From the NCBI GenBank assembly GCA_017506865.1, contig JAFCMP010000301.1:248001-312000 (forward strand): 64,000 bases of DNA, read 5' to 3'. This stretch comes from Tribonema minus (Eukaryota > Sar > Xanthophyceae > Tribonematales > Tribonemataceae). The notes below the pieces were generated by a model that was not told the origin of the DNA, ran no database searches, and was given only the letters and a program-made list of their open reading frames with translations. Below, piece by piece: positions 1 to 64,000 of this stretch (position 1 is its first letter; each line of letters begins with the position of its first letter). The translations under genes were made by a program, and so were the position numbers.

Positions 1-1094
1 TGCAGGGTGCCGCCCGGCGACTTCCCGCACAGCTTGCAGCCTGCCGTCTGCTCCTCTACTCCGATAGCGCGTTTGACGGCCAGCTGCCAGGATACGCCAT
101 CGAACGAAGCCGTTGAGGAGTACATGGGCTCGTTGAGGAATGCCATGCCGATCGAGTGCATGTGGCGCTGCGACCGGAATCGAGCAAGTGCTTGCGTGCG
201 TTGCGTGCCCTGCGGCAGCTGTTGCAGGTCCGCCTCCACCTTATCTGCAAGCTCGGTAGCGACGGCATCTGCAAGCGCACTCTGATTGGGGCGCTTCAGG
301 CTACACTGCAACTGCAGAGCACTGGCGTCAAGTACGCAAGCAGCATCCGCACCAGTGCCACCACCTGCTGTCGGCCGCAGCGGCGGCTGCTGCGTAGGTG
401 GTTGCTGCTGCAGTGGCGTTAGCGCTGGTGGCAGTATATGTTCCAGCTTGTCACCTGTTGCTGCACGTAGAGATGTGGCAGCTGTGGCGATCGTCCGCAT
501 GAGGGGCAGGCGCGCCACCTCTGCTGCTGCTGCGCCTTGTAGCATTGCTGGTGTGGAACGCGCAGCGCCTGCATTGACGGCTGCCGCTGCTGCGTGCGCT
601 GGTGCTGCAGCTGCGCCGCCTGCCGTTGCTGCTGCTGCCAGTGGTGTTGCTGCTGCCGCAGGTGTTGGTGCAGCACCTGCCGCATTGGCCGCTGCCACCG
701 CCATTGCCGCTGTCGCAGCCGGCACGGTTGCGGCGCCGCCTGCCAACGCTGCTCCTGTTGCAGGTGCTGCAGCATGCTGCAGCTTTTAGGCTAGTAGGGC
801 CTGTAGCAGCTGTGTTGCCTATGCCCGCAGCCGCTGCTGTTGATGCTGCAGTTAGTGATGCCGCCGAGGCCACTTGAGGTGCAACATGTGCTGCCGCTGC
901 TGCAGCAGCCTCTGATGCTGGAGCAGCTGCTGCTGCCGCCGCTGCTGCTGCCGCCGGAGTAGTTGCGCCGTGCGCCGCCGCTGCTGCTGCTGCCGCTGGT
1001 GCCGCCTGTGCTGCCGCCGCGGCCCCTGATCCAGCGGCAGCTGCGTCGTGTGTTGCCGGAATGGCTGCGCCATAAGCGCGGCCAGCCGCTGATG
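1..1094 (-). mobile_element. 5'-truncated family A non-LTR retroelement copy, runs off left edge
   Basis: This stretch is closely similar to the Ala-rich linker and zinc-knuckle part of the family A polyprotein encoded at 41791-45234, on the same strand. Reading on the minus strand, the copy starts abruptly at 1094, directly after AGTACATG (1102-1095), and continues past base 1. The reverse transcriptase part is absent, as expected for a 5'-truncated product of target-primed reverse transcription. Relative to the long copy it has small insertions, for example near 770-785, that break the reading frame, so it is not expected to encode a working protein. The flank just upstream of AGTACATG is AT-rich and resembles the element's own tail. 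Confidence 0.9.
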
Positions 1095-1914
1095 CATGTA
1101 CTTCTTATTAATGTACTTTTAAATTAGTCAATCTCAGCACCGCCATGGCAAGTGCCATGCCTGCGGGTCGACCGCATGCTGAAAACAACCAACAATCTGA
1201 ACAGCGCAGCTGCCGGTAACCATGTTTTACAATGCCATCTGCCAGTGGCATCACACTACCTTGAGAGCTAGCTCTGCATGATAGCATTGCAAGGCGTTAA
1301 TGCAGCCATTAGTAGTGCTACAAGCTCACAAGGCGCAGGCTTGGGATGTAAAGGTGCACATGTATCTACAGCATCATGATATACAACGTGCATGCAACTC
1401 ACAGCACGTATCTGCTTGCCATGTTGATGCGTTGCAGAAGGGCATCTCAAGCCATATTGTTGCATTGCCAATGCATGGTGAGCTACTTGCAGTGGTGCAG
1501 TCACTGTCGCAGTAGCGCTGCAAGTAGAGAAACTTGAAGTGGCTGCAGCATGAAGTATGATGTGCAGACATGCATGAGGCAGACGGTGCATAGAAAACTG
1601 GAGAATCCAAATAAGTTCAACTGTGCACTTGTATGTACGCACCATGCTACATCGCAGACTCAGATGTACCCTAAAACAGTCATAATGACGATGTACACTA
1701 CTGTCACCTACGCCCTTGTATCATGACTACCCGCACCTAAAGGCTTTTGTGAGAACTGTGCAGGCTGGGGTGTGCAGCACTGTACTCATGCCCTTGTGTT
1801 CTTGAAGGCCCCAACGGAGGTCGCGTGTCCCGCGTTTAGCTAGGGCTGACATTGTATGCAGCAGCACTGTACACAATGATGCGTGAACCTGCTGACTGTA
1901 CACTTGCATCCCTA
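1095..1914. other. No recognisable gene
   Basis: The segment lies between a truncated retroelement and the decayed end of an ankyrin pseudogene. It begins with AGTACATG and a tail-like AT-rich flank. Open frames here are short, without recognisable domains or splice-site context. I see nothing that supports a gene. Confidence 0.5.
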
Positions 1915-2795
1915 CTATTCCAGCCACCCATTGGCAAGTGCCCACTGCTGCACATGCACATGTCCAAAGACCTTTGCCAACCTGCTCGTCATGTAGTCCC
2001 AGGGGCACCTGTTGGCGCGCGCTTACTGAAGTACCTCAAGATGTCCGCCTATCGCTGCGGAGCTGCATGTTGCCTCATCCCACGGGCACCAGTTGGCATG
2101 CGCCCACTGCAGCACCTCCAGGTGCCCGCCGCGTGCAGCTTTACTGCATGTGTCCGCACGCCAGTGGCACGCTGCCGCACGCGCCCACTGAAGCACTGCG
2201 AGGCGTCCACCACTTGCGGCCTCGCTGCACGTTTTTTCGTCCCAAGCGCAGCCCTCGCCACGCGCCCACTGCAGCACCTCCAGGTGCCCGTGGCGTGCAG
2301 CGCTAGTGCACGTGTGGCTATTCAAGGGGCAGCCGATCTGTCGAAGCCACCGCAGCATTGGCAGGTGTCCGCATTCTGCAGCCAGCACTGTGTACCGCCA
2401 GTGGGCAGTTAACGGCAAGCCACAGAGGTTTAAGACCTGCAAGCCTGCGATATCCCCGCGCCGCACGCCTTTTGAGCCATCTTAGGTGTTAGTTTATGCT
2501 GCATCGCCCAACGGATGAGGGTGGTGCTGGCGACAGCATCCGCCGCTGGGGTCGTCCACTGCTTCCTGACAGGTTCGTGGATCTTCTCGACCGCATTGCG
2601 GAAAGCTGCGCACGTGCTTCTGACCATGAGGGACGGAGGCAGGTACGCTAGGATGTACTCAGCGACCACGGAAAGGAGGATGGGGTGCTCTGCTGCCGCC
2701 TGTGTTCGAGTCATGGCCTTGAGTTGCGGCTCCTTCTGGCTTCCGATCGATTGACCAGCGGCAGCCTTCCTTATCGTCGCCCTGGTTTGTGGCAT
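1915..2795 (-). pseudogene. Ankyrin-repeat protein pseudogene (stramenopile type)
   Basis: Read on the minus strand from an ATG at 2795, an N-terminal part of about 110 residues leads into degenerate ankyrin-like repeats with the pattern GGHLEVLQWA..CPWDE.TCS.AA. Such repeats are abundant in brown algae, xanthophytes and oomycetes and usually mediate protein contacts. Two lesions are visible. The N-terminal frame must shift by one base near 2466 to enter the repeat frame. At 2025-2023 a TAA replaces the expected Trp codon of an HLEVLQW motif. Beyond it the same frame stays repeat-like (ARANRCPWD) for another 35 codons, up to a TAG at 1917-1915. I read this as a recently broken gene. A sequencing error could explain one lesion but hardly both. 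Confidence 0.75.
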
Positions 2796-4516
2796 CCTCC
2801 TGCTGGTATCGCCTCAGGCTGCACAGATGTAGATGGCTGCGGCTGGTGCTGCGCTATGCGGGCAGCTGGTGGTGCCTGAGACGTGCGAAAGCGTTGTTGG
2901 CTGCTGGGAGTCGCAGTCTGATGAGGTAATCACCAGCACAAGAATAAGCAAGCTATGAACTTCAAGAGGGCAACTGTTGAACTTTCGTTCGGAGGTTGGG
3001 CAAGGCTAGTATGGTCAAGGCTAGTATATGTGGAAAAAGAATTTTGGATCAGCGGTCATCAAGCCCCGCCGGCACATTAGAATAAGCTACAACTTCGTCG
3101 CTGCTCTCCCCCATTTTTAGTTCGCCTTCATTGCCTGAGGTGTGCCTGGGGTTCATATGCAGCATTGCAGCTGGGAATGAGCTCGTTGTGCAACCTAGGT
3201 TTTCTACGACCGCATAGGGCCCGCGCCGTGGAGTGTGCTCTGCCACTAGTAGGTTGCAACAAAAAGTTACTTGTGCGGACCATATGGCTGGCGCGTATTG
3301 AATGCCATATTCGTATGTATTGTATGCCATATTCATATGACGTATATAATGGCGTATCTGCGTATGAGTTGACGTATGTCCGTACTTGACGGCGCATATG
3401 GGAGTGGTGCATGCATGCCACTGCAGCTTCGTTTGAGCATGGCATCACTACCCCCGCCATTATGGCATAGTAGCACAACCAAATCAGCGTGCTCTTAAAC
3501 ATGCAAAATGCATGCCTTGCAGTAGGTGATGTGGTAGCATTACAGCTTGATAGACAGGCATCATGCATCAGCGTACAGCACCATATGAAACCTAACTCAC
3601 CCAAAAGCACTTTACACTTTAGGTGTAAATCGCCTTAGCAGAGTGATGCAGCATGCAACTGACAAGTACACCAGCAGCTTGAGACAACGCATCAATCATC
3701 TCAAAGACCAGCAAGCATCAAAAATTTCAAAGCACCGGCACCTGTGCGGCACCAAAATAGTTTACAATTATTGCAAGCGCTCGTCAACATCCACAATACC
3801 AATCCCAGTGTTATAGAGCCCCCTCATGAGCGATGCAAGCTGGCTTGGCATATGCATGCCGCTGTTCTCTTTATGTCACAATGAAGCACCACAGCGCTGA
3901 AGCATTATGGCAGCCTCTGAAACCACCGAAAGGCACAAAAAATGGGTGTTGTGACCAGAACCTAAGCGTGCTGCGTGAACAGGCATGGGGCTCAGGCTGA
4001 CGGTGGCTTGCATTGACTCGTTGCGCAGTTGAGCGACTCTCCATGTGCTGATAAGATCGCCCGGCAGTGACGCTCCACATCTTGGTTGGGCGCATCAGCG
4101 CTCAAGTACCGCGCAATGGGCCCCGGAAGCCATACGAGTTTGGAATCATTGGTGAAGCGCCAGTACCTGAATCATGGAGGGGGGCAGTCCGGGGGGGGAA
4201 GGGGGGGGCGGGGTACACATAAACTGTGTGAGAAACATCTTCAGCATTGCCAGTCACAGTGCTGCAACATCATATGCGCCTACTACTGAAGACATGCCAC
4301 AGCCTCTTCTTGCAGGCATATGCTGTGCTGACAACTTGTTGAACATGATGCTTTAGCAGCTGGCTCGATGTTTCAGACTTGCCTGCGAGCTGAGTCGCAT
4401 CAGCAGTAGCCAGTGGCAGACGTTGGCCATACTTGGCGGGAGGTGAAATGGCTTGTTGATCATGGTGCTCACGGCAATGATCGAGAATCCTGGGGTCCCT
4501 GCAACAACAAAGGCCA

Positions 4517-4592
4517 ACCCCCCCCCCCCCTCCCCCCTTCCATCAAGGGGAAGTGGGGGGGAAGGGGGAGGGGGGGGAGAGGGGGGGGGAGG
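4517..4592. repeat. Poly-C / poly-G foldback
   Basis: A C-rich tract (C runs of 13 and 6) is followed within about 15 bases by a G-rich tract (runs of 7, 5, 8 and 9). The two halves can pair as a GC hairpin, and each strand could also form a quadruplex-type structure. Confidence 0.6.
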
Positions 4593-5043
4593 TGCACAGC
4601 GGGCGTGAGACCCCGTGTTGCTCGAAATTGCCAAATACTGCATTGCTGATTCAGTATGTGCAGCAATTATAACTGTTGCGTGAGCTCACCAATACACCAA
4701 GCGGCACATGCGTTGCGCGCAGCTTTCTGTCCAATTGACAGCACCTGTTGCCAGCCTACAGTACACGTCAAGTCGCGCACCTGTCAGACAATTGACCTCG
4801 TTGCGGCCTTCTGCGTTCGGAGATGTGAGTGCAGGTGATCAGTAAATTAAAGTAGACTCGTGCGTTTTCGCTCCTGCATGCAAGACTGGTCCCAATACAG
4901 CTCCCACACGATCGAGCCAGCAGCACAGCAGTAACAGGCGGCAGCGACCCAAGATGCCAGGCTGGCGCCTCGCAGCCATGAACCAGATTCATCCATAAAG
5001 CAAGCCTGTGCCCAAGCGCTCGCCGGCGACGCATCGCGTGTCG

Positions 5044-5072
5044 TCAGACAGTGACATGGCGTCACTGTCTGA
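5044..5072. repeat. 12-bp perfect inverted repeat
   Basis: TCAGACAGTGAC and its exact complement flank a 5-base loop. It is not next to any gene I can recognise, and no function is assigned. Confidence 0.6.
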
Positions 5073-6555
5073 GGTTAAGCTAGGAACGGCGCCGACGGTA
5101 GCGCGCGCCAATGCGTACAGTAATAGTATTACCGGCACCCGCTGCGCCACTCACATCGCGCGCGCGTTGACAGAGCCAGCTGGCTGCCCTCCGCAACGAG
5201 ATTCTTTAGACCACAGGCCCGGGCTGCAGCGCGCCTCAGGATAGGCGCGCGGCCTGCTCTTCTAGAGAGAGCATAAACTGCCCGCGATGAATCCTCCCTG
5301 CACCCATGTGACATGCACGCACGCCACCCAGATACAAGGGCCCTCCAACAGAGTGGCTCTGAAGGCGGGGGTTGCAACAGGCTGCGAGGCGGGCCTGGCA
5401 AGGGTCGCCCTCCTCCCCCCCCCCTCCCCCCCTGTCCCCCCCCCCTGCTGCGTACGGTCATGACCGGTCAGTTTGCAGAAGCTTCCAGCCGCCCCTGATG
5501 TGCCGCCGCCACGCTGGAGTTTGCGCTATCGCAACATACCTCCCACTTGTCGTCACTTCTCGACGGTACTTCCTTCAAGTTGAAACATCGCTCATCCGCC
5601 ACCTCGCGCGACTCTTACCATGGTGGATGCACTCACGCCCTGGCATCAGCGCAGCAGCAGCGCAGCAGCACTTGCCTTGGTTGTCTGGCCGGCATGCACA
5701 AGTGGGTCAGGATTCCGGTCTGCACATGACTGTCTCTGTAATCCCTGTCGTGGTATGATTCCTCCAAAGTTGCTGCACAACGCGTCGTGGAAATTGCTTA
5801 ACCTACTGTATACTATAGCGGTCTTGGAAGAAGGGTCACTTGCCTGTGTATGTACTGCCGCAGCTGCTGGTGCCGCCATCCAATGCCGTGTAGGAGCTAA
5901 GCTCAGAGGCTCCACTGCTTGCTGGCGCGCTGAGCTGTTGAAGTTTATCTTACTGCATATAAGCATACAGATGTTCCATGTGGATGATGTCCGAATCCAA
6001 CTTGGCTGAAATTTGGCGTACTTCAACTTCCTGAAAACCGTGCTGCTTACTCACGCTGATGTGCGTGGAGTCGCGTGCCCTCCTGCTTCCCCTCCTTGCA
6101 GCGTGCGCTGATATCATTGAGAAGCCCAAGTTGAACAAGGAGTTTCGTGAGCGGTTCCGAGTTTTATGCCCAAGGTTGAAGTAAACGCTGCCATCCTCAG
6201 TGGTACGCCCTGTGTGTAAATGGCTACACCCTCTAATGGTGTCAACGAGAGCCATGCGTGGTATCGGTGACCGTCCCGCGAGTTTTCGGGCCGCTGGCGT
6301 CGACAAGCGAGGGAAAAGGTAGTTCCTAGCGACATGGCATTCCGCGAAGACGTTGTCATGTTGTACTACAGCATAGTCATGGAAGCGGTCGCCCTCTCAC
6401 TCACGTGTTGCTCTCGCAATGTGCAAGTATACGACCGCAGACGCATGGCACGGTGGAAAACGTCTGTGTACGCCAACATGACCCGCGCGCCCCCGGGTGA
6501 AATCTTGCAGGGCTGAAGACCGGCATCCTATTGCCCTAACCTGCCCGCACAGCCT

Positions 6556-7107
6556 GTGGCGCTGAAGATGGAACCGGTTGCCTCGCGTACGCGCGGAGCG
6601 CTGCACTTGCGCACATGCGCATCAAGTGCCGTCGACAAGACTAGTGTTGACGTACTGCGGAGCGGCCTCACATACCAGGCCCGGGTTCTGAAGTCAGACG
6701 CAGCTGTCGGCACCTCCACTACTGGCACCGCTAGAGCATCTGCTGTCAACGTGGCGCCGGTCCAAGGACACGATGTTGCGCCCAGCTGCCGTCAGCCGGT
6801 GCGCATGGTGCTACGCTCGGACACTGGGTGCGGTCACGAGATGAGCAACTGCAACATGGTGCATGCGGAGGGCGCTGCCGCCACTGCTACGGCCACGCTC
6901 ACCGCTGCCGTCCTCGCAACCGCTGCAACACCTGAAGGTATGGTCGAGCAAAGCATCAATGATTCTGCATCGTCTAATCTCCACATTATCAGGCATGTAG
7001 GCATGCACTGTCACAAGCAAGGCTTGCAGCACCTGCAGTGCCACATGCGCACTGCAGATTGTACTGCCAGTGCATGTACCTCGACGTATACCTTCAAGGA
7101 GGAGTGA
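6556..7107 (+). CDS. Possible hypothetical protein, low support
   Basis: An open frame of 183 codons begins with ATG and ends in TGA at 7107. The product has no signal peptide, no membrane span and no motif I recognise; it contains an Ala/Thr-rich stretch around residues 105-125. Immediately downstream (7205-7280) is a degenerate TTAGGG-like run. Length alone is weak evidence here, because overlapping frames of similar size occur on the other strand. It may equally be a chance frame. Confidence 0.2.
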   Translation: MALKMEPVASRTRGALHLRTCASSAVDKTSVDVLRSGLTYQARVLKSDAAVGTSTTGTARASAVNVAPVQGHDVAPSCRQPVRMVLRSDTGCGHEMSNCNMVHAEGAAATATATLTAAVLATAATPEGMVEQSINDSASSNLHIIRHVGMHCHKQGLQHLQCHMRTADCTASACTSTYTFKEE

Positions 7108-7941
7108 GAGCCACCAGCACATAATGCGCATGTCTGCCGATTTGGCGGCGCATGCTAAGTCAGGCTCGACAAGGACCTGCTATGGTGCAGCACCTCGAGC
7201 ACTCTGAGGGTTAGGGCTAGGGTTTAAGTTGATTTAGGGTTCCAGATCCAGATAGGGCTAGATTTAGGGTTTAACCTTCAAGTTCCCGCTGTCCTGTCCC
7301 GAGGCTAATAGTCGAACTGCTAGGATTGTGCACTGTGCAGGCTCCTGCAGCTGGCGCGGTTGGTGCTTTTTATTCGTCAGCAACTAGCTATCACCATGGG
7401 CCAATGACCTGGCACTCCCTCCCATGCATGCATCGATGCAGGCACTTCCAGCAGGCAGCGCCGTGCCGCCATGGTGGCGCAGAGGAAGAAGACGAGGGGC
7501 CCCAAGGGGGGCGGTGCAAAGAACTGATTCTCTGGCGAACCAGTTCACGACCGCACACTAGTATTAGCCCCCCTCTCGGCCTCCTCCCCCGCCCCCATGC
7601 ACCGGCGGGGTCTCCCCCACACAATTGCACGTACGCTCCGATCCGTCCTCAGCAACGTCAAGCGAAACTTGATAGGCAGCCCTGCCTGCAGCATGTGTGC
7701 GCCATTAGGCGTTTCCTCACGAGCTGAGGCGCAATGCGGCAGATAACTGTGCAGCCATACTTAGCACCAGTCGCTACGCGACCCTGGTTACGATTTGAGA
7801 TGCACAGCTGCGCCAGACGCACAAGGCCATTGGGGCCACCAGCAAGATGACATGTACAGTATCGTTAAAAGCTTGACGACGTCCGGTTTGTTGCGCGTGG
7901 CATGTAAAGTAAGGAAGCATCGAAGCCGTTCGCAATGCTTC

Positions 7942-8016
7942 GCGAGCAGCATGAGGTCTGCACAGGAGAACTATATCCTGTGGAGCCATCTCCTGTGCAG
8001 ACCTCATGCTGCTCGC
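7942..8016. repeat. Perfect 28-bp inverted repeat with 19-base loop
   Basis: Bases 7942-7969 are exactly complementary to 7989-8016. The flanks do not continue the pairing. The transcribed form would be a 75-nt hairpin of a size seen in small-RNA precursors. It could also be the arms of a tiny foldback element. No neighbouring gene explains it. Confidence 0.8.
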
Positions 8017-9183
8017 AATGTCGGGGCCAAATGTAGTGCGGTCTACCAAGGATGGAGTACACAACCCTGCAGATTGAGGGGAAGCAGCAGCCGCTAGCAC
8101 GGCTCAGTGTTGGTGCGCTGCGTGCAGGTGTGAAGCAGGTCGGGAGTGTGCTGAGGGGGCATTGACATTGGTTTGAGTTCCTGAGAAGGCAGCCTGATGC
8201 GCCTGATGCGCCCTATGGCTGGCATCGCAGCTTACATGTGGCCGAAATATGATGTATACTATCAATGAATATAGCCTACGTGGATATGCTCGAGCCCAAG
8301 CAGTGGGTGCACCATGATGCCGTGTTTGTTGCAAGTATGCTCAGACCTGGTGTCACCGTGCATCAACTACTCTCAGTGATCGCATTGCAGCGCGTGTCAC
8401 ATGGTCTCTGGTTTTGATGGCTCATACTCCAATCCGCATAGGGGATCCTGCCAGTTGGGGCCTGTTGGAGCGGTCGCAATATGCACATGTAGCCACATCT
8501 GTAGTTTACCTCTCACAATGCAAGCCGCACTGCCACGACGCAACTAAGCATTGGTGACAATCTCTCTGCGCTCAGTCCCGCTGAATCATATTCATGATGA
8601 TTTCTTACAAAAATGAAGCTCGTGAGATGGGAGCTGCATAACAAAGGCGGTAGCAACAGCAGAACACTCCTGGAACTCTCCTCAGACAGTTTCATTTAGT
8701 GGAGCGTCATCACAGAGAGTCTCTAGCTTAGATTGTTGACACATGTACATGGCGGAGCTACAGTTGACAAGGTGGCAAGCCCAGCCGCCGGAGTAGCATC
8801 CCCCAAGGCAACCAAACCTCCTGCACCAAGTCCCCAACTCTGGCCAGCTAAATGTGAGTGCTACACACCATACATTCTGGTCTCTGGCTCTTGAATGTTG
8901 CTCTGCCGAACAAGCTCGTTGTGGCCTGTACCACCCGGACCCTGGCACGCCTGCTTTGTGTCCATAGTGCCCAGGGCCACGTTTTCGCTTGCTCATTCGT
9001 GGGCGCAGGGTTGCAACGCCTTTGGACATCTTTATGATGTGCTGGTTCATCATGTGCGGCATACCTATGCAGGTGAACGTGCAATTGTGGGCACATTCGT
9101 GCAAGTGGCCACTCTCGCGGGACATGCTGTTGCTGTCTTGCAGTCTGATGTTGAAATAGGACACATGCTGAGGTGCAAAAATG

Positions 9184-9380
9184 GGCATGCTATGTTGTCA
9201 GATCCTCGAGGCAACCGCATGCTATGTTGTCAGATCCTCGAGGCAACCATGCAATCTTCACAACACTATTCCATGCAATTGCAACTGCTGGCATGTATGC
9301 GAAAGCACTTGATGTTGGGCGCTGTCCCATGCAATTGCGACTGCTGGCATGTTATGCGAAAGCACTTGATGTTGGGCGCT
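9184..9380. repeat. Two adjacent direct duplications
   Basis: A unit of about 32 bp (9184-9215) is repeated at once at 9216-9248. A unit of about 54 bp (9272-9325) is repeated at 9327-9380 with few changes. Both lie outside recognisable genes. Confidence 0.75.
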
Positions 9381-9853
9381 TCACTTCCAAGAATCTGGAG
9401 GGGTGCACCGCAGCCTGCTACCATGCAGAGGCATTGCATTGCAGTGGCATCACATACGACGCCATGTCTACAACATTATCATGTCCTGTACCATGTCACA
9501 TAATCCTCCAGCAAAGCATGTACAGTACTTCAACAAAGCATGTCGAGAAAGCTTCAGCAGTGCATTCAAAACTAGCACAAGGCAAGCAGCAGTGAGTGAC
9601 ACTGGACACTGCCTTGCAGCACATTATGGCCATGTGCACATGAAAATCCGAGCATGTACATTAATTCACGACTGCCACTGCGCCAACCTCTTGCTTGCCA
9701 ATTGCATGCTAGCTACTGAAAGCTTCGTCAATACCACTCTGAGCGTTGTCACTGCTACCTACGTCACAATGCTGGTGCTGGGATCTCCATCAGTGCTAAA
9801 AATATGACCCAGTACTGGCACATGGTAACGCTAACCCCGACGCTGACCTAACC

Positions 9854-10773
9854 CTACTCGCGCCACTCAAACCGCTGCGGCTGTGCGTGGGCGTATGTGT
9901 TCCACGCAGGGTCAATGTGCTGCACTGTCCATCTATCCTTGGTCAGGCAGCCATTGTTTGGGGGGCTGTTTGCAAACACAATCACATGCGGCGGTGCAAA
10001 CTGCTTAGAGCCTGTCCCATACTTTGTGTCGACAATATACCCGTCCTTGATATCCTCTATTGTGGAGTAAAGTTCCTCGCTGCTGAGGGTCTTTGACTTG
10101 GTGTGCGACAGGTCAAGAATGTAGCACCGACTCGTCTTATGCTTGTAGACCATGTTCAAGAGGCCACCTGTGTCACCCGTTGAAAAGGTCATGCAACCGT
10201 GGTGATAGGCCATGTACTTTGCAAAGATGCTCTTGCCTGAGTTGCCGTGCTCATCTACTAGCCACAGGATCTCACGCGGACTCACGGGCCCCAGCATGTA
10301 TTCCTTCAGCTGCTCCTGATATGGCAGCAGAACGCGCGGCAGGTCTTGCCCGAGGTAGACATCCTGATCGGCCCATGGACCGCCGACCCTGCGGTGACTG
10401 GGAAGCCGGTAGGTGACCGTAGGTGCGAGATCGCCGCAGACGGTGCTCCTCTCTGCCGTGATTGACGCCACGGCGGTGACTGCCTCTTGCGTGCGCAGGT
10501 AGGCCTGGATGCGAAAGTGTTCGGCCGGGAGCTGGTCTGCAGATGGATGCAGCCGGTATACGTGTACCGCGCCGCGCCTAAAACTGCTTCGAGCTGGTAG
10601 ATGAACGCCTTGGGTTTGATCATGCCTACTATTGCTGTGTCAATGGCAGGCTGAAGCTGCTGCGCCTGCTCCAGAGTGCTGTTGTCATGCAGCTCAATCG
10701 TGAAGTCCACCTTAATTCCAGCAGTGGCCCTGCCCACAGGTGGCTGTTGCTGGTTCATGGCCACATTCGCCAT
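9854..10773 (-). pseudogene. Endogenous CRESS-DNA-type Rep (HUH nuclease plus superfamily 3 helicase), frame broken
   Basis: Two adjacent minus-strand frames together match the layout and the roughly 300-residue length of Rep proteins of circular ssDNA viruses and related plasmids. Rep nicks the origin and unwinds DNA for rolling-circle replication. The upstream frame (from ATG at 10773) carries a motif-I-like FTIELHD and a YQLE...IHL region, but the His residues expected at motif II are not evident. The downstream frame holds the helicase: Walker A GNSGKS, Walker B-like CYILDL, and the motif C region VIVFANSPP followed by DRW. The frames exchange near 10520-10540, so at least one indel separates the domains. 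No capsid gene or clear origin hairpin is nearby. I infer an old integrated copy in the algal genome. A helicase-only exon adopted by the host is a less likely alternative. Confidence 0.85.
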
Positions 10774-12520
10774 GGCTGCAGCTCAATAGGCAAAGGCGTG
10801 CCTAGTGCAGCGCGCTGCGTGAACTGTGATGATTTGCGCGAGGTGTGGTCAGCGGCCCCGGAGCCATGTACAACTACTGCGTCCTTGTGTTAAGCGTAAA
10901 CACAGAACAAAAACGAGCTAGTCCATGCAGTATATATTTGCCAGCATTAGCTGACTTGGCTCATGACAACAAACGTTCCCTCGATGAAACTTCAACAATT
11001 TTTTGGGGCAAACTTCAAATCTCGAGGAAGTGAGAAATTCGAAAATGCAATCGTGAGCACGTGAGCAATGGGTGGAGAGCTTGATGGCAGCGAATCCGGA
11101 TCCGATGAGGACGAGGAACGGCTGGCTCCGTGCTTCCTGGGACAGCAGGTGGATCACGGCAGCTTTCGAATCGTGATCCGACTTTGCCCAAATCAGCAGC
11201 CTGCATAATTTTCAACTGTCAACCTCACCCACACACTGAGAACGCTAATCGCAACAGAGGCTGCCCCTTGCACGGTGACACCTGTTGGAGATTACATTGA
11301 ATGAGAACGAGTACCGGCGATCTATGTTGTCTGCCCTTGTGGACTCGCAAAGTTGATGGTCCTGATCGACGCAACATTTCAGTGCTACATGTGTATTTCT
11401 ACCTCTTGTGGGCCTGGCACTATCATCAAGTACAGTAATGCAGAGTCGGGAAAAGCACAAGAGTAGCTCGCCAAACCAGCTCATGCTGCAAAGGCATCAG
11501 CGGCAGCTGAAGGCCGACATCACCTTGTGACATAGGGAAGCAAAATTCAAGTCAACAGTAACTGATACTGCATGTTCAATGTGGGAATGACGGCTGTCAA
11601 ATCATCAATGCCGGCACCAAGTGGACAAGTTCAACCGCCGCATTGGCAAGCACCAGAGTAGCGAACCACGCACATTCACTCCCCTAGCCGCTTGTTCAAC
11701 GTCCATTGCGTTTCACCGAAGTCTGCATCTGTGCCGCATGAGCAGACTCTGCGAGCTGTTATCGGTACCTTCAATGACGGCGGCTGCAGCGCCGCTGCAG
11801 ACGCAATGAGCACTTGCAACATGACATTGAAGACTCTCGGTCATAGAGAATAATGATAGTGATCAGAACATTGCAACAATATGTACCGAACAAATGACAA
11901 TGACGCAACAACAATCATCACACCCACCATGTAATCGGTGACCAAAAAACAGTATTGATCAATTGCAATGAGTACTAGGAAGTGTGAAGTAGCACCTCCG
12001 AAACATTCCTGGCTAACGTAGTGCTGTACTCTATGACGTGTCATGATCACTTCACTGCTCAAAACATCATGTTTTTCGAACAGCTGATCATTCCGATTAT
12101 AGGGTGTGCTCGCCTGTTACAGTCAGTGTATTGGACCCCGACCCTAACCCCCTTGTGACTGATGTGGAAGTGCGCGCAGAGCTTTCAACAGCATGTAGGT
12201 ATCAGCGTCAAGCTGCACATACCACATACCCACTATGCCGTCACAGTGCACTCTGGATTTGCCGTGCTTTTGAACTTGGCAAGGCATAAACCTTGTTGGT
12301 AACTGTCAGGGGGTGCTCCTGGTCTTTCCGGCGGAAACAGGAGTAGTTACTACTTCAAGTATGTTGGTTGTGCTTGGCGTTATTCAAAGGCAAGTGGCGG
12401 GCAGGGGCGCACTTCCCTCATAACCAATGCCAACTGCCCCCCTTTATTGCCAATGACAAATGTCCTGGCTCAATGTCCTAAGATGCAGGATTGCTTTTTT
12501 GTAACCCCCTGACACAGGCC
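10774..12520. other. No recognisable gene
   Basis: Between the Rep-like pseudogene and the small membrane-protein gene I find only short open frames without domains. The last few hundred bases may include promoter and 5' untranslated sequence of the gene that begins at 12521, but no distinct element can be named. Confidence 0.45.
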
Positions 12521-14216
12521 ATGGGAGTCTTCTTTGGGTGTTTCTTCGGTTTTGCTACCGGCATTGCCTTTGGAGGGGGGGCGGCAGGCCAGTTGCCAGG
12601 GTCCGCTTTTGGAGCTAGCCTCGGTGAGTCTGTCACTCAGGGGTAACCCTAAGTTTAGGGCTTTGTTTGATTAAAAAGGCTTTGTCGACGCCTGAACCAG
12701 TACACATCCGTACAGTAGGTAGGGTTGAGGTTAGGGTCAGGGTTAGGCTCAGTGCTGCACCCATGCCCGCTGTACTATTTCATGGCTGACTGCGCGGTCT
12801 TTGTGCACTTGCTTGCATTGCTTGCACATTGAGTGCCACATCAGGCGACGATAGCAGCGAGACGGTGTAAGTGTAGGGTTAGAATTAGGGATAGAATATC
12901 GGGGACAGTGTCAGGGTCAGAGATAGGGTCAGACACAGGCAGCGAGCCGGCACTTTTTGCTTGCTTCCTCGTATGTTGTTGTCAGTTCTCTGCCTTTATA
13001 CTCATGTGAGCCGCTCATAGCTGCACAACCCGCAGCACCTCTCTGCTGGTAATGCTTCGTCTTGCAGCGTATGCCCCTGTGAAGCACCTATCATTACGCT
13101 TTTCGACTTGCAGTACATAAACCGGAGGCATTATGGTGCTCATACTGTGCATGCAGCCGTCTACGCGTCAAACGCCGGAAATACGTACTGTTACGCCCTT
13201 AACGTTGTAGTGCACAAATGCTGCTGTGCGTGCAGCCATCTACGCGTCAAATGCCGGTGACAAAGTCAGCGGGCAACTCTTCCTTGCAGCAGCTTTGGGT
13301 GCTCTTGGAGCAGCAGCACCAGTTATATGGGGTGCAGCATGTCTGCAGATGGAGGTACGTACGCTTATGGTGTACTTTTAAGTACATGTATGCACGGCTT
13401 GGGTATACACATGCATCCACAATAGTAAGGTGAAGGTATCGGGAGCACCTGATCATCACCATCATCAGATCAGCGTTCGCTGTAACAATGACCCTGAAAA
13501 GTATGCCTCTTGATGAGGCACAGTAATGCCCCTTGCATGTGTTGCACTTCCCACCGATTCTCTTTTGCAGACTCTCACTTCACCCCTTTCACCGGCGTGC
13601 TTGTTGCACTGTGAAATCGTTCTGTTCTTTGTAACCTGCGCAGCAATCGTTGCCTTCAGGAGCCGCAAGTACATGTATGCACGGCTTGGGTATACACATG
13701 CATCCACAATAGTAAGGTGAAGGTATCGGGAGCACCTGATCATCACCATCATCAGATCAGCGTTCGTTGTAACTTGTAACAATGACCCTGAAAAGTATGC
13801 CTCTTGATGAGGCACAGTAATGCCCCTTGCATGTGTTGCACTTCCCACTGATTCTCTTTTGCAGACTCTCACTTCACCCCTTTCACCGGCGTGCTTGTTG
13901 CAGTGTGAAATCGTTCTGTTCTTTGTAACCTGCGCAGCAATCGTTGCCTTCAGGAGCCGCAATTGCAGACACAACCCCCACCATCACAATGTGGTGCAGT
14001 TCTCCCTTCTTTTCCATTCATGTTAGCCTCACGTTACCCCCGTATCGCCTGTTGCAGGGTGGCGCCGTACTGTTCCTCATGACCTGTGCGGCATCCCTGG
14101 GCGCGGCAGCGGCACTACAACTGGCAGAGTCGTGCCTACTTCAGCGCAAGCAGCGCATCCGCAAGGCGCACCACTGCGTATTTGGTGCAGGCAGAGCTGC
14201 CCGCGAGAAAGTGTGA
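12521..14216 (+). CDS. Small multi-pass membrane protein, three exons (unknown function)
   Basis: Exons 12521-12623, 13236-13354 and 14058-14216 join in frame (103+119+159 nt) to give 126 residues. Donors GTGAGT and GTACGT and acceptors TGCAG and TTGCAG fit consensus, and the phases are 1 then 0. The product starts MGVFFGCFFGFATGIAFGGG, has three hydrophobic Gly/Ala-rich stretches (about residues 3-22, 52-70 and 75-95), and ends in a basic tail (QRKQRIRK). This predicts a small integral membrane protein, but I do not recognise the family. Introns contain decayed copies of the starts of exons 2 and 3. An upstream non-ATG exon cannot be excluded, since a possible acceptor lies just before the ATG. 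Confidence 0.6.
13152..13965 (+). repeat. Exon-edge echoes and a 300-bp tandem duplication in introns
   Basis: A degraded copy of the start of exon 2 with its acceptor (CAGCCGTCTACGCGTC) lies near 13160, about 76 bp before the real one. Two copies of a roughly 290-bp unit (about 13380-13660 and 13665-13965) each carry a diverged echo of the exon 3 start, encoding VLFFVTCAA where the real exon encodes VLFLMTCAA. The first echo has lost its AG acceptor; the second keeps TTGCAG. Confidence 0.75.
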
Positions 14217-16506
14217 CAGGGGGGAAGGGGGGGTTAGGGGGGTGCCTTCTTTCTGGTGCCCACACCGGTGGTCAATGTTGTGCAGCTCAGAGGGTGCAGT
14301 GTTGAGATGCATCGCACGTGTGGTTGATGCCATGCATCTTCGAAGTTGTACAATCTGGCAAAGTGTCGAGATGCGTTACGTCAAAGGCGCGGTGTCGTAC
14401 AGGTCCTGAGCGGCTTTGCGCCGACAATGCCTGGACGTGCAACTTGAAGTTGCACTTTGCAGCAGATGGCGTTGCTCAGCGCAGTGGCTGAGCGCCGGCC
14501 CTGGTCAGATATTCAAGTTGGCACGCCACCCACAACAAGCAGCGCCGTACTGCATGGAGCAAAGCTGCGCTGCATGGTGGGCACTGCCTTGCGCAATGCG
14601 CTCTTGACGCAGCGAAGATGGGCTCAACAAGGACAACTTCAACTTCACCCCGGCCAGCTCCACACAGTAGCAACTTCAATCAGGACCGAGCGCGCCCGAG
14701 CAGCATAGCGCATCGCAGCAGCGCCGCATCTCACGGAGACGCCACTTGACAGCAACATCTTCAAGTTTGCAGAGTCACGCTGCACTGCGGATGCAGAAGG
14801 GGAGAGCTTTCACCGTTGAAACAGGGGCGTCACCTCACCTCTTGCTTTGACTGAGCGTGCAATGGCTTTCTGCTGTTGCCTGAGTCAATCAGGCATGATC
14901 GCACGCTGGCTGCATGTGCTAGCTGCCACGGAATTCTGGAAGATGTCAAAAAACTCCGTTGCCAATCTTGCTGCGGTCATCAGTAACCGTTGTTGACACA
15001 ATAGTGCAAGCAGGAAGGTCTGACTGCGGGCGCGACTTGCCGACATGTCAACAAGCTGCATCAAGCATTGCAGTTGAAATTCACAATGCAGCAGCTCTAA
15101 GTTGAAGGGGCGTTGCCTGAGCGCCATGTGTGAATTGCAATTGCAGCACACCACTGGTGCTTGGGCCTGTCTTCAACAGAGCACAGCTCTTTCAAGAGCC
15201 ATATCAGTTCTTAAGTCTTCGTCGCCATCAGCAGTAATACAAGGGTTGAGCAGCAACAATTGAATGCATCAGGCGTTTGTACTGCAAATTGTACATGAAG
15301 ACAAAATGTGAGTCAGCTCAGCCAGGCTGGGACATGAAATGCCGCCGCACAGTGCTGTGGTAAAGTTGAGGCTGTGTACATACATGAACTCACAGAATTG
15401 CAAGCAATGCGCGTGCACACGTGCATGGCTGATTGTGTGCCTGCATCTGCTTTGACAGCGCATATTTAAAAGCACAATGCGGCACCGCTGCAGCATCATA
15501 GCTCTGCTCATGACACGCAACCAGCATATGTCGGAACTTGAACATTTGCAGTACGCAGCGTCAAAAGATGAAGTCAGCACATGTGCAGGCAGCAGCAGCA
15601 CAGAGCGCGCAGATGATCCAGGACTTTTGATTTACGACAGGGCACACATGTATGCACAAGGGCAAACGCCAACGAAACCGGCGCAGCTACACGTGATGCA
15701 ACATGGCACGCACACCCCGTTCAGGGGTTATTCTGGAGGAAAACGCAGGACACACACTTTACACCGACACAAGGGAGGTACGGGAAACGACATGGAGGTG
15801 GGGCCCCAGCAACACACAGCAGCAGCAGCACCGCTCAGCAGCAGCAGCATTGCTCAGCAACAAATGTAAACACCATGCAGCAGCAGAAGCCGCTTGCGCC
15901 TGCAGCAGCAGGGCTCAGCGGCAGCTGCAGCAGTGCTCATACACGGCCGCGGCTCTGCCGAAAGGGCTTCGCCTTGAAGTTGCCACGTGCCGTTGCCTTG
16001 AGGTTATGTGCTGCCAGGGCCTGGAGAATAGACAGCGAGACAGGGTGCTGCACCGGTACGCAACACAGCGGAGACAAATAGGACAGCACAAGGGGCTCTG
16101 CGGTATGTATCCAGGCTGCAGCTGGAGGCGCGCTGCTTCAACTTGAAGTGTAGACTTCAAGTCCACCCCTGATCAGGTGCACACGCACTCCGGCCTAGAC
16201 TAAGCGCCAGCGGGAGGGTTGATGACTATTGAGAACCGCCTGGACCATGGGAGTTGAAGTTTTGAACAAGCTTCAACTGTGTCGCGCCTGCTCAACCCGC
16301 CGCCACCCTGGAGGGACTGGGCACGCACGCCGCCACACACCCAAACCCAGAACAACGGTTCTCTGTCACAGGAGCGATACTAACGGGATGCACTCAGGGG
16401 GGGGGGGCTCGGATGCCCAGAGTTGTGGCGCCAAGGGGGGGGGGGGGGGCGTCCAGTGAACTTTAAGTTGAAGTTGAGAGGAACGGTGCTGCTGCGTGCT
16501 GCCGAA
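14217..16506. other. No recognisable gene; likely intergenic
   Basis: This lies between the 3' ends of two convergent genes (membrane protein on plus, CBM1 protein on minus). It contains G tracts (14219-14240, 16396-16450), CAG-rich patches near 15820-15920 and many CTTCAA/TTGAAG words. No frame shows a domain or splice pattern. The 3' untranslated regions of both neighbours must lie here, but I cannot fix their ends. Confidence 0.5.
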
Positions 16507-19500
16507 CTAGTGCTGCGCGGATTTGGGCAGGCACTGGGAGAAAGTGGAAGAGCTGGCGTCGCAGAACCAGCCCGGGATGCAGCACGTGGGGCCCTTCCAC
16601 TCTGTGCCTGCAGCGCAGCGGCGGGGGGGGGTGGGGCAAGGGGGGCAGGGTTGCATCAGTGTGCTTGAAGAACTTGGCACTATTCACGAGAAATGCGTCA
16701 GCGTTGCTTCAGTGGCGCAGCATGCAATGCAAAGCAGGACCAATAGAACCAGCTGCAGACGGTGCACGTGGGGCCCTTGCACTCCGTGCATGCAGCGCAG
16801 CAGAGGCGGATACGTCAGTACTCAGTGAGCGCACCAATCATTGACTTTCATCTCATTGGCCCACAAAGAGTCTTGGTGTTTAATGTTTTTAACGATCTCG
16901 TTTGGTTGCGCCCACACATGTTGACAGCTGATGCTGCAGCACAGCACAAGTGCTTCGCAAGAGACGCATTGAAAATGAGACAGTGGTGCATGACGCAATG
17001 CGAAACCTTAGCATCATATGGGACCAGCTCACGGAATCCTTTCGCTACGACAACAGCGACCAATAGACAAGTATATAGGGTATACTGCAAGAAGTATAGG
17101 GCATGTAGGCTGGCCAGTGTTCCTGCCGTTGAAGGGGTTAGGGTTAGGGTTAGGGTTAGGTAACCCTAACCCTAAGCGAGCAGCAGTGCATTCGAATTCT
17201 TCTCAACAACATGCGGGGCTACAAGAAGGGTCTCCCGCTCAGCACGTGCACAAAGCTCAGGACATATGTCTACATGCATACATACATACATACATACATA
17301 CATACATTCATACATACATACCTCCGCACTGCTCCCATGCGTACGCGCACAGCGCCCCCGCCTTCTTCGGCGGCACGCGGCACTGACTGTAGTACGGGCT
17401 GAACTCCTGGCACACACTGCCCTCGGGGCAGCACGTGGGGCCCCTATGGTCCGCCCCGCCGCACCTCTCAAACAGCGCCACACACTTCAAGTCTGCAACT
17501 TCAACAGGAGGCGGGGGGCCCTCCCCCGGCCTCTCGGTGACCTCGGGAAGGGCCAGCGGGGAAGGTTCCGCGGTTCCGGGAAAGGGCGGGTCGGTGAATT
17601 CCATGGGGTCGGGGCGTTCGGTGGGGCGTTGGGACCAGTTGAAGGGGACGCAGGTGCTGAGCGTTGCTGACTCGAATTCGCACACGTTGTCGTCGGTGCA
17701 GCACAACGGGCCGTCGTAGCCCTCGCCTGCAGGACGTCACACAGTGTTGAAGCGTGAACTTGTGAAGCGTGAAGTGGAGTGCTGCAAGGTATATTATTTT
17801 GACCTCGCACACGTTGTCGTCGGTGCAGCACAGTGGGCCGTCATAGCCCTCGCCTGCAGGGACACAGGTCGCACAGTGTTGAAGCTTGAGTTGGCGTGCT
17901 AAAGATGTCGGAGAGGTTTTGAGAAGTAGCGCACCAATCTACTGATCAACATGACAATTCAACCGCACGCACACATGCCAGACCAACCGGCGGCCTCTTC
18001 TGAGGCCGTCATAAAGCACAGGTCCGGCAGCACTGTAGAAGTAATTCCTTGCGTAAAATTCTCTCATGTGATGCTCGAAATGACAAGTCACTATTCGACA
18101 ACGTGCCAGGGGCCGCAGCTAGCTTGCGCGTCACACACTGAGGGGCAGGTATGTACGTGCGTCAGGAATTAGGGTTAGAACTAGGGCTAGGCTCCAACCT
18201 CGCACGTTGCCACGGGTCCACGCACACCAGCGGATGCGTAAGCACAATGGCAACATGGGCAGGTGAGTACTATATTTTGAAGTATGTAAGAGTTGCCGTG
18301 CTCACCTCCATGGCTCCGCGCACACTAGCGGATGGGTAAAGCATGTATGTAAATCGGCAAGTACTCATGTATGTTCGTCATAATATTGTTAAGCGCACCT
18401 CCGCACTGCTGCCACAGTTCCGCGCACACCAGCGGATGGGTAAAGCATGCATGTACATCATCAAGGTACTCTAAGTAAAGTATGTAGTGTTTGTGCATCA
18501 CAGAGTTGTCAAGCGCACCCCTGCATTGCTGCCAAAGTTCCGCGTACACCAGCGGATGGGTAAGCACGTACTTCAAAAGAAGTACACTTCGGAGTATGTG
18601 AATCATTTTGATAAGAGTACGTCGGAGCTTTCCCACACTTACCTCCGCACTGCTGCCACAGTTCCGCGCACACCAGCGGGGGGTCCACCGACTTGGGCAC
18701 GCAGGTGTATATCTCCATTGCCTGGTAGGTGCACGTCAGGCCATCTTGGCAGCAGGCGGCACCGTCGAAACCGGGCCCTGCGCACAATGAGGGTTAAGGT
18801 TTTCGGTTAGGTCTTCGGGTTAGGGTTAGCGTCAGGTCTTGTCAGCAGGTACATGAGGATTAGGGTCTTGGTTACGTCGTGATGTAGGGTTAGGTTACAG
18901 CCAACAGGGCCTGGCAGCAGGCAGCACCGTCAAACTTGGGCCCTGTGTGTAGCAAGGGTCAGGGCTTTGGTTATGTCGTGATGTAGATTTAGAATAGGGT
19001 TAGGTCTTGGCAGCAGCTGGCGCCGTCAAAACCGGGCCCTGCATGCAATGAGGATTATGGTTTGGTGACGTCTTGATTTAGGACTGGGGTAAGTTTAGGG
19101 TTTTGGATACGTCGTGATGTAGGGTTAATTGGGGTTAGGTCTTTGATGTCGGGTTAAAATTAGGGTTAGGTCTTGTCAGCAGGTACAGTTTTGTTTTTTT
19201 CATAGGTTTTCCGCCCCTGAGCGGCTTGGGGGCGGAATGAAATGGACTACAGCTAACGTGGCCAGTGCGCCGTTGATGATTGAACACGAAGCAGTGCACA
19301 GCATGGTTGCCTCTTGGGTGAGGGTTGTGGTGAGAGTTTGGTTTGACAACAAGTGGAGCCATTGAACCCTGGGGAACTTGAAGTTTACTATTACGCTTGA
19401 AGCAGTGCTCAGCAATTTTGTGTCAGCGCCCACAGATGAATAATGCAAATTGACGCGAGGTGCTTGAGGTAGAATTGGCTACGAATTGTGGGGTGTATCT

Positions 19501-22500
19501 TAGGTTACGGCAGGCTTGCCGGCAGGGGGGTCCATTGGCCCTGCCTGCACTTTATACATGAACATGATGCAGTGAAAAGCGATTGAACTGAGGCCAGAGA
19601 TGGTGCTAGGGGTGGGTTGGGCAACACACGTTGCTGTGCTTGGAGGGCACCAGGCCAGGATATGCATTAGCGTTATGAGGTTCGAAGTTATTTTTGGTCA
19701 ACTTTGGACATTATTGCAGGTACTTGTTGCCTGACATTTGTCACACTGCTACACTTCAACAGCGTCTGTCATCACACCTTATCACCTAGAGCTCTGCGAT
19801 CTTTTGCTTTGTTTCCATCTAGGCTGTCTTAGTTTGCTGGAAGTCAGGGCACGGTGCAAACATGAACTCTATCAATCGTGCTCATGCTAGAGAAATTAAC
19901 ACCTAGCCTGCCCTTTCTTGGTGCACTTCCACTTCACGCGTGAGCAATCCAACCGAGAAGGCTCGCACCTTCAAGTTCTCAACATGCATATTTCAACTTG
20001 ATGTATTTGAAGGCTTGCATCTGTGACGAGACCGCTTGCAAATCGTCGAAGTCAGCAAACTACTGGAGCAACATACATACATCGAGTTATATACTTTCAA
20101 GTACTTGAGGTTTTCGCATCAGTGCTCACCGCCACACTGCTGCCACGCCCCTCCGCACACCCCCTCAGTGGCCACCAATGTCGGCTCTGCCGTTGCCTCA
20201 TCAGTGGGCTCAACTGTGGGCTCAACTGTGGGCTCAACTGTGGGCTCAATTGTGGGCTCAATTGTCGGCTCAATGCTGGCCTCTGGAGTGGGTGCGGCAG
20301 TGGGGAGCGCTGTTGTGGGGGGGTCTGTGGGGGTAGGTATGACCTTGGGGGGTAGGCATAGGTATACCTCCGGACTCATGAAGGTACATACCAGCTGGCC
20401 CAGGCAGCACATGGGCCCAAAGTAGTTGCGGCCTGCGGGATGGGAGAGTCACAGACGGCAGCTTGGGTGGGTTAAATTATTTGCAGGGGGAGTGATGCAG
20501 TTGTGAATGTGTGCTCTTGTTGCCTCTGGAGTCATATTCTGGGATTGCTTGTCTTGTGGCAACATAGGGTGCGCAGCACACGTTACGCACCACATGGTGA
20601 ATGGTCAGCATGCGCGAACTGCCAACCAGTTTTCAACTTGTAGATGGCATGCGTGGAGATGGGGTCAGAAGCACATGCAACTGCAACTGCAACTGCAAAA
20701 TACGGGAGCCGCCCACAGCAAACAGTACACAGTGGTCCCCATCACTCCAACTTCAAGTCATCGCTCAAGCAAACCCTGACCCTAGTTAGTGCTCACCCCC
20801 GCACTGCCGTCCCAGGTCCGCGCACAGCTCTGAAGGGGGGCTCGTGGGCACCGGCACCGTAGGCAGGGGGTCCGTAACCGGTAGTGTGGGGGGTATGGTG
20901 ACTGGTAGCGTTGGGGTCACTGTTGGCTGAGGCGTTGGCGCCGGTGTGTCGGGGCAGAACTGTCGGGGGAAGTCCGTGGGGCGGCAGTGGCTGCGAGGGG
21001 GGGAGTGCGGCGCAAGAAGGGTTGAAGTAGGGTTTGAAGTTGAGGCAAGAAGCTGGGGTGTGCAACAAGCATTGGCAAATAAAACCTGCAACAGAAGCTG
21101 TTGTTGCCATGTGAGGGGCGGAGTGCGGCGCAAGCAGGGTTTGAAGTACGGTTGAAGCAGGGTTTGAAATCGGGGCAACTCATAGGAGCTGGCGCAAGAA
21201 GGGTTGAAGTAGGGTGGCAGCAGGGTCTGAGATTGGGCAATTTGACTAGGAGCTGATGCAAACAGGGTTGAAGTAGGGTGGCAGCAGGGTTTGAGATTGA
21301 GCAACTTGATAGGAGCTGATGCAAGAAGGGTTGAAGTAAGGTAGCAGTGGGATTTGAGGCTGGGGCAGCTTGAAGGAGCAAGTAGGGTGGCAGCAGGGTT
21401 GAGGTTGGGGCAACTTGAAAGGAGCTGATGCAAGCAGGGTTGAAGTAGGGTGGCAGTAGGGTTTGAGGTTGCGGCAAGGAGCTGGGGTGTGCAGCCAGCA
21501 TTGGCAATGGAAGAAGCTGAAGCAGCATTTGTTATCATGGGTACCAACTGCTCCTGCTCGTAAACCAGAACACAAGCAATCGAAGAGTAAAGACTGACTC
21601 TGTCAAGGCTGCTGTGGAGCTGGTTCAATACAAGGCCGCAAGGAACCATCTTAGCTAAAGATCCCACGGTCATCAGTTACACCAGTTGCAAGACAGGAGC
21701 AATGGAGAACCCCTGCACATAAAACATATCCAGACATGGTCGCAATAATTCGAAGCCACTGCTGGAAAGCAACTTGCAGGAGCGCAAACATCAAATGCTG
21801 TAGACATCTGCGCTATCTGCACTGCATCAGGACCGAGGTTATGACTGGTACCTCAGTCAGGGTCTTAAACTAGGTTTACTGTTCACCTGAAGTGGTCATT
21901 CTTGACCTTGCAGTAGGAGCCATCCGTGCAGCACGTGGGCCCTGTCCAGCTGTCACCTGTTGAAGTTGATGTTGAAGTAAAATCGATCACAAATTGCCAT
22001 ATCAGCTGCAAGTAGTAATCCAGCGTCAAAGCCCTCACTGCTTCTTTCACTGCTGTCAGCGCTTCCCGGGTGATGATGGTACACTATAGTGAAGACGCGC
22101 ACGAGTGGGGTATGCACGGTGCCGGGGAAAACGCCGCAATCATGTGCTATGGTGCAGATGCAAGAGGCTGCAGCTTAGAGATACAATTGCCAAGTACTGC
22201 TCCTAGGGGCGGGTGAGGGGTGATGAATGTGGTGCAGATGCAATGGTAGAGGTTATGCAGTTGGTTACATGCCCCATTCGCGGCCCTAGGCAGGGTAGGG
22301 TTGATGCCTACCTTACTACGCAATCAGTGGCGCTTTCACCACACCATCTACTTGGAGTATCATCTTCCTGCAAGAGTGCCTTAGGCTACGACACGTAGTG
22401 CTTCAATATGCAGGTGAATGGCGTCACACACCACATTCCTGGGTTATAGACCCTCAACATATGCCGCCAGCACGGGACTTCACATCTGCTGTCGCATTTC

Positions 22501-25500
22501 AAAGGAATGCTGTAACAAGAGTCCCGTGCGCCATTGACTTGTGCAAGAAAGTGACAAGTATGGCGGCTTTCACAAGCACAAGTCCACAAGTACCAGGCAA
22601 GTCACGAGTAGTTCAACTACTTCAAAGTATGAGGTAAGGGGGTGAAAGATATCAACACTAACCTCCGCACTGCTCCCACCACTGGCTGCACATGTCCCCG
22701 GGAGCCCTGGGTGTTGGCCGGCACTGTGAGTACCACGGGCTGTCTATCATGCACGTGGTGCCTGGGATGCAGCACGTTGGGCCATCCCATTCTAGACCTA
22801 GTTGTGACAAGCAGCGCACAGAAAAGAAAGTGAGGTGAGGGTTAGGGTTAACGTAGAACGGCCAGACCTAGTTGTGACAAGGAGGCGCACACACACCAGA
22901 TGGAGGGTCAGGGCTAGAGTTAACATGGAGAGGCTAGACCTATTTGTGAAAAGCAGCGCATAGACCAAAAGGTGAGGTTAGGGTAAGGGTCAATGCGGAG
23001 AGGCTAGACGTACTTGTGACCAGCAGCGCACAGACAACAAGGTGAGGTTAGGGTTAGGACTAGGGCTGAGAGGCTATAAAATGGGCAGGGTTACTGCTAG
23101 GCACAGCGTGTTGAGCAAGGCATGTGTGCACAGACTTGGGCTTGTAGAGTCATGCTCACACATAACGAGAGGCCAGAGCACCAGCAATTGTGATGAGCAT
23201 CACGAGCGTGTGTGTGTGCTGCTGAAGGGTACCTGACCGAGCAATTACTGAGCACATGCCGCCAGCGCCTCTTGGAGCATCTTCAAGTTTGTACGCATGT
23301 ACAAGGCAGGAAAACAGTGGTTCTCATATCAGCACCGCTTGTGTGCCTTGGTGCGCTCCGTCAGTACTGGCGTATTCGAAGGAGGCCATGTACTTCACAA
23401 CTGTTTATTGCTGCCATCCCAGCGCATCATTGTTTGTGTACTGAACCGAATAGACGAACTCTGCATGTGGCATAACAAATAGGTCATACGTGGTTAGGGT
23501 TAGGGATAGGGTTAGGGTTAGGGTTAGGGTTAGGGTTAGTTGTCAAGGGCGCAACAGCATGTGCCTACATGCACATGTACCTCCAAAGTGCTTTGCTGGT
23601 ACGCCCGGGCAGCAATGTCCATGCAACGCCAGTTCAAGATGCAAAATTGCTTGCTCCTACATACATACCTCCGCACTGCTTGTACACCTTGGCGCACAAC
23701 GATGCATCCGTCGGCGCACCCGTCGGCTGCGCGCTCGTAACCTCAACAGTCGGCTGCGCGGTCGTAACTTCAACAGTCGGCTGCACGGTTGTAACTTCAA
23801 CTGTTGCTGCCGGTGTCAGCGGCTCATCCGTGCGCCCCGTAGGGTCATCATTGGGGTCACTGGGGTGCTCTGTGTCGAAGTAAGTGGGGTCTAGGGTGGG
23901 TGCGCCAGTGGGTTCTGCCAGGGAGTCGGGGCGGCACTGCCAGTAGTACTTGTTGTGATACACGCATGACGCGCCTGTGACGCGAGAGAACAGCAGTCGT
24001 GAGCCAATGGCGGATCAGTAATTGGTGTGGTCGCCTCTTCTGCCGGAAAACATATGCATGTACGTAGCAGTGCTTTGAAGTGCTTCGCTTTAAGATATGC
24101 AAGTTATGCGCAAATGGAAGCGTCATAGGAGCGCATAAAGCATGAGCAAGTGAGGCTGACTTGATGCACTTGTGTGCTGTAAAGAACGCTCAAAGACCCT
24201 ACGATTTGAAGACGTGATGGCATTATTATCCTGTGTGAGAGCCACGTTACAATGGCCGTCGCTTCGGTACTTGTGGTGGCGCTGCGCAATGACAACTGTG
24301 TAGGTACAGCCCGAGCAAGCAACCTCAAGTTAATCTTCAAGTGTATGCCAGAACTCACCGGTCTCACAGCAAGTTGACCCTGTCCACAAGAAACCTGTTG
24401 CAGGAACGCAGGAAACAGCGATTATTAAGATTGATTATGAACCATTACACAGCGCTCACGTTCAGGTTTTGCACTCAAGCAAAGGGGTCAGCGTTGCCAG
24501 ACCGTATATGCAGCATCACCCATGTGCAAGTGCGGTTGCTCAGCTCTGTAGCAACCCCCAAGTATCTCAAGGACTTCAGAAAATGAGTCAGACTCATTAT
24601 ATGCAGGCACTCCAAGTACCCTAGCAGCAAGTCTGTCTCTGAACCCTACCCTTGCAATCTCTGTGAAGCAAGTGCACACTTTGCTACGACACTCGTGTTC
24701 ACTGAAGAGCGCAGAGGTCACTAAATCCACATGATCTCCCATGAATTGTAGCGAGTTCACATGATTGTCAATAATTTGCATGAATTCACCATGACTTCAC
24801 TTGATGAATCCACTTGCACGCACCTCCGCACTGCCCATAGGTCAAAGAGCACGCCTCCGGAGGGATCCAGGGCTCCGTCACCACCACCGTCGGTTCAGGG
24901 GGAAATGTAGGGGGGAATGTAACCGCCTCCGTAACCGCCGGCGGTGTAACTGTCCCGCTGGCACCCGCGGCACACTCGCTGTACCACAGGCTGACTTTCA
25001 CGCACGATGTGCCGTCTTCACAGCACAGCGCGCCGCCCCAACCCTCGCCTGTAAGCATTTCAACAAGTGCAAAATAATGAATCGAAGTCAAGCAGATAAA
25101 TTGAAGCTCATACACGGCGTGCCGTCTTCACAGCACAGCGCGCCGCCCCAACCCTCGCCTGTGAATTGAAGTCACAAACGTGAATTGAACTCAAGATGAT
25201 GAATTGTAATTCACGCATGACGTGCCGTCTTCACAGCACAGCCCGCTGTCCCAACCCTTGCGGGTGAATTTTAGTCGCCGACGAATTGAAGTCACAAAAG
25301 TCAACCCTTGCCAGTGAGTGATTCAGGTGAATTAAAGTCCCAATAATAAATAAAAGTCAAGCAGATGAATTGAGTTTAGGCACACGTGCGATCCCAACCT
25401 TCGTCTGTGAGTCGTGTGTCAGCGAGTGAATCGAAGTTCATCAAGCGAACTAGAGTCTTCCCTGTTCGCCATGTGTCTGCGCTAGTCACAGGAGTCAAGT

Positions 25501-27614
25501 GTGAGTGATTGAAGTCATTTGTACTCAGTACTGTGCCTATAAGTCACGAGCTACCACAACATCAAGAAAGGGAAGATCATCGATACAGTGGAAGATCTTG
25601 AAGATTAGTAGGCCAGTGCGCAAAAATGTCGTGATATTACATTATCAGGCGCAGTGCGTATACATCATGGCTATATTTGCTTGCAAGGTTTAGTGCAGAA
25701 GTCATGGACTTCACCTACCAGGCAGGCAACAGAGTCTTTTCTGAGCAGTCAGCACCTCCATATCTGAGCAAAACTCTGCTGCCATAGGTACTTCAAGTAA
25801 AGTACAAGGTCATCCATGCACATGGACATGACCGGGGTGTCTGCTCTTGTACGCCAAACTTCAACAGCAGCAACGAGCCTCAGGAACACCACCTTCCCAC
25901 ATTTTGCAAGTACATGCATGACGCTGCGCCGTTAGATAATGTGTGCAGGTACCCTTGCAGCGCTTGTGGTTAGGGTTAGGGTTAGCTAACCCTAACCCTA
26001 ATGCTAGTTTACCCTCGCAACACACATCAAACTCAGAGTACGCCAAAGCTGTCGACTCACGTGATGCCTGGCACACCAGGTAGCTAGTTATGAAGTGCTA
26101 CATACCTTTAAAAGGCTAGGTCTCAACTGGGCGCCTAACAAGGTTTCGATTTATGCTTGCTGCCATGACTGCAGCTTACATATATGCGTGAATGAGGGAT
26201 GCAGAAGATGCCGCAGGTTGGAGCACTGCCATCTCAGGCCTAACCCTAACCTTAACCCTAACCCTAACCCTAACCCTAACATATGCTCGCATACTCAAAA
26301 GTACAGACCTGACAAGGCCGCACACATGGTCCAGTCCCCCTACTTCTGAAGCATGTACACATACTTCAAGTATGTACTACAATATGTGTGTGTTAGCGTC
26401 GCGTGTCCACAGCTAGCAAGGGTTATGACAGGTCTGGAGCATCTCGTATCAAAAGATGTGGTGCCGTACGACGCCGGGGCACAACACATGCTGCCGCGTG
26501 GGGGAGAATCAGATCTATCATTTCCACTTTCCCGGTTGCTTGAGTACCTTCCTGCTTGAGAGCAAAGCAGCTCTTCACATACATGCATGTCGTAATTGTG
26601 TGCTCTCAGATATGGACAGTGTTCCCTTCCAATGTTTCTACAGGTGCAGGGAGATTTCAGCGTTGGGTGTCAGCATCGCATCAGATACATCGTCACCGAG
26701 CTGATGCAGAAACGTACCATTAGGCTCTTGTGGTTGTCCTTGCTGAGACAGATAGCACAGCGCACAATGCAACGCTACGAGCAAGCCGACATTAGCTGCC
26801 AGCTACAAAGCGCCTGGTTCTGTCCCCCTCATGACTGAAATGCTATTATATGGCTGTTACCTGCGCTTGGTGCTGACACCTATCTGCGGCTGACCAACAA
26901 CACGAAGACTCGAAGGCTTGCCATGCCGACTCATCACTCCCTTGCCAGTCATAAATCTATCATAATGGCCATGGAAACCAACAGGGCTGATTTTTGAAAG
27001 AACACACTAAAGCAAATGCCATGTGTTGCTTGCAAGTTATCCAATGCCTGATGGCCGTGCTGCTAGTAGAGGAAAAATAGTGTACTCCATGACTTGTTTG
27101 CAGCCCTCTTGCAAATCGCACATGCTCCAAAAATGTTAGCACTGTGTTCAGATAGGAAAAAGTCAGGTACATATATATGAGGTATGTCAATGGCGACCCA
27201 CATGCTTGCATGTTCACGTACCAAAAAACGTCAGTCACCGCAAACGTACTTGGTCATCAAGTTCTTACCTCCGCACTGCTCGCCAAGCAGCGCACAGGCC
27301 GGCGACGAGCCTGGTGCAGGAGGTATCGGCCTGCACTGGCTGTAGTACTCGTTGCCCGCAACGCACTCAAAGCCAGTGGCGCAGTCAGTGGAGCCAGTGT
27401 ACGTGGCCCCGCCGCACTGGGTCCAGCGTCCGGGCACCACTGCTCCTGCGCCGCTGTTGCCCCCCGCGTTGCCCCCAGCGTTGCCATTGATGTTGCCAGC
27501 GCCAGTAGCACCAGTACCGTTGTCTGTGATGACTGCCTGTACTCTGACAGGGCACAGCAAGCAGATCCACGCTAACGATGCTAATGCTAGCTGGTGCCTC
27601 ATCATCATCGCCAA
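16507..27614 (-). CDS. Secreted protein with ten CBM1 (fungal-type cellulose-binding) modules, eleven exons
   Basis: Exons on the minus strand: 27614-27269, 25048-24824, 24394-24359, 23974-23669, 22797-22663, 21956-21887, 20990-20797, 20432-20130, 18777-18643, 17726-17322 and 16607-16507. They sum to 2256 nt, exactly 752 codons, and all junctions are in phase. Residues 1 to about 27 form a signal peptide. Module 1 (WTQCGG...[17 protein letters not shown]) is whole within exon 1, and module 9 is whole within exon 10. The other eight are each cut by an intron one base after the QCGG codons. Two of these (modules 3 and 5) are cut a second time. Linkers are rich in Pro, Thr, Val and Glu, typical of wall-protein spacers, and no catalytic domain is present. 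CBM1 binds crystalline cellulose, so a wall-binding or scaffolding role is inferred, as for oomycete CBEL or the red-algal four-CBM1 protein. The stop TAG is at 16509-16507. Exon 2 choice is the least certain, because its start is triplicated. Confidence 0.85.
16762..16791 (-). repeat. Echo of last CBM1 exon start
   Basis: A copy of the beginning of exon 11 (GGCCCCACGTGC context) lies about 180 bp upstream of the real exon on the minus strand. The acceptor CTGCAG has become CTGCAT, so it should be spliced out. Confidence 0.65.
17136..17175. repeat. Head-to-head interstitial telomeric repeat
   Basis: About four TTAGGG units run directly into CCCTAA units in opposite orientation. The arms pair for 15 bp around a 2-base centre. 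It lies in the last intron of the CBM1 gene. Confidence 0.9.
17273..17320. repeat. (CATA)n microsatellite
   Basis: A near-perfect run of CATA units ends two bases before the exon 10 boundary of the CBM1 gene. On the transcript it forms the GTATGTATG donor and the following intron start. Confidence 0.9.
17800..17853 (-). repeat. Echo of CBM1 exon 10 acceptor and start
   Basis: It is nearly identical to the first ~50 bases of exon 10, including the CCTGCAG acceptor. It lies about 127 bp upstream on the minus strand and encodes the same [17 protein letters not shown] stretch before diverging. Confidence 0.85.
18200..18560 (-). repeat. Echoes of the CBM1 exon 9 end and donor, about 120-bp spacing
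   Basis: Downstream of exon 9 on the minus strand, its last ~40 bases (encoding [13 protein letters not shown]) and the donor recur near 18560-18520, 18440-18400, 18340-18305 and 18240-18200, with increasing decay. The copy at 18400-18440 keeps an intact QCGG end and a GTGCGC donor. Confidence 0.8.
18896..19050 (-). repeat. Echoes of CBM1 exon 9 acceptor and start
   Basis: Copies of the exon 9 start (the GCCGCCTGCTGCC context) with the preceding acceptor recur near 18945-18905 and 19045-19005. They are embedded in degenerate TTAGGG-like DNA that fills 18785-19185. Confidence 0.75.
19771..19817 (-). repeat. Dispersed intronic element, partial copy 4
   Basis: On the minus strand, GATCGCAGAGCTCTAGGTGATAAGG matches the left part of copies 1 and 3 (first 20 bases: GATCGCAGAGCTCTAGGTGA). 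It lies in the CBM1-gene intron between exons 8 and 9, in sense orientation. Confidence 0.6.
21000..21520. repeat. Minisatellite of about 62-bp units in a CBM1-gene intron
   Basis: Units of the type 'GAGCTGATGCAAGAAGGGTTGAAGTAGGGTGGCAGC...' repeat about eight times with small changes. The array abuts the exon 7 acceptor and parts resemble the sequence around that acceptor. Its long open frames on the minus strand (up to 295 codons) are repeat artefacts that continue into the real exon 7. Confidence 0.85.
22798..23060 (-). repeat. Array of about 72-bp units echoing the CBM1 exon 5 acceptor
   Basis: The real acceptor (CACAACTAG|GTCTAGAATGG on the minus strand, exon start 22797) is preceded by three diverged copies near 22870, 22941 and 23013. 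Each carries an AGGTCTAG-like acceptor and a TTAGGG-containing spacer. Confidence 0.8.
23490..23540. repeat. Interstitial telomeric repeat (TTAGGG)n
   Basis: About seven TTAGGG units, one with a single change, lie in the intron between exons 4 and 5 of the CBM1 gene. Confidence 0.95.
25090..25330 (-). repeat. Echoes of CBM1 exon 2 acceptor and start
   Basis: The first ~45 bases of exon 2 with the acceptor recur at 25158 (almost identical, encoding [13 protein letters not shown]) and near 25264, with a short relic near 25308. Any of the first two could act as an alternative acceptor. Confidence 0.8.
25970..26001. repeat. Perfect 32-bp palindrome of telomeric repeats
   Basis: (TTAGGG)2TTAG is followed directly by its exact complement CTAA(CCCTAA)2, with no spacer. 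It lies in the first intron of the CBM1 gene. Confidence 0.95.
26238..26281. repeat. Interstitial telomeric repeat (CCCTAA)n
   Basis: About seven CCCTAA units, one degenerate, lie in intron 1 of the CBM1 gene. The orientation is opposite to that of the run at 23490. Confidence 0.95.
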
Positions 27615-28060
27615 GAGACGACAGGAAGCAGGGTGCGCCTCCCCCCTGCCAAGCCAGAAGAAGCTGCCGCTTGATGCGATACAAAGCGGCTTGATTCACT
27701 AAGTCCTGCCACTGCCAGCCAGCACTGGGTTACCAGCAGTGGCGTTTCCTGAAAATTTTGGAGAATTGGCCGTTTCGTTCGGCGACAGTGCTCTGAAAAA
27801 AGGGGTTTAAAAAACAACAACATCCCCTTCATGCTGTGTGCGAGTTGGCTGGGACACGACGCCACTGTAAGCACGGACAAATCGCAGCGAGGCAGTTAAG
27901 GACTCGGTGTGCTGAATAAAGGCCAAGGACGTCTCAGACAGTGTCCGGGGGCGAGCCTTGCAACCTGCATACGCGGCGTGCGATTGCTGTTGACGTCTGC
28001 GGCGTTTGGATGACGGTGTGATAGGCGGCGCACCAGTAGCTAGCGCGGAGCTGTACTCTC
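27615..28060. promoter_or_regulatory. 446-bp divergent intergenic region
   Basis: It separates the start codons of the CBM1 gene (minus) and the Myb-like gene (plus), which face away from each other. Both promoters and both 5' untranslated regions must therefore share this stretch, unless untranslated upstream exons exist. No TATA box or other element is clear enough to name. Confidence 0.5.
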
Positions 28061-28203
28061 ATGTCGGTCATGGCGGCCACAGTACTGCCACCCAACGCCA
28101 TGATGGCCAAGCAGGAGCCGGATAGTTTGCATCAGCAGCAGCAGCAAGCGCTGCAACATCAGCACCAAGTGCAGCAGCAGCAGCACCAGGCGGCCTTGCA
28201 GGC

Positions 28204-28234
<31 letters not shown>

Positions 28235-31200
28235 CACGCCCTGCTGCAGCAACAGCAGCAGCTGGCACAGGCGCAGGCGCAGCAGCCGTACACATCGTGT
28301 GCAGCAGCTTCAGGAGGGTACGAGGGCACTCTGCAGGCGGCAGCCACGGCTGCAGCAATCGCCGATGGAGTCTATGCACCGGCGCCAGCTGTTGCAGCAG
28401 TGCCCATGCCATGGCCTGGCCTGACTGATCAGCAGCAGGCGGCTGCGGCCGCGGCGGCGGCGCAGCAGGCGATCTACCAGCCTTTGCCTGTTCCCAAGAC
28501 AGAAGGGTACTTTGCACCTGCAGCGATGGCAGTGAGCAGTGGCAGCGGAGCTGGGTTTGGGTCTGGCGGCGGTGGAGTGGCGATTAGCAGCAGCAGCAGA
28601 GGAAAGAAAAGCAGCGGGCTGCGGCGGGGCAAGTGGACCACCGAGGAGGAAGCATACGCCAACCGGTTGATCCATGAGTTCAAGAATGGCTTGCTGCCGC
28701 TCACGGATGGAACAACGCTGAGAACCTTTCTCAGCAAGCTGCTCAACTGCGATCCCATGAGGATCAGCAAGAAGTTCGTCGGCAGCAACTGCATTGGAAA
28801 GCAGGTGAGCGATTGTGGCTGTTTCCAGCAGGCTCGACAGCGTGCCTTCACCTATAATTTTGTTTCGAATCCTCAAGCGTCAGTGACCTCTGGCAGTCAG
28901 GCAGGTGATTCTCAGGTGGGATGTCTACGCAGTTCACACCTACTGGTAACATATTGTGCCTTGGCGACCTGTCAACTTCTTGCATGCTTCATGCAGTGCC
29001 AGCAGTCACGTCCTGCTCGCATGCAGAGAAGCACTGCTTGAGCTGGAAGCCATGGTGCTGCACTCGCAGCTTTAGCTTGAGCTTGTGTGTTGATGCCACC
29101 AGGTGCTAAGTGTGCATGCAGTCCTCGTCATAATAGCGCACAAGAAACTTTTAGGACAAGTTCAAGTGGACAGCAGTTGTTCAAATGGCTGATGCCATGA
29201 GCATCTAGAAGCCTCGGTGCCTCGAAACCTGGCTTTCAAGGCTTGATGCTGTAGGTTAGTATTTGTTTGAAGTCACATAAGTGGCTCAACTTTAGGTTGT
29301 CCCGCCGGCGGTTCGGATGATCACTCCACACAGGAAGTGAAGTGACGGATTGGGCAGCTGTTGCGCTGTCATTGTGAGCCGCTTGATGTGTGCATCTATC
29401 GCCACTCAGTCGTGGTGCGCATGTATGTAGGTGTTGTGATTGTACATACAGTGTCCGTGTGCGCGCTGCCACAATGCTGATCGGTTTCGCATGGCGGAAC
29501 AGCATGCGAAACCGCACGCGATGCGGCAACGGCAGCACACACCATCCATGTGTGCATTGTCCAGTGCTGGTCAGTGTGGCATGGAATAGTTGCAGGAGCG
29601 ACCACAGTAGCAAGCGGCGCGTCTTTTGATGCCAGTCGGTATTGCATGGCATACATGTGGGAGCTTTTTCGGCGACAGCAGCACATGCTTACATACATGG
29701 GTGTATGTATGCATGAACGAGGGTGTTTCAAACCAGTCGGTTTCGAATTGCGTAACCGCTGGTGTTCCGGGGAATGCAGTACACCATACACTTGATTGCT
29801 GATCAGTTTTGCACGACGTAACTGCAGGTTTTCCGGCAGCAGCAGTGCACTGTTGTCACTGCTGCACCATTTTCAGAGTATTCATGCGTTGTCTCACGCT
29901 ATGCTAATTGGTTCCGTATGACATAACAGCAGGTGGCTCTGGCGGCAGCAGCACACCAGTCACACACGTTCCCGATGCTGACTTTGCTTAAACCCTAACC
30001 CTTGCCCTACTCCAACCCTATCCCTAACCCTAACCCTCACGCTTCGCGCAATCACGCGCCTGCATGACGAAACTACGGGTGTTCCGGCGTTGATGCTGAC
30101 GCTGAATTCCTAACCCTAACCCTAACCCTACTCTTACCCTCACCCGCACGCTTCGCGCAATCACGCGCCTGCACGCCGCAACTGCAGGTGTTCCGGCGGC
30201 GGCAGTGCGAGATTGACAAGCTGACGCAGGAGGACATGGAGCGGAGCCGCAACGAACTTCAAGATCTGGAGCGTCAATTTCTGGAGCGTGTTGCGCAGAC
30301 CAACAAGTGCAAGGGGGGGGCGCCGGGGGGGCTGCAGGTGCTGGGCGGCAAATTGCCGTCGATGGGCATGGCGGGCACTCCTATGCAGACGTGAGTATTG
30401 GGCGTATGTATGTATGATGTGTGCAGTCTGTATGTATGTTTGTGGAGGAGGGGGCGCATCTGGAGCTGCGCAAGGGGTGATATGCATAAAAAAACTGAAC
30501 GTACATGTTGAAGTTGGTGTTGAGCTTGATATGCAACCCAGTGGACTGTTGAAGTTGAGTTGTTCGACGTGGGTCTTCTCAGAGCATGGGCGTGTTTGGA
30601 GGTGAAAAGAAAGAGGTTTTGCTTGAAATATGCGACAGTAGACGTCAACGCAGTGCAGTTGAAGTTGACTATTGACTCTGTCATTTGCAGCTGCGATCGA
30701 GCATTCAACCTTCACCCTGATTGCACTCCCAATCCCTATCTAGAAGCGAGCTGAACTGCTCAATGCTTCTGTTTCTTGTTCTGCACATGTGGTGAACTGC
30801 TCAATGTTTCCTTTCTTGTTGTGTGATGTGATTGTTGGCAGACCCCCGGCTGCCCCCACCATCGGGGCGGGTGCGAGCCATTCAGCCATGGCGCCGTGGA
30901 TGCTGCCACCAAGGTATGCATTAGCCATACATATCGTATACATACATACCTGTATATGCATGATGTACAGGCCTGCTTGTATGCAACATTGTATACTTGC
31001 GTACGTGCGTCTACAATCTTGCTGGTGTGCAGCATTGAATGCCCATGTACGTACGTCTACAAAGTTGCTTGTGCAGTATATGTATATTTATGCCCTTGCT
31101 GGTGGGCATTGCTTCTATGTGTGATCCTATTTGGGTGGTCATACATGCATACAATGAAGTGGTGTACAACCTGTCTGCATTGTAAGCACCTGAGGTGCGC

Positions 31201-34200
31201 TTCTTAGTGTCGGAGTTACTAAACACGGCCAGGCTGCTGTCATCGACTTCTCTCATCCGGTCTTTTAAATCAGAATTTCAGTAGCATGTTGTAAAGCTCG
31301 CTGTGCCTGTTGCCTTTAATATGACTTCAAGGCAAAGTGCGCACATTACAGATCTGGAAGCATTGCTTTGCTCACTTCAACCGGTTTGTGTCCTTTGATC
31401 GCCTCAGGCAACGACAGCCACCCAGGCCACCGGCAGTACCGGCAGCACCTGCACCTGCTGTGCTGGCAGCACCTGCGCCGGCAGCAGCACCAGCAGCAGC
31501 AGCACCAGCTGCAGCGACAGCAGCAGCGGCGGCAGCGGCAGCACCGGCAGCACCGGCGCCGCCGCTGCTGGCGCCTGCACCACCTGCTGTTGCAGCGGCA
31601 CCTGTGGCGGTTGACGCACAAAGCGACGCTGCTGCTGCTGCCGCCGCCACTGCTGCTGCTGCTGCTGCTGCTGCAGCGGCGGAAGCAGCAGCAGCTCAGG
31701 CAGCAGTCGCTCAACCAGCAGTTGCCCAACCACCAACCGTTGCTCAAGAAGCAGTTGTTCAACAAGCAGTTGCTCAAGCGCCAGAGCCTGCTCTTCTGGA
31801 ACAAACGGCGATGGGGGGTGAGGCAGCTGCGGAGGGGGAGGGGGAATCTCAGATGGTGTCAGCGGGGTTACCGGGGGGGGGCGGGGGGGGCCTGGCGCAT
31901 AGCCATAGTATGGAGGCCCTAGCACTGCTGGAGCTGCATCACGACGAGATAGTGAGGGAGGACAGGGGGCACAGCGGGGTGGGGCTGGGGATTGAGAGTC
32001 TGGCGCTGGCGGCGGAAGAAGGTGAAGTTCAGCACATGTTGAAGTTGATGAGTTGATCGCGCGGTTCATGCAGCGCATCAGTGATGTTGCTCATGTCGCT
32101 CAAGAACTTGAGCACATGTTGAGGTGTTTAATTTGATCACGTGGTACAGTGCGCTGATGCTACTGGACAGCAGATGTTAACCCTAACCCTGAGGTTAGCA
32201 CACATGTACTGATTTTGCGTGTTGATTATGCCATATGTACAGTACACCAGTCTCGTGCTTGTAAGAGGAGGCACGGAATAAACCTGCTTCCTGGTTTGTG
32301 AGGGGCGCTCACATTAGTAGTGAGAGCAGCAGAAGGGCAGCAATACAGAGGTTACATATTGACCGTACCATGTTGTTTCACGTGTTGATTGTACCATGTA
32401 GTACACTAGTCTCATGATGGGCTGGGGATTGCGAGGCTTGCGCTGGCGGCAGAAGAAGGCGAAGTTGAGAACATGTTGTTGAGGTTGTTGGTTTTGATCG
32501 CGTGGTATGGTGCGCTGATGATATTGCTCGAGGAGGTGAGCACATGTTGAAGTTTTTGATTCGATCACGAGGTACAGTGCGCTGATGCTATACGACAGCA
32601 TGGTGTAATTCAAACTGATCACTGCGCAGGGGCTGCTCACCACTGGGTGCTTCAAAGCACCTGACGTGCAACGTTGGCCGTGCAGTAGTAATAGTGCTTG
32701 CCGTGTAACCGTGTTGACTTCAACCTCAGTACAAATGCAGGAAACATGAATGAAGCAGCATGAACCAAACCTACTGCGTCTCTCCAACCTGACCCTAACC
32801 CAAATTCTAAGTGCTTCGTTTTAGATGCGCAGATGCGCAGCTAACAAACTTCAACTTGAATGGGAAATTTCAACCATGCCTGCGCGTACCTATCCTAGCA
32901 TTGCATATGTATGTACCGTGTTACACACCCACACAGTAAATAGTGACACGGTACATGCAGTAATACTCGCGAGTGCCTTGCACCTTGCACGACTTAAACG
33001 ATGGAAATTATGCATACAACGAACGGCATTCACACTGCGACCGCCCGGTAGCCTCGTGCAGTCGTCATTGCCTCAGTATACATAGTTGTGTTGCGAGTGC
33101 TGATGATGGTGACACGCACATGCGCAGCACTGCTGAGCACACTCAATGCTTCTTGCACGTTGCCATGGTATCTGGCAGGTGTTCATGTGTGCTGTGCTTA
33201 CCGGACAACAACATATACTTACATACCCCATGAAGCCTGGGAACCCTGCCCTGAACCAAAAGCTGAACCTGACCCTAAGACCAGCGCACAGCAGGGCACT
33301 CCTTGCATGCTTCAATCTACAGCTAAATCTGGCAGGTGTTTATGTGTGCCATGCTCAGCGGGCGGAAGTGCGTTCATACATATCTGATGATACTAATACG
33401 AGTAGGAACACCTAACTGCTCTGAACCTAACCGTAGACCAGCAACGACACCCCAAATGCCAGACTGCACTAATGCCTTTTTTTATCGTAGCCAATGTGTG
33501 TGGTCTATGCAGCTGATGAGGCGGAAGAGCTTGCGCATGCATACATACCTTAGTCCTAGGATTCTTCCTTGCTCTGAACCTAACGTCAATTCTAGGATAT
33601 CTACCTTGCTCTGAACGTAACTTCCACCCTACCGTAAGACTAGCGAGGACACTCAGAACGCATGAGGCACCTGTACTGATTATTGTTGTGGCCAATGCGT
33701 GTTCTGCGCAGCTGATGAGGCGGAAGAGCATGCGCAAACCAGTGAGGAAAGCGAGGACTCTGGGGGGGCAGAGCTGCGCGCGGCGCGCGGTCTCGAGCTG
33801 TTGGGTGGGGCGGCAGCTAGGGGAGCAGGCGGCCTACATAAGGTGCGTTTACGGTCTGATGCAGTGAATGCTGTAGTTGTTGGGGGGGGGGGGGAGCCAG
33901 GGGGAGCAGTGGGGGTACAACAAGTGCGTTGTTAAGTTTAATGCGACAAATGCTGGAGCTGTTGGGGGGGGGGCAGCTAGGGGAGCAGGCGGCCTACAGA
34001 ATGCGCGTTCACAATGCACAAATGCAAGAGCTGGAGGCATTGTGTGTGTGGGGGGGGGAGGGGCACCGGGCACGGGGGGGGGGGGGGGGGGGCTGCGGCA
34101 GCTGCGCGGGAATACAAACAGTGTCTGCTGATATGCACAAAGCTTCATATGCGACATACTTAACAATTATGAGGTGGCGTAGCTGGAGCTGTTGGGAGGG

Positions 34201-36552
34201 GCGGCAGCCCTACAAAAGGTGCGTTCCTGATGTGTGAGAACAACTGCTGGAGTGGGGGGAGGGGGGGGGAGGGGAGCAGTGGGGGTACAAAAAGTGCGCT
34301 GTTGATTTTGGTACAAGGAAGCTGTGGGGGGGGGGGAGGGGGCGGTCAGCAGCTTGGGGGCAGCAGTTGGCCCTACAGAAGGCGGTAGACTGTGGGAACA
34401 AATGCTCGAATTGTTAGGGGGGACAGCAGCAAGGGGGGCGCAACAGCCCTCGGCCTCCGAGAGATATGCATATATGATAGGGCTTCAAGGTAAACTAGAG
34501 CAGCTCGTGGGTTTACACAGTGCGTTTTGGAAACTTCGTACGTGCGCCACTTCTTCTCTGGAGTTGTGTTGCTTCAATCTTGTACTCGAAAACTTTTGAG
34601 AATTACAGCACAGAGCATGTGTCAGGACACTACACGTCAAAATTTCAACCACGGAAGAAGGAGTTCATACACGCTGAGTGGCACTGAACCACGCGTGAAT
34701 GCCCCATACTGCCCTTCTTGCACTCCATTTTCTGGACTTCGAAGGCGGAATGTTGAAGTTGTATATGACCCAGGTGCCACAATGACAGATTATCACACGC
34801 CTCGCACCACATTCGAGCCGAGCGCCTAGGCAAATCAGCGAGCTAAGCATGAATTGGTCACTCATTGGGGGAGCACTAATTTTGCTGCCACCTGTCATCT
34901 GTGAACTGCAGACATTCTCGTGGGCTCGACTCACTTCCTACGAACACCTGGACAAACTGGCGAATGGCGGCGAAGGTGTTCACGGCGGCGTACCAGACAA
35001 GTTCCACCATGTCGAAGGTTTCTCCACGCGGAACATCAGCGTGGAGAACTTCATGAGGCTGGTGAGTCAACTCCAACTGAAGTCTGATCACCGACAGTGT
35101 GCGCAGCAGCGGAGGCGGCTTGTACTGTACCATTGGGGTTTGTGTTAGGGGTAGGACCATGTCGAGGGTTTCGCTACGCAGAACATCAGCGTCGAGGACA
35201 TCATGAGGCTGGTGAGTCAGTTTCAACTTCGACCTCATCACTATTGACAGTAGGCCGGTTATCATCGGAAGGCGGCTCGTGCTGCCCCATTAGGGTTAGC
35301 GTTCACTGGGACGCAACAGCGGCTAAGACCTGCCTGCTCAGGGCTAGGGCTAGGGTTAGATGTAGAGCGTCATGGTAACGACTATGTAGACATTTGATTT
35401 TCGAGAACATCAGGGTGGTGAGCAACGACAGTGTAGTGTGGATTGTCATTGCAGCGCACGCCTGATGTGAAATTGGGTTATGGTCAGACTAGGGTTAGGG
35501 TTAGCCCGTTCACTATGACCGCAGCAGCAGGGCATAGACCAGGGTTTGTTTGCATCATGTCATCACTGTTTTCAGCGCGGCGCCTTTTGCAGCCCGAACA
35601 AGCTCTCAGGCAATGGCGGTATGGTATGTTTGTGTTGGGATCAGCAGTGGCTGCATGCTAGCATTGCACGTGTTGTGGCGCCGTCAGTGATGTGCATGTG
35701 ATGGGCGTTGCAACTCGGTTGGTTACATGAAGTCTGTGCTCCTGCACGCCATTATTGGAAACGAATTAAAAGATGGTAGAGCTCTAGGTGACAAGGATGG
35801 TTAGTAAGTGCCTTCCACCAATAACCATGGTCGCCGCTGCTGCAGTCATTGGCCATGAGTCAAACAGTGCCATCATATCCACAGGTCAGAAGACTTCTGT
35901 GTGCAAGCTTTTTAGCGGTTCGAGGGCATGGGTGTTCAGTATGGAAAGGTCTCACGTGTTCGGTAGGCTAGCTCTTATTATTATTAGTTCAGTAGGCCAG
36001 CTCTTATTATTAGTGATGGCTTTGGGCAGTTGGGCAGCGGCACCAGTGCCTGAGGTCTGTCGTTTTCTGCCATGAGGCTTCGTACTACGTGAAAAAAACC
36101 TCATGACAACTCACTTCACTCATCCTTTTCATGAAGTCGTGAACTTGCAGGTCGCATTTTGGAAATATCATTCATCCTGAGAATCTCATGACACAGCTCA
36201 CCTTCATTAACTCATACTTCGGAAGTATGTGAAACTCATGAACATGAAATTCATGTACTTGCAGGTCGAATCCGGAGATGTCATCCACCCCGAGGACACT
36301 GCTGACGAGTTCAATGTAGCAGCACCAGCGCAGCACGACAGTGCTCAGGCATCAGTGTCATCAGCGGCTCAGCACGACAGTGAGCCACCTCGCAAGCGCC
36401 CGAAACACGCGTCAGAGGCAGCTGCGTCACCAGGTGACGACGAACCAAACCTGCTCATGGGGGTACCCACTGGCGTTCTCAACAGCATACCGTTCTCCAT
36501 CGCGAGTTCCGTCATGGAACATACCATGGAACATTCCATGGATGACACTTGA
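28061..36552 (+). CDS. Myb-like nuclear protein conserved in stramenopiles, seven exons
   Basis: Exons 28061-28804, 30188-30390, 30842-30913, 31408-32021, 33712-33842, 34912-35061 and 36265-36552 total 2202 nt (733 residues), with all phases matching. Residues about 24-75 are Gln-rich. Residues 190-248 begin with a Myb/SANT-like GKWTTEEEAYA and include LNCDPMRISKKFVG. Exon 2 then supplies VFRRRQ and a charged, probably coiled-coil stretch. Exon 4 is Ala/Pro/Gln-rich (341-544). Exon 5 is acidic (DEAEEHAQTSEESED). Exon 7 carries a basic PPRKRPKH signal likely for nuclear import. The Myb-like block is, to my knowledge, conserved across diatoms, brown algae and oomycetes, with no defined role; a DNA- or chromatin-binding role is inferred. 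If the exon 4 donor at 32022 is not used, reading continues to a stop at 32056. The donor is preferred because exon 5 then joins in phase and echoes of that donor follow. Exons 5-7 are less certain than exons 1-4. Confidence 0.8.
29470..30187 (+). repeat. Array of about eight echoes of the Myb-like exon 2 acceptor
   Basis: Units of about 90-110 bp with the order 'GCTGATC.GTTT.GCA.G...AACTGCAGGTGTTCCGGC.GCAGCAG' repeat up to the true acceptor at 30188. Copies near 29740, 29829, 29935 and 30091 keep parts of the acceptor and of the VFRRRQ coding start. Telomeric CCCTAA runs are inserted at about 29991-30034 and 30111-30131. Confidence 0.75.
32022..32570 (+). repeat. Echoes of the Myb-like exon 4 end and donor
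   Basis: The sequence around the donor (GAAGAAGGTGAAGTTCAGCA) recurs near 32105, 32435-32470 and 32525. The first and last echoes share 'GAGCACATGTTGA'. The last reads GAGGAG|GTGAGC, a consensus donor. Confidence 0.7.
33485..33530 (+). repeat. Echo of Myb-like exon 5 acceptor and start
   Basis: CTATGCAG followed by CTGATGAGGCGGAAGAGC, at 33512, copies the real exon 5 start at 33712 (CTGCGCAG|CTGATGAGGCGGAAGAGC). The spacing is 200 bp, and the following exon sequence is replaced by CATA-type repeat. Confidence 0.85.
33843..34470 (+). repeat. Array echoing the Myb-like exon 5 end, G-rich
   Basis: The exon 5 end (encoding LELLGGAAARGAGGLHK, then donor GTGCGT) recurs about six times at 100-130-bp spacing, for example at 33945-34010, 34175-34225 and 34395-34440. 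Long G runs have grown inside the units. Confidence 0.7.
35158..35420 (+). repeat. Echoes of the Myb-like exon 6 end and donor
   Basis: The exon 6 end (encoding HVEGFSTRNISVENFMRL, then GTGAGTCA) is copied at 35158-35217 with conservative codon changes (GFATQNISVEDIMRL) and an intact donor. A shorter copy lies at 35396-35425. Confidence 0.85.
35755..35880 (+). repeat. Dispersed intronic element, copy 1
   Basis: A block of about 125 bp containing GTAGAGCTCTAGGTGACAAG and GTGCCTTCCACC followed by a CCAATAAC...GTCATTGG stem. It shares clear similarity with 48966-49075 and with the minus strand of 61310-61191. It lies in the last intron of the Myb-like gene, in sense orientation. Confidence 0.8.
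36137..36180 (+). repeat. Echo of Myb-like exon 7 acceptor and start
   Basis: ACTTGCAG|GTCGCATTTTGGAAATATCA at 36151 mirrors the true exon 7 start at 36265 (ACTTGCAG|GTCGAATCCGGAGATGTCA), 114 bp upstream. Confidence 0.8.
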
Positions 36553-37048
36553 AGTTGGGGGGGAGGTCGACAAGGAACGAACAACTGCAACTGTGCATGC
36601 TCCGTCTCTAGTTTTCGTGATGGATGCAAGGGGAGCTTTACATAGTACTGTGCTTTTTGGTGGCGCTGCGGAAGGGGGGAAGTGTAGCACGGTGCGGGGG
36701 GATTTTGTGTGAGCTTGCAATCAGCAAAGGGTGGGGAGCTGAGCTATCCATCCTGCTGCGCACTTCGTTATGAGTGGGAAACGAGAAACAATGACCACAA
36801 TAGCTTGTGCTGCGAGGGGGGGCAGCGGCGCCCGTTCCGCAGCAGCAGCAGCAGCAGCATTGAACAGAAGCAACAACAATAAGGAGCAGCAGGTGCGACA
36901 TTGCTAGTGGAGCGTCCTCTGCAGCCACGTCGATGGTAGTTATCAAGGCAGCTGCTGCCTCCCAGCAGCAGCAGCAGCAGCCCTGCCTGCTCTTTCCCTG
37001 CAGCAGCCGTGGCCCGTGCACTGCGCTTGCAATCGAGGCCCCTAGGGC
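36553..37048. other. No recognisable gene
   Basis: This includes the presumed 3' untranslated region of the Myb-like gene. A CAG/CTG-rich patch near 36830-36990 encodes only homopolymer-like frames. Confidence 0.5.
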
Positions 37049-37423
37049 ATGGCAGCAGCTGCGTCGTCAGCAGCGGCTGCGTCAGCACCGTTGCCGGTGG
37101 CAGAAGGCAGCCAGCACGGCAGCGGCAGCGGCAGCAGCGGCAGCGGCAGCAGCGGCAGCGGCGGCGGCAGTAGCGGCAGCGGCAGTAGCTGCAGCGGCAG
37201 CAGCGGCAGCGACAGTAGCAGCAGCGGCAGTAGCGGCAGCGGCAGCAGCGGCAGCGGCAGCGGCAGTAGCGGCAGCGGCAGCAGCGGCAGCGGCGGTGGC
37301 AGCAGCACTGTGCGCGTTGCTCAACACATTGTCCAACAGGCAGCACCGGCAATGGCAGTAGTCGGTGATAAGTATTTTTCTTTTTCCGTGAATGTGAGTG
37401 AGGGAGCCGAGCTCTACTACTAG
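37049..37423 (+). repeat. GGCAGC minisatellite inside an open frame (Gly-Ser protein possible)
   Basis: Bases about 37119-37308 are built of GGCAGC/AGCGGC units with GGCAGT variants. The plus frame from ATG 37049 reads Ala-rich, then (GSGSS)n, then a non-repetitive tail ending VNVSEGAELYY before a TAG at 37421. A short secreted or disordered Gly-Ser protein is possible, but no signal peptide is visible. The other frames are open too, as expected for a triplet-type repeat. Confidence 0.7.
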
Positions 37424-37859
37424 GACAGGACGGCTGTGCGTGTCTCCTAATGCACATAGATTGTACAAATGCCAAAACCGATTGGTTTGTACGCTTTCAT
37501 TCCTGCCTGCTTGAGGCTGCGCTGCCACTTCCGTCGTGGATTGATTGGTCATTCATCCACTCCTTCAGTCATTGATTCATGATTGTTTTTTTTGTCAACG
37601 AGGTGCACCTACAGCAATCAGACTTCCAGAATGCTGCGTATTGACACCTAGGCGGAATGCTGCTCCAACTTTGCAGGTGAAACCAAATTTGCACAACATT
37701 GCATTTACACATTCACCCTAACAACAACAAGGTTTTGCAAATGAGCAGCAAGGGCTTGTGGGCAATTGCATTGAAGCTCGATACTACAATCCATTGACGA
37801 TATGAAGCGCAGAAGTTTTGAAGTGACATGGTGAGTCACAGATTCAGCAGTGCACAATT
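37424..37859. other. No recognisable gene
   Basis: Short AT-richer intergenic DNA between the Gly-Ser repeat and a retroelement insertion. Nothing supported is seen apart from the AGTACATG site at 37860. Confidence 0.5.
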
Positions 37860-37867
37860 AGTACATG

Positions 37868-40049
37868 CGGCCCAGCCTTACAGCAAGCGCGACTCCCAAC
37901 ACGGCATGGCGGCCTTGGCATTACCAGCGCCTGCGACATCGCTGATGCTGCGTATGTGGCGGGCACGTTGCAAGCGCTGCAACCAGCACTCTCTGGATGG
38001 GCGGGGGTGCTGCAGCAGGCGGCTCCTCAAGCGGCTGCAGACAACGCTGCTGAGGATGCGGCAACACAAGCGGCACCGGCAGCAGCGGCAGCAGCACCCG
38101 CACCAGCAGCATCAGCAGCGGCAACTGTTACAGCGGCAGCGGCGGTTGCCAGTGGAGGCGCGACCGCTCCGGCAGCGGCAACTGCATCAGCGGCTGGCCG
38201 CGCTTATGGCGCAGCCATTCCGGCAACACACGACGCAGCTGCCGCTGGATCAGGGGCCGCGGCGGCAGCACAGGCGGCACCAGCGGCAGCAGCAGCAGCG
38301 GCGGCGCACGGCGCAACTACTCCGGCGGCAGCAGCAGCGGCGGCAGCAGCAGCTGCTCCAGCATCAGAGGCTGCTGCAGCAGCGGCAGCACATGTTGCAC
38401 CTCAAGTGGCCTCGGCGGCATCACTAACTGCAGCATCAACAGCAGCGGCTGCGGGCATAGGCAACACAGCTGCTACAGGCCCTACTAGCCTAAGGGCTGC
38501 TGCAGCACCTGCAACAGGAGCAGCGTCGGCAGGCGGCGCCGCAACCGTGCCGGCTGCGACAGCGGCAATGGCGGTGGCAGCGGCCAATGCGGCAGGTGCT
38601 GCACCAACACCTGCGGCAGCAGCAACACCACTGGCAGCAGCAGCAACGGCAGGCGGCGCAGCTGCAGCACCAGCGCACGCAGCAGCGGCAGCCGTCAATG
38701 CAGGCGCTGCGCGTTCCACACCAGCAATGCTACAAGGCGCAGCAGCAGCAGAGGTGGCGCGCCTGCCCCTCATGCGGACGATCGCCACAGCTGCCACATC
38801 TCTACGTGCAGCAACAGGTGACAAGCTGGAACATATACTGCCACCAGCGCTAACGCCACTGCAGCAGCAACCACCTACGCAGCAGCCGCCGCTGCGGCCG
38901 ACAGCAGGTGGTGGCACTGGTGCGGATGCTGCTTGCGTACTTGACGCCAGTGCTCTGCAGTTGCAGTGTAGCCTGAAGCGCCCCAATCAGAGTGCGCTTG
39001 CAGATGCCGTCGCTACCGAGCTTGCAGATAAGGTGGAGGCGGACCTGCAACAGCTGCCGCAGGGCACGCAACGCACGCAAGCACTTGCTCGATTCCGGTC
39101 GCAGCGCCACATGCACTCGATCGGCATGGCATTCCTCAACGAGCCCATGTACTCCACAACGGCTTCGTTCGATGGCCTATCCTGGCAGCTGGCCGTCAAA
39201 CGCGCCATCGGAGTAGAGGAGCAGACGGCCGGCTGCAAGCTGTGCGGGAAGTCGCCGGGCGGCACCCTGCATGCACGGCTGTGTCAAGCGCCACGCGTCA
39301 AGGCGCACGACACCATCGTCCACAATAGCGTCAAGAGGGCCACGCAGCGCATCCTGCGGCAATACCTCAAAACGGGACTGGTGGACGAGGACTTACACGC
39401 CGTTTCTGGGGTCCGCCGGGCCGCCGGGGAGTCGCAGGATGGACATCGTGCTGCCTGCCGACGCCTTCCCGGTGACCGGCTACGACGACCCGACACGCCA
39501 CCTACCGCTCATGGTGGACGTTACCTGCTTCGAGGCACAGGTGGCGTCGCGGGCGGCGAAGACTGCAGCAGACCCCAAGCGATGCTGCCGCGACCAAGAG
39601 GCCGCCAAGACTACCCACTATTCTGGTCATTATGATCAGAATTGCTACAAACTTGCCACTTTGGCAATAGGGTCATTTGGCAGCATCGGGGAGCAGGGGC
39701 GGAAGCTGCTGAAGGCTGTGGCGACGGAGTATGCCAGCAGGATGTCAGTGCCCGGAAGAGCGCGCCCTAAAGCTCTCAAGGGCATCACCCTGGCGCGCTT
39801 ACGCTCGGCACTGTCGGCAGCGCTCCACATGGCGTACTCTGGCCGTGTCATGACACACATGGCAGAATCCAGGGGGGGGGGGCACATGGAGGAGGACGTA
39901 GGGGAGGACCCCGAGATGCCATTTGGCGGCGGCGGCGTTTGAGTGGTTGTCGTTGCGACACTTTCAGACTGTCATACGACATGTAGATTCCTTACAGCTA
40001 GTTGCCAATCATCTGGGCTTTTTCGCGCCCTGAGCGAGAATTAATAAAA
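37868..40049 (+). mobile_element. 5'-truncated family A non-LTR retroelement copy
   Basis: The copy begins at CGGCCCAGCC, inside the region between RT and endonuclease of family A. It ends with the family tail (GCGCCCTGAGCGAGAATTAA then A-rich). It is bounded by AGTACATG at 37860-37867 and again at 40050-40057, which I read as an 8-bp target duplication. The coding part holds the Ala-rich linker, the CKLCGKSPGGTLHARLC zinc knuckle and the endonuclease region. One extra T near 39393 (GAGGACTTACACG against GAGGACTACACG in the long copy) breaks the frame, so it is non-functional. Confidence 0.95.
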
Positions 40050-40057
40050 AGTACATG

Positions 40058-40117
40058 CCATTCAGCTAGATGCCAATCATCTGGGCTTTTTTGCGCCCTG
40101 AGCGAGAATTAAAAAAA
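40058..40117 (+). mobile_element. 60-bp micro-copy of the family A tail
   Basis: Only the last ~55 bases of the 3' untranslated region are present, again flanked by AGTACATG (40050-40057 and 40118-40125). It follows the previous copy head-to-tail. Confidence 0.9.
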
Positions 40118-40125
40118 AGTACATG

Positions 40126-40256
40126 CCATTTAGCGGCGGTGGCGTTTGAGTGGTTGTCGTCGCGACACTTTCAGACTGTCATACGACATGTAGATTCTTT
40201 ACAGCTAGATGCCAATCATCTGGGCTTTTTCGCGCCCTGAGCGAGAATTAATAAAA
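40126..40256 (+). mobile_element. 131-bp micro-copy of the family A 3' end
   Basis: It starts within the last codons of the polyprotein (CCATTTAGCGGCGGTGGCG) and runs to the A-rich tail. It is flanked by AGTACATG (40118-40125 and 40257-40264). It is the third body in the head-to-tail array. Confidence 0.92.
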
Positions 40257-40558
40257 AGTACATGCTGTGCGCATTCAACTCTGCAGCTCTGAGACTTGGG
40301 CATGACCAACCACTACCTATGGGCCATGAAGCAACATCAAGGCCGACACAATCGCTGCCAGCAGGCGTGGGCTGGCGGCAGTGACGAACAGGAAGGGCGC
40401 TGGCTTTAACACCTGGCTCGCCAGGCCAGCCCTCTCCTGTGAAAAACGGCCACACGAAAAATGAATTCACGCGTGGTGTGAGTGAATTCATCCAGCTCCA
40501 GAATAAACGTCCGCCCCGCGCCGCGCTGCTGCTGCTGCTGGTGAGAGGTTTCAGCAGC

Positions 40559-41513
40559 ATGGCTTTACCCGCGCTGCTTGCGCTCCTCGTGGTCATATTT
40601 GGCTTAGCACAGCTGTCCACCGCCTTCCTGCAGCCCGTGCGTGGCAACTTGCTGCTTCCATCAGCGTCAAGGCTGTGCTCGGATACGACAAGGGTGAGTT
40701 ATGCACGGCGATGTTTCATATGCCGGTCATCAATCCGCGACCTGTTAGAGTAGCACGCAAGCTGCAATCATTCATGTAGCACGCATGCTAGAAGCAGGGA
40801 GTGATTGCAGCTTGCCCGGACCTGGCTCGCCAATATTGCAGCATGCTCGCCTATTGCACCCGCCTCAGAAGACCTGTTGTTGCCTTGGGTTGTTGACAGT
40901 AACGGGGCTGCGATCTGACCCTGAGTACTTGTGGTTTAGCTGGCAGTGCGATGGCCTATCCGACAAGGACGTGTGGTACGTATGGACTTGTATTTATAAA
41001 GGCCCAAGGGAGGCCGGGTTGCCTATGCAATCAAAAAGCTTGCGTCAACGCAGCAGCCTAGTCTGCGCTGTGCCCTAGGAGTTTGGATACCGGCGCCGCA
41101 ACACAGCCCAGCATTCGCGGTCCACGTGTGTATGCCATGACGCGCTCCGCCAACTCCCGCGCCAGCGATATGCTCAGCTCAATGTGGATCTGACGCTTAG
41201 CTAACCCGGCCTTGCGTAACACATCTGCCTTCCCCCCCCCTGAGCACAGTGCTGAGTGCATTGCCAACTCCTTAACAAAAAGGCTTGTCTGCTTGCCCAG
41301 CCGTCCGTACGACTCCTGCACGAATGGCACAAAAGCCCAAGATGACGTCAAGGTGCCGGTGTGGTGCTTGACCTTCGTGTGGTACTTGCCCCTGCCGGAA
41401 TTTATTGAGATCCTTCGTCCTGGTTACTTCACCAAGCAAGATTGGGCGCGTCTGGTATCGATTTATTATCAGCTGCACCCTGTCACAGGGAAGCCGCACA
41501 TGCATAATGCGTA
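40559..41513 (+). pseudogene. Probable plastid-targeted protein gene split by a retroelement
   Basis: From ATG 40559 the first 45 codons encode a hydrophobic signal peptide ending ...LSTA|FLQPVRG. This matches the heterokont plastid presequence rule (signal peptide, then Phe at +1 and a basic stretch). A GTGAGT donor follows at 40694. A later exon (about 40899-41513) encodes DPEYLWFSWQCDGLSDKDVWY, interrupted after Tyr by a 396-bp family B insertion. It resumes as LPLPEFIEILRPGYF... and ends at HMHNA before a GTAAGT donor at 41514. Removing the insertion and one 10-bp duplicate restores the frame. Exon 1 and this exon do not join in phase, so an intermediate exon or wrong boundary remains. 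The protein family is not recognised. A full-length family A element lies just downstream and may cut off later exons. Confidence 0.55.
40980..41375 (-). mobile_element. 396-bp 5'-truncated family B non-LTR insertion with 10-bp target duplication
   Basis: On the minus strand it starts AAGGTCAAGC, matches the C-terminal codons and 3' untranslated region of the family B element at 53503-57105, and ends AAGTCCATAC. The plus-strand flanks are identical: CGTGTGGTAC at 40970-40979 and 41376-41385. Tight junctions and high identity to the long copy suggest a recent event. Confidence 0.95.
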
Positions 41514-41657
41514 AGTGCGGGTGCTCACCATCCTATTACATCTGAGTTTCTTATATTGTACTTAAGGCATCACCTGTCCTGTGCGATGAATCTGACCGAG
41601 GCTTGTCCCCTGGGACTCCCCCCTACATACTCCCCTATAGGGAGTGCCACATGTACT
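41514..41657. other. Short spacer before family A element
   Basis: It contains the GTAAGT donor of the split gene and unremarkable DNA up to the first AGTACATG complement (41650-41657). Confidence 0.5.
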
Positions 41658-41675
41658 TTTTATTCATTCTCGCCA
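41658..41675 (-). mobile_element. 18-bp relic of a family A tail
   Basis: GCGAGAATGAATAAAA-type sequence sits between two AGTACATG sites (minus strand 41683-41676 and 41657-41650). It is interpreted as the 3' extreme of a further tandem insertion. Confidence 0.7.
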
Positions 41676-41790
41676 CATGTACTTTTTATTAATTTTCGCT
41701 CAGGGCGCGAAAAAGCCCAGATGATTGGCATCTAGCTGTAAGGAATCTACATGTCGTATGACAGTCTGAAAGTGTCGCAACGACAACCAC

Positions 41791-44700
41791 TCAAACGCCG
41801 CCGCCGCCAAATGGCATCTCGGGGTCCTCCCCTACGTCCTCCTCCATGTGCCCCCCCCCCCTGGATTCTGCCATGTGTGTCATGACACGGCCAGAGTACG
41901 CCATGTGGAGCGCTGCCGACAGTGCCGAGCGTAAGCGCGCCAGGGTGATGCCCTTGAGAGCTTTAGGGCGCGCTCCTCCGGGCACTGACATCCTGCTGGC
42001 ATACTCCGTCGCCACAGCCTCCAGCAGCTTCCGCCCCTGCTCCCCGATGCTGCCAAATGACCCTATTGCCAAAGTGGCAAGTTTGTAGCAATTCTGATCA
42101 TAATGACCAGAATAGTGGGTAGTCTTGGCGGCCTCCTGGTCGCGGCAGCATCGCTCGGGGTCTGCTGCAGTCTTCGCCGCCCGCGACGCCACCTGTGCCT
42201 TGAAGCAGGTAACGTCCACCATGAGCGGTAGGTGGCGTGTCGGGTCGTCGTAGCCGGTCACCGGGAAGGCGTCGGCAGGCAGCACGATGTCCATCCTGCG
42301 ACTCCCCGGCGGCCCGGCGGACCCCAGAAACGGCGTGTAGTCCTCGTCCACCAGTCCCGTTTTGAGGTATTGCCGCAGGATGCGCTGCGTGGCCCTCTTG
42401 ACGCTATTGTGGACGATGGTGTCGTGCGCCTTGACGCGTGGCGCTTGACACAGCCGTGCATGCAGGGTGCCGCCCGGCGACTTCCCGCACAGCTTGCAGC
42501 CGGCCGTCTGCTCCTCTACTCCGATGGCGCGTTTGACGGCCAGCTGCCAGGATAGGCCATCGAACGAAGCCGTTGTGGAGTACATGGGCTCGTTGAGGAA
42601 TGCCATGCCGATCGAGTGCATGTGGCGCTGCGACGGGAATCGAGCAAGTGCTTGCGTGCGTTGCGTGCCCTGCGGCAGCTGTTGCAGGTCCGCCTCCACC
42701 TTATCTGCAAGCTCGGTAGCGACGGCATCTGCAAGCGCACTCTGATTGGGGCGCTTCAGGCTACACTGCAACTGCAGAGCACTGGCGTCAAGTACGCAAG
42801 CAGCATCCGCACCAGTGCCACCACGTGCTGTCGGCCGCAGCGGCGGCTGCTGCGTGGGTGGTTGCTGCTGCAGTGGCTTTAGCGCTGGTGGCAGTATATG
42901 TTCCAGCTTGTCACCTGTTGCTGCACGTAGAGATGTGGCAGCTGTGGCGATCGTCCGCATGAGGGGCAGGCGCGCCACCTCTGCTGCTGCTGCGCCTTGT
43001 AGCATTGCTGGTGTGGAACGCGCAGCGCCTGCATTGACGGCTGCCGCTGCTGCGTGCGCTGGTGCTGCAGCTGCGCCGCCTGCCGTTGCTGCTGCTGCCA
43101 GTTGTGTTGCTGCTGCCGCAGGTGTTGGTGCAGCACCTGCCGCATTGGCCGCTGCCACCGCCATTGCCGCTGTCGCAGCCGGCACGGTTGCGGCGCCGCC
43201 TGCCGACGCTGCTCCTGTTGCAGGTGCTGCAGCAGCCCTTAGGCTAGTAGGGCCTGTAGCAGCTGTGTTGCCTATGCCCGCAGCCGCTGCTGTTGATGCT
43301 GCAGTTAGTGATGCCGCCGAGGCCACTTGAGGTGCAACATGTGCTGCCGCTGCTGCAGCAGCCTCTGATGCTGGAGCAGCTGCTGCTGCCGCCGCTGCTG
43401 CTGCCGCCGGAGTAGTTGCGCCGTGCGCCGCCGCTGCTGCTGCTGCCGCTGGTGCCGCCTGTGCTGCCGCCGCGGCCCCTGATCCAGCGGCAGCTGCGTC
43501 GTGTGTTGCCGGAATGGCTGCGCCATAAGCGCGGCCAGCCGCTGATGCAGTTGCCGCTGCCGGAGCGGTCGCGCCTCCACTGGCAACCGCCGCTGCCGCT
43601 GTAACAGTTGCCGCTGCTGATGCTGCTGGTGCTGGTGCTGCTGCCGCTGCTGCCGGTGCCGCTTGTGTTGCCGCATCCTCAGCAGCGTTGTCTGCAGCCG
43701 CTTGAGGAGCCGCCTGCTGCAGCACCCCCGCCCATCCGGAGGTTGCTGGTTGCAGCGCTTGCAACGTGCCCGCCACATACGCAGTATCAGCGATGTCGCA
43801 GGCGCTGGTAATGCCAAGGCCGCCATGCCGTGTTGGGAGTCGCGCTTGCTGTAAGGCTGGGCCGTGCGCTGCCAGATGGAAGTGGGCCCCACTTTGCTCA
43901 AACTGGCGCCAGGTCTGGCCTGGTGGCTGCAGGCCCATTGAGTGCTCAAGCACCCACTGCGTGACCCGATCCCACTCCTTGGCGGCTGGCGCTGTCTGCG
44001 TAGTGGGAATGGTGCGCAGGCAGTACGTCATGCGAGGCACCACGCAGTAGCGCAGTAACCTGAACATAGCCCTCGGAGATGTCAGGCGCGCGCATCGCTC
44101 TGCAAATCGAGCCCCTGCCCCGCCTGCACCCGCTTCCCTGCGCAGCCATGCGTCCACAAAGCTGCTGTGGCCCACCGGCACCCCCAGCAACACAGCTCCA
44201 CGAATCTGTTTTTCATCCGTATCCCCCACTAGCTGAACGCCCAGCTGCTGCAGCAGTTGCCGCTCGTGGTCTGTCACCACATGCCCCCTGCCAGGCAGCG
44301 CGCGTGACTTGGTGAGGTTTAGCTCCAGCCCCACCTCCGCAAAGTGTTGTTTGAGCTGCGCCACCGCCGGTATGTCATCCTGAGTCAGCGTGCAAGCGCC
44401 TGTTCGGACGTTGGCATCGTCCATGTAGGCGCCCATCCGCCTCCGCGCGCGCTGCGCGGCCGCCGCCTCATTGAACCGTTTCAAGCACTGAGCAATGGCG
44501 CCGCAGAAGAGCATCGGTGCCGCGGGGTCCCCCTGCTTAAACCCGCGCTGAGACATGATGATGCGCGTGGAGCCGTCGACATGCTGGAACAGCAGGCGTG
44601 GCCGAGTGCGAACGTATGTGCCGATGAAGTAGTCGAGGAAGTCCGGCAGCTGTGCTGCTACCCATTCCGCTGCCGCCAGGACGAACACCATGTTGAAGGC

Positions 44701-45234
44701 ATTCTTGAGGTCCAGCATGAACTGCCAGTGACCGAGCTCATACGCGAGTTTGCCGGCCATGGCCGCTTTCTCCGCTCCTGCTGAGACGGCTACCCCATAC
44801 TGCCCGTCTGGCTCAAGGAGCTCCGCCAGGAAGTCTTTGCGGTCTGCCATGTACACCGAAGTGCATAGTCGCTGCAGCACCTCACCGCAAACGATGGGCC
44901 GCTGCTTAGCTGTACCATCTTCCTGTTGTTCTGCAAGTGGCGTCAGGCGCCCCGCGCCATGCAACTGCCAGAAGGCATCCGGCAGCCGCGCAGCCTCCCG
45001 CATAACGGTCTGAAGCCACCGTGTGAGGACAGCAGCAAACTCATGCCGTCCCCAGCTTGTGCGTAGCGCATCCTGCAGGTGGCTGTAGCGCAGCCCCGAT
45101 GGGCCTGCTCCACTGTAAGGGTGTGCTCGCTGGATGAGCTTGGCAACCGTCTCTGGCTCAATTCCCTCCCCCTGTAACAGGCTGAGTTCTGCTGGCATGT
45201 CGGCTGCTTTCGCCACAAGCTGATCAACCATCAT
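41791..45234 (-). CDS. Family A reverse transcriptase plus restriction-like endonuclease polyprotein
   Basis: An intact frame of 1147 residues. Fingers motif AGPSGLRYSHLQ is at 43-54, motif A LDLKNAFN at 174-181, motif B GFKQGDPAAP at 231-240, the catalytic YMDD at 270-273, and motif D LELNLTKS follows. After the thumb region comes an unusual Ala-rich low-complexity linker of about 300 residues (roughly 510-810). The C-terminus has a CCHC knuckle (CKLCGKSPGGTLHARLC, 913-929) and an endonuclease core with RRMD near 979 and LMVDVTCF near 1003-1010. The protein would nick target DNA and prime reverse transcription there. The ATG overlaps the stop of the preceding ORF (ATGA at 45234-45231), so it may be made by reinitiation or frameshifting. 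All core catalytic residues seen are intact, so the copy may be active. Confidence 0.95.
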   Translation of the reverse strand: MMVDQLVAKAADMPAELSLLQGEGIEPETVAKLIQRAHPYSGAGPSGLRYSHLQDALRTSWGRHEFAAVLTRWLQTVMREAARLPDAFWQLHGAGRLTPLAEQQEDGTAKQRPIVCGEVLQRLCTSVYMADRKDFLAELLEPDGQYGVAVSAGAEKAAMAGKLAYELGHWQFMLDLKNAFNMVFVLAAAEWVAAQLPDFLDYFIGTYVRTRPRLLFQHVDGSTRIIMSQRGFKQGDPAAPMLFCGAIAQCLKRFNEAAAAQRARRRMGAYMDDANVRTGACTLTQDDIPAVAQLKQHFAEVGLELNLTKSRALPGRGHVVTDHERQLLQQLGVQLVGDTDEKQIRGAVLLGVPVGHSSFVDAWLRREAGAGGAGARFAERCARLTSPRAMFRLLRYCVVPRMTYCLRTIPTTQTAPAAKEWDRVTQWVLEHSMGLQPPGQTWRQFEQSGAHFHLAAHGPALQQARLPTRHGGLGITSACDIADTAYVAGTLQALQPATSGWAGVLQQAAPQAAADNAAEDAATQAAPAAAAAAPAPAASAAATVTAAAAVASGGATAPAAATASAAGRAYGAAIPATHDAAAAGSGAAAAAQAAPAAAAAAAAHGATTPAAAAAAAAAAAPASEAAAAAAAHVAPQVASAASLTAASTAAAAGIGNTAATGPTSLRAAAAPATGAASAGGAATVPAATAAMAVAAANAAGAAPTPAAAATQLAAAATAGGAAAAPAHAAAAAVNAGAARSTPAMLQGAAAAEVARLPLMRTIATAATSLRAATGDKLEHILPPALKPLQQQPPTQQPPLRPTARGGTGADAACVLDASALQLQCSLKRPNQSALADAVATELADKVEADLQQLPQGTQRTQALARFPSQRHMHSIGMAFLNEPMYSTTASFDGLSWQLAVKRAIGVEEQTAGCKLCGKSPGGTLHARLCQAPRVKAHDTIVHNSVKRATQRILRQYLKTGLVDEDYTPFLGSAGPPGSRRMDIVLPADAFPVTGYDDPTRHLPLMVDVTCFKAQVASRAAKTAADPERCCRDQEAAKTTHYSGHYDQNCYKLATLAIGSFGSIGEQGRKLLEAVATEYASRMSVPGGARPKALKGITLARLRSALSAALHMAYSGRVMTHMAESRGGGHMEEDVGEDPEMPFGGGGV

Positions 45235-45794
45235 GGCATGATGCCGGATAGCTCATGAAGTTGTTCCCCTGGCGCAGCGGGGGGGTGTTTGGACTGCATG
45301 GCGGCAAAGCAGTCATCATCAGGTATCGCCACCGTTTTGAGCTGAAGGAAACGCGCTGCCTGCTGTAGCCCCCCCCGTGTGCCCATGCACTGTAGGACGT
45401 AGGCGTTGATCACTGCCTCCGTTTGCTGGCGCGCGCGCCAGCGCCGGTGCGCACGCGCGTGTGCGAGGAGCGCTGGCACCAACCGGTCAAGCTCACCGCG
45501 TGCCAACATTCTGATTCTGTCGGAGCGAGTGATGCCAGGTGCGCCATCGGTGGAGGTGATGAGTGATGGCATGAGGTGGTGTAGAATCGTGGATCTTTGC
45601 AGTCGCTGCACCCGCCCTGCGGAATCTGGCTCCCGCGCCGCATTGACGAACATCGTCATTGTGTGTGCCAACAGATGTGTTGCTGCGTTCTCCAGTGCAG
45701 CTCCCACATAGCGACGATTGCGTGGTCTAGCAAGGCTTCTAGTTGTCGCGAACTGCAGCTTGCACAGCTCATCGAGGCTGATGCTGTCAAGCAC
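45231..45794 (-). CDS. Middle ORF of family A element
   Basis: An open frame of about 187 codons lies between the zinc-finger ORF and the RT ORF. It is offset by -1 from the upstream ORF, which it overlaps by 139 bases, and the RT ORF is offset by -1 from it. It has no ATG near its start (the first usable codon is GTG), and a TAG lies just upstream in frame. It must therefore be reached by frameshifting from the upstream ORF, or be part of a single ORF broken by indels. The product is Arg/Ala-rich with no recognisable domain. In related elements this position is part of the N-terminal extension before the RT. Confidence 0.6.
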   Translation of the reverse strand: MLDSISLDELCKLQFATTRSLARPRNRRYVGAALENAATHLLAHTMTMFVNAAREPDSAGRVQRLQRSTILHHLMPSLITSTDGAPGITRSDRIRMLARGELDRLVPALLAHARAHRRWRARQQTEAVINAYVLQCMGTRGGLQQAARFLQLKTVAIPDDDCFAAMQSKHPPAAPGEQLHELSGIMP

Positions 45795-47146
45795 TGCTGC
45801 GACTGCGGGGGTTGAGATGGTCTACATGAAAAGCCCACCTGCCCCACCTGCTGCGCCTGCAGGGCCTGGCGCTGCCGCTGCTGTCGCCGCACCTGCCGCT
45901 CTGGGGCCCCCTCCGCCGCCGCCGCGGCCGCCACGACCACAGCCTCGTCCGCCGCTGTCGCTGCTGCGACCGCTGCCACGGCCACCGCGGCCGTTTTGAG
46001 TTCGCGCGCCACTGCCGCTGTTGCTAGCACCGCCGCTGCGGCTGCTGGCATCACTGCTGCGGCCGTTGCCAGCGCCGCTGTCCTTAGTACCGGCTGCACT
46101 GCCGCCGCCGGCACCGCTGCTGCTGCCGCCTCCGGTTCTGCTGCCGCTAGTCGCTCTGCTACTGCTGATGTCTGCATCCGATCATTGCTGCCGCTGCGAA
46201 CGCGTCCTCCATTGCCACGTCCGCGCCCTCCACTGCGTCCCCGACCCCCTCGTGTAGCACTGCTGCCCCCGCGTTCCGGCCTCTTTGAGCTGCCGGAGGA
46301 GCTGCTGCCACCAGCCTGAGCAGCAGGTGCCTGCTGCGCGTACGCTGGTCCCTTTGCGTAGGGGTTGCCGATGGGTGTGCACGCCGGTTGCTGCTGTGGC
46401 AGCGACGTGGTAGCTGTTGCCGTCGATGCATCAGGTGCTAGCGGTGCTGCTGATGCTGTTGTTGACAGTGTTGCCGCCACTGCAGCGGGTGAAGTGATAG
46501 GCCTGCAGTTGCGGCAGTGCTTGCCCGCGCTGGCATCGCTGCTGTCCACTCTGAATGTCTTGTTGGCATGAACCAGGTTTTTGCACAATGCACACTCGGT
46601 GTAGATGGTTTGCAAGTGCGAGGTGCTGAGGTCAGAGCGCTCCAGGAACGTTGTTGCTGTCCCACTGTGGTGTTCGCGCTGGTGCTTCGCCGCGATGTGG
46701 GCGTTTAACCTCTGCTGTAACGAGAGCAGCGACATGCCCTTCTTCACCACGAGGTCGCATAAGTTGCACTTGTACTCCGGGTCCGCACTGCCTCCACCTC
46801 CAGCTTCGTCGTCTAGCATCAGACGTTGCTGTTCCAGACTGTTATGACCTGTTCTAGAGCGCTTGACTGCACTTTGCCCGCCCGTGTGCTCCCCTTCGCC
46901 TGTTTGATCGGAAATTGACCAACCGTCATTCTGTACCCTCTTGCGTTTGTGCGCTGCGCGTCCGTCTCCAGTTGCTCTGCTGCTGCCACTCGTGCCATCG
47001 TCCTGTTGACAAGCGCCATTGCCATCTGCAGCACTGGTGCTAATATCCTGCGCTTGTGCGCACGCTAGATCGGATTCCTTGCATTTCTGCGCTGATTCAG
47101 AGTTGGCAATACGGGCCTCCCGCCGCCGCCATGATATTCTTTTCAT
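45656..47146 (-). CDS. Family A zinc-finger ORF (nucleic-acid binding N-terminal part)
   Basis: The 496-codon frame starts at ATG 47146. It has basic patches (HKRKR near 66-70, VKRSR near 94-98), a C2H2 finger with Cys127, Cys130, His150 and His155, and a second zinc site with Cys185, Cys188, Cys211 and Cys214. A long disordered Ala/Gly/Arg-rich region (about 220-440) follows. In R2-like elements N-terminal C2H2 fingers help recognise the target DNA, so a role in choosing the AGTACATG site is a reasonable inference. The last ~46 codons overlap the next ORF in another frame and may be read-through noise. Confidence 0.8.
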   Translation of the reverse strand: MKRISWRRREARIANSESAQKCKESDLACAQAQDISTSAADGNGACQQDDGTSGSSRATGDGRAAHKRKRVQNDGWSISDQTGEGEHTGGQSAVKRSRTGHNSLEQQRLMLDDEAGGGGSADPEYKCNLCDLVVKKGMSLLSLQQRLNAHIAAKHQREHHSGTATTFLERSDLSTSHLQTIYTECALCKNLVHANKTFRVDSSDASAGKHCRNCRPITSPAAVAATLSTTASAAPLAPDASTATATTSLPQQQPACTPIGNPYAKGPAYAQQAPAAQAGGSSSSGSSKRPERGGSSATRGGRGRSGGRGRGNGGRVRSGSNDRMQTSAVAERLAAAEPEAAAAAVPAAAVQPVLRTAALATAAAVMPAAAAAVLATAAVARELKTAAVAVAAVAAATAADEAVVVAAAAAAEGAPERQVRRQQRQRQALQAQQVGQVGFSCRPSQPPQSQQCLTASASMSCASCSSRQLEALLDHAIVAMWELHWRTQQHICWHTQ

Positions 47147-47203
47147 GATCTCTGCTACGCCATGGTGCTACATGTTACAGCTACATACCTATCCACATGT
47201 ACT

Positions 47204-47227
47204 TTTATCAATTCTCGCTCAGGTACT
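47204..47227 (-). mobile_element. Tail relic of an older family A copy
   Basis: CTGAGCGAGAATTGATAAA followed by AGTACATG (47203-47196) matches the family A 3' end and lies immediately 5' of the full-length copy in the same orientation. Confidence 0.8.
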
Positions 47228-47529
47228 TCAGAGTACACATTACTTGACATGCTGAAACATGTCGCATTTGGCCGCACAAGGCATGGCTGTGTGAGTGCGT
47301 TCGCAAAAGCACGTGGCATGTGTTAATCCTAGTTAGTGTCACCTGCTGCTTGACCTAACCTGAGTGTGGGGTCACCTAACCCTAGACCACACGAAGCCAC
47401 ACCTCCCAAGAGTCAAATAGGGGGAAGGGAGGGGCCCAGGGGACAAGACCGAGGCAATGAACGAACGCTGACCTCGACTTCTTATTGGACACGTGATGCA
47501 TCACAGCGGCGCCAAAACTGATCAACATC
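47228..47529. other. No recognisable gene; upstream region of the next gene
   Basis: About 300 bp of ordinary sequence with two TAACC-type words. The promoter of the gene at 47530 is presumably here; nothing specific is visible. Confidence 0.4.
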
Positions 47530-49365
<1,836 letters not shown>

Positions 49366-50378
49366 CTTCAAAGTGCGCCAATTCAGGCTCTTGACTACAG
49401 TAGTTGGGCGCGCAACATACTGAGGCAGATGCCACTGTTCTTGCAGTTGCTCATTGGGTCAGCCGCACTGCGACGGACTGGGCTACACGAGAGAGTCTGA
49501 CCCTGCATATACATAACCCCTGTACACACTCTCACACAATTACAAGATTCGCACTGAGACGTCCTGCGGGCACAAACAATGGTTGTCATGCTTTGGTGTG
49601 CTGCATGAGCAACTGCTTGTCTGCGAGCGAAGATGAAATGTTGAGCTCGCATGCGCGGGCGTGCACATGCAAAGCAGGAGCACCCGGATTCACAATGCAG
49701 ATCCTCTCGAATCGGTACTTAAGTAGTGTTGAGTGGGTGAGAGTGGGGTGGTGTCCACCCGCTAATTTCGTTGATCAATTTCAACTTCTGAACCAAGGCT
49801 GTGCCGGACTGACATGTCACAAACCTCTTGACATTGTAAAAGCCGTGAGCATTGAGTTACACTCACTGCGTCCATGTGCATGATGCTACACCGAAGCACC
49901 ATTAATGATGCCAGTACAATTCTTGTAGTATTGTCGCTGGCTAATAGGGCGTAGCGCAGCACAGGGCTGCACTAAGGTGCGTGCCACGATGCTGCGCCTC
50001 CGCCATCACAGACAGCTCAAGATTGCGAAGTCACCTACATCACTAATCTGGAGCTGATCTCGAAACAGCTCGCGAACAAAACTGCACTTCAAGTACACGT
50101 TAAGTGAAACCTCAAGTAGGGCATCTAACCCTAATTGTTCAACAGCATCATACTGTAACACTGAGGTTACCGTGCTGTATGCCTTCGCACCACGCTGGCT
50201 GCTTCATGACATGTCCCTATCGTCGTGTGCGCCCGGGTGTTGTCAAACAACGACGACAGTGTTGTACAGGTACCGAGACAGTGTCGTGCAGGAACCGATA
50301 TGCGTTGTATCGACCACAGAGTGTTGTACAGGTATGTAGGTACTGAGATGCGTAGTATCGACAACACCTGGGTGAACA
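49366..50378. other. No recognisable gene
   Basis: It contains the 3' region of the preceding gene. Short tandem repeats built on 'GTTGTACAGGTA..GA' and 'GTAGTATCGAC' lie near 50250-50370, just before the foldback. No coding frame is convincing. Confidence 0.45.
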
Positions 50379-50877
50379 GCCGTGCCTGCCCTCCCCCCTC
50401 TCTCCCCCCATGGCCAATGCCCCCCCTCGCATGCTGTGCCTGTCAGCATCACGTTGACCTGCTACAGCGGTGAGCCCTACCCTGCATCGCGTCGCAGGCT
50501 TTGATATGAGGCGGCTCCCCGAACGAGTGCATAGCCCATGGCGGAGGACCCCAGTGCCTGGAACGGAGCTGCAGAAAGGTGCGTGTCACAAGGCTACGCC
50601 ATCCGGCCATAGCGGATGGCAAATGCAGCATATTGGCACGTATCTTATTGCAGCCCTGTGCCAGACACCGCGGTCCTCCGCTGTGGGCTACGCACTGGTT
50701 CGGGACGCCGCCTGACACCGCGGCTGCGACGCAACATCATACAGAAGTATGATGTACATATACTTCAGCGGCATGGTGGTGAGTGCAGTTGACACTCGAG
50801 CTGTCAAAACCGACTTGACACTGACAGGCACAGCATGCGAGGGGGGGGGGGGGGAGAGGGGGGAGGGCGGGCACGGC
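50379..50877. repeat. About 500-bp imperfect foldback (long inverted repeat)
   Basis: The left half (50379-50605) is complementary to the right half (50613-50877) along most of its length. The outer arms are GCCGTGCC.GCCCTCCCCC; a middle block is GGCGGC..CCCGAAC.AGTGC.TAGCCC with GCGGAGGACC; the centre is GCCATCCG-GCCATAG-CGGATGGC. A few indels, including a GATGTACATATACTTC insertion, break the pairing. It could be a foldback/MITE-type element or an inverted gene duplication, and its transcript would be a long hairpin. Confidence 0.8.
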
Positions 50878-51861
50878 GATCTGGCATGCAGCATCGTGAC
50901 CTCAGAGTCTTTGGTGCTATGCATAGGGCATATGCCAAAGGCTAAAGCAATCGCAGTTCAGGGCAATGATTATGTGCCGCACGCCTGAGCCTGCTGTTCA
51001 GCACATGACAACAGAAGCGCTTGCAGCTTTGCCCAGCTTGCAATTGTTGCAGCATCGAAAGACGCACGTCAAACACGCACCAACAGCTCTCTCACCAGTG
51101 TAGCACATTGAGCTACTACATATAGCCTGCAGGCAGCCCAGCAGCTATCGAAGGCAGAACGGGCCTACAAAGGATTACACACTGGTAGCATGTGGATTAA
51201 CACTGACCTTGACCTTGCAAGTCACTTGAAGTCTCCAACACAAACTGCCATGCTCTCTGCTCTGTTTGCATCAGCAGAATGTGTACACGTGCTGGGGCAA
51301 ACACATCTCAGCAAGAAAGGGGCAAGCAGCCAAAACACCTAACACGTAGCACAGCTGACCAAACTGCAGTGTGTGTGTGTATTGTACATGTGAGGTAGCC
51401 GTTGCGGTCTTGCGGCAGAATATGGCAGAGCCAGCAGTGAAATATGTATGCAACCCTAAGCAACTACCATGCAACATTGCTGTGCATGTGCGTCACTTCT
51501 GTAACTACAAGTGTGACGCTCCCACATCCAGTACTGCGCACATTGTGATGAACCTGGGTGTGTGCCGGCGTGAAATGGATGTATGCCTGGCTAGTAGGCG
51601 GAAAAGTGTGCACCCATGGCTCTAGCTACAGGTATGAAGGCCGAAAAGTGTGGACGTTTCGAACTGGTCCCGAATCGGTGGAGTGGGGCAAAGCCTCAAT
51701 GAGATCTTCAATAAGAAGTAGATGTGTGCTGCGCAGCCGTTGCGGCGCCTTTGGAGTTAGGGCCAGGGTCAAGATTAGGGGTCAGGGACAAGATTAGGGG
51801 TCAGGGTTCGAGCTTGGCTCCAAAGGCTTCTGCTCTCAATAAGTTGTTGTGAACTGTCTTC
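50878..51861. other. No recognisable gene
   Basis: A short (GT)n near 51370 and GGGTCAGGG/AGATTAGGGG words near 51760-51810 are the only notable content. The 3' untranslated region of the minus-strand gene at 51862 must extend into it. Confidence 0.45.
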
Positions 51862-52618
51862 TCAGTCCCAGACATTAAAGGTGACGTCGTGGCCAAGCCA
51901 GCCCCCCTGCCAGTTCAGGTTGGTCATCCAAAAATTATCGTCGTAAGAGCTACACACCTCCTCCATGGTCTCCCTCAGACCTTTAGGCTTCTTGAAGTGG
52001 TAATTGTAGACCTGATACCCATTGGGGTACCGCACGAGATAAGCCTTGGACAGCTTGCTTCCGCGGAAACAAAACTCATCAAGATTCGCAGCACCACCGA
52101 CCTCATAAGCCGGCATGTAGGCATCGTCAGCGCACCCATGGGCACGCCAGGCACTGACGTTGTCCCAGTTGTACGAGACCTTGATCTTCTCGATGCCGTC
52201 AAACTCGAACAGGTATATGTAGTCGCCATACTCCCTGGCCTTGCTGTAGTAGGTGGAGCCGTAAATGCCAAGCCCCAGGCCCGACCAGTTTCCTGGCGTC
52301 ACCTTAATGTAGGCCTTCTTGACAAGGCCGCCGCAATTCACGTCGCCGTCGCCAATGCCCTCAAAGCCTGGGCATTGAGAGCAGTAGCACAAAGGGGGCA
52401 AGCGAAGAGGTGAGATCAAGAGTACGATCACAACTAGATAGACCAGCCTCACACAAATTCACTGAAAGCAGGCCGCAAGGCACGTGGTCGGCGGTCGCCA
52501 CCCACAGCTGTAAGATACACCGAGCGTGGACACGGGAGCTCGAGTGATTGCACCTAGCGCACACACACAAAAGCGCACCTTCGCGGTCTGTGCCGTGGTA
52601 CAGATAGAACTTCACCAT
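51862..52618 (-). CDS. ADP-ribosyltransferase-fold (PARP/ART-like) protein, two exons
   Basis: Exon 1 (52618-52579) encodes MVKFYLYHGTDRE and ends at a GTGCGC donor in phase 1. Exon 2 (52367-51862) starts after CCCAG in phase 1 and ends in TGA. Together they give 181 residues. Three spaced motifs resemble the H-Y-E triad of PARP-type transferases: YHGT (His8), GIYGSTYYSKAREYG (Tyr53/54) and LDEFCF (Glu111), the last followed by KAYLVRY as in PARP C-termini. Such enzymes move ADP-ribose from NAD+ to proteins or nucleic acids. Assignment rests on motif order only, and activity is not shown. No signal peptide is present in this model. A longer single-exon reading has a hydrophobic start, but it lacks an ATG and is intron sequence. 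The protein is smaller than a usual PARP catalytic domain. Confidence 0.6.
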
Positions 52619-53285
52619 GATGGCTTTACAGCTGCTGAGCTGAACTTGGCTTTGCTTGATGCCGTGCCGAGACTGCTCTTCACTTGCGCGTGTCAAAGTT
52701 GACTCCCGCGGTCACGTGACTCGTGAGGGGGGGGGGGGGGTCGCGGTGCCTTTGTTTACAAAGAGCAGGTGTTGCACTGCCAGTGTGCAATCAAACTCGG
52801 CCCACACATCCGATGAGTCCGCAGGACACTGTGTCGGGTAGCGGTCAAAGCAGGAAGCAATTGCAACCACTGCGCGCGCACACTGCTCCCAGCTTTCAAG
52901 GAAACTCAAAGAGAGCAATCACGCAGCATCGCTGGAAATCGTAGCCTCGGTCCCATTGGTTCACCGCAACCCTCTACCTTCAAACATCAACAGCACCCCA
53001 ATCCAATTTTCTGGATGGCTGACGCATCATGATCTTTTCAACTTGACATCATTTTTCAAGCAAGCAGTGGCGGTGCCTTGGGTGTTCACATCATGACCAT
53101 GGCACACTCGTTCCGTCGTGTACTTTGTAGTACTTCTCGCTTGAGCCCAGATGGTAAATATATGTCCAGCTTGCTGCCAGAATCCATATGTGTCTTGTGA
53201 AGACTTGAAGTGTCTCACTGCGCATTGCTGATCACTCCTAAACAAATTCGCCAAATGACACCCCCCTAAGCTTAGGAGACTTAAG
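52619..53285. other. No recognisable gene
   Basis: Upstream region of the ART-like gene with a G tract at about 52727-52740. No supported gene. Confidence 0.45.
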
Positions 53286-53536
53286 TCTTCATCCATGTGT
53301 CCCCCCCTGGACTCCGCCATGTGCGTTCACAACACGCAAAAGAGCATGCCATGTGGAGCGCTGATGACAGAGCGTATGCGTACAAATGCTATGGCTTTTC
53401 GAGAAGGCTAGATGACTGGCTGCTCAAGCTCCAACATCATGATCGTATCCTCCGTTGCGACAGCCTCCGGCAGCTTCCGCCCCTGCGCCTTGATGCTGCC
53501 AAATGAACCTGACTGCCAAAATGGAAGTTTGTACGG
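53286..53536 (-). mobile_element. Decayed relic of a family A-like element end
   Basis: On the minus strand it resembles the last ~80 codons of the family A polyprotein (SFGSI..QGRKL.EAVAT and MAESRGG..ME motifs), with many indels. It directly abuts the 5' end of the family B element in opposite orientation. Confidence 0.75.
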
Positions 53537-56500
53537 AGGCTGACTCCAGGCAGCAAACAGCATGCGCTGCCCTCTCAGGCAAGCGACGGGGGGTAGGCTT
53601 GGCTGCCGCACGACTAGAGTCGCGTGAAGCATGCGCCCCAGCAGACGAGGTCACGGCACAGGTGCTGGCAGCAAAGCACCCTGAAACTGGCACCCGGCCG
53701 GGGGTAGTCGATACGCCAATGGAGCAAGTGCGCGGCCTGGTACGCGACGCCCGGCGGCACTGCTTACACAGCGCAGGGGTGGCAACGACCACCGGGCCAG
53801 CTGGCAGCGGCAGTCCTGTCTTCGAATCGGGTCAGGCACATGATCACAGCGATAGGCCTGAGGATGCTGCCAGCGCAGCCGGACGGCGCCTCGAGGTGGA
53901 GGCGGCAGACATACTGTCGACCTTGTCCGCAGCAGGGGCGGGGAAGGCAGGAGGGCTGGACGGCCTACGCTATGAACACCTCTTGATGGCCGCTGGGCCT
54001 GGTGCACCAGTGAAAGCAGCCACCCGCCCCGTGAGCAGTGCCTCGCCAGGACTAGCTGGTGATTCAGAATCAGATGTGATGGAACCGGCATTCGCTCATC
54101 ACCTGGCCAAGGTGTTCACGACGCTGCTTGTTGAGCCCGAACTGCTGCCGGAGCAATCGCAACGGCTTCTCCGCGCCGCGGCCCTCTCAGGCATAGGACA
54201 GAAGCGGCGTCCGATCGCCTGCTCCAGTGTCTGGCGCAGACTCCTCGGGTCCACAGCGGCACGGAGTGTCAAGGGCAAGATATCGGGGCTGCTGGCCTCC
54301 ATGTCGCAGTTTGGCGTAGGATACCGGTCTGGCGTCGAGCATGTGGCAGCGCGCGCGCGCGTGTGGCACGAGCTGTATGGCACCACAATCCAGCTGGACT
54401 GTGAGAACGCATTTAACAGTGTGGATCGCGCCGCCATTGTGCGGGGGCTTATGCTCTTCTGTCCGGAGCTGCTCCTGCACTTTGAGTCCGTATACTGTGG
54501 TGACACTGCCCCAGAGATGCGGGTGGAGGTGAACGGTGAAGCTCGCATTATCTGCTCCCACCTAGGGTGCCAGCAAGGGGACCCTCTAGGGCCGCTGTAC
54601 TTTGCAGTGGCAGCGGCCTTCCTACTCTTCTACCCTGATGGAGTGAATGCGACGCCCGGCAGTATGCCGGCCTACGGCCACAGCACAGCGGAACCGCCAG
54701 CCCCGCACTGCGCTTTCCTGGATGACCTCAACGTGCTGCAAGCTGCCTACTTCGACGATGCAGCGGCCGCTGGGGTGGCAGAGGTGATCCGCCGGCTGGC
54801 GGCAGGGGGCCTACGCGTTCGACCAGACAAGTCGCTGGCCATCGCCATGCGCGGCTCAGTGTTTGATGAAGCGGCCAGAGCACGCCTGCGCGCCCTTGAC
54901 ATACCGTTTGTGGACACCACCATGCCAGAATCCAGTCAGGGCTTTACGTCGGTCGGGGTACCGGTAGGGCACCCAGCCTATGTGCACGCTGCCATGAGCA
55001 AGCATCTTGTCGACGCAGGGACATGGCGATTGTCGTGGCAGCTAGCTGGAATGGCGCGGCATCACCTACAGGCAGCACAGTTCATTCTACGCAGGTCACT
55101 GACGAAGCGCATGGGCTTCTTAGCTCGGGTCGTTGACACGGCTTTGAGTGAGACATGGTTGCACGCGTTTGACGGGTTCTGTGCATGGACGCTCGAACGC
55201 ATGCTGCATCTGCACGGCTGCTCTACCGCGGCAGCCATGAAGTCACACCTGCTGGCCGCCTGCACTGCTGGTGACAATGAGGAAGCCAGCAGTGGCAGCG
55301 TGCTGGTATTGCCGCGCTTGGGCCCGCCAGAACTCACGGACATCGCAGTGCCACTGCGGGCGTCACGGTTGCCGGAGCGACGAGGCGGTCTGGGCATGCC
55401 GCTTTTGGGGCTACTGGCACCAGCCGCATACACGGCCCAGGCATGCACAACACTGAGGCCGGCAATAATTCATGCCACTGTGGCAGCAGGGGCCCTGAGG
55501 CTCGGCACTGACGAACACGGCGCAGTCACCTGGTTCGCGCAGCACTCATGCGCAATACGCGAGGACCAGGGACTGCCGCCAATCATCGAGGCCGTGCGAC
55601 GCTCTACGCGAGCGCTGACAGCTGATGGCGGCGAAAAATCACGCACAGCTGTGGCCGAGCAGCTCCCAGCATCGTTGCTACGGTGGGCAGCAGATACGAC
55701 GGCCGCAGCGTCGACGCTCCCCACTGCGGTGCAAGCGATCTACGCCGCAACTGCCGTCACGGAGACAGTGACCACTGAGCCAGCCCCACACACCCACGGC
55801 ATTGTGCCTGGCGCCGAGGCGGCCGCTGCGGCGGCGACCGTACCTGGCCCTCAAGCCGCTGCCGCGGCTGCCTCTTCCACGCCCGCTAAAACACAAACTA
55901 GCGCGGAAGAAAGCAGCTGCAGCGGCGGGCAGGAGGACGACGACGACGACTGGGAGGCCTATGCTGACGAGATCTGCAGAAAGGTAGTGCCCCGCCGCCG
56001 GCGCGGTCACTTCACGCACGGACTACAAGCCGGCCTTTCAAATGTTCTTCGACGTCAATACGAGGACTGCCTGGTGGAGGACCTAGAGGCTGCCTCGGCT
56101 GGTGCCGTGGGCAAGCCGACGCAGGCTACACTTATTGGTGACTTGCGTGACACCAGCCGCCGCCGCCAACAGGCTAGCGCGCGGGTCCTGGCGCAGCTGC
56201 GCAGCCAGCGTGCGTCCGGGGCAATGGCGTGGATGAGCGTGCCACCCGCTGCCAATGACCGCCCGGGTGCGGCGCCCATGTCCAGTATGGCAGCAGCCAC
56301 GATGATTATGGTTGCGATCTTTATAGACGGGTGGGGCATACAGGGCGAGGTGTGCCCATGGCGGTGCAGTGACGTGAGCCCCACCTCCACGCATGCGATC
56401 AGCTGCCCCAGCCAGCACATACGGGGGCACAACGCGACACACACTGCCCAAAAGCGGTGCCTACAGCGCATCTTGAGACAGCACCATGTCTCTATTGTCC

Positions 56501-57027
56501 GCAATGAGGACGCTAGCGTCTTCAAGGTACCGGGGTATCGGGCGGACACAGTCATTGACCCAGGGTGTCTGCACTTTAGCAGTGCATACCGTAACAAGGG
56601 AATAGTGCTAGACACAAGTGTGCGCGCGCCCACAGCGAGCTCGTACCTGACAGGCAAAACAAATGCCTCGAACACGGACGGCTATGCTGCTGGGGTGGGG
56701 GAGGACGCGAAGGTCAAGCACCACACAGGCACCTTGACGTCATCTTGGGCTTTTGTGCCATTCGTGCAGGAGTCGTACGGACGGCTGGGCAAGCAGACAA
56801 GGCTTTTTGTTAAGGAGTTGGCAATGCACTCAGCACTGTGCTCAGGGGGGGGGAAGGCAGATGTGTTACGCAAGGCCGGGTTAGCTAAGCGTCAGATCCA
56901 CATTGAGCTGAGCATATCGCTGGCGCGGGAGTTGGCGGAGCGCGTCATGGCATACACACGTGGAGCGCGAATGCTGGGCTGTGTTGCGGCGCCGGTATCC
57001 AAACTCCTAGGGCACAGCGCAGACTAG
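53503..57027 (+). CDS. Family B reverse transcriptase plus restriction-like endonuclease polyprotein
   Basis: An uninterrupted frame of 1174 codons. RT motifs are GLDGLRYEHL (about 150), QLDCENAFNSVDR (about 297-309), GCQQGDPLGP (about 354-363) and the active-site FLDD (about 405-408), followed by RPDKS. A region rich in Ala, Thr and Pro plus an acidic EDDDDDWE patch follows (about 740-820). Next is a C..C..H..C knuckle (CPWRCSDVSPTSTHAISC, about 950), then an endonuclease-like core with YRAD and IVLDTSV (about 1012-1035). The first ~11 codons derive from an antisense family A relic, so the true N-terminus is probably missing and the element is 5'-truncated. No N-terminal zinc finger is seen. 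It differs from family A in sequence throughout but has the same architecture. Confidence 0.93.
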   Translation: MNLTAKMEVCTEADSRQQTACAALSGKRRGVGLAAARLESREACAPADEVTAQVLAAKHPETGTRPGVVDTPMEQVRGLVRDARRHCLHSAGVATTTGPAGSGSPVFESGQAHDHSDRPEDAASAAGRRLEVEAADILSTLSAAGAGKAGGLDGLRYEHLLMAAGPGAPVKAATRPVSSASPGLAGDSESDVMEPAFAHHLAKVFTTLLVEPELLPEQSQRLLRAAALSGIGQKRRPIACSSVWRRLLGSTAARSVKGKISGLLASMSQFGVGYRSGVEHVAARARVWHELYGTTIQLDCENAFNSVDRAAIVRGLMLFCPELLLHFESVYCGDTAPEMRVEVNGEARIICSHLGCQQGDPLGPLYFAVAAAFLLFYPDGVNATPGSMPAYGHSTAEPPAPHCAFLDDLNVLQAAYFDDAAAAGVAEVIRRLAAGGLRVRPDKSLAIAMRGSVFDEAARARLRALDIPFVDTTMPESSQGFTSVGVPVGHPAYVHAAMSKHLVDAGTWRLSWQLAGMARHHLQAAQFILRRSLTKRMGFLARVVDTALSETWLHAFDGFCAWTLERMLHLHGCSTAAAMKSHLLAACTAGDNEEASSGSVLVLPRLGPPELTDIAVPLRASRLPERRGGLGMPLLGLLAPAAYTAQACTTLRPAIIHATVAAGALRLGTDEHGAVTWFAQHSCAIREDQGLPPIIEAVRRSTRALTADGGEKSRTAVAEQLPASLLRWAADTTAAASTLPTAVQAIYAATAVTETVTTEPAPHTHGIVPGAEAAAAAATVPGPQAAAAAASSTPAKTQTSAEESSCSGGQEDDDDDWEAYADEICRKVVPRRRRGHFTHGLQAGLSNVLRRQYEDCLVEDLEAASAGAVGKPTQATLIGDLRDTSRRRQQASARVLAQLRSQRASGAMAWMSVPPAANDRPGAAPMSSMAAATMIMVAIFIDGWGIQGEVCPWRCSDVSPTSTHAISCPSQHIRGHNATHTAQKRCLQRILRQHHVSIVRNEDASVFKVPGYRADTVIDPGCLHFSSAYRNKGIVLDTSVRAPTASSYLTGKTNASNTDGYAAGVGEDAKVKHHTGTLTSSWAFVPFVQESYGRLGKQTRLFVKELAMHSALCSGGGKADVLRKAGLAKRQIHIELSISLARELAERVMAYTRGARMLGCVAAPVSKLLGHSAD

Positions 57028-57105
57028 GCTGCTGCGTTGACGCAAGCTTTTCGATTGCATAGGCAACCCGGCCTCCCTTGGGCCTTTATAAATACAAGTC
57101 CATAC
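53537..57105 (+). mobile_element. Family B non-LTR retroelement, long copy
   Basis: It extends from the end of the family A relic to the tail ...TTTATAAATACAAGTCCATAC, ending at 57105. The 3' untranslated region is about 78 bp and has no poly(A). The left border is placed where similarity to the family A relic stops and is approximate. Confidence 0.85.
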
Positions 57106-57629
57106 GTGCATACCGTAACAAGGGAATAGTGCTAGACACAAGTGTGCGCGCGCCCACAGCGAGCTCGTACCTGACAGGCAAAACAAATGCCTCGAACACG
57201 GACGGCTATGCTGCTGGGGTGGGGGAGGACGCGAAGGTCAAGCACCACACCGGCACCTTGACGTCATCTTGGGCTTTTGTGCCTTTCGTGCAGGAGTCGT
57301 ACGGACGGCTGGGCAAGCAAACAAGCCTTTTTGTTAAGGAGTTGGCAATGCACTCAGCACTGTGCTCAGGGGGGGGGGAGGCAGATGTGTTACGCAAGGC
57401 CGGGTTAGCTAAGCGTCAGATCCTCATTGAGCTGAGCATATCGCTGGCGCGGGAGTTGGCGGAGCGCGTCATGGCGTACACACGTGGAGCGCGAATGCTG
57501 GGCTGTGTTGCGGTGCCGGTATCCAAGCTCCTAGGGCACAGCGCAGACTAGGCTGCTGCGTTGACGCAAGCTTTTCGATTGCATAGGCAACCCGGCCTCC
57601 CTTGGGCCTTTATAAATACAAGTCCATAC
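57106..57629 (+). mobile_element. 524-bp 5'-truncated family B copy in tandem
   Basis: It begins GTGCATACCGTAAC, corresponding to about codon 1026 of the long copy, and ends with the same tail followed by GTACATTGAG. It is nearly identical to the long copy, and the frame stays open to the stop at 57551. It lies head-to-tail directly behind the long copy. Confidence 0.95.
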
Positions 57630-58549
57630 GTACATTGAGATCACAACGTAGTAGATGTAGTAGGAAATGAAACCGCGCCACAAGATAGTTGTTGGCGCAA
57701 TGCGCTTTGCAGGTTGAATCAGAACCATCAACATGGGGCCATGGTATGCTTGGTACAAATACTGCATTGCAGGTCAGCTGCAGCAATGTACAGGAGCACC
57801 AATACTCATGCATGCACATGTAGTGTGACTTCATTTTGATTGTGCTTTCTGGTCCTTTTGTACACTCGCGTGAGCAAATTGCAGACTGCTGTCAAAGCAG
57901 CCATTTCTCAGAATGGCGAAATGTATGCGTGTACACTATAACCCTGTGCAGCACTCCCTGAGAGTGGTCTGCCTTTGTGGGGATGCAAGGCAGACAGTCT
58001 CATCAGACTGCATACAGATTCACGACCGCAATTTGGCTCTGGCTCCCCAAAGGCTGCCACTCTGCCACTACTACAAAGCCAACAGCCGCCCGCCACTGCC
58101 GCCACTGCTGTTGAGCAGTGCTGCTGCTGCTGCTGCTGAACACTGCTGCTGCTGCCACTGCTGCCGCAACCTGTCACTACAGTGCCCTGCCCACGGCACT
58201 ATGTGCGCTGCTGCAGCGGCGGCAGCAGCGCAAGCGCACCCAGGCGGCAACCGGCTTGCGCACGCACAGTAGTAAATGGCGCTCCCCACAGCACCTTTTT
58301 CAAAACTGCTCTGAACGCACATGCGCGCATACATGTGGAGTATGGGTCCATGCTGCGAGGGCTCTCAAGGTGCACCCCCACAGCTATACCACACTCTCAC
58401 AGCCATGTCCTCCGCCGCAGCGGCACACGCGGCAGCAGCAGCAGCAGCGGCGCACGCGCCCCGCGCACACGTGAGCTCTCGCGTGTGCGCGCCTGGCGCC
58501 TGCTGCTGGGCGCAAACTGCCTCAGAAGCGCTGAGCACTGACATTCAGG
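57630..58549. other. No recognisable gene; CTG/CAG-rich patches
   Basis: Triplet-rich segments (about 58090-58165, 58205-58235 and 58425-58455) create overlapping open frames on both strands without domains. The 3' untranslated region of the gene at 58550 lies at its right end. Confidence 0.45.
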
Positions 58550-58969
58550 CTACGGGGGGTCGTCCGCCGCGGAGTCGCATGCGGTGACCAGGCTCTGCCG
58601 CCGCGGCAGCGCCACTTGCAGCGGCAGCGCCAGCGGCGGCGCAGGCTGCGCGGCGCGTGGTGCGTCACCACTTGAACTTGTGCTTGAACTTGTGTGCCCG
58701 CTGCTGCTGGTGAGGCGCTGCATGGCAGCGTGTTTTGGCTCGTCAGGGTAGAGGGCCGTCAGCGAGGACTGGTCGACAACTAGATCTTGAAGTGTGTTGT
58801 AGGTGCGGAAGCCGGCATTGACCTGGACTCTGTAGACGCCGCTGGCGTCACTCGCGTCGCAGTCGCACACGTACTTGATCTGCGCGTTCACACGAGGAAC
58901 AGGCGGCAAAGCACTCGTCAGCTGCGCATAGAGGGAGAGGAGTACTAGCTTCAGAGCAAAGCGATGCAT
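58550..58969 (-). CDS. Small secreted protein, unknown
   Basis: A single-exon frame of 139 residues starts at ATG 58969. Residues 1 to about 20 (MHRFALKLVLLSLYAQLTSA) form a clear signal peptide with cleavage after TSA. A short Cys-containing segment (KYVCDCDASDASGVYRV) and a polar central part follow, then a Ser/Thr-rich and Pro/Ala-rich tail. No family is recognised. A role outside the cell or in the secretory path is inferred from the signal peptide. The 3' part is rich in GGCAGC-like triplets and could have been altered by repeat slippage. Confidence 0.55.
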   Translation of the reverse strand: MHRFALKLVLLSLYAQLTSALPPVPRVNAQIKYVCDCDASDASGVYRVQVNAGFRTYNTLQDLVVDQSSLTALYPDEPKHAAMQRLTSSSGHTSSSTSSSGDAPRAAQPAPPLALPLQVALPRRQSLVTACDSAADDPP

Positions 58970-59623
58970 GGTTGTTTGCTGTCGCGCTTTGTAACCGCAT
59001 TCAACTTTCTGAAGTCCTGAACTCTATGCAGTAGCAGAGCTTCTCGCCTGGAACCACTAGCACCCGATTACTTGCCCACGCCCTGTGAAGGTTTAATCTG
59101 TCGGCGCCCTGCCATCATTTGAATCTGTTTCATGCTGTACTCGGCGTTTTTAAAAGCCCAGTGTGCAGGGTCGGCGGTGCCACGGCAAATGTAAGTCCTT
59201 AACCCTTTGAAGGTGAGCATCACGAGAGCCAATGCATGCAAGTGAGTGCCCATCGCTCTAGATATACTTGAAGTACCGGCTTGCTTGGGATGCTGGCGTA
59301 TGTGCAGTAGCACAGCAATACTCCGAAACGTTGCAGCACTTACTTTCCTTCATCGTTATCCTCTGAGCAAATCAGTCAGCTGCAGTGGCATCAGCATCAG
59401 CACAGCTGAGCACCCTATACACGCACTACCGTCAGACCAATTCAGCAGTCGTTGCACATGTCGCAAAGGTCCACAGTGAACTAAAGAAGTTGCATGCTGG
59501 ACTATACTGATAAGATAAGCAATTTACATCAGCATAGGACGAATCCAAAAGCGCAGCAGGAGTCTCAGGAGCGCATGAATCTGTGACAGTGCACAATGAC
59601 CTTTGGCAAAGTCCAGCACTCAT
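58970..59623. other. No recognisable gene
   Basis: It holds the upstream region of the small secreted gene and the 3' untranslated region of the SH2 gene. No distinct element is seen. Confidence 0.45.
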
Positions 59624-62600
59624 TCAGTCCACCGGCACGTTGCTGGGGAGTAACAGGTCCCCCTTGTGGTACTTGCTGAGATACACACGCGCTGACATGT
59701 GCAGCATGAACTCTGCAAGAGTACAGTAGTCACACGGGGGTTGTCGAGGTCCATGCCGAATCGTTGCACATGGCGCCAACAACTATGTAGGGGTGGCAAA
59801 GTGAACTGCGAAGTTGATTATTGACAAAACAAGTAACCTTCCTCAGCAGAGGATGAAGTCCAAGAGTGCAGCGGAAGTACCACTCAGACACGCATGAATT
59901 TGTGACAGTGCACAAATGAAGTCTAGCAAAGTCCAGCGCACATTCATCAGTCTAGTGGCGCGTTGCTGGGGAGTAACAGATCCTCTTCGGGGTACTTGCT
60001 GCGCTGACATGTGCAGCATGAACTCTGCAAGAAAACACTCGACTCTGAGAGAGTACAGTGTACTCTGAACAGCATTGGCCACAGGAGTCGCACGGTGGTT
60101 GTCGAGGTTCGTGCCGGATGTCACGGGTACATGCTTATGTGAACTGTGACAGTACAGAGTTGACTCCGACAGTGCAGCGCGTGCATTCACCAGCAAATTG
60201 ACTGTCGCAGTGCACGTCGTAGTGAATAGCGTACGCTCAGCAGTGAGTGCAGTTTGAGTCTGTAGAGTTCCGTTCAATACTTCGGAGTACATTACAGTAG
60301 AGGTCGGTGCAGTGGGTACGGATTATAATAGGTCTAACCCTGACCCTAGGTCTAACCAGCACCTTAATCTTAAACGCAGATCAGGTATAGTATAACTTAC
60401 CCAAGGTCTATCTCTTAACCTTAACCGAAAGTGCAGGTTGGGTCTAACCCTGACCCTAACCCTAGGCCTAAACCTAACCCTAACCCTAACCCTAAGTGCA
60501 GCGCGCACACTCACCGGGGTGTTGCTAACTTTGCCGTCACTGCGCACGTGGCAGATAACCAGCGTAGAGAGCATGCTGGTGGAGATGCGGAACAGGAAAG
60601 TTCCTGGAACGCTCCCGTACAAGACACGGTCTGCAAGCCCATCGGAGAGCCCCAGAATAAAGCGCGGCAGCGCTGGGACGTCACGTCCCGGGCTGCCGAC
60701 ACTGCGCAGAAGTTCGCAAAAGGGGGAATCAATAAAGTTTTGTTGTAGCAGCAATTGGAGCAAACGAAGTGCGCATGATATGTCCCGGGCTGTCGACACT
60801 GCGCGGAAGTTCGCAAAGGGGGAACCAATAACATTTGATGTTAGCAACATTTGAAGTAAACGAACCGCGCAGGGTATTATGTGTGAACTGAATAATGCGG
60901 CATCACAGCAGGCTGTTAATGTTGTGACCAATCAACACCCAACGTGGGATACGATGAATTCCTCTTTGTGAAGGTGCAATTATAACTTCAATACGAAGGC
61001 CACAAGGCGCAAATGGGAACCTTGCCTGGAGGCCTCTTCACCCTTGTGCCTTGCTACCCTAACCCAAATCCTCAAACGCCTACATACAAGCAACGTGTTG
61101 AGCCAGACATCATTAAATACTGAACACCCATGCCTCAAACGCTAAAAAGCTTGCACACAGAAGTCTTTTTGCCTACTGTGGTTACGGTGGCACTGTTTGA
61201 CTCGTGGCCAATGACTGCAGCAGCAGCGACCACGGTTATTGGTGGAAGGCACTTGCGGCTCACCATCCCTTGTCACCTAGAGCTCAGCGATCTTCTTGAT
61301 TCATTTTTCATTAAATCCCTTCAAACGGGCACCGCATGCCCCCAACGCTTGCAGCACTGCTGCTGCTACTCACTCTTAGCGTCAAGAGACCGTTGTGCAT
61401 GTCACTGATACCTACTTAACGCTGGTACTAACACAAACCCTCCATGATCACGTACTCCATGATGATCATATGTGATCATACTTACTCACCCTACGGACGG
61501 GCACCACAGCCCCAACGCGCGCAGCAGCCGCTACTACTACTTACCCTCAACGATATTAAGACCTTAGTGGAAGCTGTGATCACAATACCTATTTACCCTT
61601 CCGACAAGCACCGCAGGCCCGACGCGCGCAGCAGCCGCTACCGCTTCTTGCAGTTGACATCGATTAGACCATTATTGTGTTCTCATTTACGATCATTCAA
61701 AGTATGTCATAAGTGCATGCTCATTATATCTCTACTATTGGTGATGGCAATACCTACTTACCCTTCTGACGGGCACCACAGGCCCGATGCGCGCAGCAGC
61801 CGCACAGCTGCCCACAGCCACGGCCAGAACGACTCGAAGAATGCAGCGTGCTGTACCACGGCGTGAGGCGCGCGCGGTGCAGCAAATGGGTCCCAGATCT
61901 TGCCGCTCTTGCCCAGGAAGGCCAGGTCTTCAGGGGTCGGCGGTCGTGAGGTGCCCAGGCGCAGCCTGCGGCAGCAGGGAATACGCATGCATAGTAGTGT
62001 GCAGTTGATATAGATGTGCGTATTCTAATACATACTTGAAGTACATCTTTCCCAGGAAGGCCAGGTCCTCTGGTGTCGGCGGTCGTGAGGTGCCCAGATG
62101 CAGCTTGCGGAAGCGAGGAGTATGCATTCATTGCGTGCAGTTCATAGATATACATCGGTGTGCTCTACTACACATATGTAGATGCTTGACATTTGAATTA
62201 TAAAAAGTCTACTGGTCTTCTGTGCTTTCATGATCTTGCCACTCTTTCAGGTCTTCTCTGGTTGGCAGTCGTGAGGTGCCCAGACGCAACCTGTAAAAAC
62301 AGGGTACACATGCGCTTATGTGACGTAAGGCATATGCGGGGCGTTACTCCGCGGCTGCCCCCACGTCACTTCAGTACCACTACAAGAGTGCAGCGCTGCA
62401 CACGAAGATACACCAGTGATGCAGCAAAGGCGAACCCTAACCCTAAAGGCACCAGCAGCAGACGTCACGCACACTTGCGGCGGTCCGCAGGTTAGCCTTT
62501 TCCTACAAAAACAACTGGTAGAGCTAAACAGCGTCCTTATGTGAACCCCTACTCCGAATCCAAACTGTCCACTGTACCTGAAGTAGTTGACAATGCCCAG

Positions 62601-63152
62601 CTCGCACAAAGCAACTGGGTATAGATGGAAAGCAACCCCCTCAAACCCCTATTCCAAATTTTCAACTTCAAAATTTGACTCTCCACTGTACCTGAAGTAG
62701 TCGACGATGCCCAGCTCGCACAGCTGCCCCCACGTCGGGGCCCACGAACTTGAACTTGAACTTGAGGTTGAAGATGGCGACCCGTTCTGCCAGCCGTTCA
62801 CCACCGCCCCATTGACCGCCACCGCGCTAGCCCTCCTTCTTACGGAGGCCCAAACCTGTTGCCCGTGCAGCTTTCTAACATCAGCGGGGGGCGGGGGGGG
62901 GCGCGTATTCACCACCAGGGGGGGGGTTGGGGGGGGCGGGTCGGCGTCGGGGGGCGGGGGGTGCGCGTCGTCAAGTTCAAGTTTGAACTTGGCATCGCGA
63001 GCTGCCAGCGTGGCGAGCTTTTCGGGGATGAGGCGTGCGCGTATGAAGGACGCGTCGCGTAGCAGGTTGCGCTCGTGGAGAGACTGCGTGACGGCAACGA
63101 TGGCGCCGGGGTTGCCCTTAAGGAGGCTTACGATCTGGCCGCGGGAGAACAC
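59624..63152 (-). CDS. STAT-like linker-SH2 protein (5' end not resolved)
   Basis: Exons on the minus strand: A 63152-62692, B 61965-61762, C 60701-60515 and a probable last exon 59712-59624. A, B and C join in phase (2 then 2). Exon B encodes a STAT-linker-like helix stretch (FFESFWPWLWAAVRLLRASGLW). Exon C continues RFILGLSDGLADRVLYGSVPG and then the SH2 core GTFLFRISTSMLSTLVICHV, with the phosphotyrosine-binding Arg in FRIS. The end of SH2 would need a further exon that I could not fix, and the last exon has uncertain phase. Exon A begins VFSRGQIVSLLKGNPG and contains a Pro-rich and Ser-rich spacer. SH2 domains bind phosphotyrosine; linker-SH2 proteins occur in slime moulds, plants and animals. 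A signalling or transcription role is inferred. Exons upstream of A lie beyond the window or in the echo array to its right. Confidence 0.65.
59843..60130 (-). repeat. Duplicate of the SH2-gene last exon region
   Basis: A second copy of about 59560-59790. It includes the acceptor and the exon start encoding FMLHMSA, but has a 10-base deletion that breaks the frame before LLLPSN. Confidence 0.8.
60440..60496. repeat. Interstitial telomeric repeat (CCCTAA)n
   Basis: Degenerate then perfect CCCTAA units lie immediately downstream of the exon C donor of the SH2 gene. Further degenerate units extend to about 60335. Confidence 0.9.
60702..60815 (-). repeat. Echo of SH2 exon C acceptor and start
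   Basis: GCGCAG|TGTCGACAGCCCGGGAC at about 60800 copies the real start GCGCAG|TGTCGGCAGCCCGGGAC at 60701, with about 100-bp spacing. Confidence 0.85.
61191..61310 (-). repeat. Dispersed intronic element, copy 3
   Basis: Read on the minus strand it matches copy 1 over about 120 bp (GAGCTCTAGGTGACAAGG, GTGCCTTCCACCAATAACC and GTCATTGGCCACGAGTCAAA). It lies in the intron between exons B and C of the SH2 gene, in sense orientation. Confidence 0.85.
61320..61761 (-). repeat. Echoes of the SH2 exon B end and donor
   Basis: The exon B end (complement of GACGGGCACCACAGGCCCGATG) recurs near 61595-61640, 61495-61535 and 61325-61365, with decreasing similarity and with TTACCC-type donor complements. 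Confidence 0.8.
61966..62300 (-). repeat. Echoes of the SH2 exon B acceptor and start
   Basis: The exon B start (encoding LRLGTSRPPTPEDLAFLGK) recurs at about 62046-62105 and 62245-62295, with spacings of about 140 and 185 bp. The nearer copy keeps GGCACCTCACGACCGCCGAC unchanged. Confidence 0.9.
62560..62605 (-). repeat. Echo of the SH2 exon A end and donor
   Basis: TGCGAGCTGGGCATTGTCAA then CTACTTCAG|GTACAGTGG repeats the real exon A end and donor (62692), 120 bp downstream in gene orientation. Confidence 0.9.
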
Positions 63153-64000
63153 CTGCGCGACAGTTTCATGGAGTTGGAAAAATTAGCTTCATTTCAAGTA
63201 TGTGAAAAGAGACGTGGATTGTGCAAATAAATTGTGCATCCACTGCGTGACGGCGACGATGGCGCCAGGGTTGCCCTTGAGGAGGCTCACAATTTGGCCG
63301 CGGGAGAACACCTGCAGGGGGGGGGGGGGGGCAGTTGCAAGGAAATGGTCAGAAAGAATGTCGTGGGTTAGCAAAAAATTAAGTGTGGCAAAGGACGCGG
63401 AACGTACAAGAAAATTGTGAAATCTATGAAATCCATGAAGTCTATACCCGGGTTGCCCTTGAGCAGGCTCACAATCTGGCCGCGCGACAAGACGTGAGCG
63501 ACAGTGTCACGGGATTGGAAAAAAAACTTCATGTCAGTTGTGACAAAAGACGTGGATTGCACAAATACATTGTGAAGTCTACAAGACAAGCAAAAGACGT
63601 GGATTATATGAATAAATTGTGAAGTCTACGACACAAGCAAGTTCCAGCCCTTGAGCAGGCTCACGATCTGGCCGCGCGGGAACACCTGCATGGCGGGGCG
63701 GCAGTCACATGGAGACCTTCAATTTTAAACATGTGGGCGTGGATTGTAATTATGGTCTAAAAATTGGAGTTTATGGAATCTATGAAATTAGGCCCGGGGT
63801 TGCCCTTGAGGAGGCTCGCAATGGGGCCACGCGAGAACACCTGCGCAATGCGGGGGCGACAGTTTTGGAAATAACTTCAATTTCAAATTGTTAGAGGACC
63901 TGGATTGTACACATTGTTTGTGAAATCCATGAATCTGTGAGACCAGGCCAGGGTTGCCCTTGAGGCTTACGACCTGGCTGCGGCAGAACACCTGCACGAG
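63153..64000 (-). repeat. Array of five echoes of the SH2 exon A acceptor and start, to window edge
   Basis: The complement of CAG|GTGTTCTCCCGCGGCCAGAT recurs near 63312, 63497, 63688, 63843 and 63994, at about 150-190-bp spacing. Each has the following GGCAACCC codons (VSLLKGNPG) and differing decay. Only the copy at 63152 continues into a long exon. Whether any of the others is a used upstream exon is unknown. Confidence 0.85.

Follow-up and report, generated by a model that had tools for sequence, protein, structure and literature searches.

Introns in the window, the 64-kb stretch of Tribonema minus DNA analysed here, carry degenerate tandem copies of their own exon–intron junctions, each lying in the intron next to the exon edge that it resembles. 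At a probability of about 0.82, we interpret these echoes as repeats of the kind called mirages in amphioxus, formed by local tandem duplication across an exon border and mostly decaying without constraint. The geometry of the copies, their presence on both sides of exons and their broken reading frames were seen directly, as was their occurrence in unrelated genes on many contigs.

The 13 junctions for which echoes had originally been predicted were examined by BLAST searches of the whole window with the 120 bp surrounding each junction, and by Smith–Waterman alignment, in which either 60 bp of exon or a 40 + 40 bp junction query was compared with the neighbouring 1.5 kb. The Smith–Waterman controls were 100 dinucleotide shuffles and distant pieces of the window, and an echo was counted when it beat all shuffles. 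Clear copies were found in the adjoining intron at 12 of the 13 junctions. At acceptor 14058, where two echoes had been expected, there was one marginal match (29 versus a shuffle maximum of 26) and none with the exon-only query or BLAST; a separate 294-bp unit adjoining this acceptor is repeated twice at 96% (13380–13962). With the junction query, the predicted numbers were recovered exactly at acceptors 63152 (five), 25048, 18777 and 61965 (two each) and donor 61762 (three). Donor 32021 gave its predicted three, one of which includes exon sequence; donor 18643 gave the expected four within the intron plus a match at 17313–17351, which sits at the end of another exon; and donor 62692 gave its one clear echo and a doubtful second inside another exon. 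Agreement was partial elsewhere: acceptor 30188 has two echoes rather than about eight, donor 35061 one rather than two, and the single predicted echo of acceptor 36265 is diverged (37 versus 24) and was not detected with the exon-only query. The three units predicted at acceptor 22797 were likewise found with the junction query and not with the exon-only query (0). Distant pieces scored 43 for 22797 and 42 for 18643, values that we attribute to neighbouring repeats or to exons of similar sequence within the same gene. The nearest copies have a period of about 115–250 bp, within the 70–300 bp initially proposed, and the exon-bearing echo of 32021 is farther off (about 440 bp). A proposed fall of similarity with distance holds weakly: by a hand count, the nearest echo resembles the exon more than the second does in nine of the 11 arrays that have two or more echoes, and the longest array is not monotonic.

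The gene at 61–64 kb, on the reverse strand, has a coding exon at 62692–63152 (open frame by eye, VFSRGQIVSLLKGN... to ...LCELGIVDYF) that is echoed at both its 5′ and 3′ edges and connects in frame to the next exon at 61965; the gene finder picked acceptor 63152 but set the 3′ end of this exon at 62802. The acceptor echoes of 63152, which like the other echoes located below were found by BLAST and Smith–Waterman alignment unless stated otherwise, lie at 63242–63315 (70 bp of exon start, AG kept, all six differences at third codon positions), 63447–63550 (AG lost), 63647–63689, 63794–63846 and 63947–63999 (AG kept in these three). Downstream, a donor echo of 62692 at 62564–62608 comprises the exon end and an intact donor. 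The next coding exon (61762–61965, from the gene finder) is also echoed at both edges, with acceptor echoes at 62046–62146 (AG changed to AA) and 62248–62313 (AG kept) and donor echoes at 61576–61638 and 61478–61531 (GT kept in both) and, weakly, at 61317–61341. The gene finder mistook echoes for exons at 63665–63685 and 62036–62103.

A gene with fungal-type cellulose-binding (CBM_1) domains, also on the reverse strand, contains an exon at 18643–18777 (from the gene finder) with acceptor echoes at 18912–18977 and 19005–19074 and donor echoes at 18517–18555, 18397–18435 and 18197–18233. The echo at 18397–18435 is identical to the exon end at 39 of 39 bases, and its intron flank is not homologous to that of the true donor. 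This CBM_1-type gene, at 17–27 kb, has repeated similar exons. An acceptor echo of the exon at 17322–17726, on the same strand at 17805–17853 (limits computed from the alignment distance), was absent from the original prediction. Further reverse-strand features are two acceptor echoes of 25048 (25113–25206 and 25210–25261) and the three units beside acceptor 22797 (22864–23058), composed of intron tail with about 5 bp of exon; as these copies carry almost no exon, what is repeated here is mainly the intron sequence that adjoins it. On the forward strand lie acceptor echoes of 30188 at 30024–30089 (AG lost, by eye) and 29810–29848 (AG kept, by eye), a donor echo of 32021 that contains both the end of the exon and the start of the intron (32419–32506), a donor echo of 35061 at 35156–35228 and the diverged acceptor echo of 36265 at 36130–36181. 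Rfam at gathering scores gave no match within the window.

The frequency of echoes was estimated at junctions from our own gene predictions, using sequence-only models and a gene finder trained without the claims under study, which picked eight of the 13 claimed junctions exactly. After removal of 28 low-complexity junctions and 18 in a repeat-like region at 36.9–57.7 kb (some were both), 139 of 180 junctions were kept; loci L028 and L029 (20 kb) were left out of the counts. At 17 of the 139 junctions the exon edge recurred within the intron that it borders, compared with 1 of 139 on the opposite side of the exon and five of 1315 comparisons with distant introns. Three positives are doubtful, and 14/139 remain without them: C301:101498 falls within a dispersed repeat of which an identical copy exists, and the other two, 150882 and 150937, lie on either side of a 55-bp intron, itself a prediction, in an internally repetitive protein to which the sole opposite-side match (151289) also belongs. 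At a score of at least 40, eight of 73 acceptors and nine of 66 donors were echoed, so that either side may be duplicated. Among 54 edges in six gene stretches, chosen because each already showed a case, 19 adjacent and no opposite matches reached a score of 34; against random pieces, one low-complexity edge of this set reached 40 and the others at most 30. By position, echo frequency was 21/179 at the exon edge, 13/179 just inside the intron, 1–4% beyond 240 bp into the intron and 2–5% in exon interiors.

A Pfam search of the whole genome yielded at least 18 partial copies at no fewer than 14 exon borders on at least 12 contigs. Among the matches listed (three Pfam families, 250 matches), all 18 partial copies lay on the expected side and shared that edge, and none was a whole-exon copy; the kinesin result covers 122 of its 191 candidates. 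The pherophorin family (PF12499) gave no match and no control match either. The light-harvesting family (PF00504) was matched, and the genome is therefore photosynthetic; its neighbour overlaps were left out of the count because we regard its helices as repeats internal to the protein. The occurrence of the feature well outside the window is thus supported by the spread of contigs in three conserved families, whereas all 17 positives of the junction sample are on contig 301 (17 of 109 junctions there) and no echo appeared at any of 30 junctions drawn from four other contigs; either echoes are unevenly frequent or so small a sample misleads.

The intron flank is homologous to that of the true junction in 29 of 37 echoes, and the duplicated units therefore span the exon border; among the exceptions are three aligned donor echoes of 18643. 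Together with the sidedness of the copies, this supports the proposal of local duplication across exon borders. AG or GT is also kept in 29 of 37 echoes, about the neutral rate (with roughly 10% change in each lineage, a fraction of about 0.8 is expected), and the claim that these dinucleotides are often lost was overstated. Echoes mostly differ from their exons by about 7–17% (range 0–18%), with 6.4% divergence at codon positions 1 and 2 (36/560), 20.6% at position 3 (57/277) and 19% in the intron flank. Third positions thus diverge about 3.2 times as much as positions 1 and 2, where a free copy and a constrained exon predict about 2, and 57 of 93 differences are at third positions versus about 46 expected when silent changes in the exon lineage are allowed for. 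This excess is weak and unexplained.

It is the main point in favour of regarding echoes as functional exon ends, used alternatively or in a mutually exclusive manner and maintained by selection, which we consider highly improbable. Differences at codon positions 1, 2 and 3 number 38/34/129 over the 37 echoes and 26/14/68 for the nearest echoes, with 0/0/6 at 63242–63315 and 1/1/12 at the donor echo of a PPIL2 homolog as examples, and the same third-position bias is seen in changes confined to a single echo (21/23/46). Much of this is expected, since nearly all changes in the exon itself are silent (1/1/12 for exon-private changes), and coding constraint on the echoes was set aside as its cause when the excess shrank on allowing for those silent changes. 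Moreover, nine of ten gaps break the frame and there are four in-frame stops, which led us to reject the echoes as coding exons; two copies inspected by hand had no second splice site or were out of frame, and the listed Pfam copies include no whole exon. Duplication of whole exons followed by decay, although the repeated exons of the CBM_1-type gene would suit it, is still less credible, given that only one edge is shared in all 18 listed Pfam cases and that a single exon can bear separate arrays on opposite sides, one per edge.

Tandem arrays are generally prone to misassembly, yet we give practically no credence to an artefact or to chance similarity: the usual differences of the echoes are far from sequencing error, the Pfam copies are spread over many contigs, and shuffles and distant controls gave few matches. 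Mobile introners were rejected after one 201-bp query (61700–61900), in a search that skips very common words, recovered just its own sequence plus two echoes from the same intron and revealed no near-identical copies at many unrelated loci. An alternative that we think unlikely, though deserving of more weight than these, is that duplication favours splice borders, perhaps by way of DNA:RNA hybrids or of breaks that accompany splicing, instead of merely being tolerated there. Echo frequency is highest at the exon edge, and 11 of 29 intron-only repeat clusters lie within 20 bp of a border versus 2.3 expected under uniform placement; however, p weakens to 0.007 if units may extend 60 bp into exons and significance is lost at 100 bp, and exon-edge copies stay detectable longer because one copy is constrained.

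On the mirage-type reading, border-straddling segments, mostly of 115–250 bp, would be copied in tandem through an ordinary local mechanism, for example replication slippage or unequal exchange. Acceptor-side events would place copies of the intron tail and exon start upstream, and donor-side events copies of the exon end and intron start downstream. Only the copy joined to the exon body could serve as exon and would stay under coding selection; the remaining copies, now intronic, would decay under little constraint, if any. Repeated rounds would lengthen the intron; splicing presumably uses the true sites alone, with those of the echoes as putative decoys. Growth of introns by border duplication is plausible.

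The original prediction knew of no named description of such repeats, but the structure is that of mirages, which the available excerpts of the amphioxus papers (PMC3087553; PMC3902484) describe as minisatellite-like tandem duplications across intron–exon boundaries, on the 5′ or 3′ side, in Adh3, the globins BflGb6 and BflGb9, troponin C and PGBD5; units in the globins are 150–160 bp and many keep AG or GT. Border-spanning tandem copies, similar unit length, occurrence on either side and AG or GT in many units are common to both. In those excerpts mirages are described gene by gene in cephalochordates, with splicing and haplotype differences examined, whereas here the host is photosynthetic, several unrelated genes are affected and the DNA of one assembly was read. 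As far as the excerpted account goes, tandem repeats in the introns of the green algae Chlamydomonas reinhardtii and Volvox carteri occur more often close to exon junctions (PMC3887541); generic tandem repeats were counted there, while copies of exon edges are the feature here. Intron gain by tandem genomic duplication and the internal tandem repeats at exon–intron boundaries of human paralogs, in the portions consulted (PMC2812944; PMC4974935), similarly involve local duplication that multiplies splice signals, but they create a new intron, whereas existing introns receive the copies here. What is new is the host and the number of genes affected; the repeat type itself is known.

These results suggest that a repeat type of amphioxus has arisen in a very distant photosynthetic lineage, in many genes. 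Mirage-type repeats may be a general route to longer introns and more candidate splice sites. Tentatively, and with the odds somewhat against it, boundary-spanning duplication could be a main genome-wide engine of intron lengthening in this lineage, convergent with amphioxus, with borders as active hot spots and with silently changing exons and freely decaying copies forming a layered record that dates each event. Gene prediction can take echoes for exons, and caution is warranted. Because each array pairs one copy under constraint with others almost free of it, intron growth has a built-in clock, and the arrays offer a natural assay of how the spliceosome chooses among near-identical sites.

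Copies of the exon edge together with its splice site (acceptor AG or donor GT), termed echoes here, were sought in the intron adjoining each of the 13 junctions named in the original prediction, using BLAST with 120 bp around the junction as the query and a control of 100 dinucleotide shuffles. BLAST located a copy at 11 of the 13 junctions at E < 1e-5, with a weak copy at 36265 (E = 0.006) and none at 14058. Echoes at 12 of the 13 junctions hold up against the shuffles, and that at 14058 is marginal (score of 29 versus a shuffle maximum of 26). With the junction as the query, 36265 stands out clearly (37 versus 24 for the shuffles); with exon sequence only as the query, both 36265 and 14058 fail against shuffles. 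The copies at 22797 contain just ∼5 bp of exon. At acceptor 30188, two copies exceed the shuffles in place of the approximately eight that had been proposed, and a further acceptor, 17726, has an echo at ∼17805–17853. Upstream of 14058, a 294 bp unit is present twice (13380–13962; 96% match); this pair is a young tandem duplication.

A simple hidden-Markov gene finder of our own construction, trained on long open frames, recovered eight of the 13 at their exact positions. The window covers positions 248001–312000 of contig 301 (JAFCMP010000301.1). Elsewhere on this contig, the joined predicted exons of a PPIL2 homolog match PDB chain 7abi_t (E = 2e-74) and those of a CSTF3 homolog match 2ooe_A (E = 1.3e-43) and Pfam Suf (E = 1.4e-51). 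Exon-only 40 bp edges of these genes recur in their own introns (score ≥34) at 5/12 and 5/14 edges, respectively, a rate biased upward because each gene was picked for holding a case; recurrence on the opposite side was found at none of the 26 edges by the same measure. Beyond the window, echoes are clearest at a donor of the PPIL2 homolog (contig position 160371), which has three aligned exon-end copies with an intact GT and fainter additional copies discerned by eye. Within the window, a minus-strand gene (17322–27310) carries fungal-type cellulose-binding (CBM_1) modules that are divided among similar exons, several of which end in a ..QCG motif.

Among 139 junctions kept from 180 in imperfect predicted gene models, 17 have an exon-edge copy within the adjoining 1.5 kb, compared with one that has such a copy on the other side of the junction (Fisher p = 9e-5). 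The score is also reached in 5 of 1315 distant-intron comparisons. Three of the 17 are doubtful, one being a dispersed repeat and the other two flanking a short intron that was predicted within an internal-repeat protein. All 17 lie among the 109 junctions of contig 301, whereas none was found among 30 junctions on four other contigs, a small sample of 40 kb; even with imperfect models and so little sequence, this difference counts against an even spread.

Pfam profile searches of the whole genome (158 Mb, 554 contigs), which are independent of our gene models, listed 73 Cpn60_TCP1, 140 kinesin and 37 tRNA-synt_1 matches. Copies were defined as neighbouring matches within 1.5 kb with model ranges overlapping by 70%, and five copy–copy pairs were set aside. 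At least 18 partial copies were obtained, belonging to 14 exon borders that are spread across 12 contigs. All 18 listed lie on the expected side, the upstream ones sharing the exon start and the downstream ones the exon end, with shared edges agreeing to within five model positions; none is a whole-exon copy. The copy on contig 168 is weak (end off by four positions, period of 499). Contig 301 is absent from the 12, so echoes are not confined to it, and the count is a lower bound since profile searches detect only the better-kept copies.

Other repeats in the window include short telomere-like TTAGGG/CCCTAA arrays (17135–17160, 23492–23539, 26239–26280 and 60444–60495), scattered through stretches that are noncoding in our gene models, and 56 copies of GCT at 48418–48586 (98% match). 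Near-identical predicted peptides (AAKTTHYSGHYDQNCYKLATLAIGSFGSIGEQ...) at 39569–39942 and at contig positions 101498–101833 are likely to be a dispersed repeat. The tandem-repeat units and scores at 889–1020 and 43342–43473 are identical, which suggests a dispersed long element; the long open frames at 41791–45252 and 53494–57027 may be part of such elements.

Decay was assessed in 37 echoes at 20 edges of contig 301 that were chosen for having echoes. The intron flank is homologous to that of the true junction in 29 of the 37 (at most 1/60 random flanks are as good), and the nearest echo is more similar to the exon than the second in 9/11 arrays. The frame is broken by nine of ten gaps, and there are four in-frame stops. 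AG is retained in 17/21 echoes and GT in 12/16, consistent with neutral loss; nothing in these 37 indicates that selection either favours or removes decoy sites. The nearest echoes with a homologous flank diverge at 36/560 sites in codon positions 1 and 2, 57/277 in position 3 and 112/589 in the intron flank. A free copy of a constrained exon is predicted to diverge at position 3 as the intron does, as observed, and at positions 1 and 2 by about half of that, compared with the third found. Changes private to a single echo are also third-heavy (21/23/46 at positions 1/2/3), part of which is expected if echoes left the exon at different times. The third-position excess at these edges would reflect modest extra constraint or extra silent change in the exons.

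A preference of the duplication process for exon borders is possible: in 59 introns, 11 of 29 intron-only repeat clusters are no more than 20 bp from a border, compared with 2.3 under uniform placement. Allowing units to overhang into exons by 60 bp raises the expectation to 5.4 (p = 0.007), and a 100 bp overhang raises it to 7.1 (p = 0.06). With these corrected expectations, duplication that is tolerated rather than targeted may be enough to account for the clustering.

The structure, for which the original prediction offered no named description, has been named in amphioxus, where tandem duplications spanning exon–intron borders are termed mirages (PMC3087553). Many mirage units keep AG/GT, RT-PCR suggests regular splicing of the genes that bear them and copy number differs between two haplotypes; the authors term the mechanism unclear and put forward a route to intron gain (PMC3087553). 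Lancelet troponin C and PGBD5 are further cases (PMC3902484), and tandem repeats concentrated near intron–exon junctions have been described in green-algal introns (PMC3887541). Matches to the light-harvesting family PF00504 (92 in a profile search of the genome) mark T. minus as a photosynthetic eukaryote; taken with the base composition (G+C of 0.56), they would also fit a green alga. No report of boundary-spanning copies in a photosynthetic eukaryote was found in the portion of the open-licence literature covered. The exon-edge echoes are a real feature of an already known kind, present on many contigs of a new and distant host.
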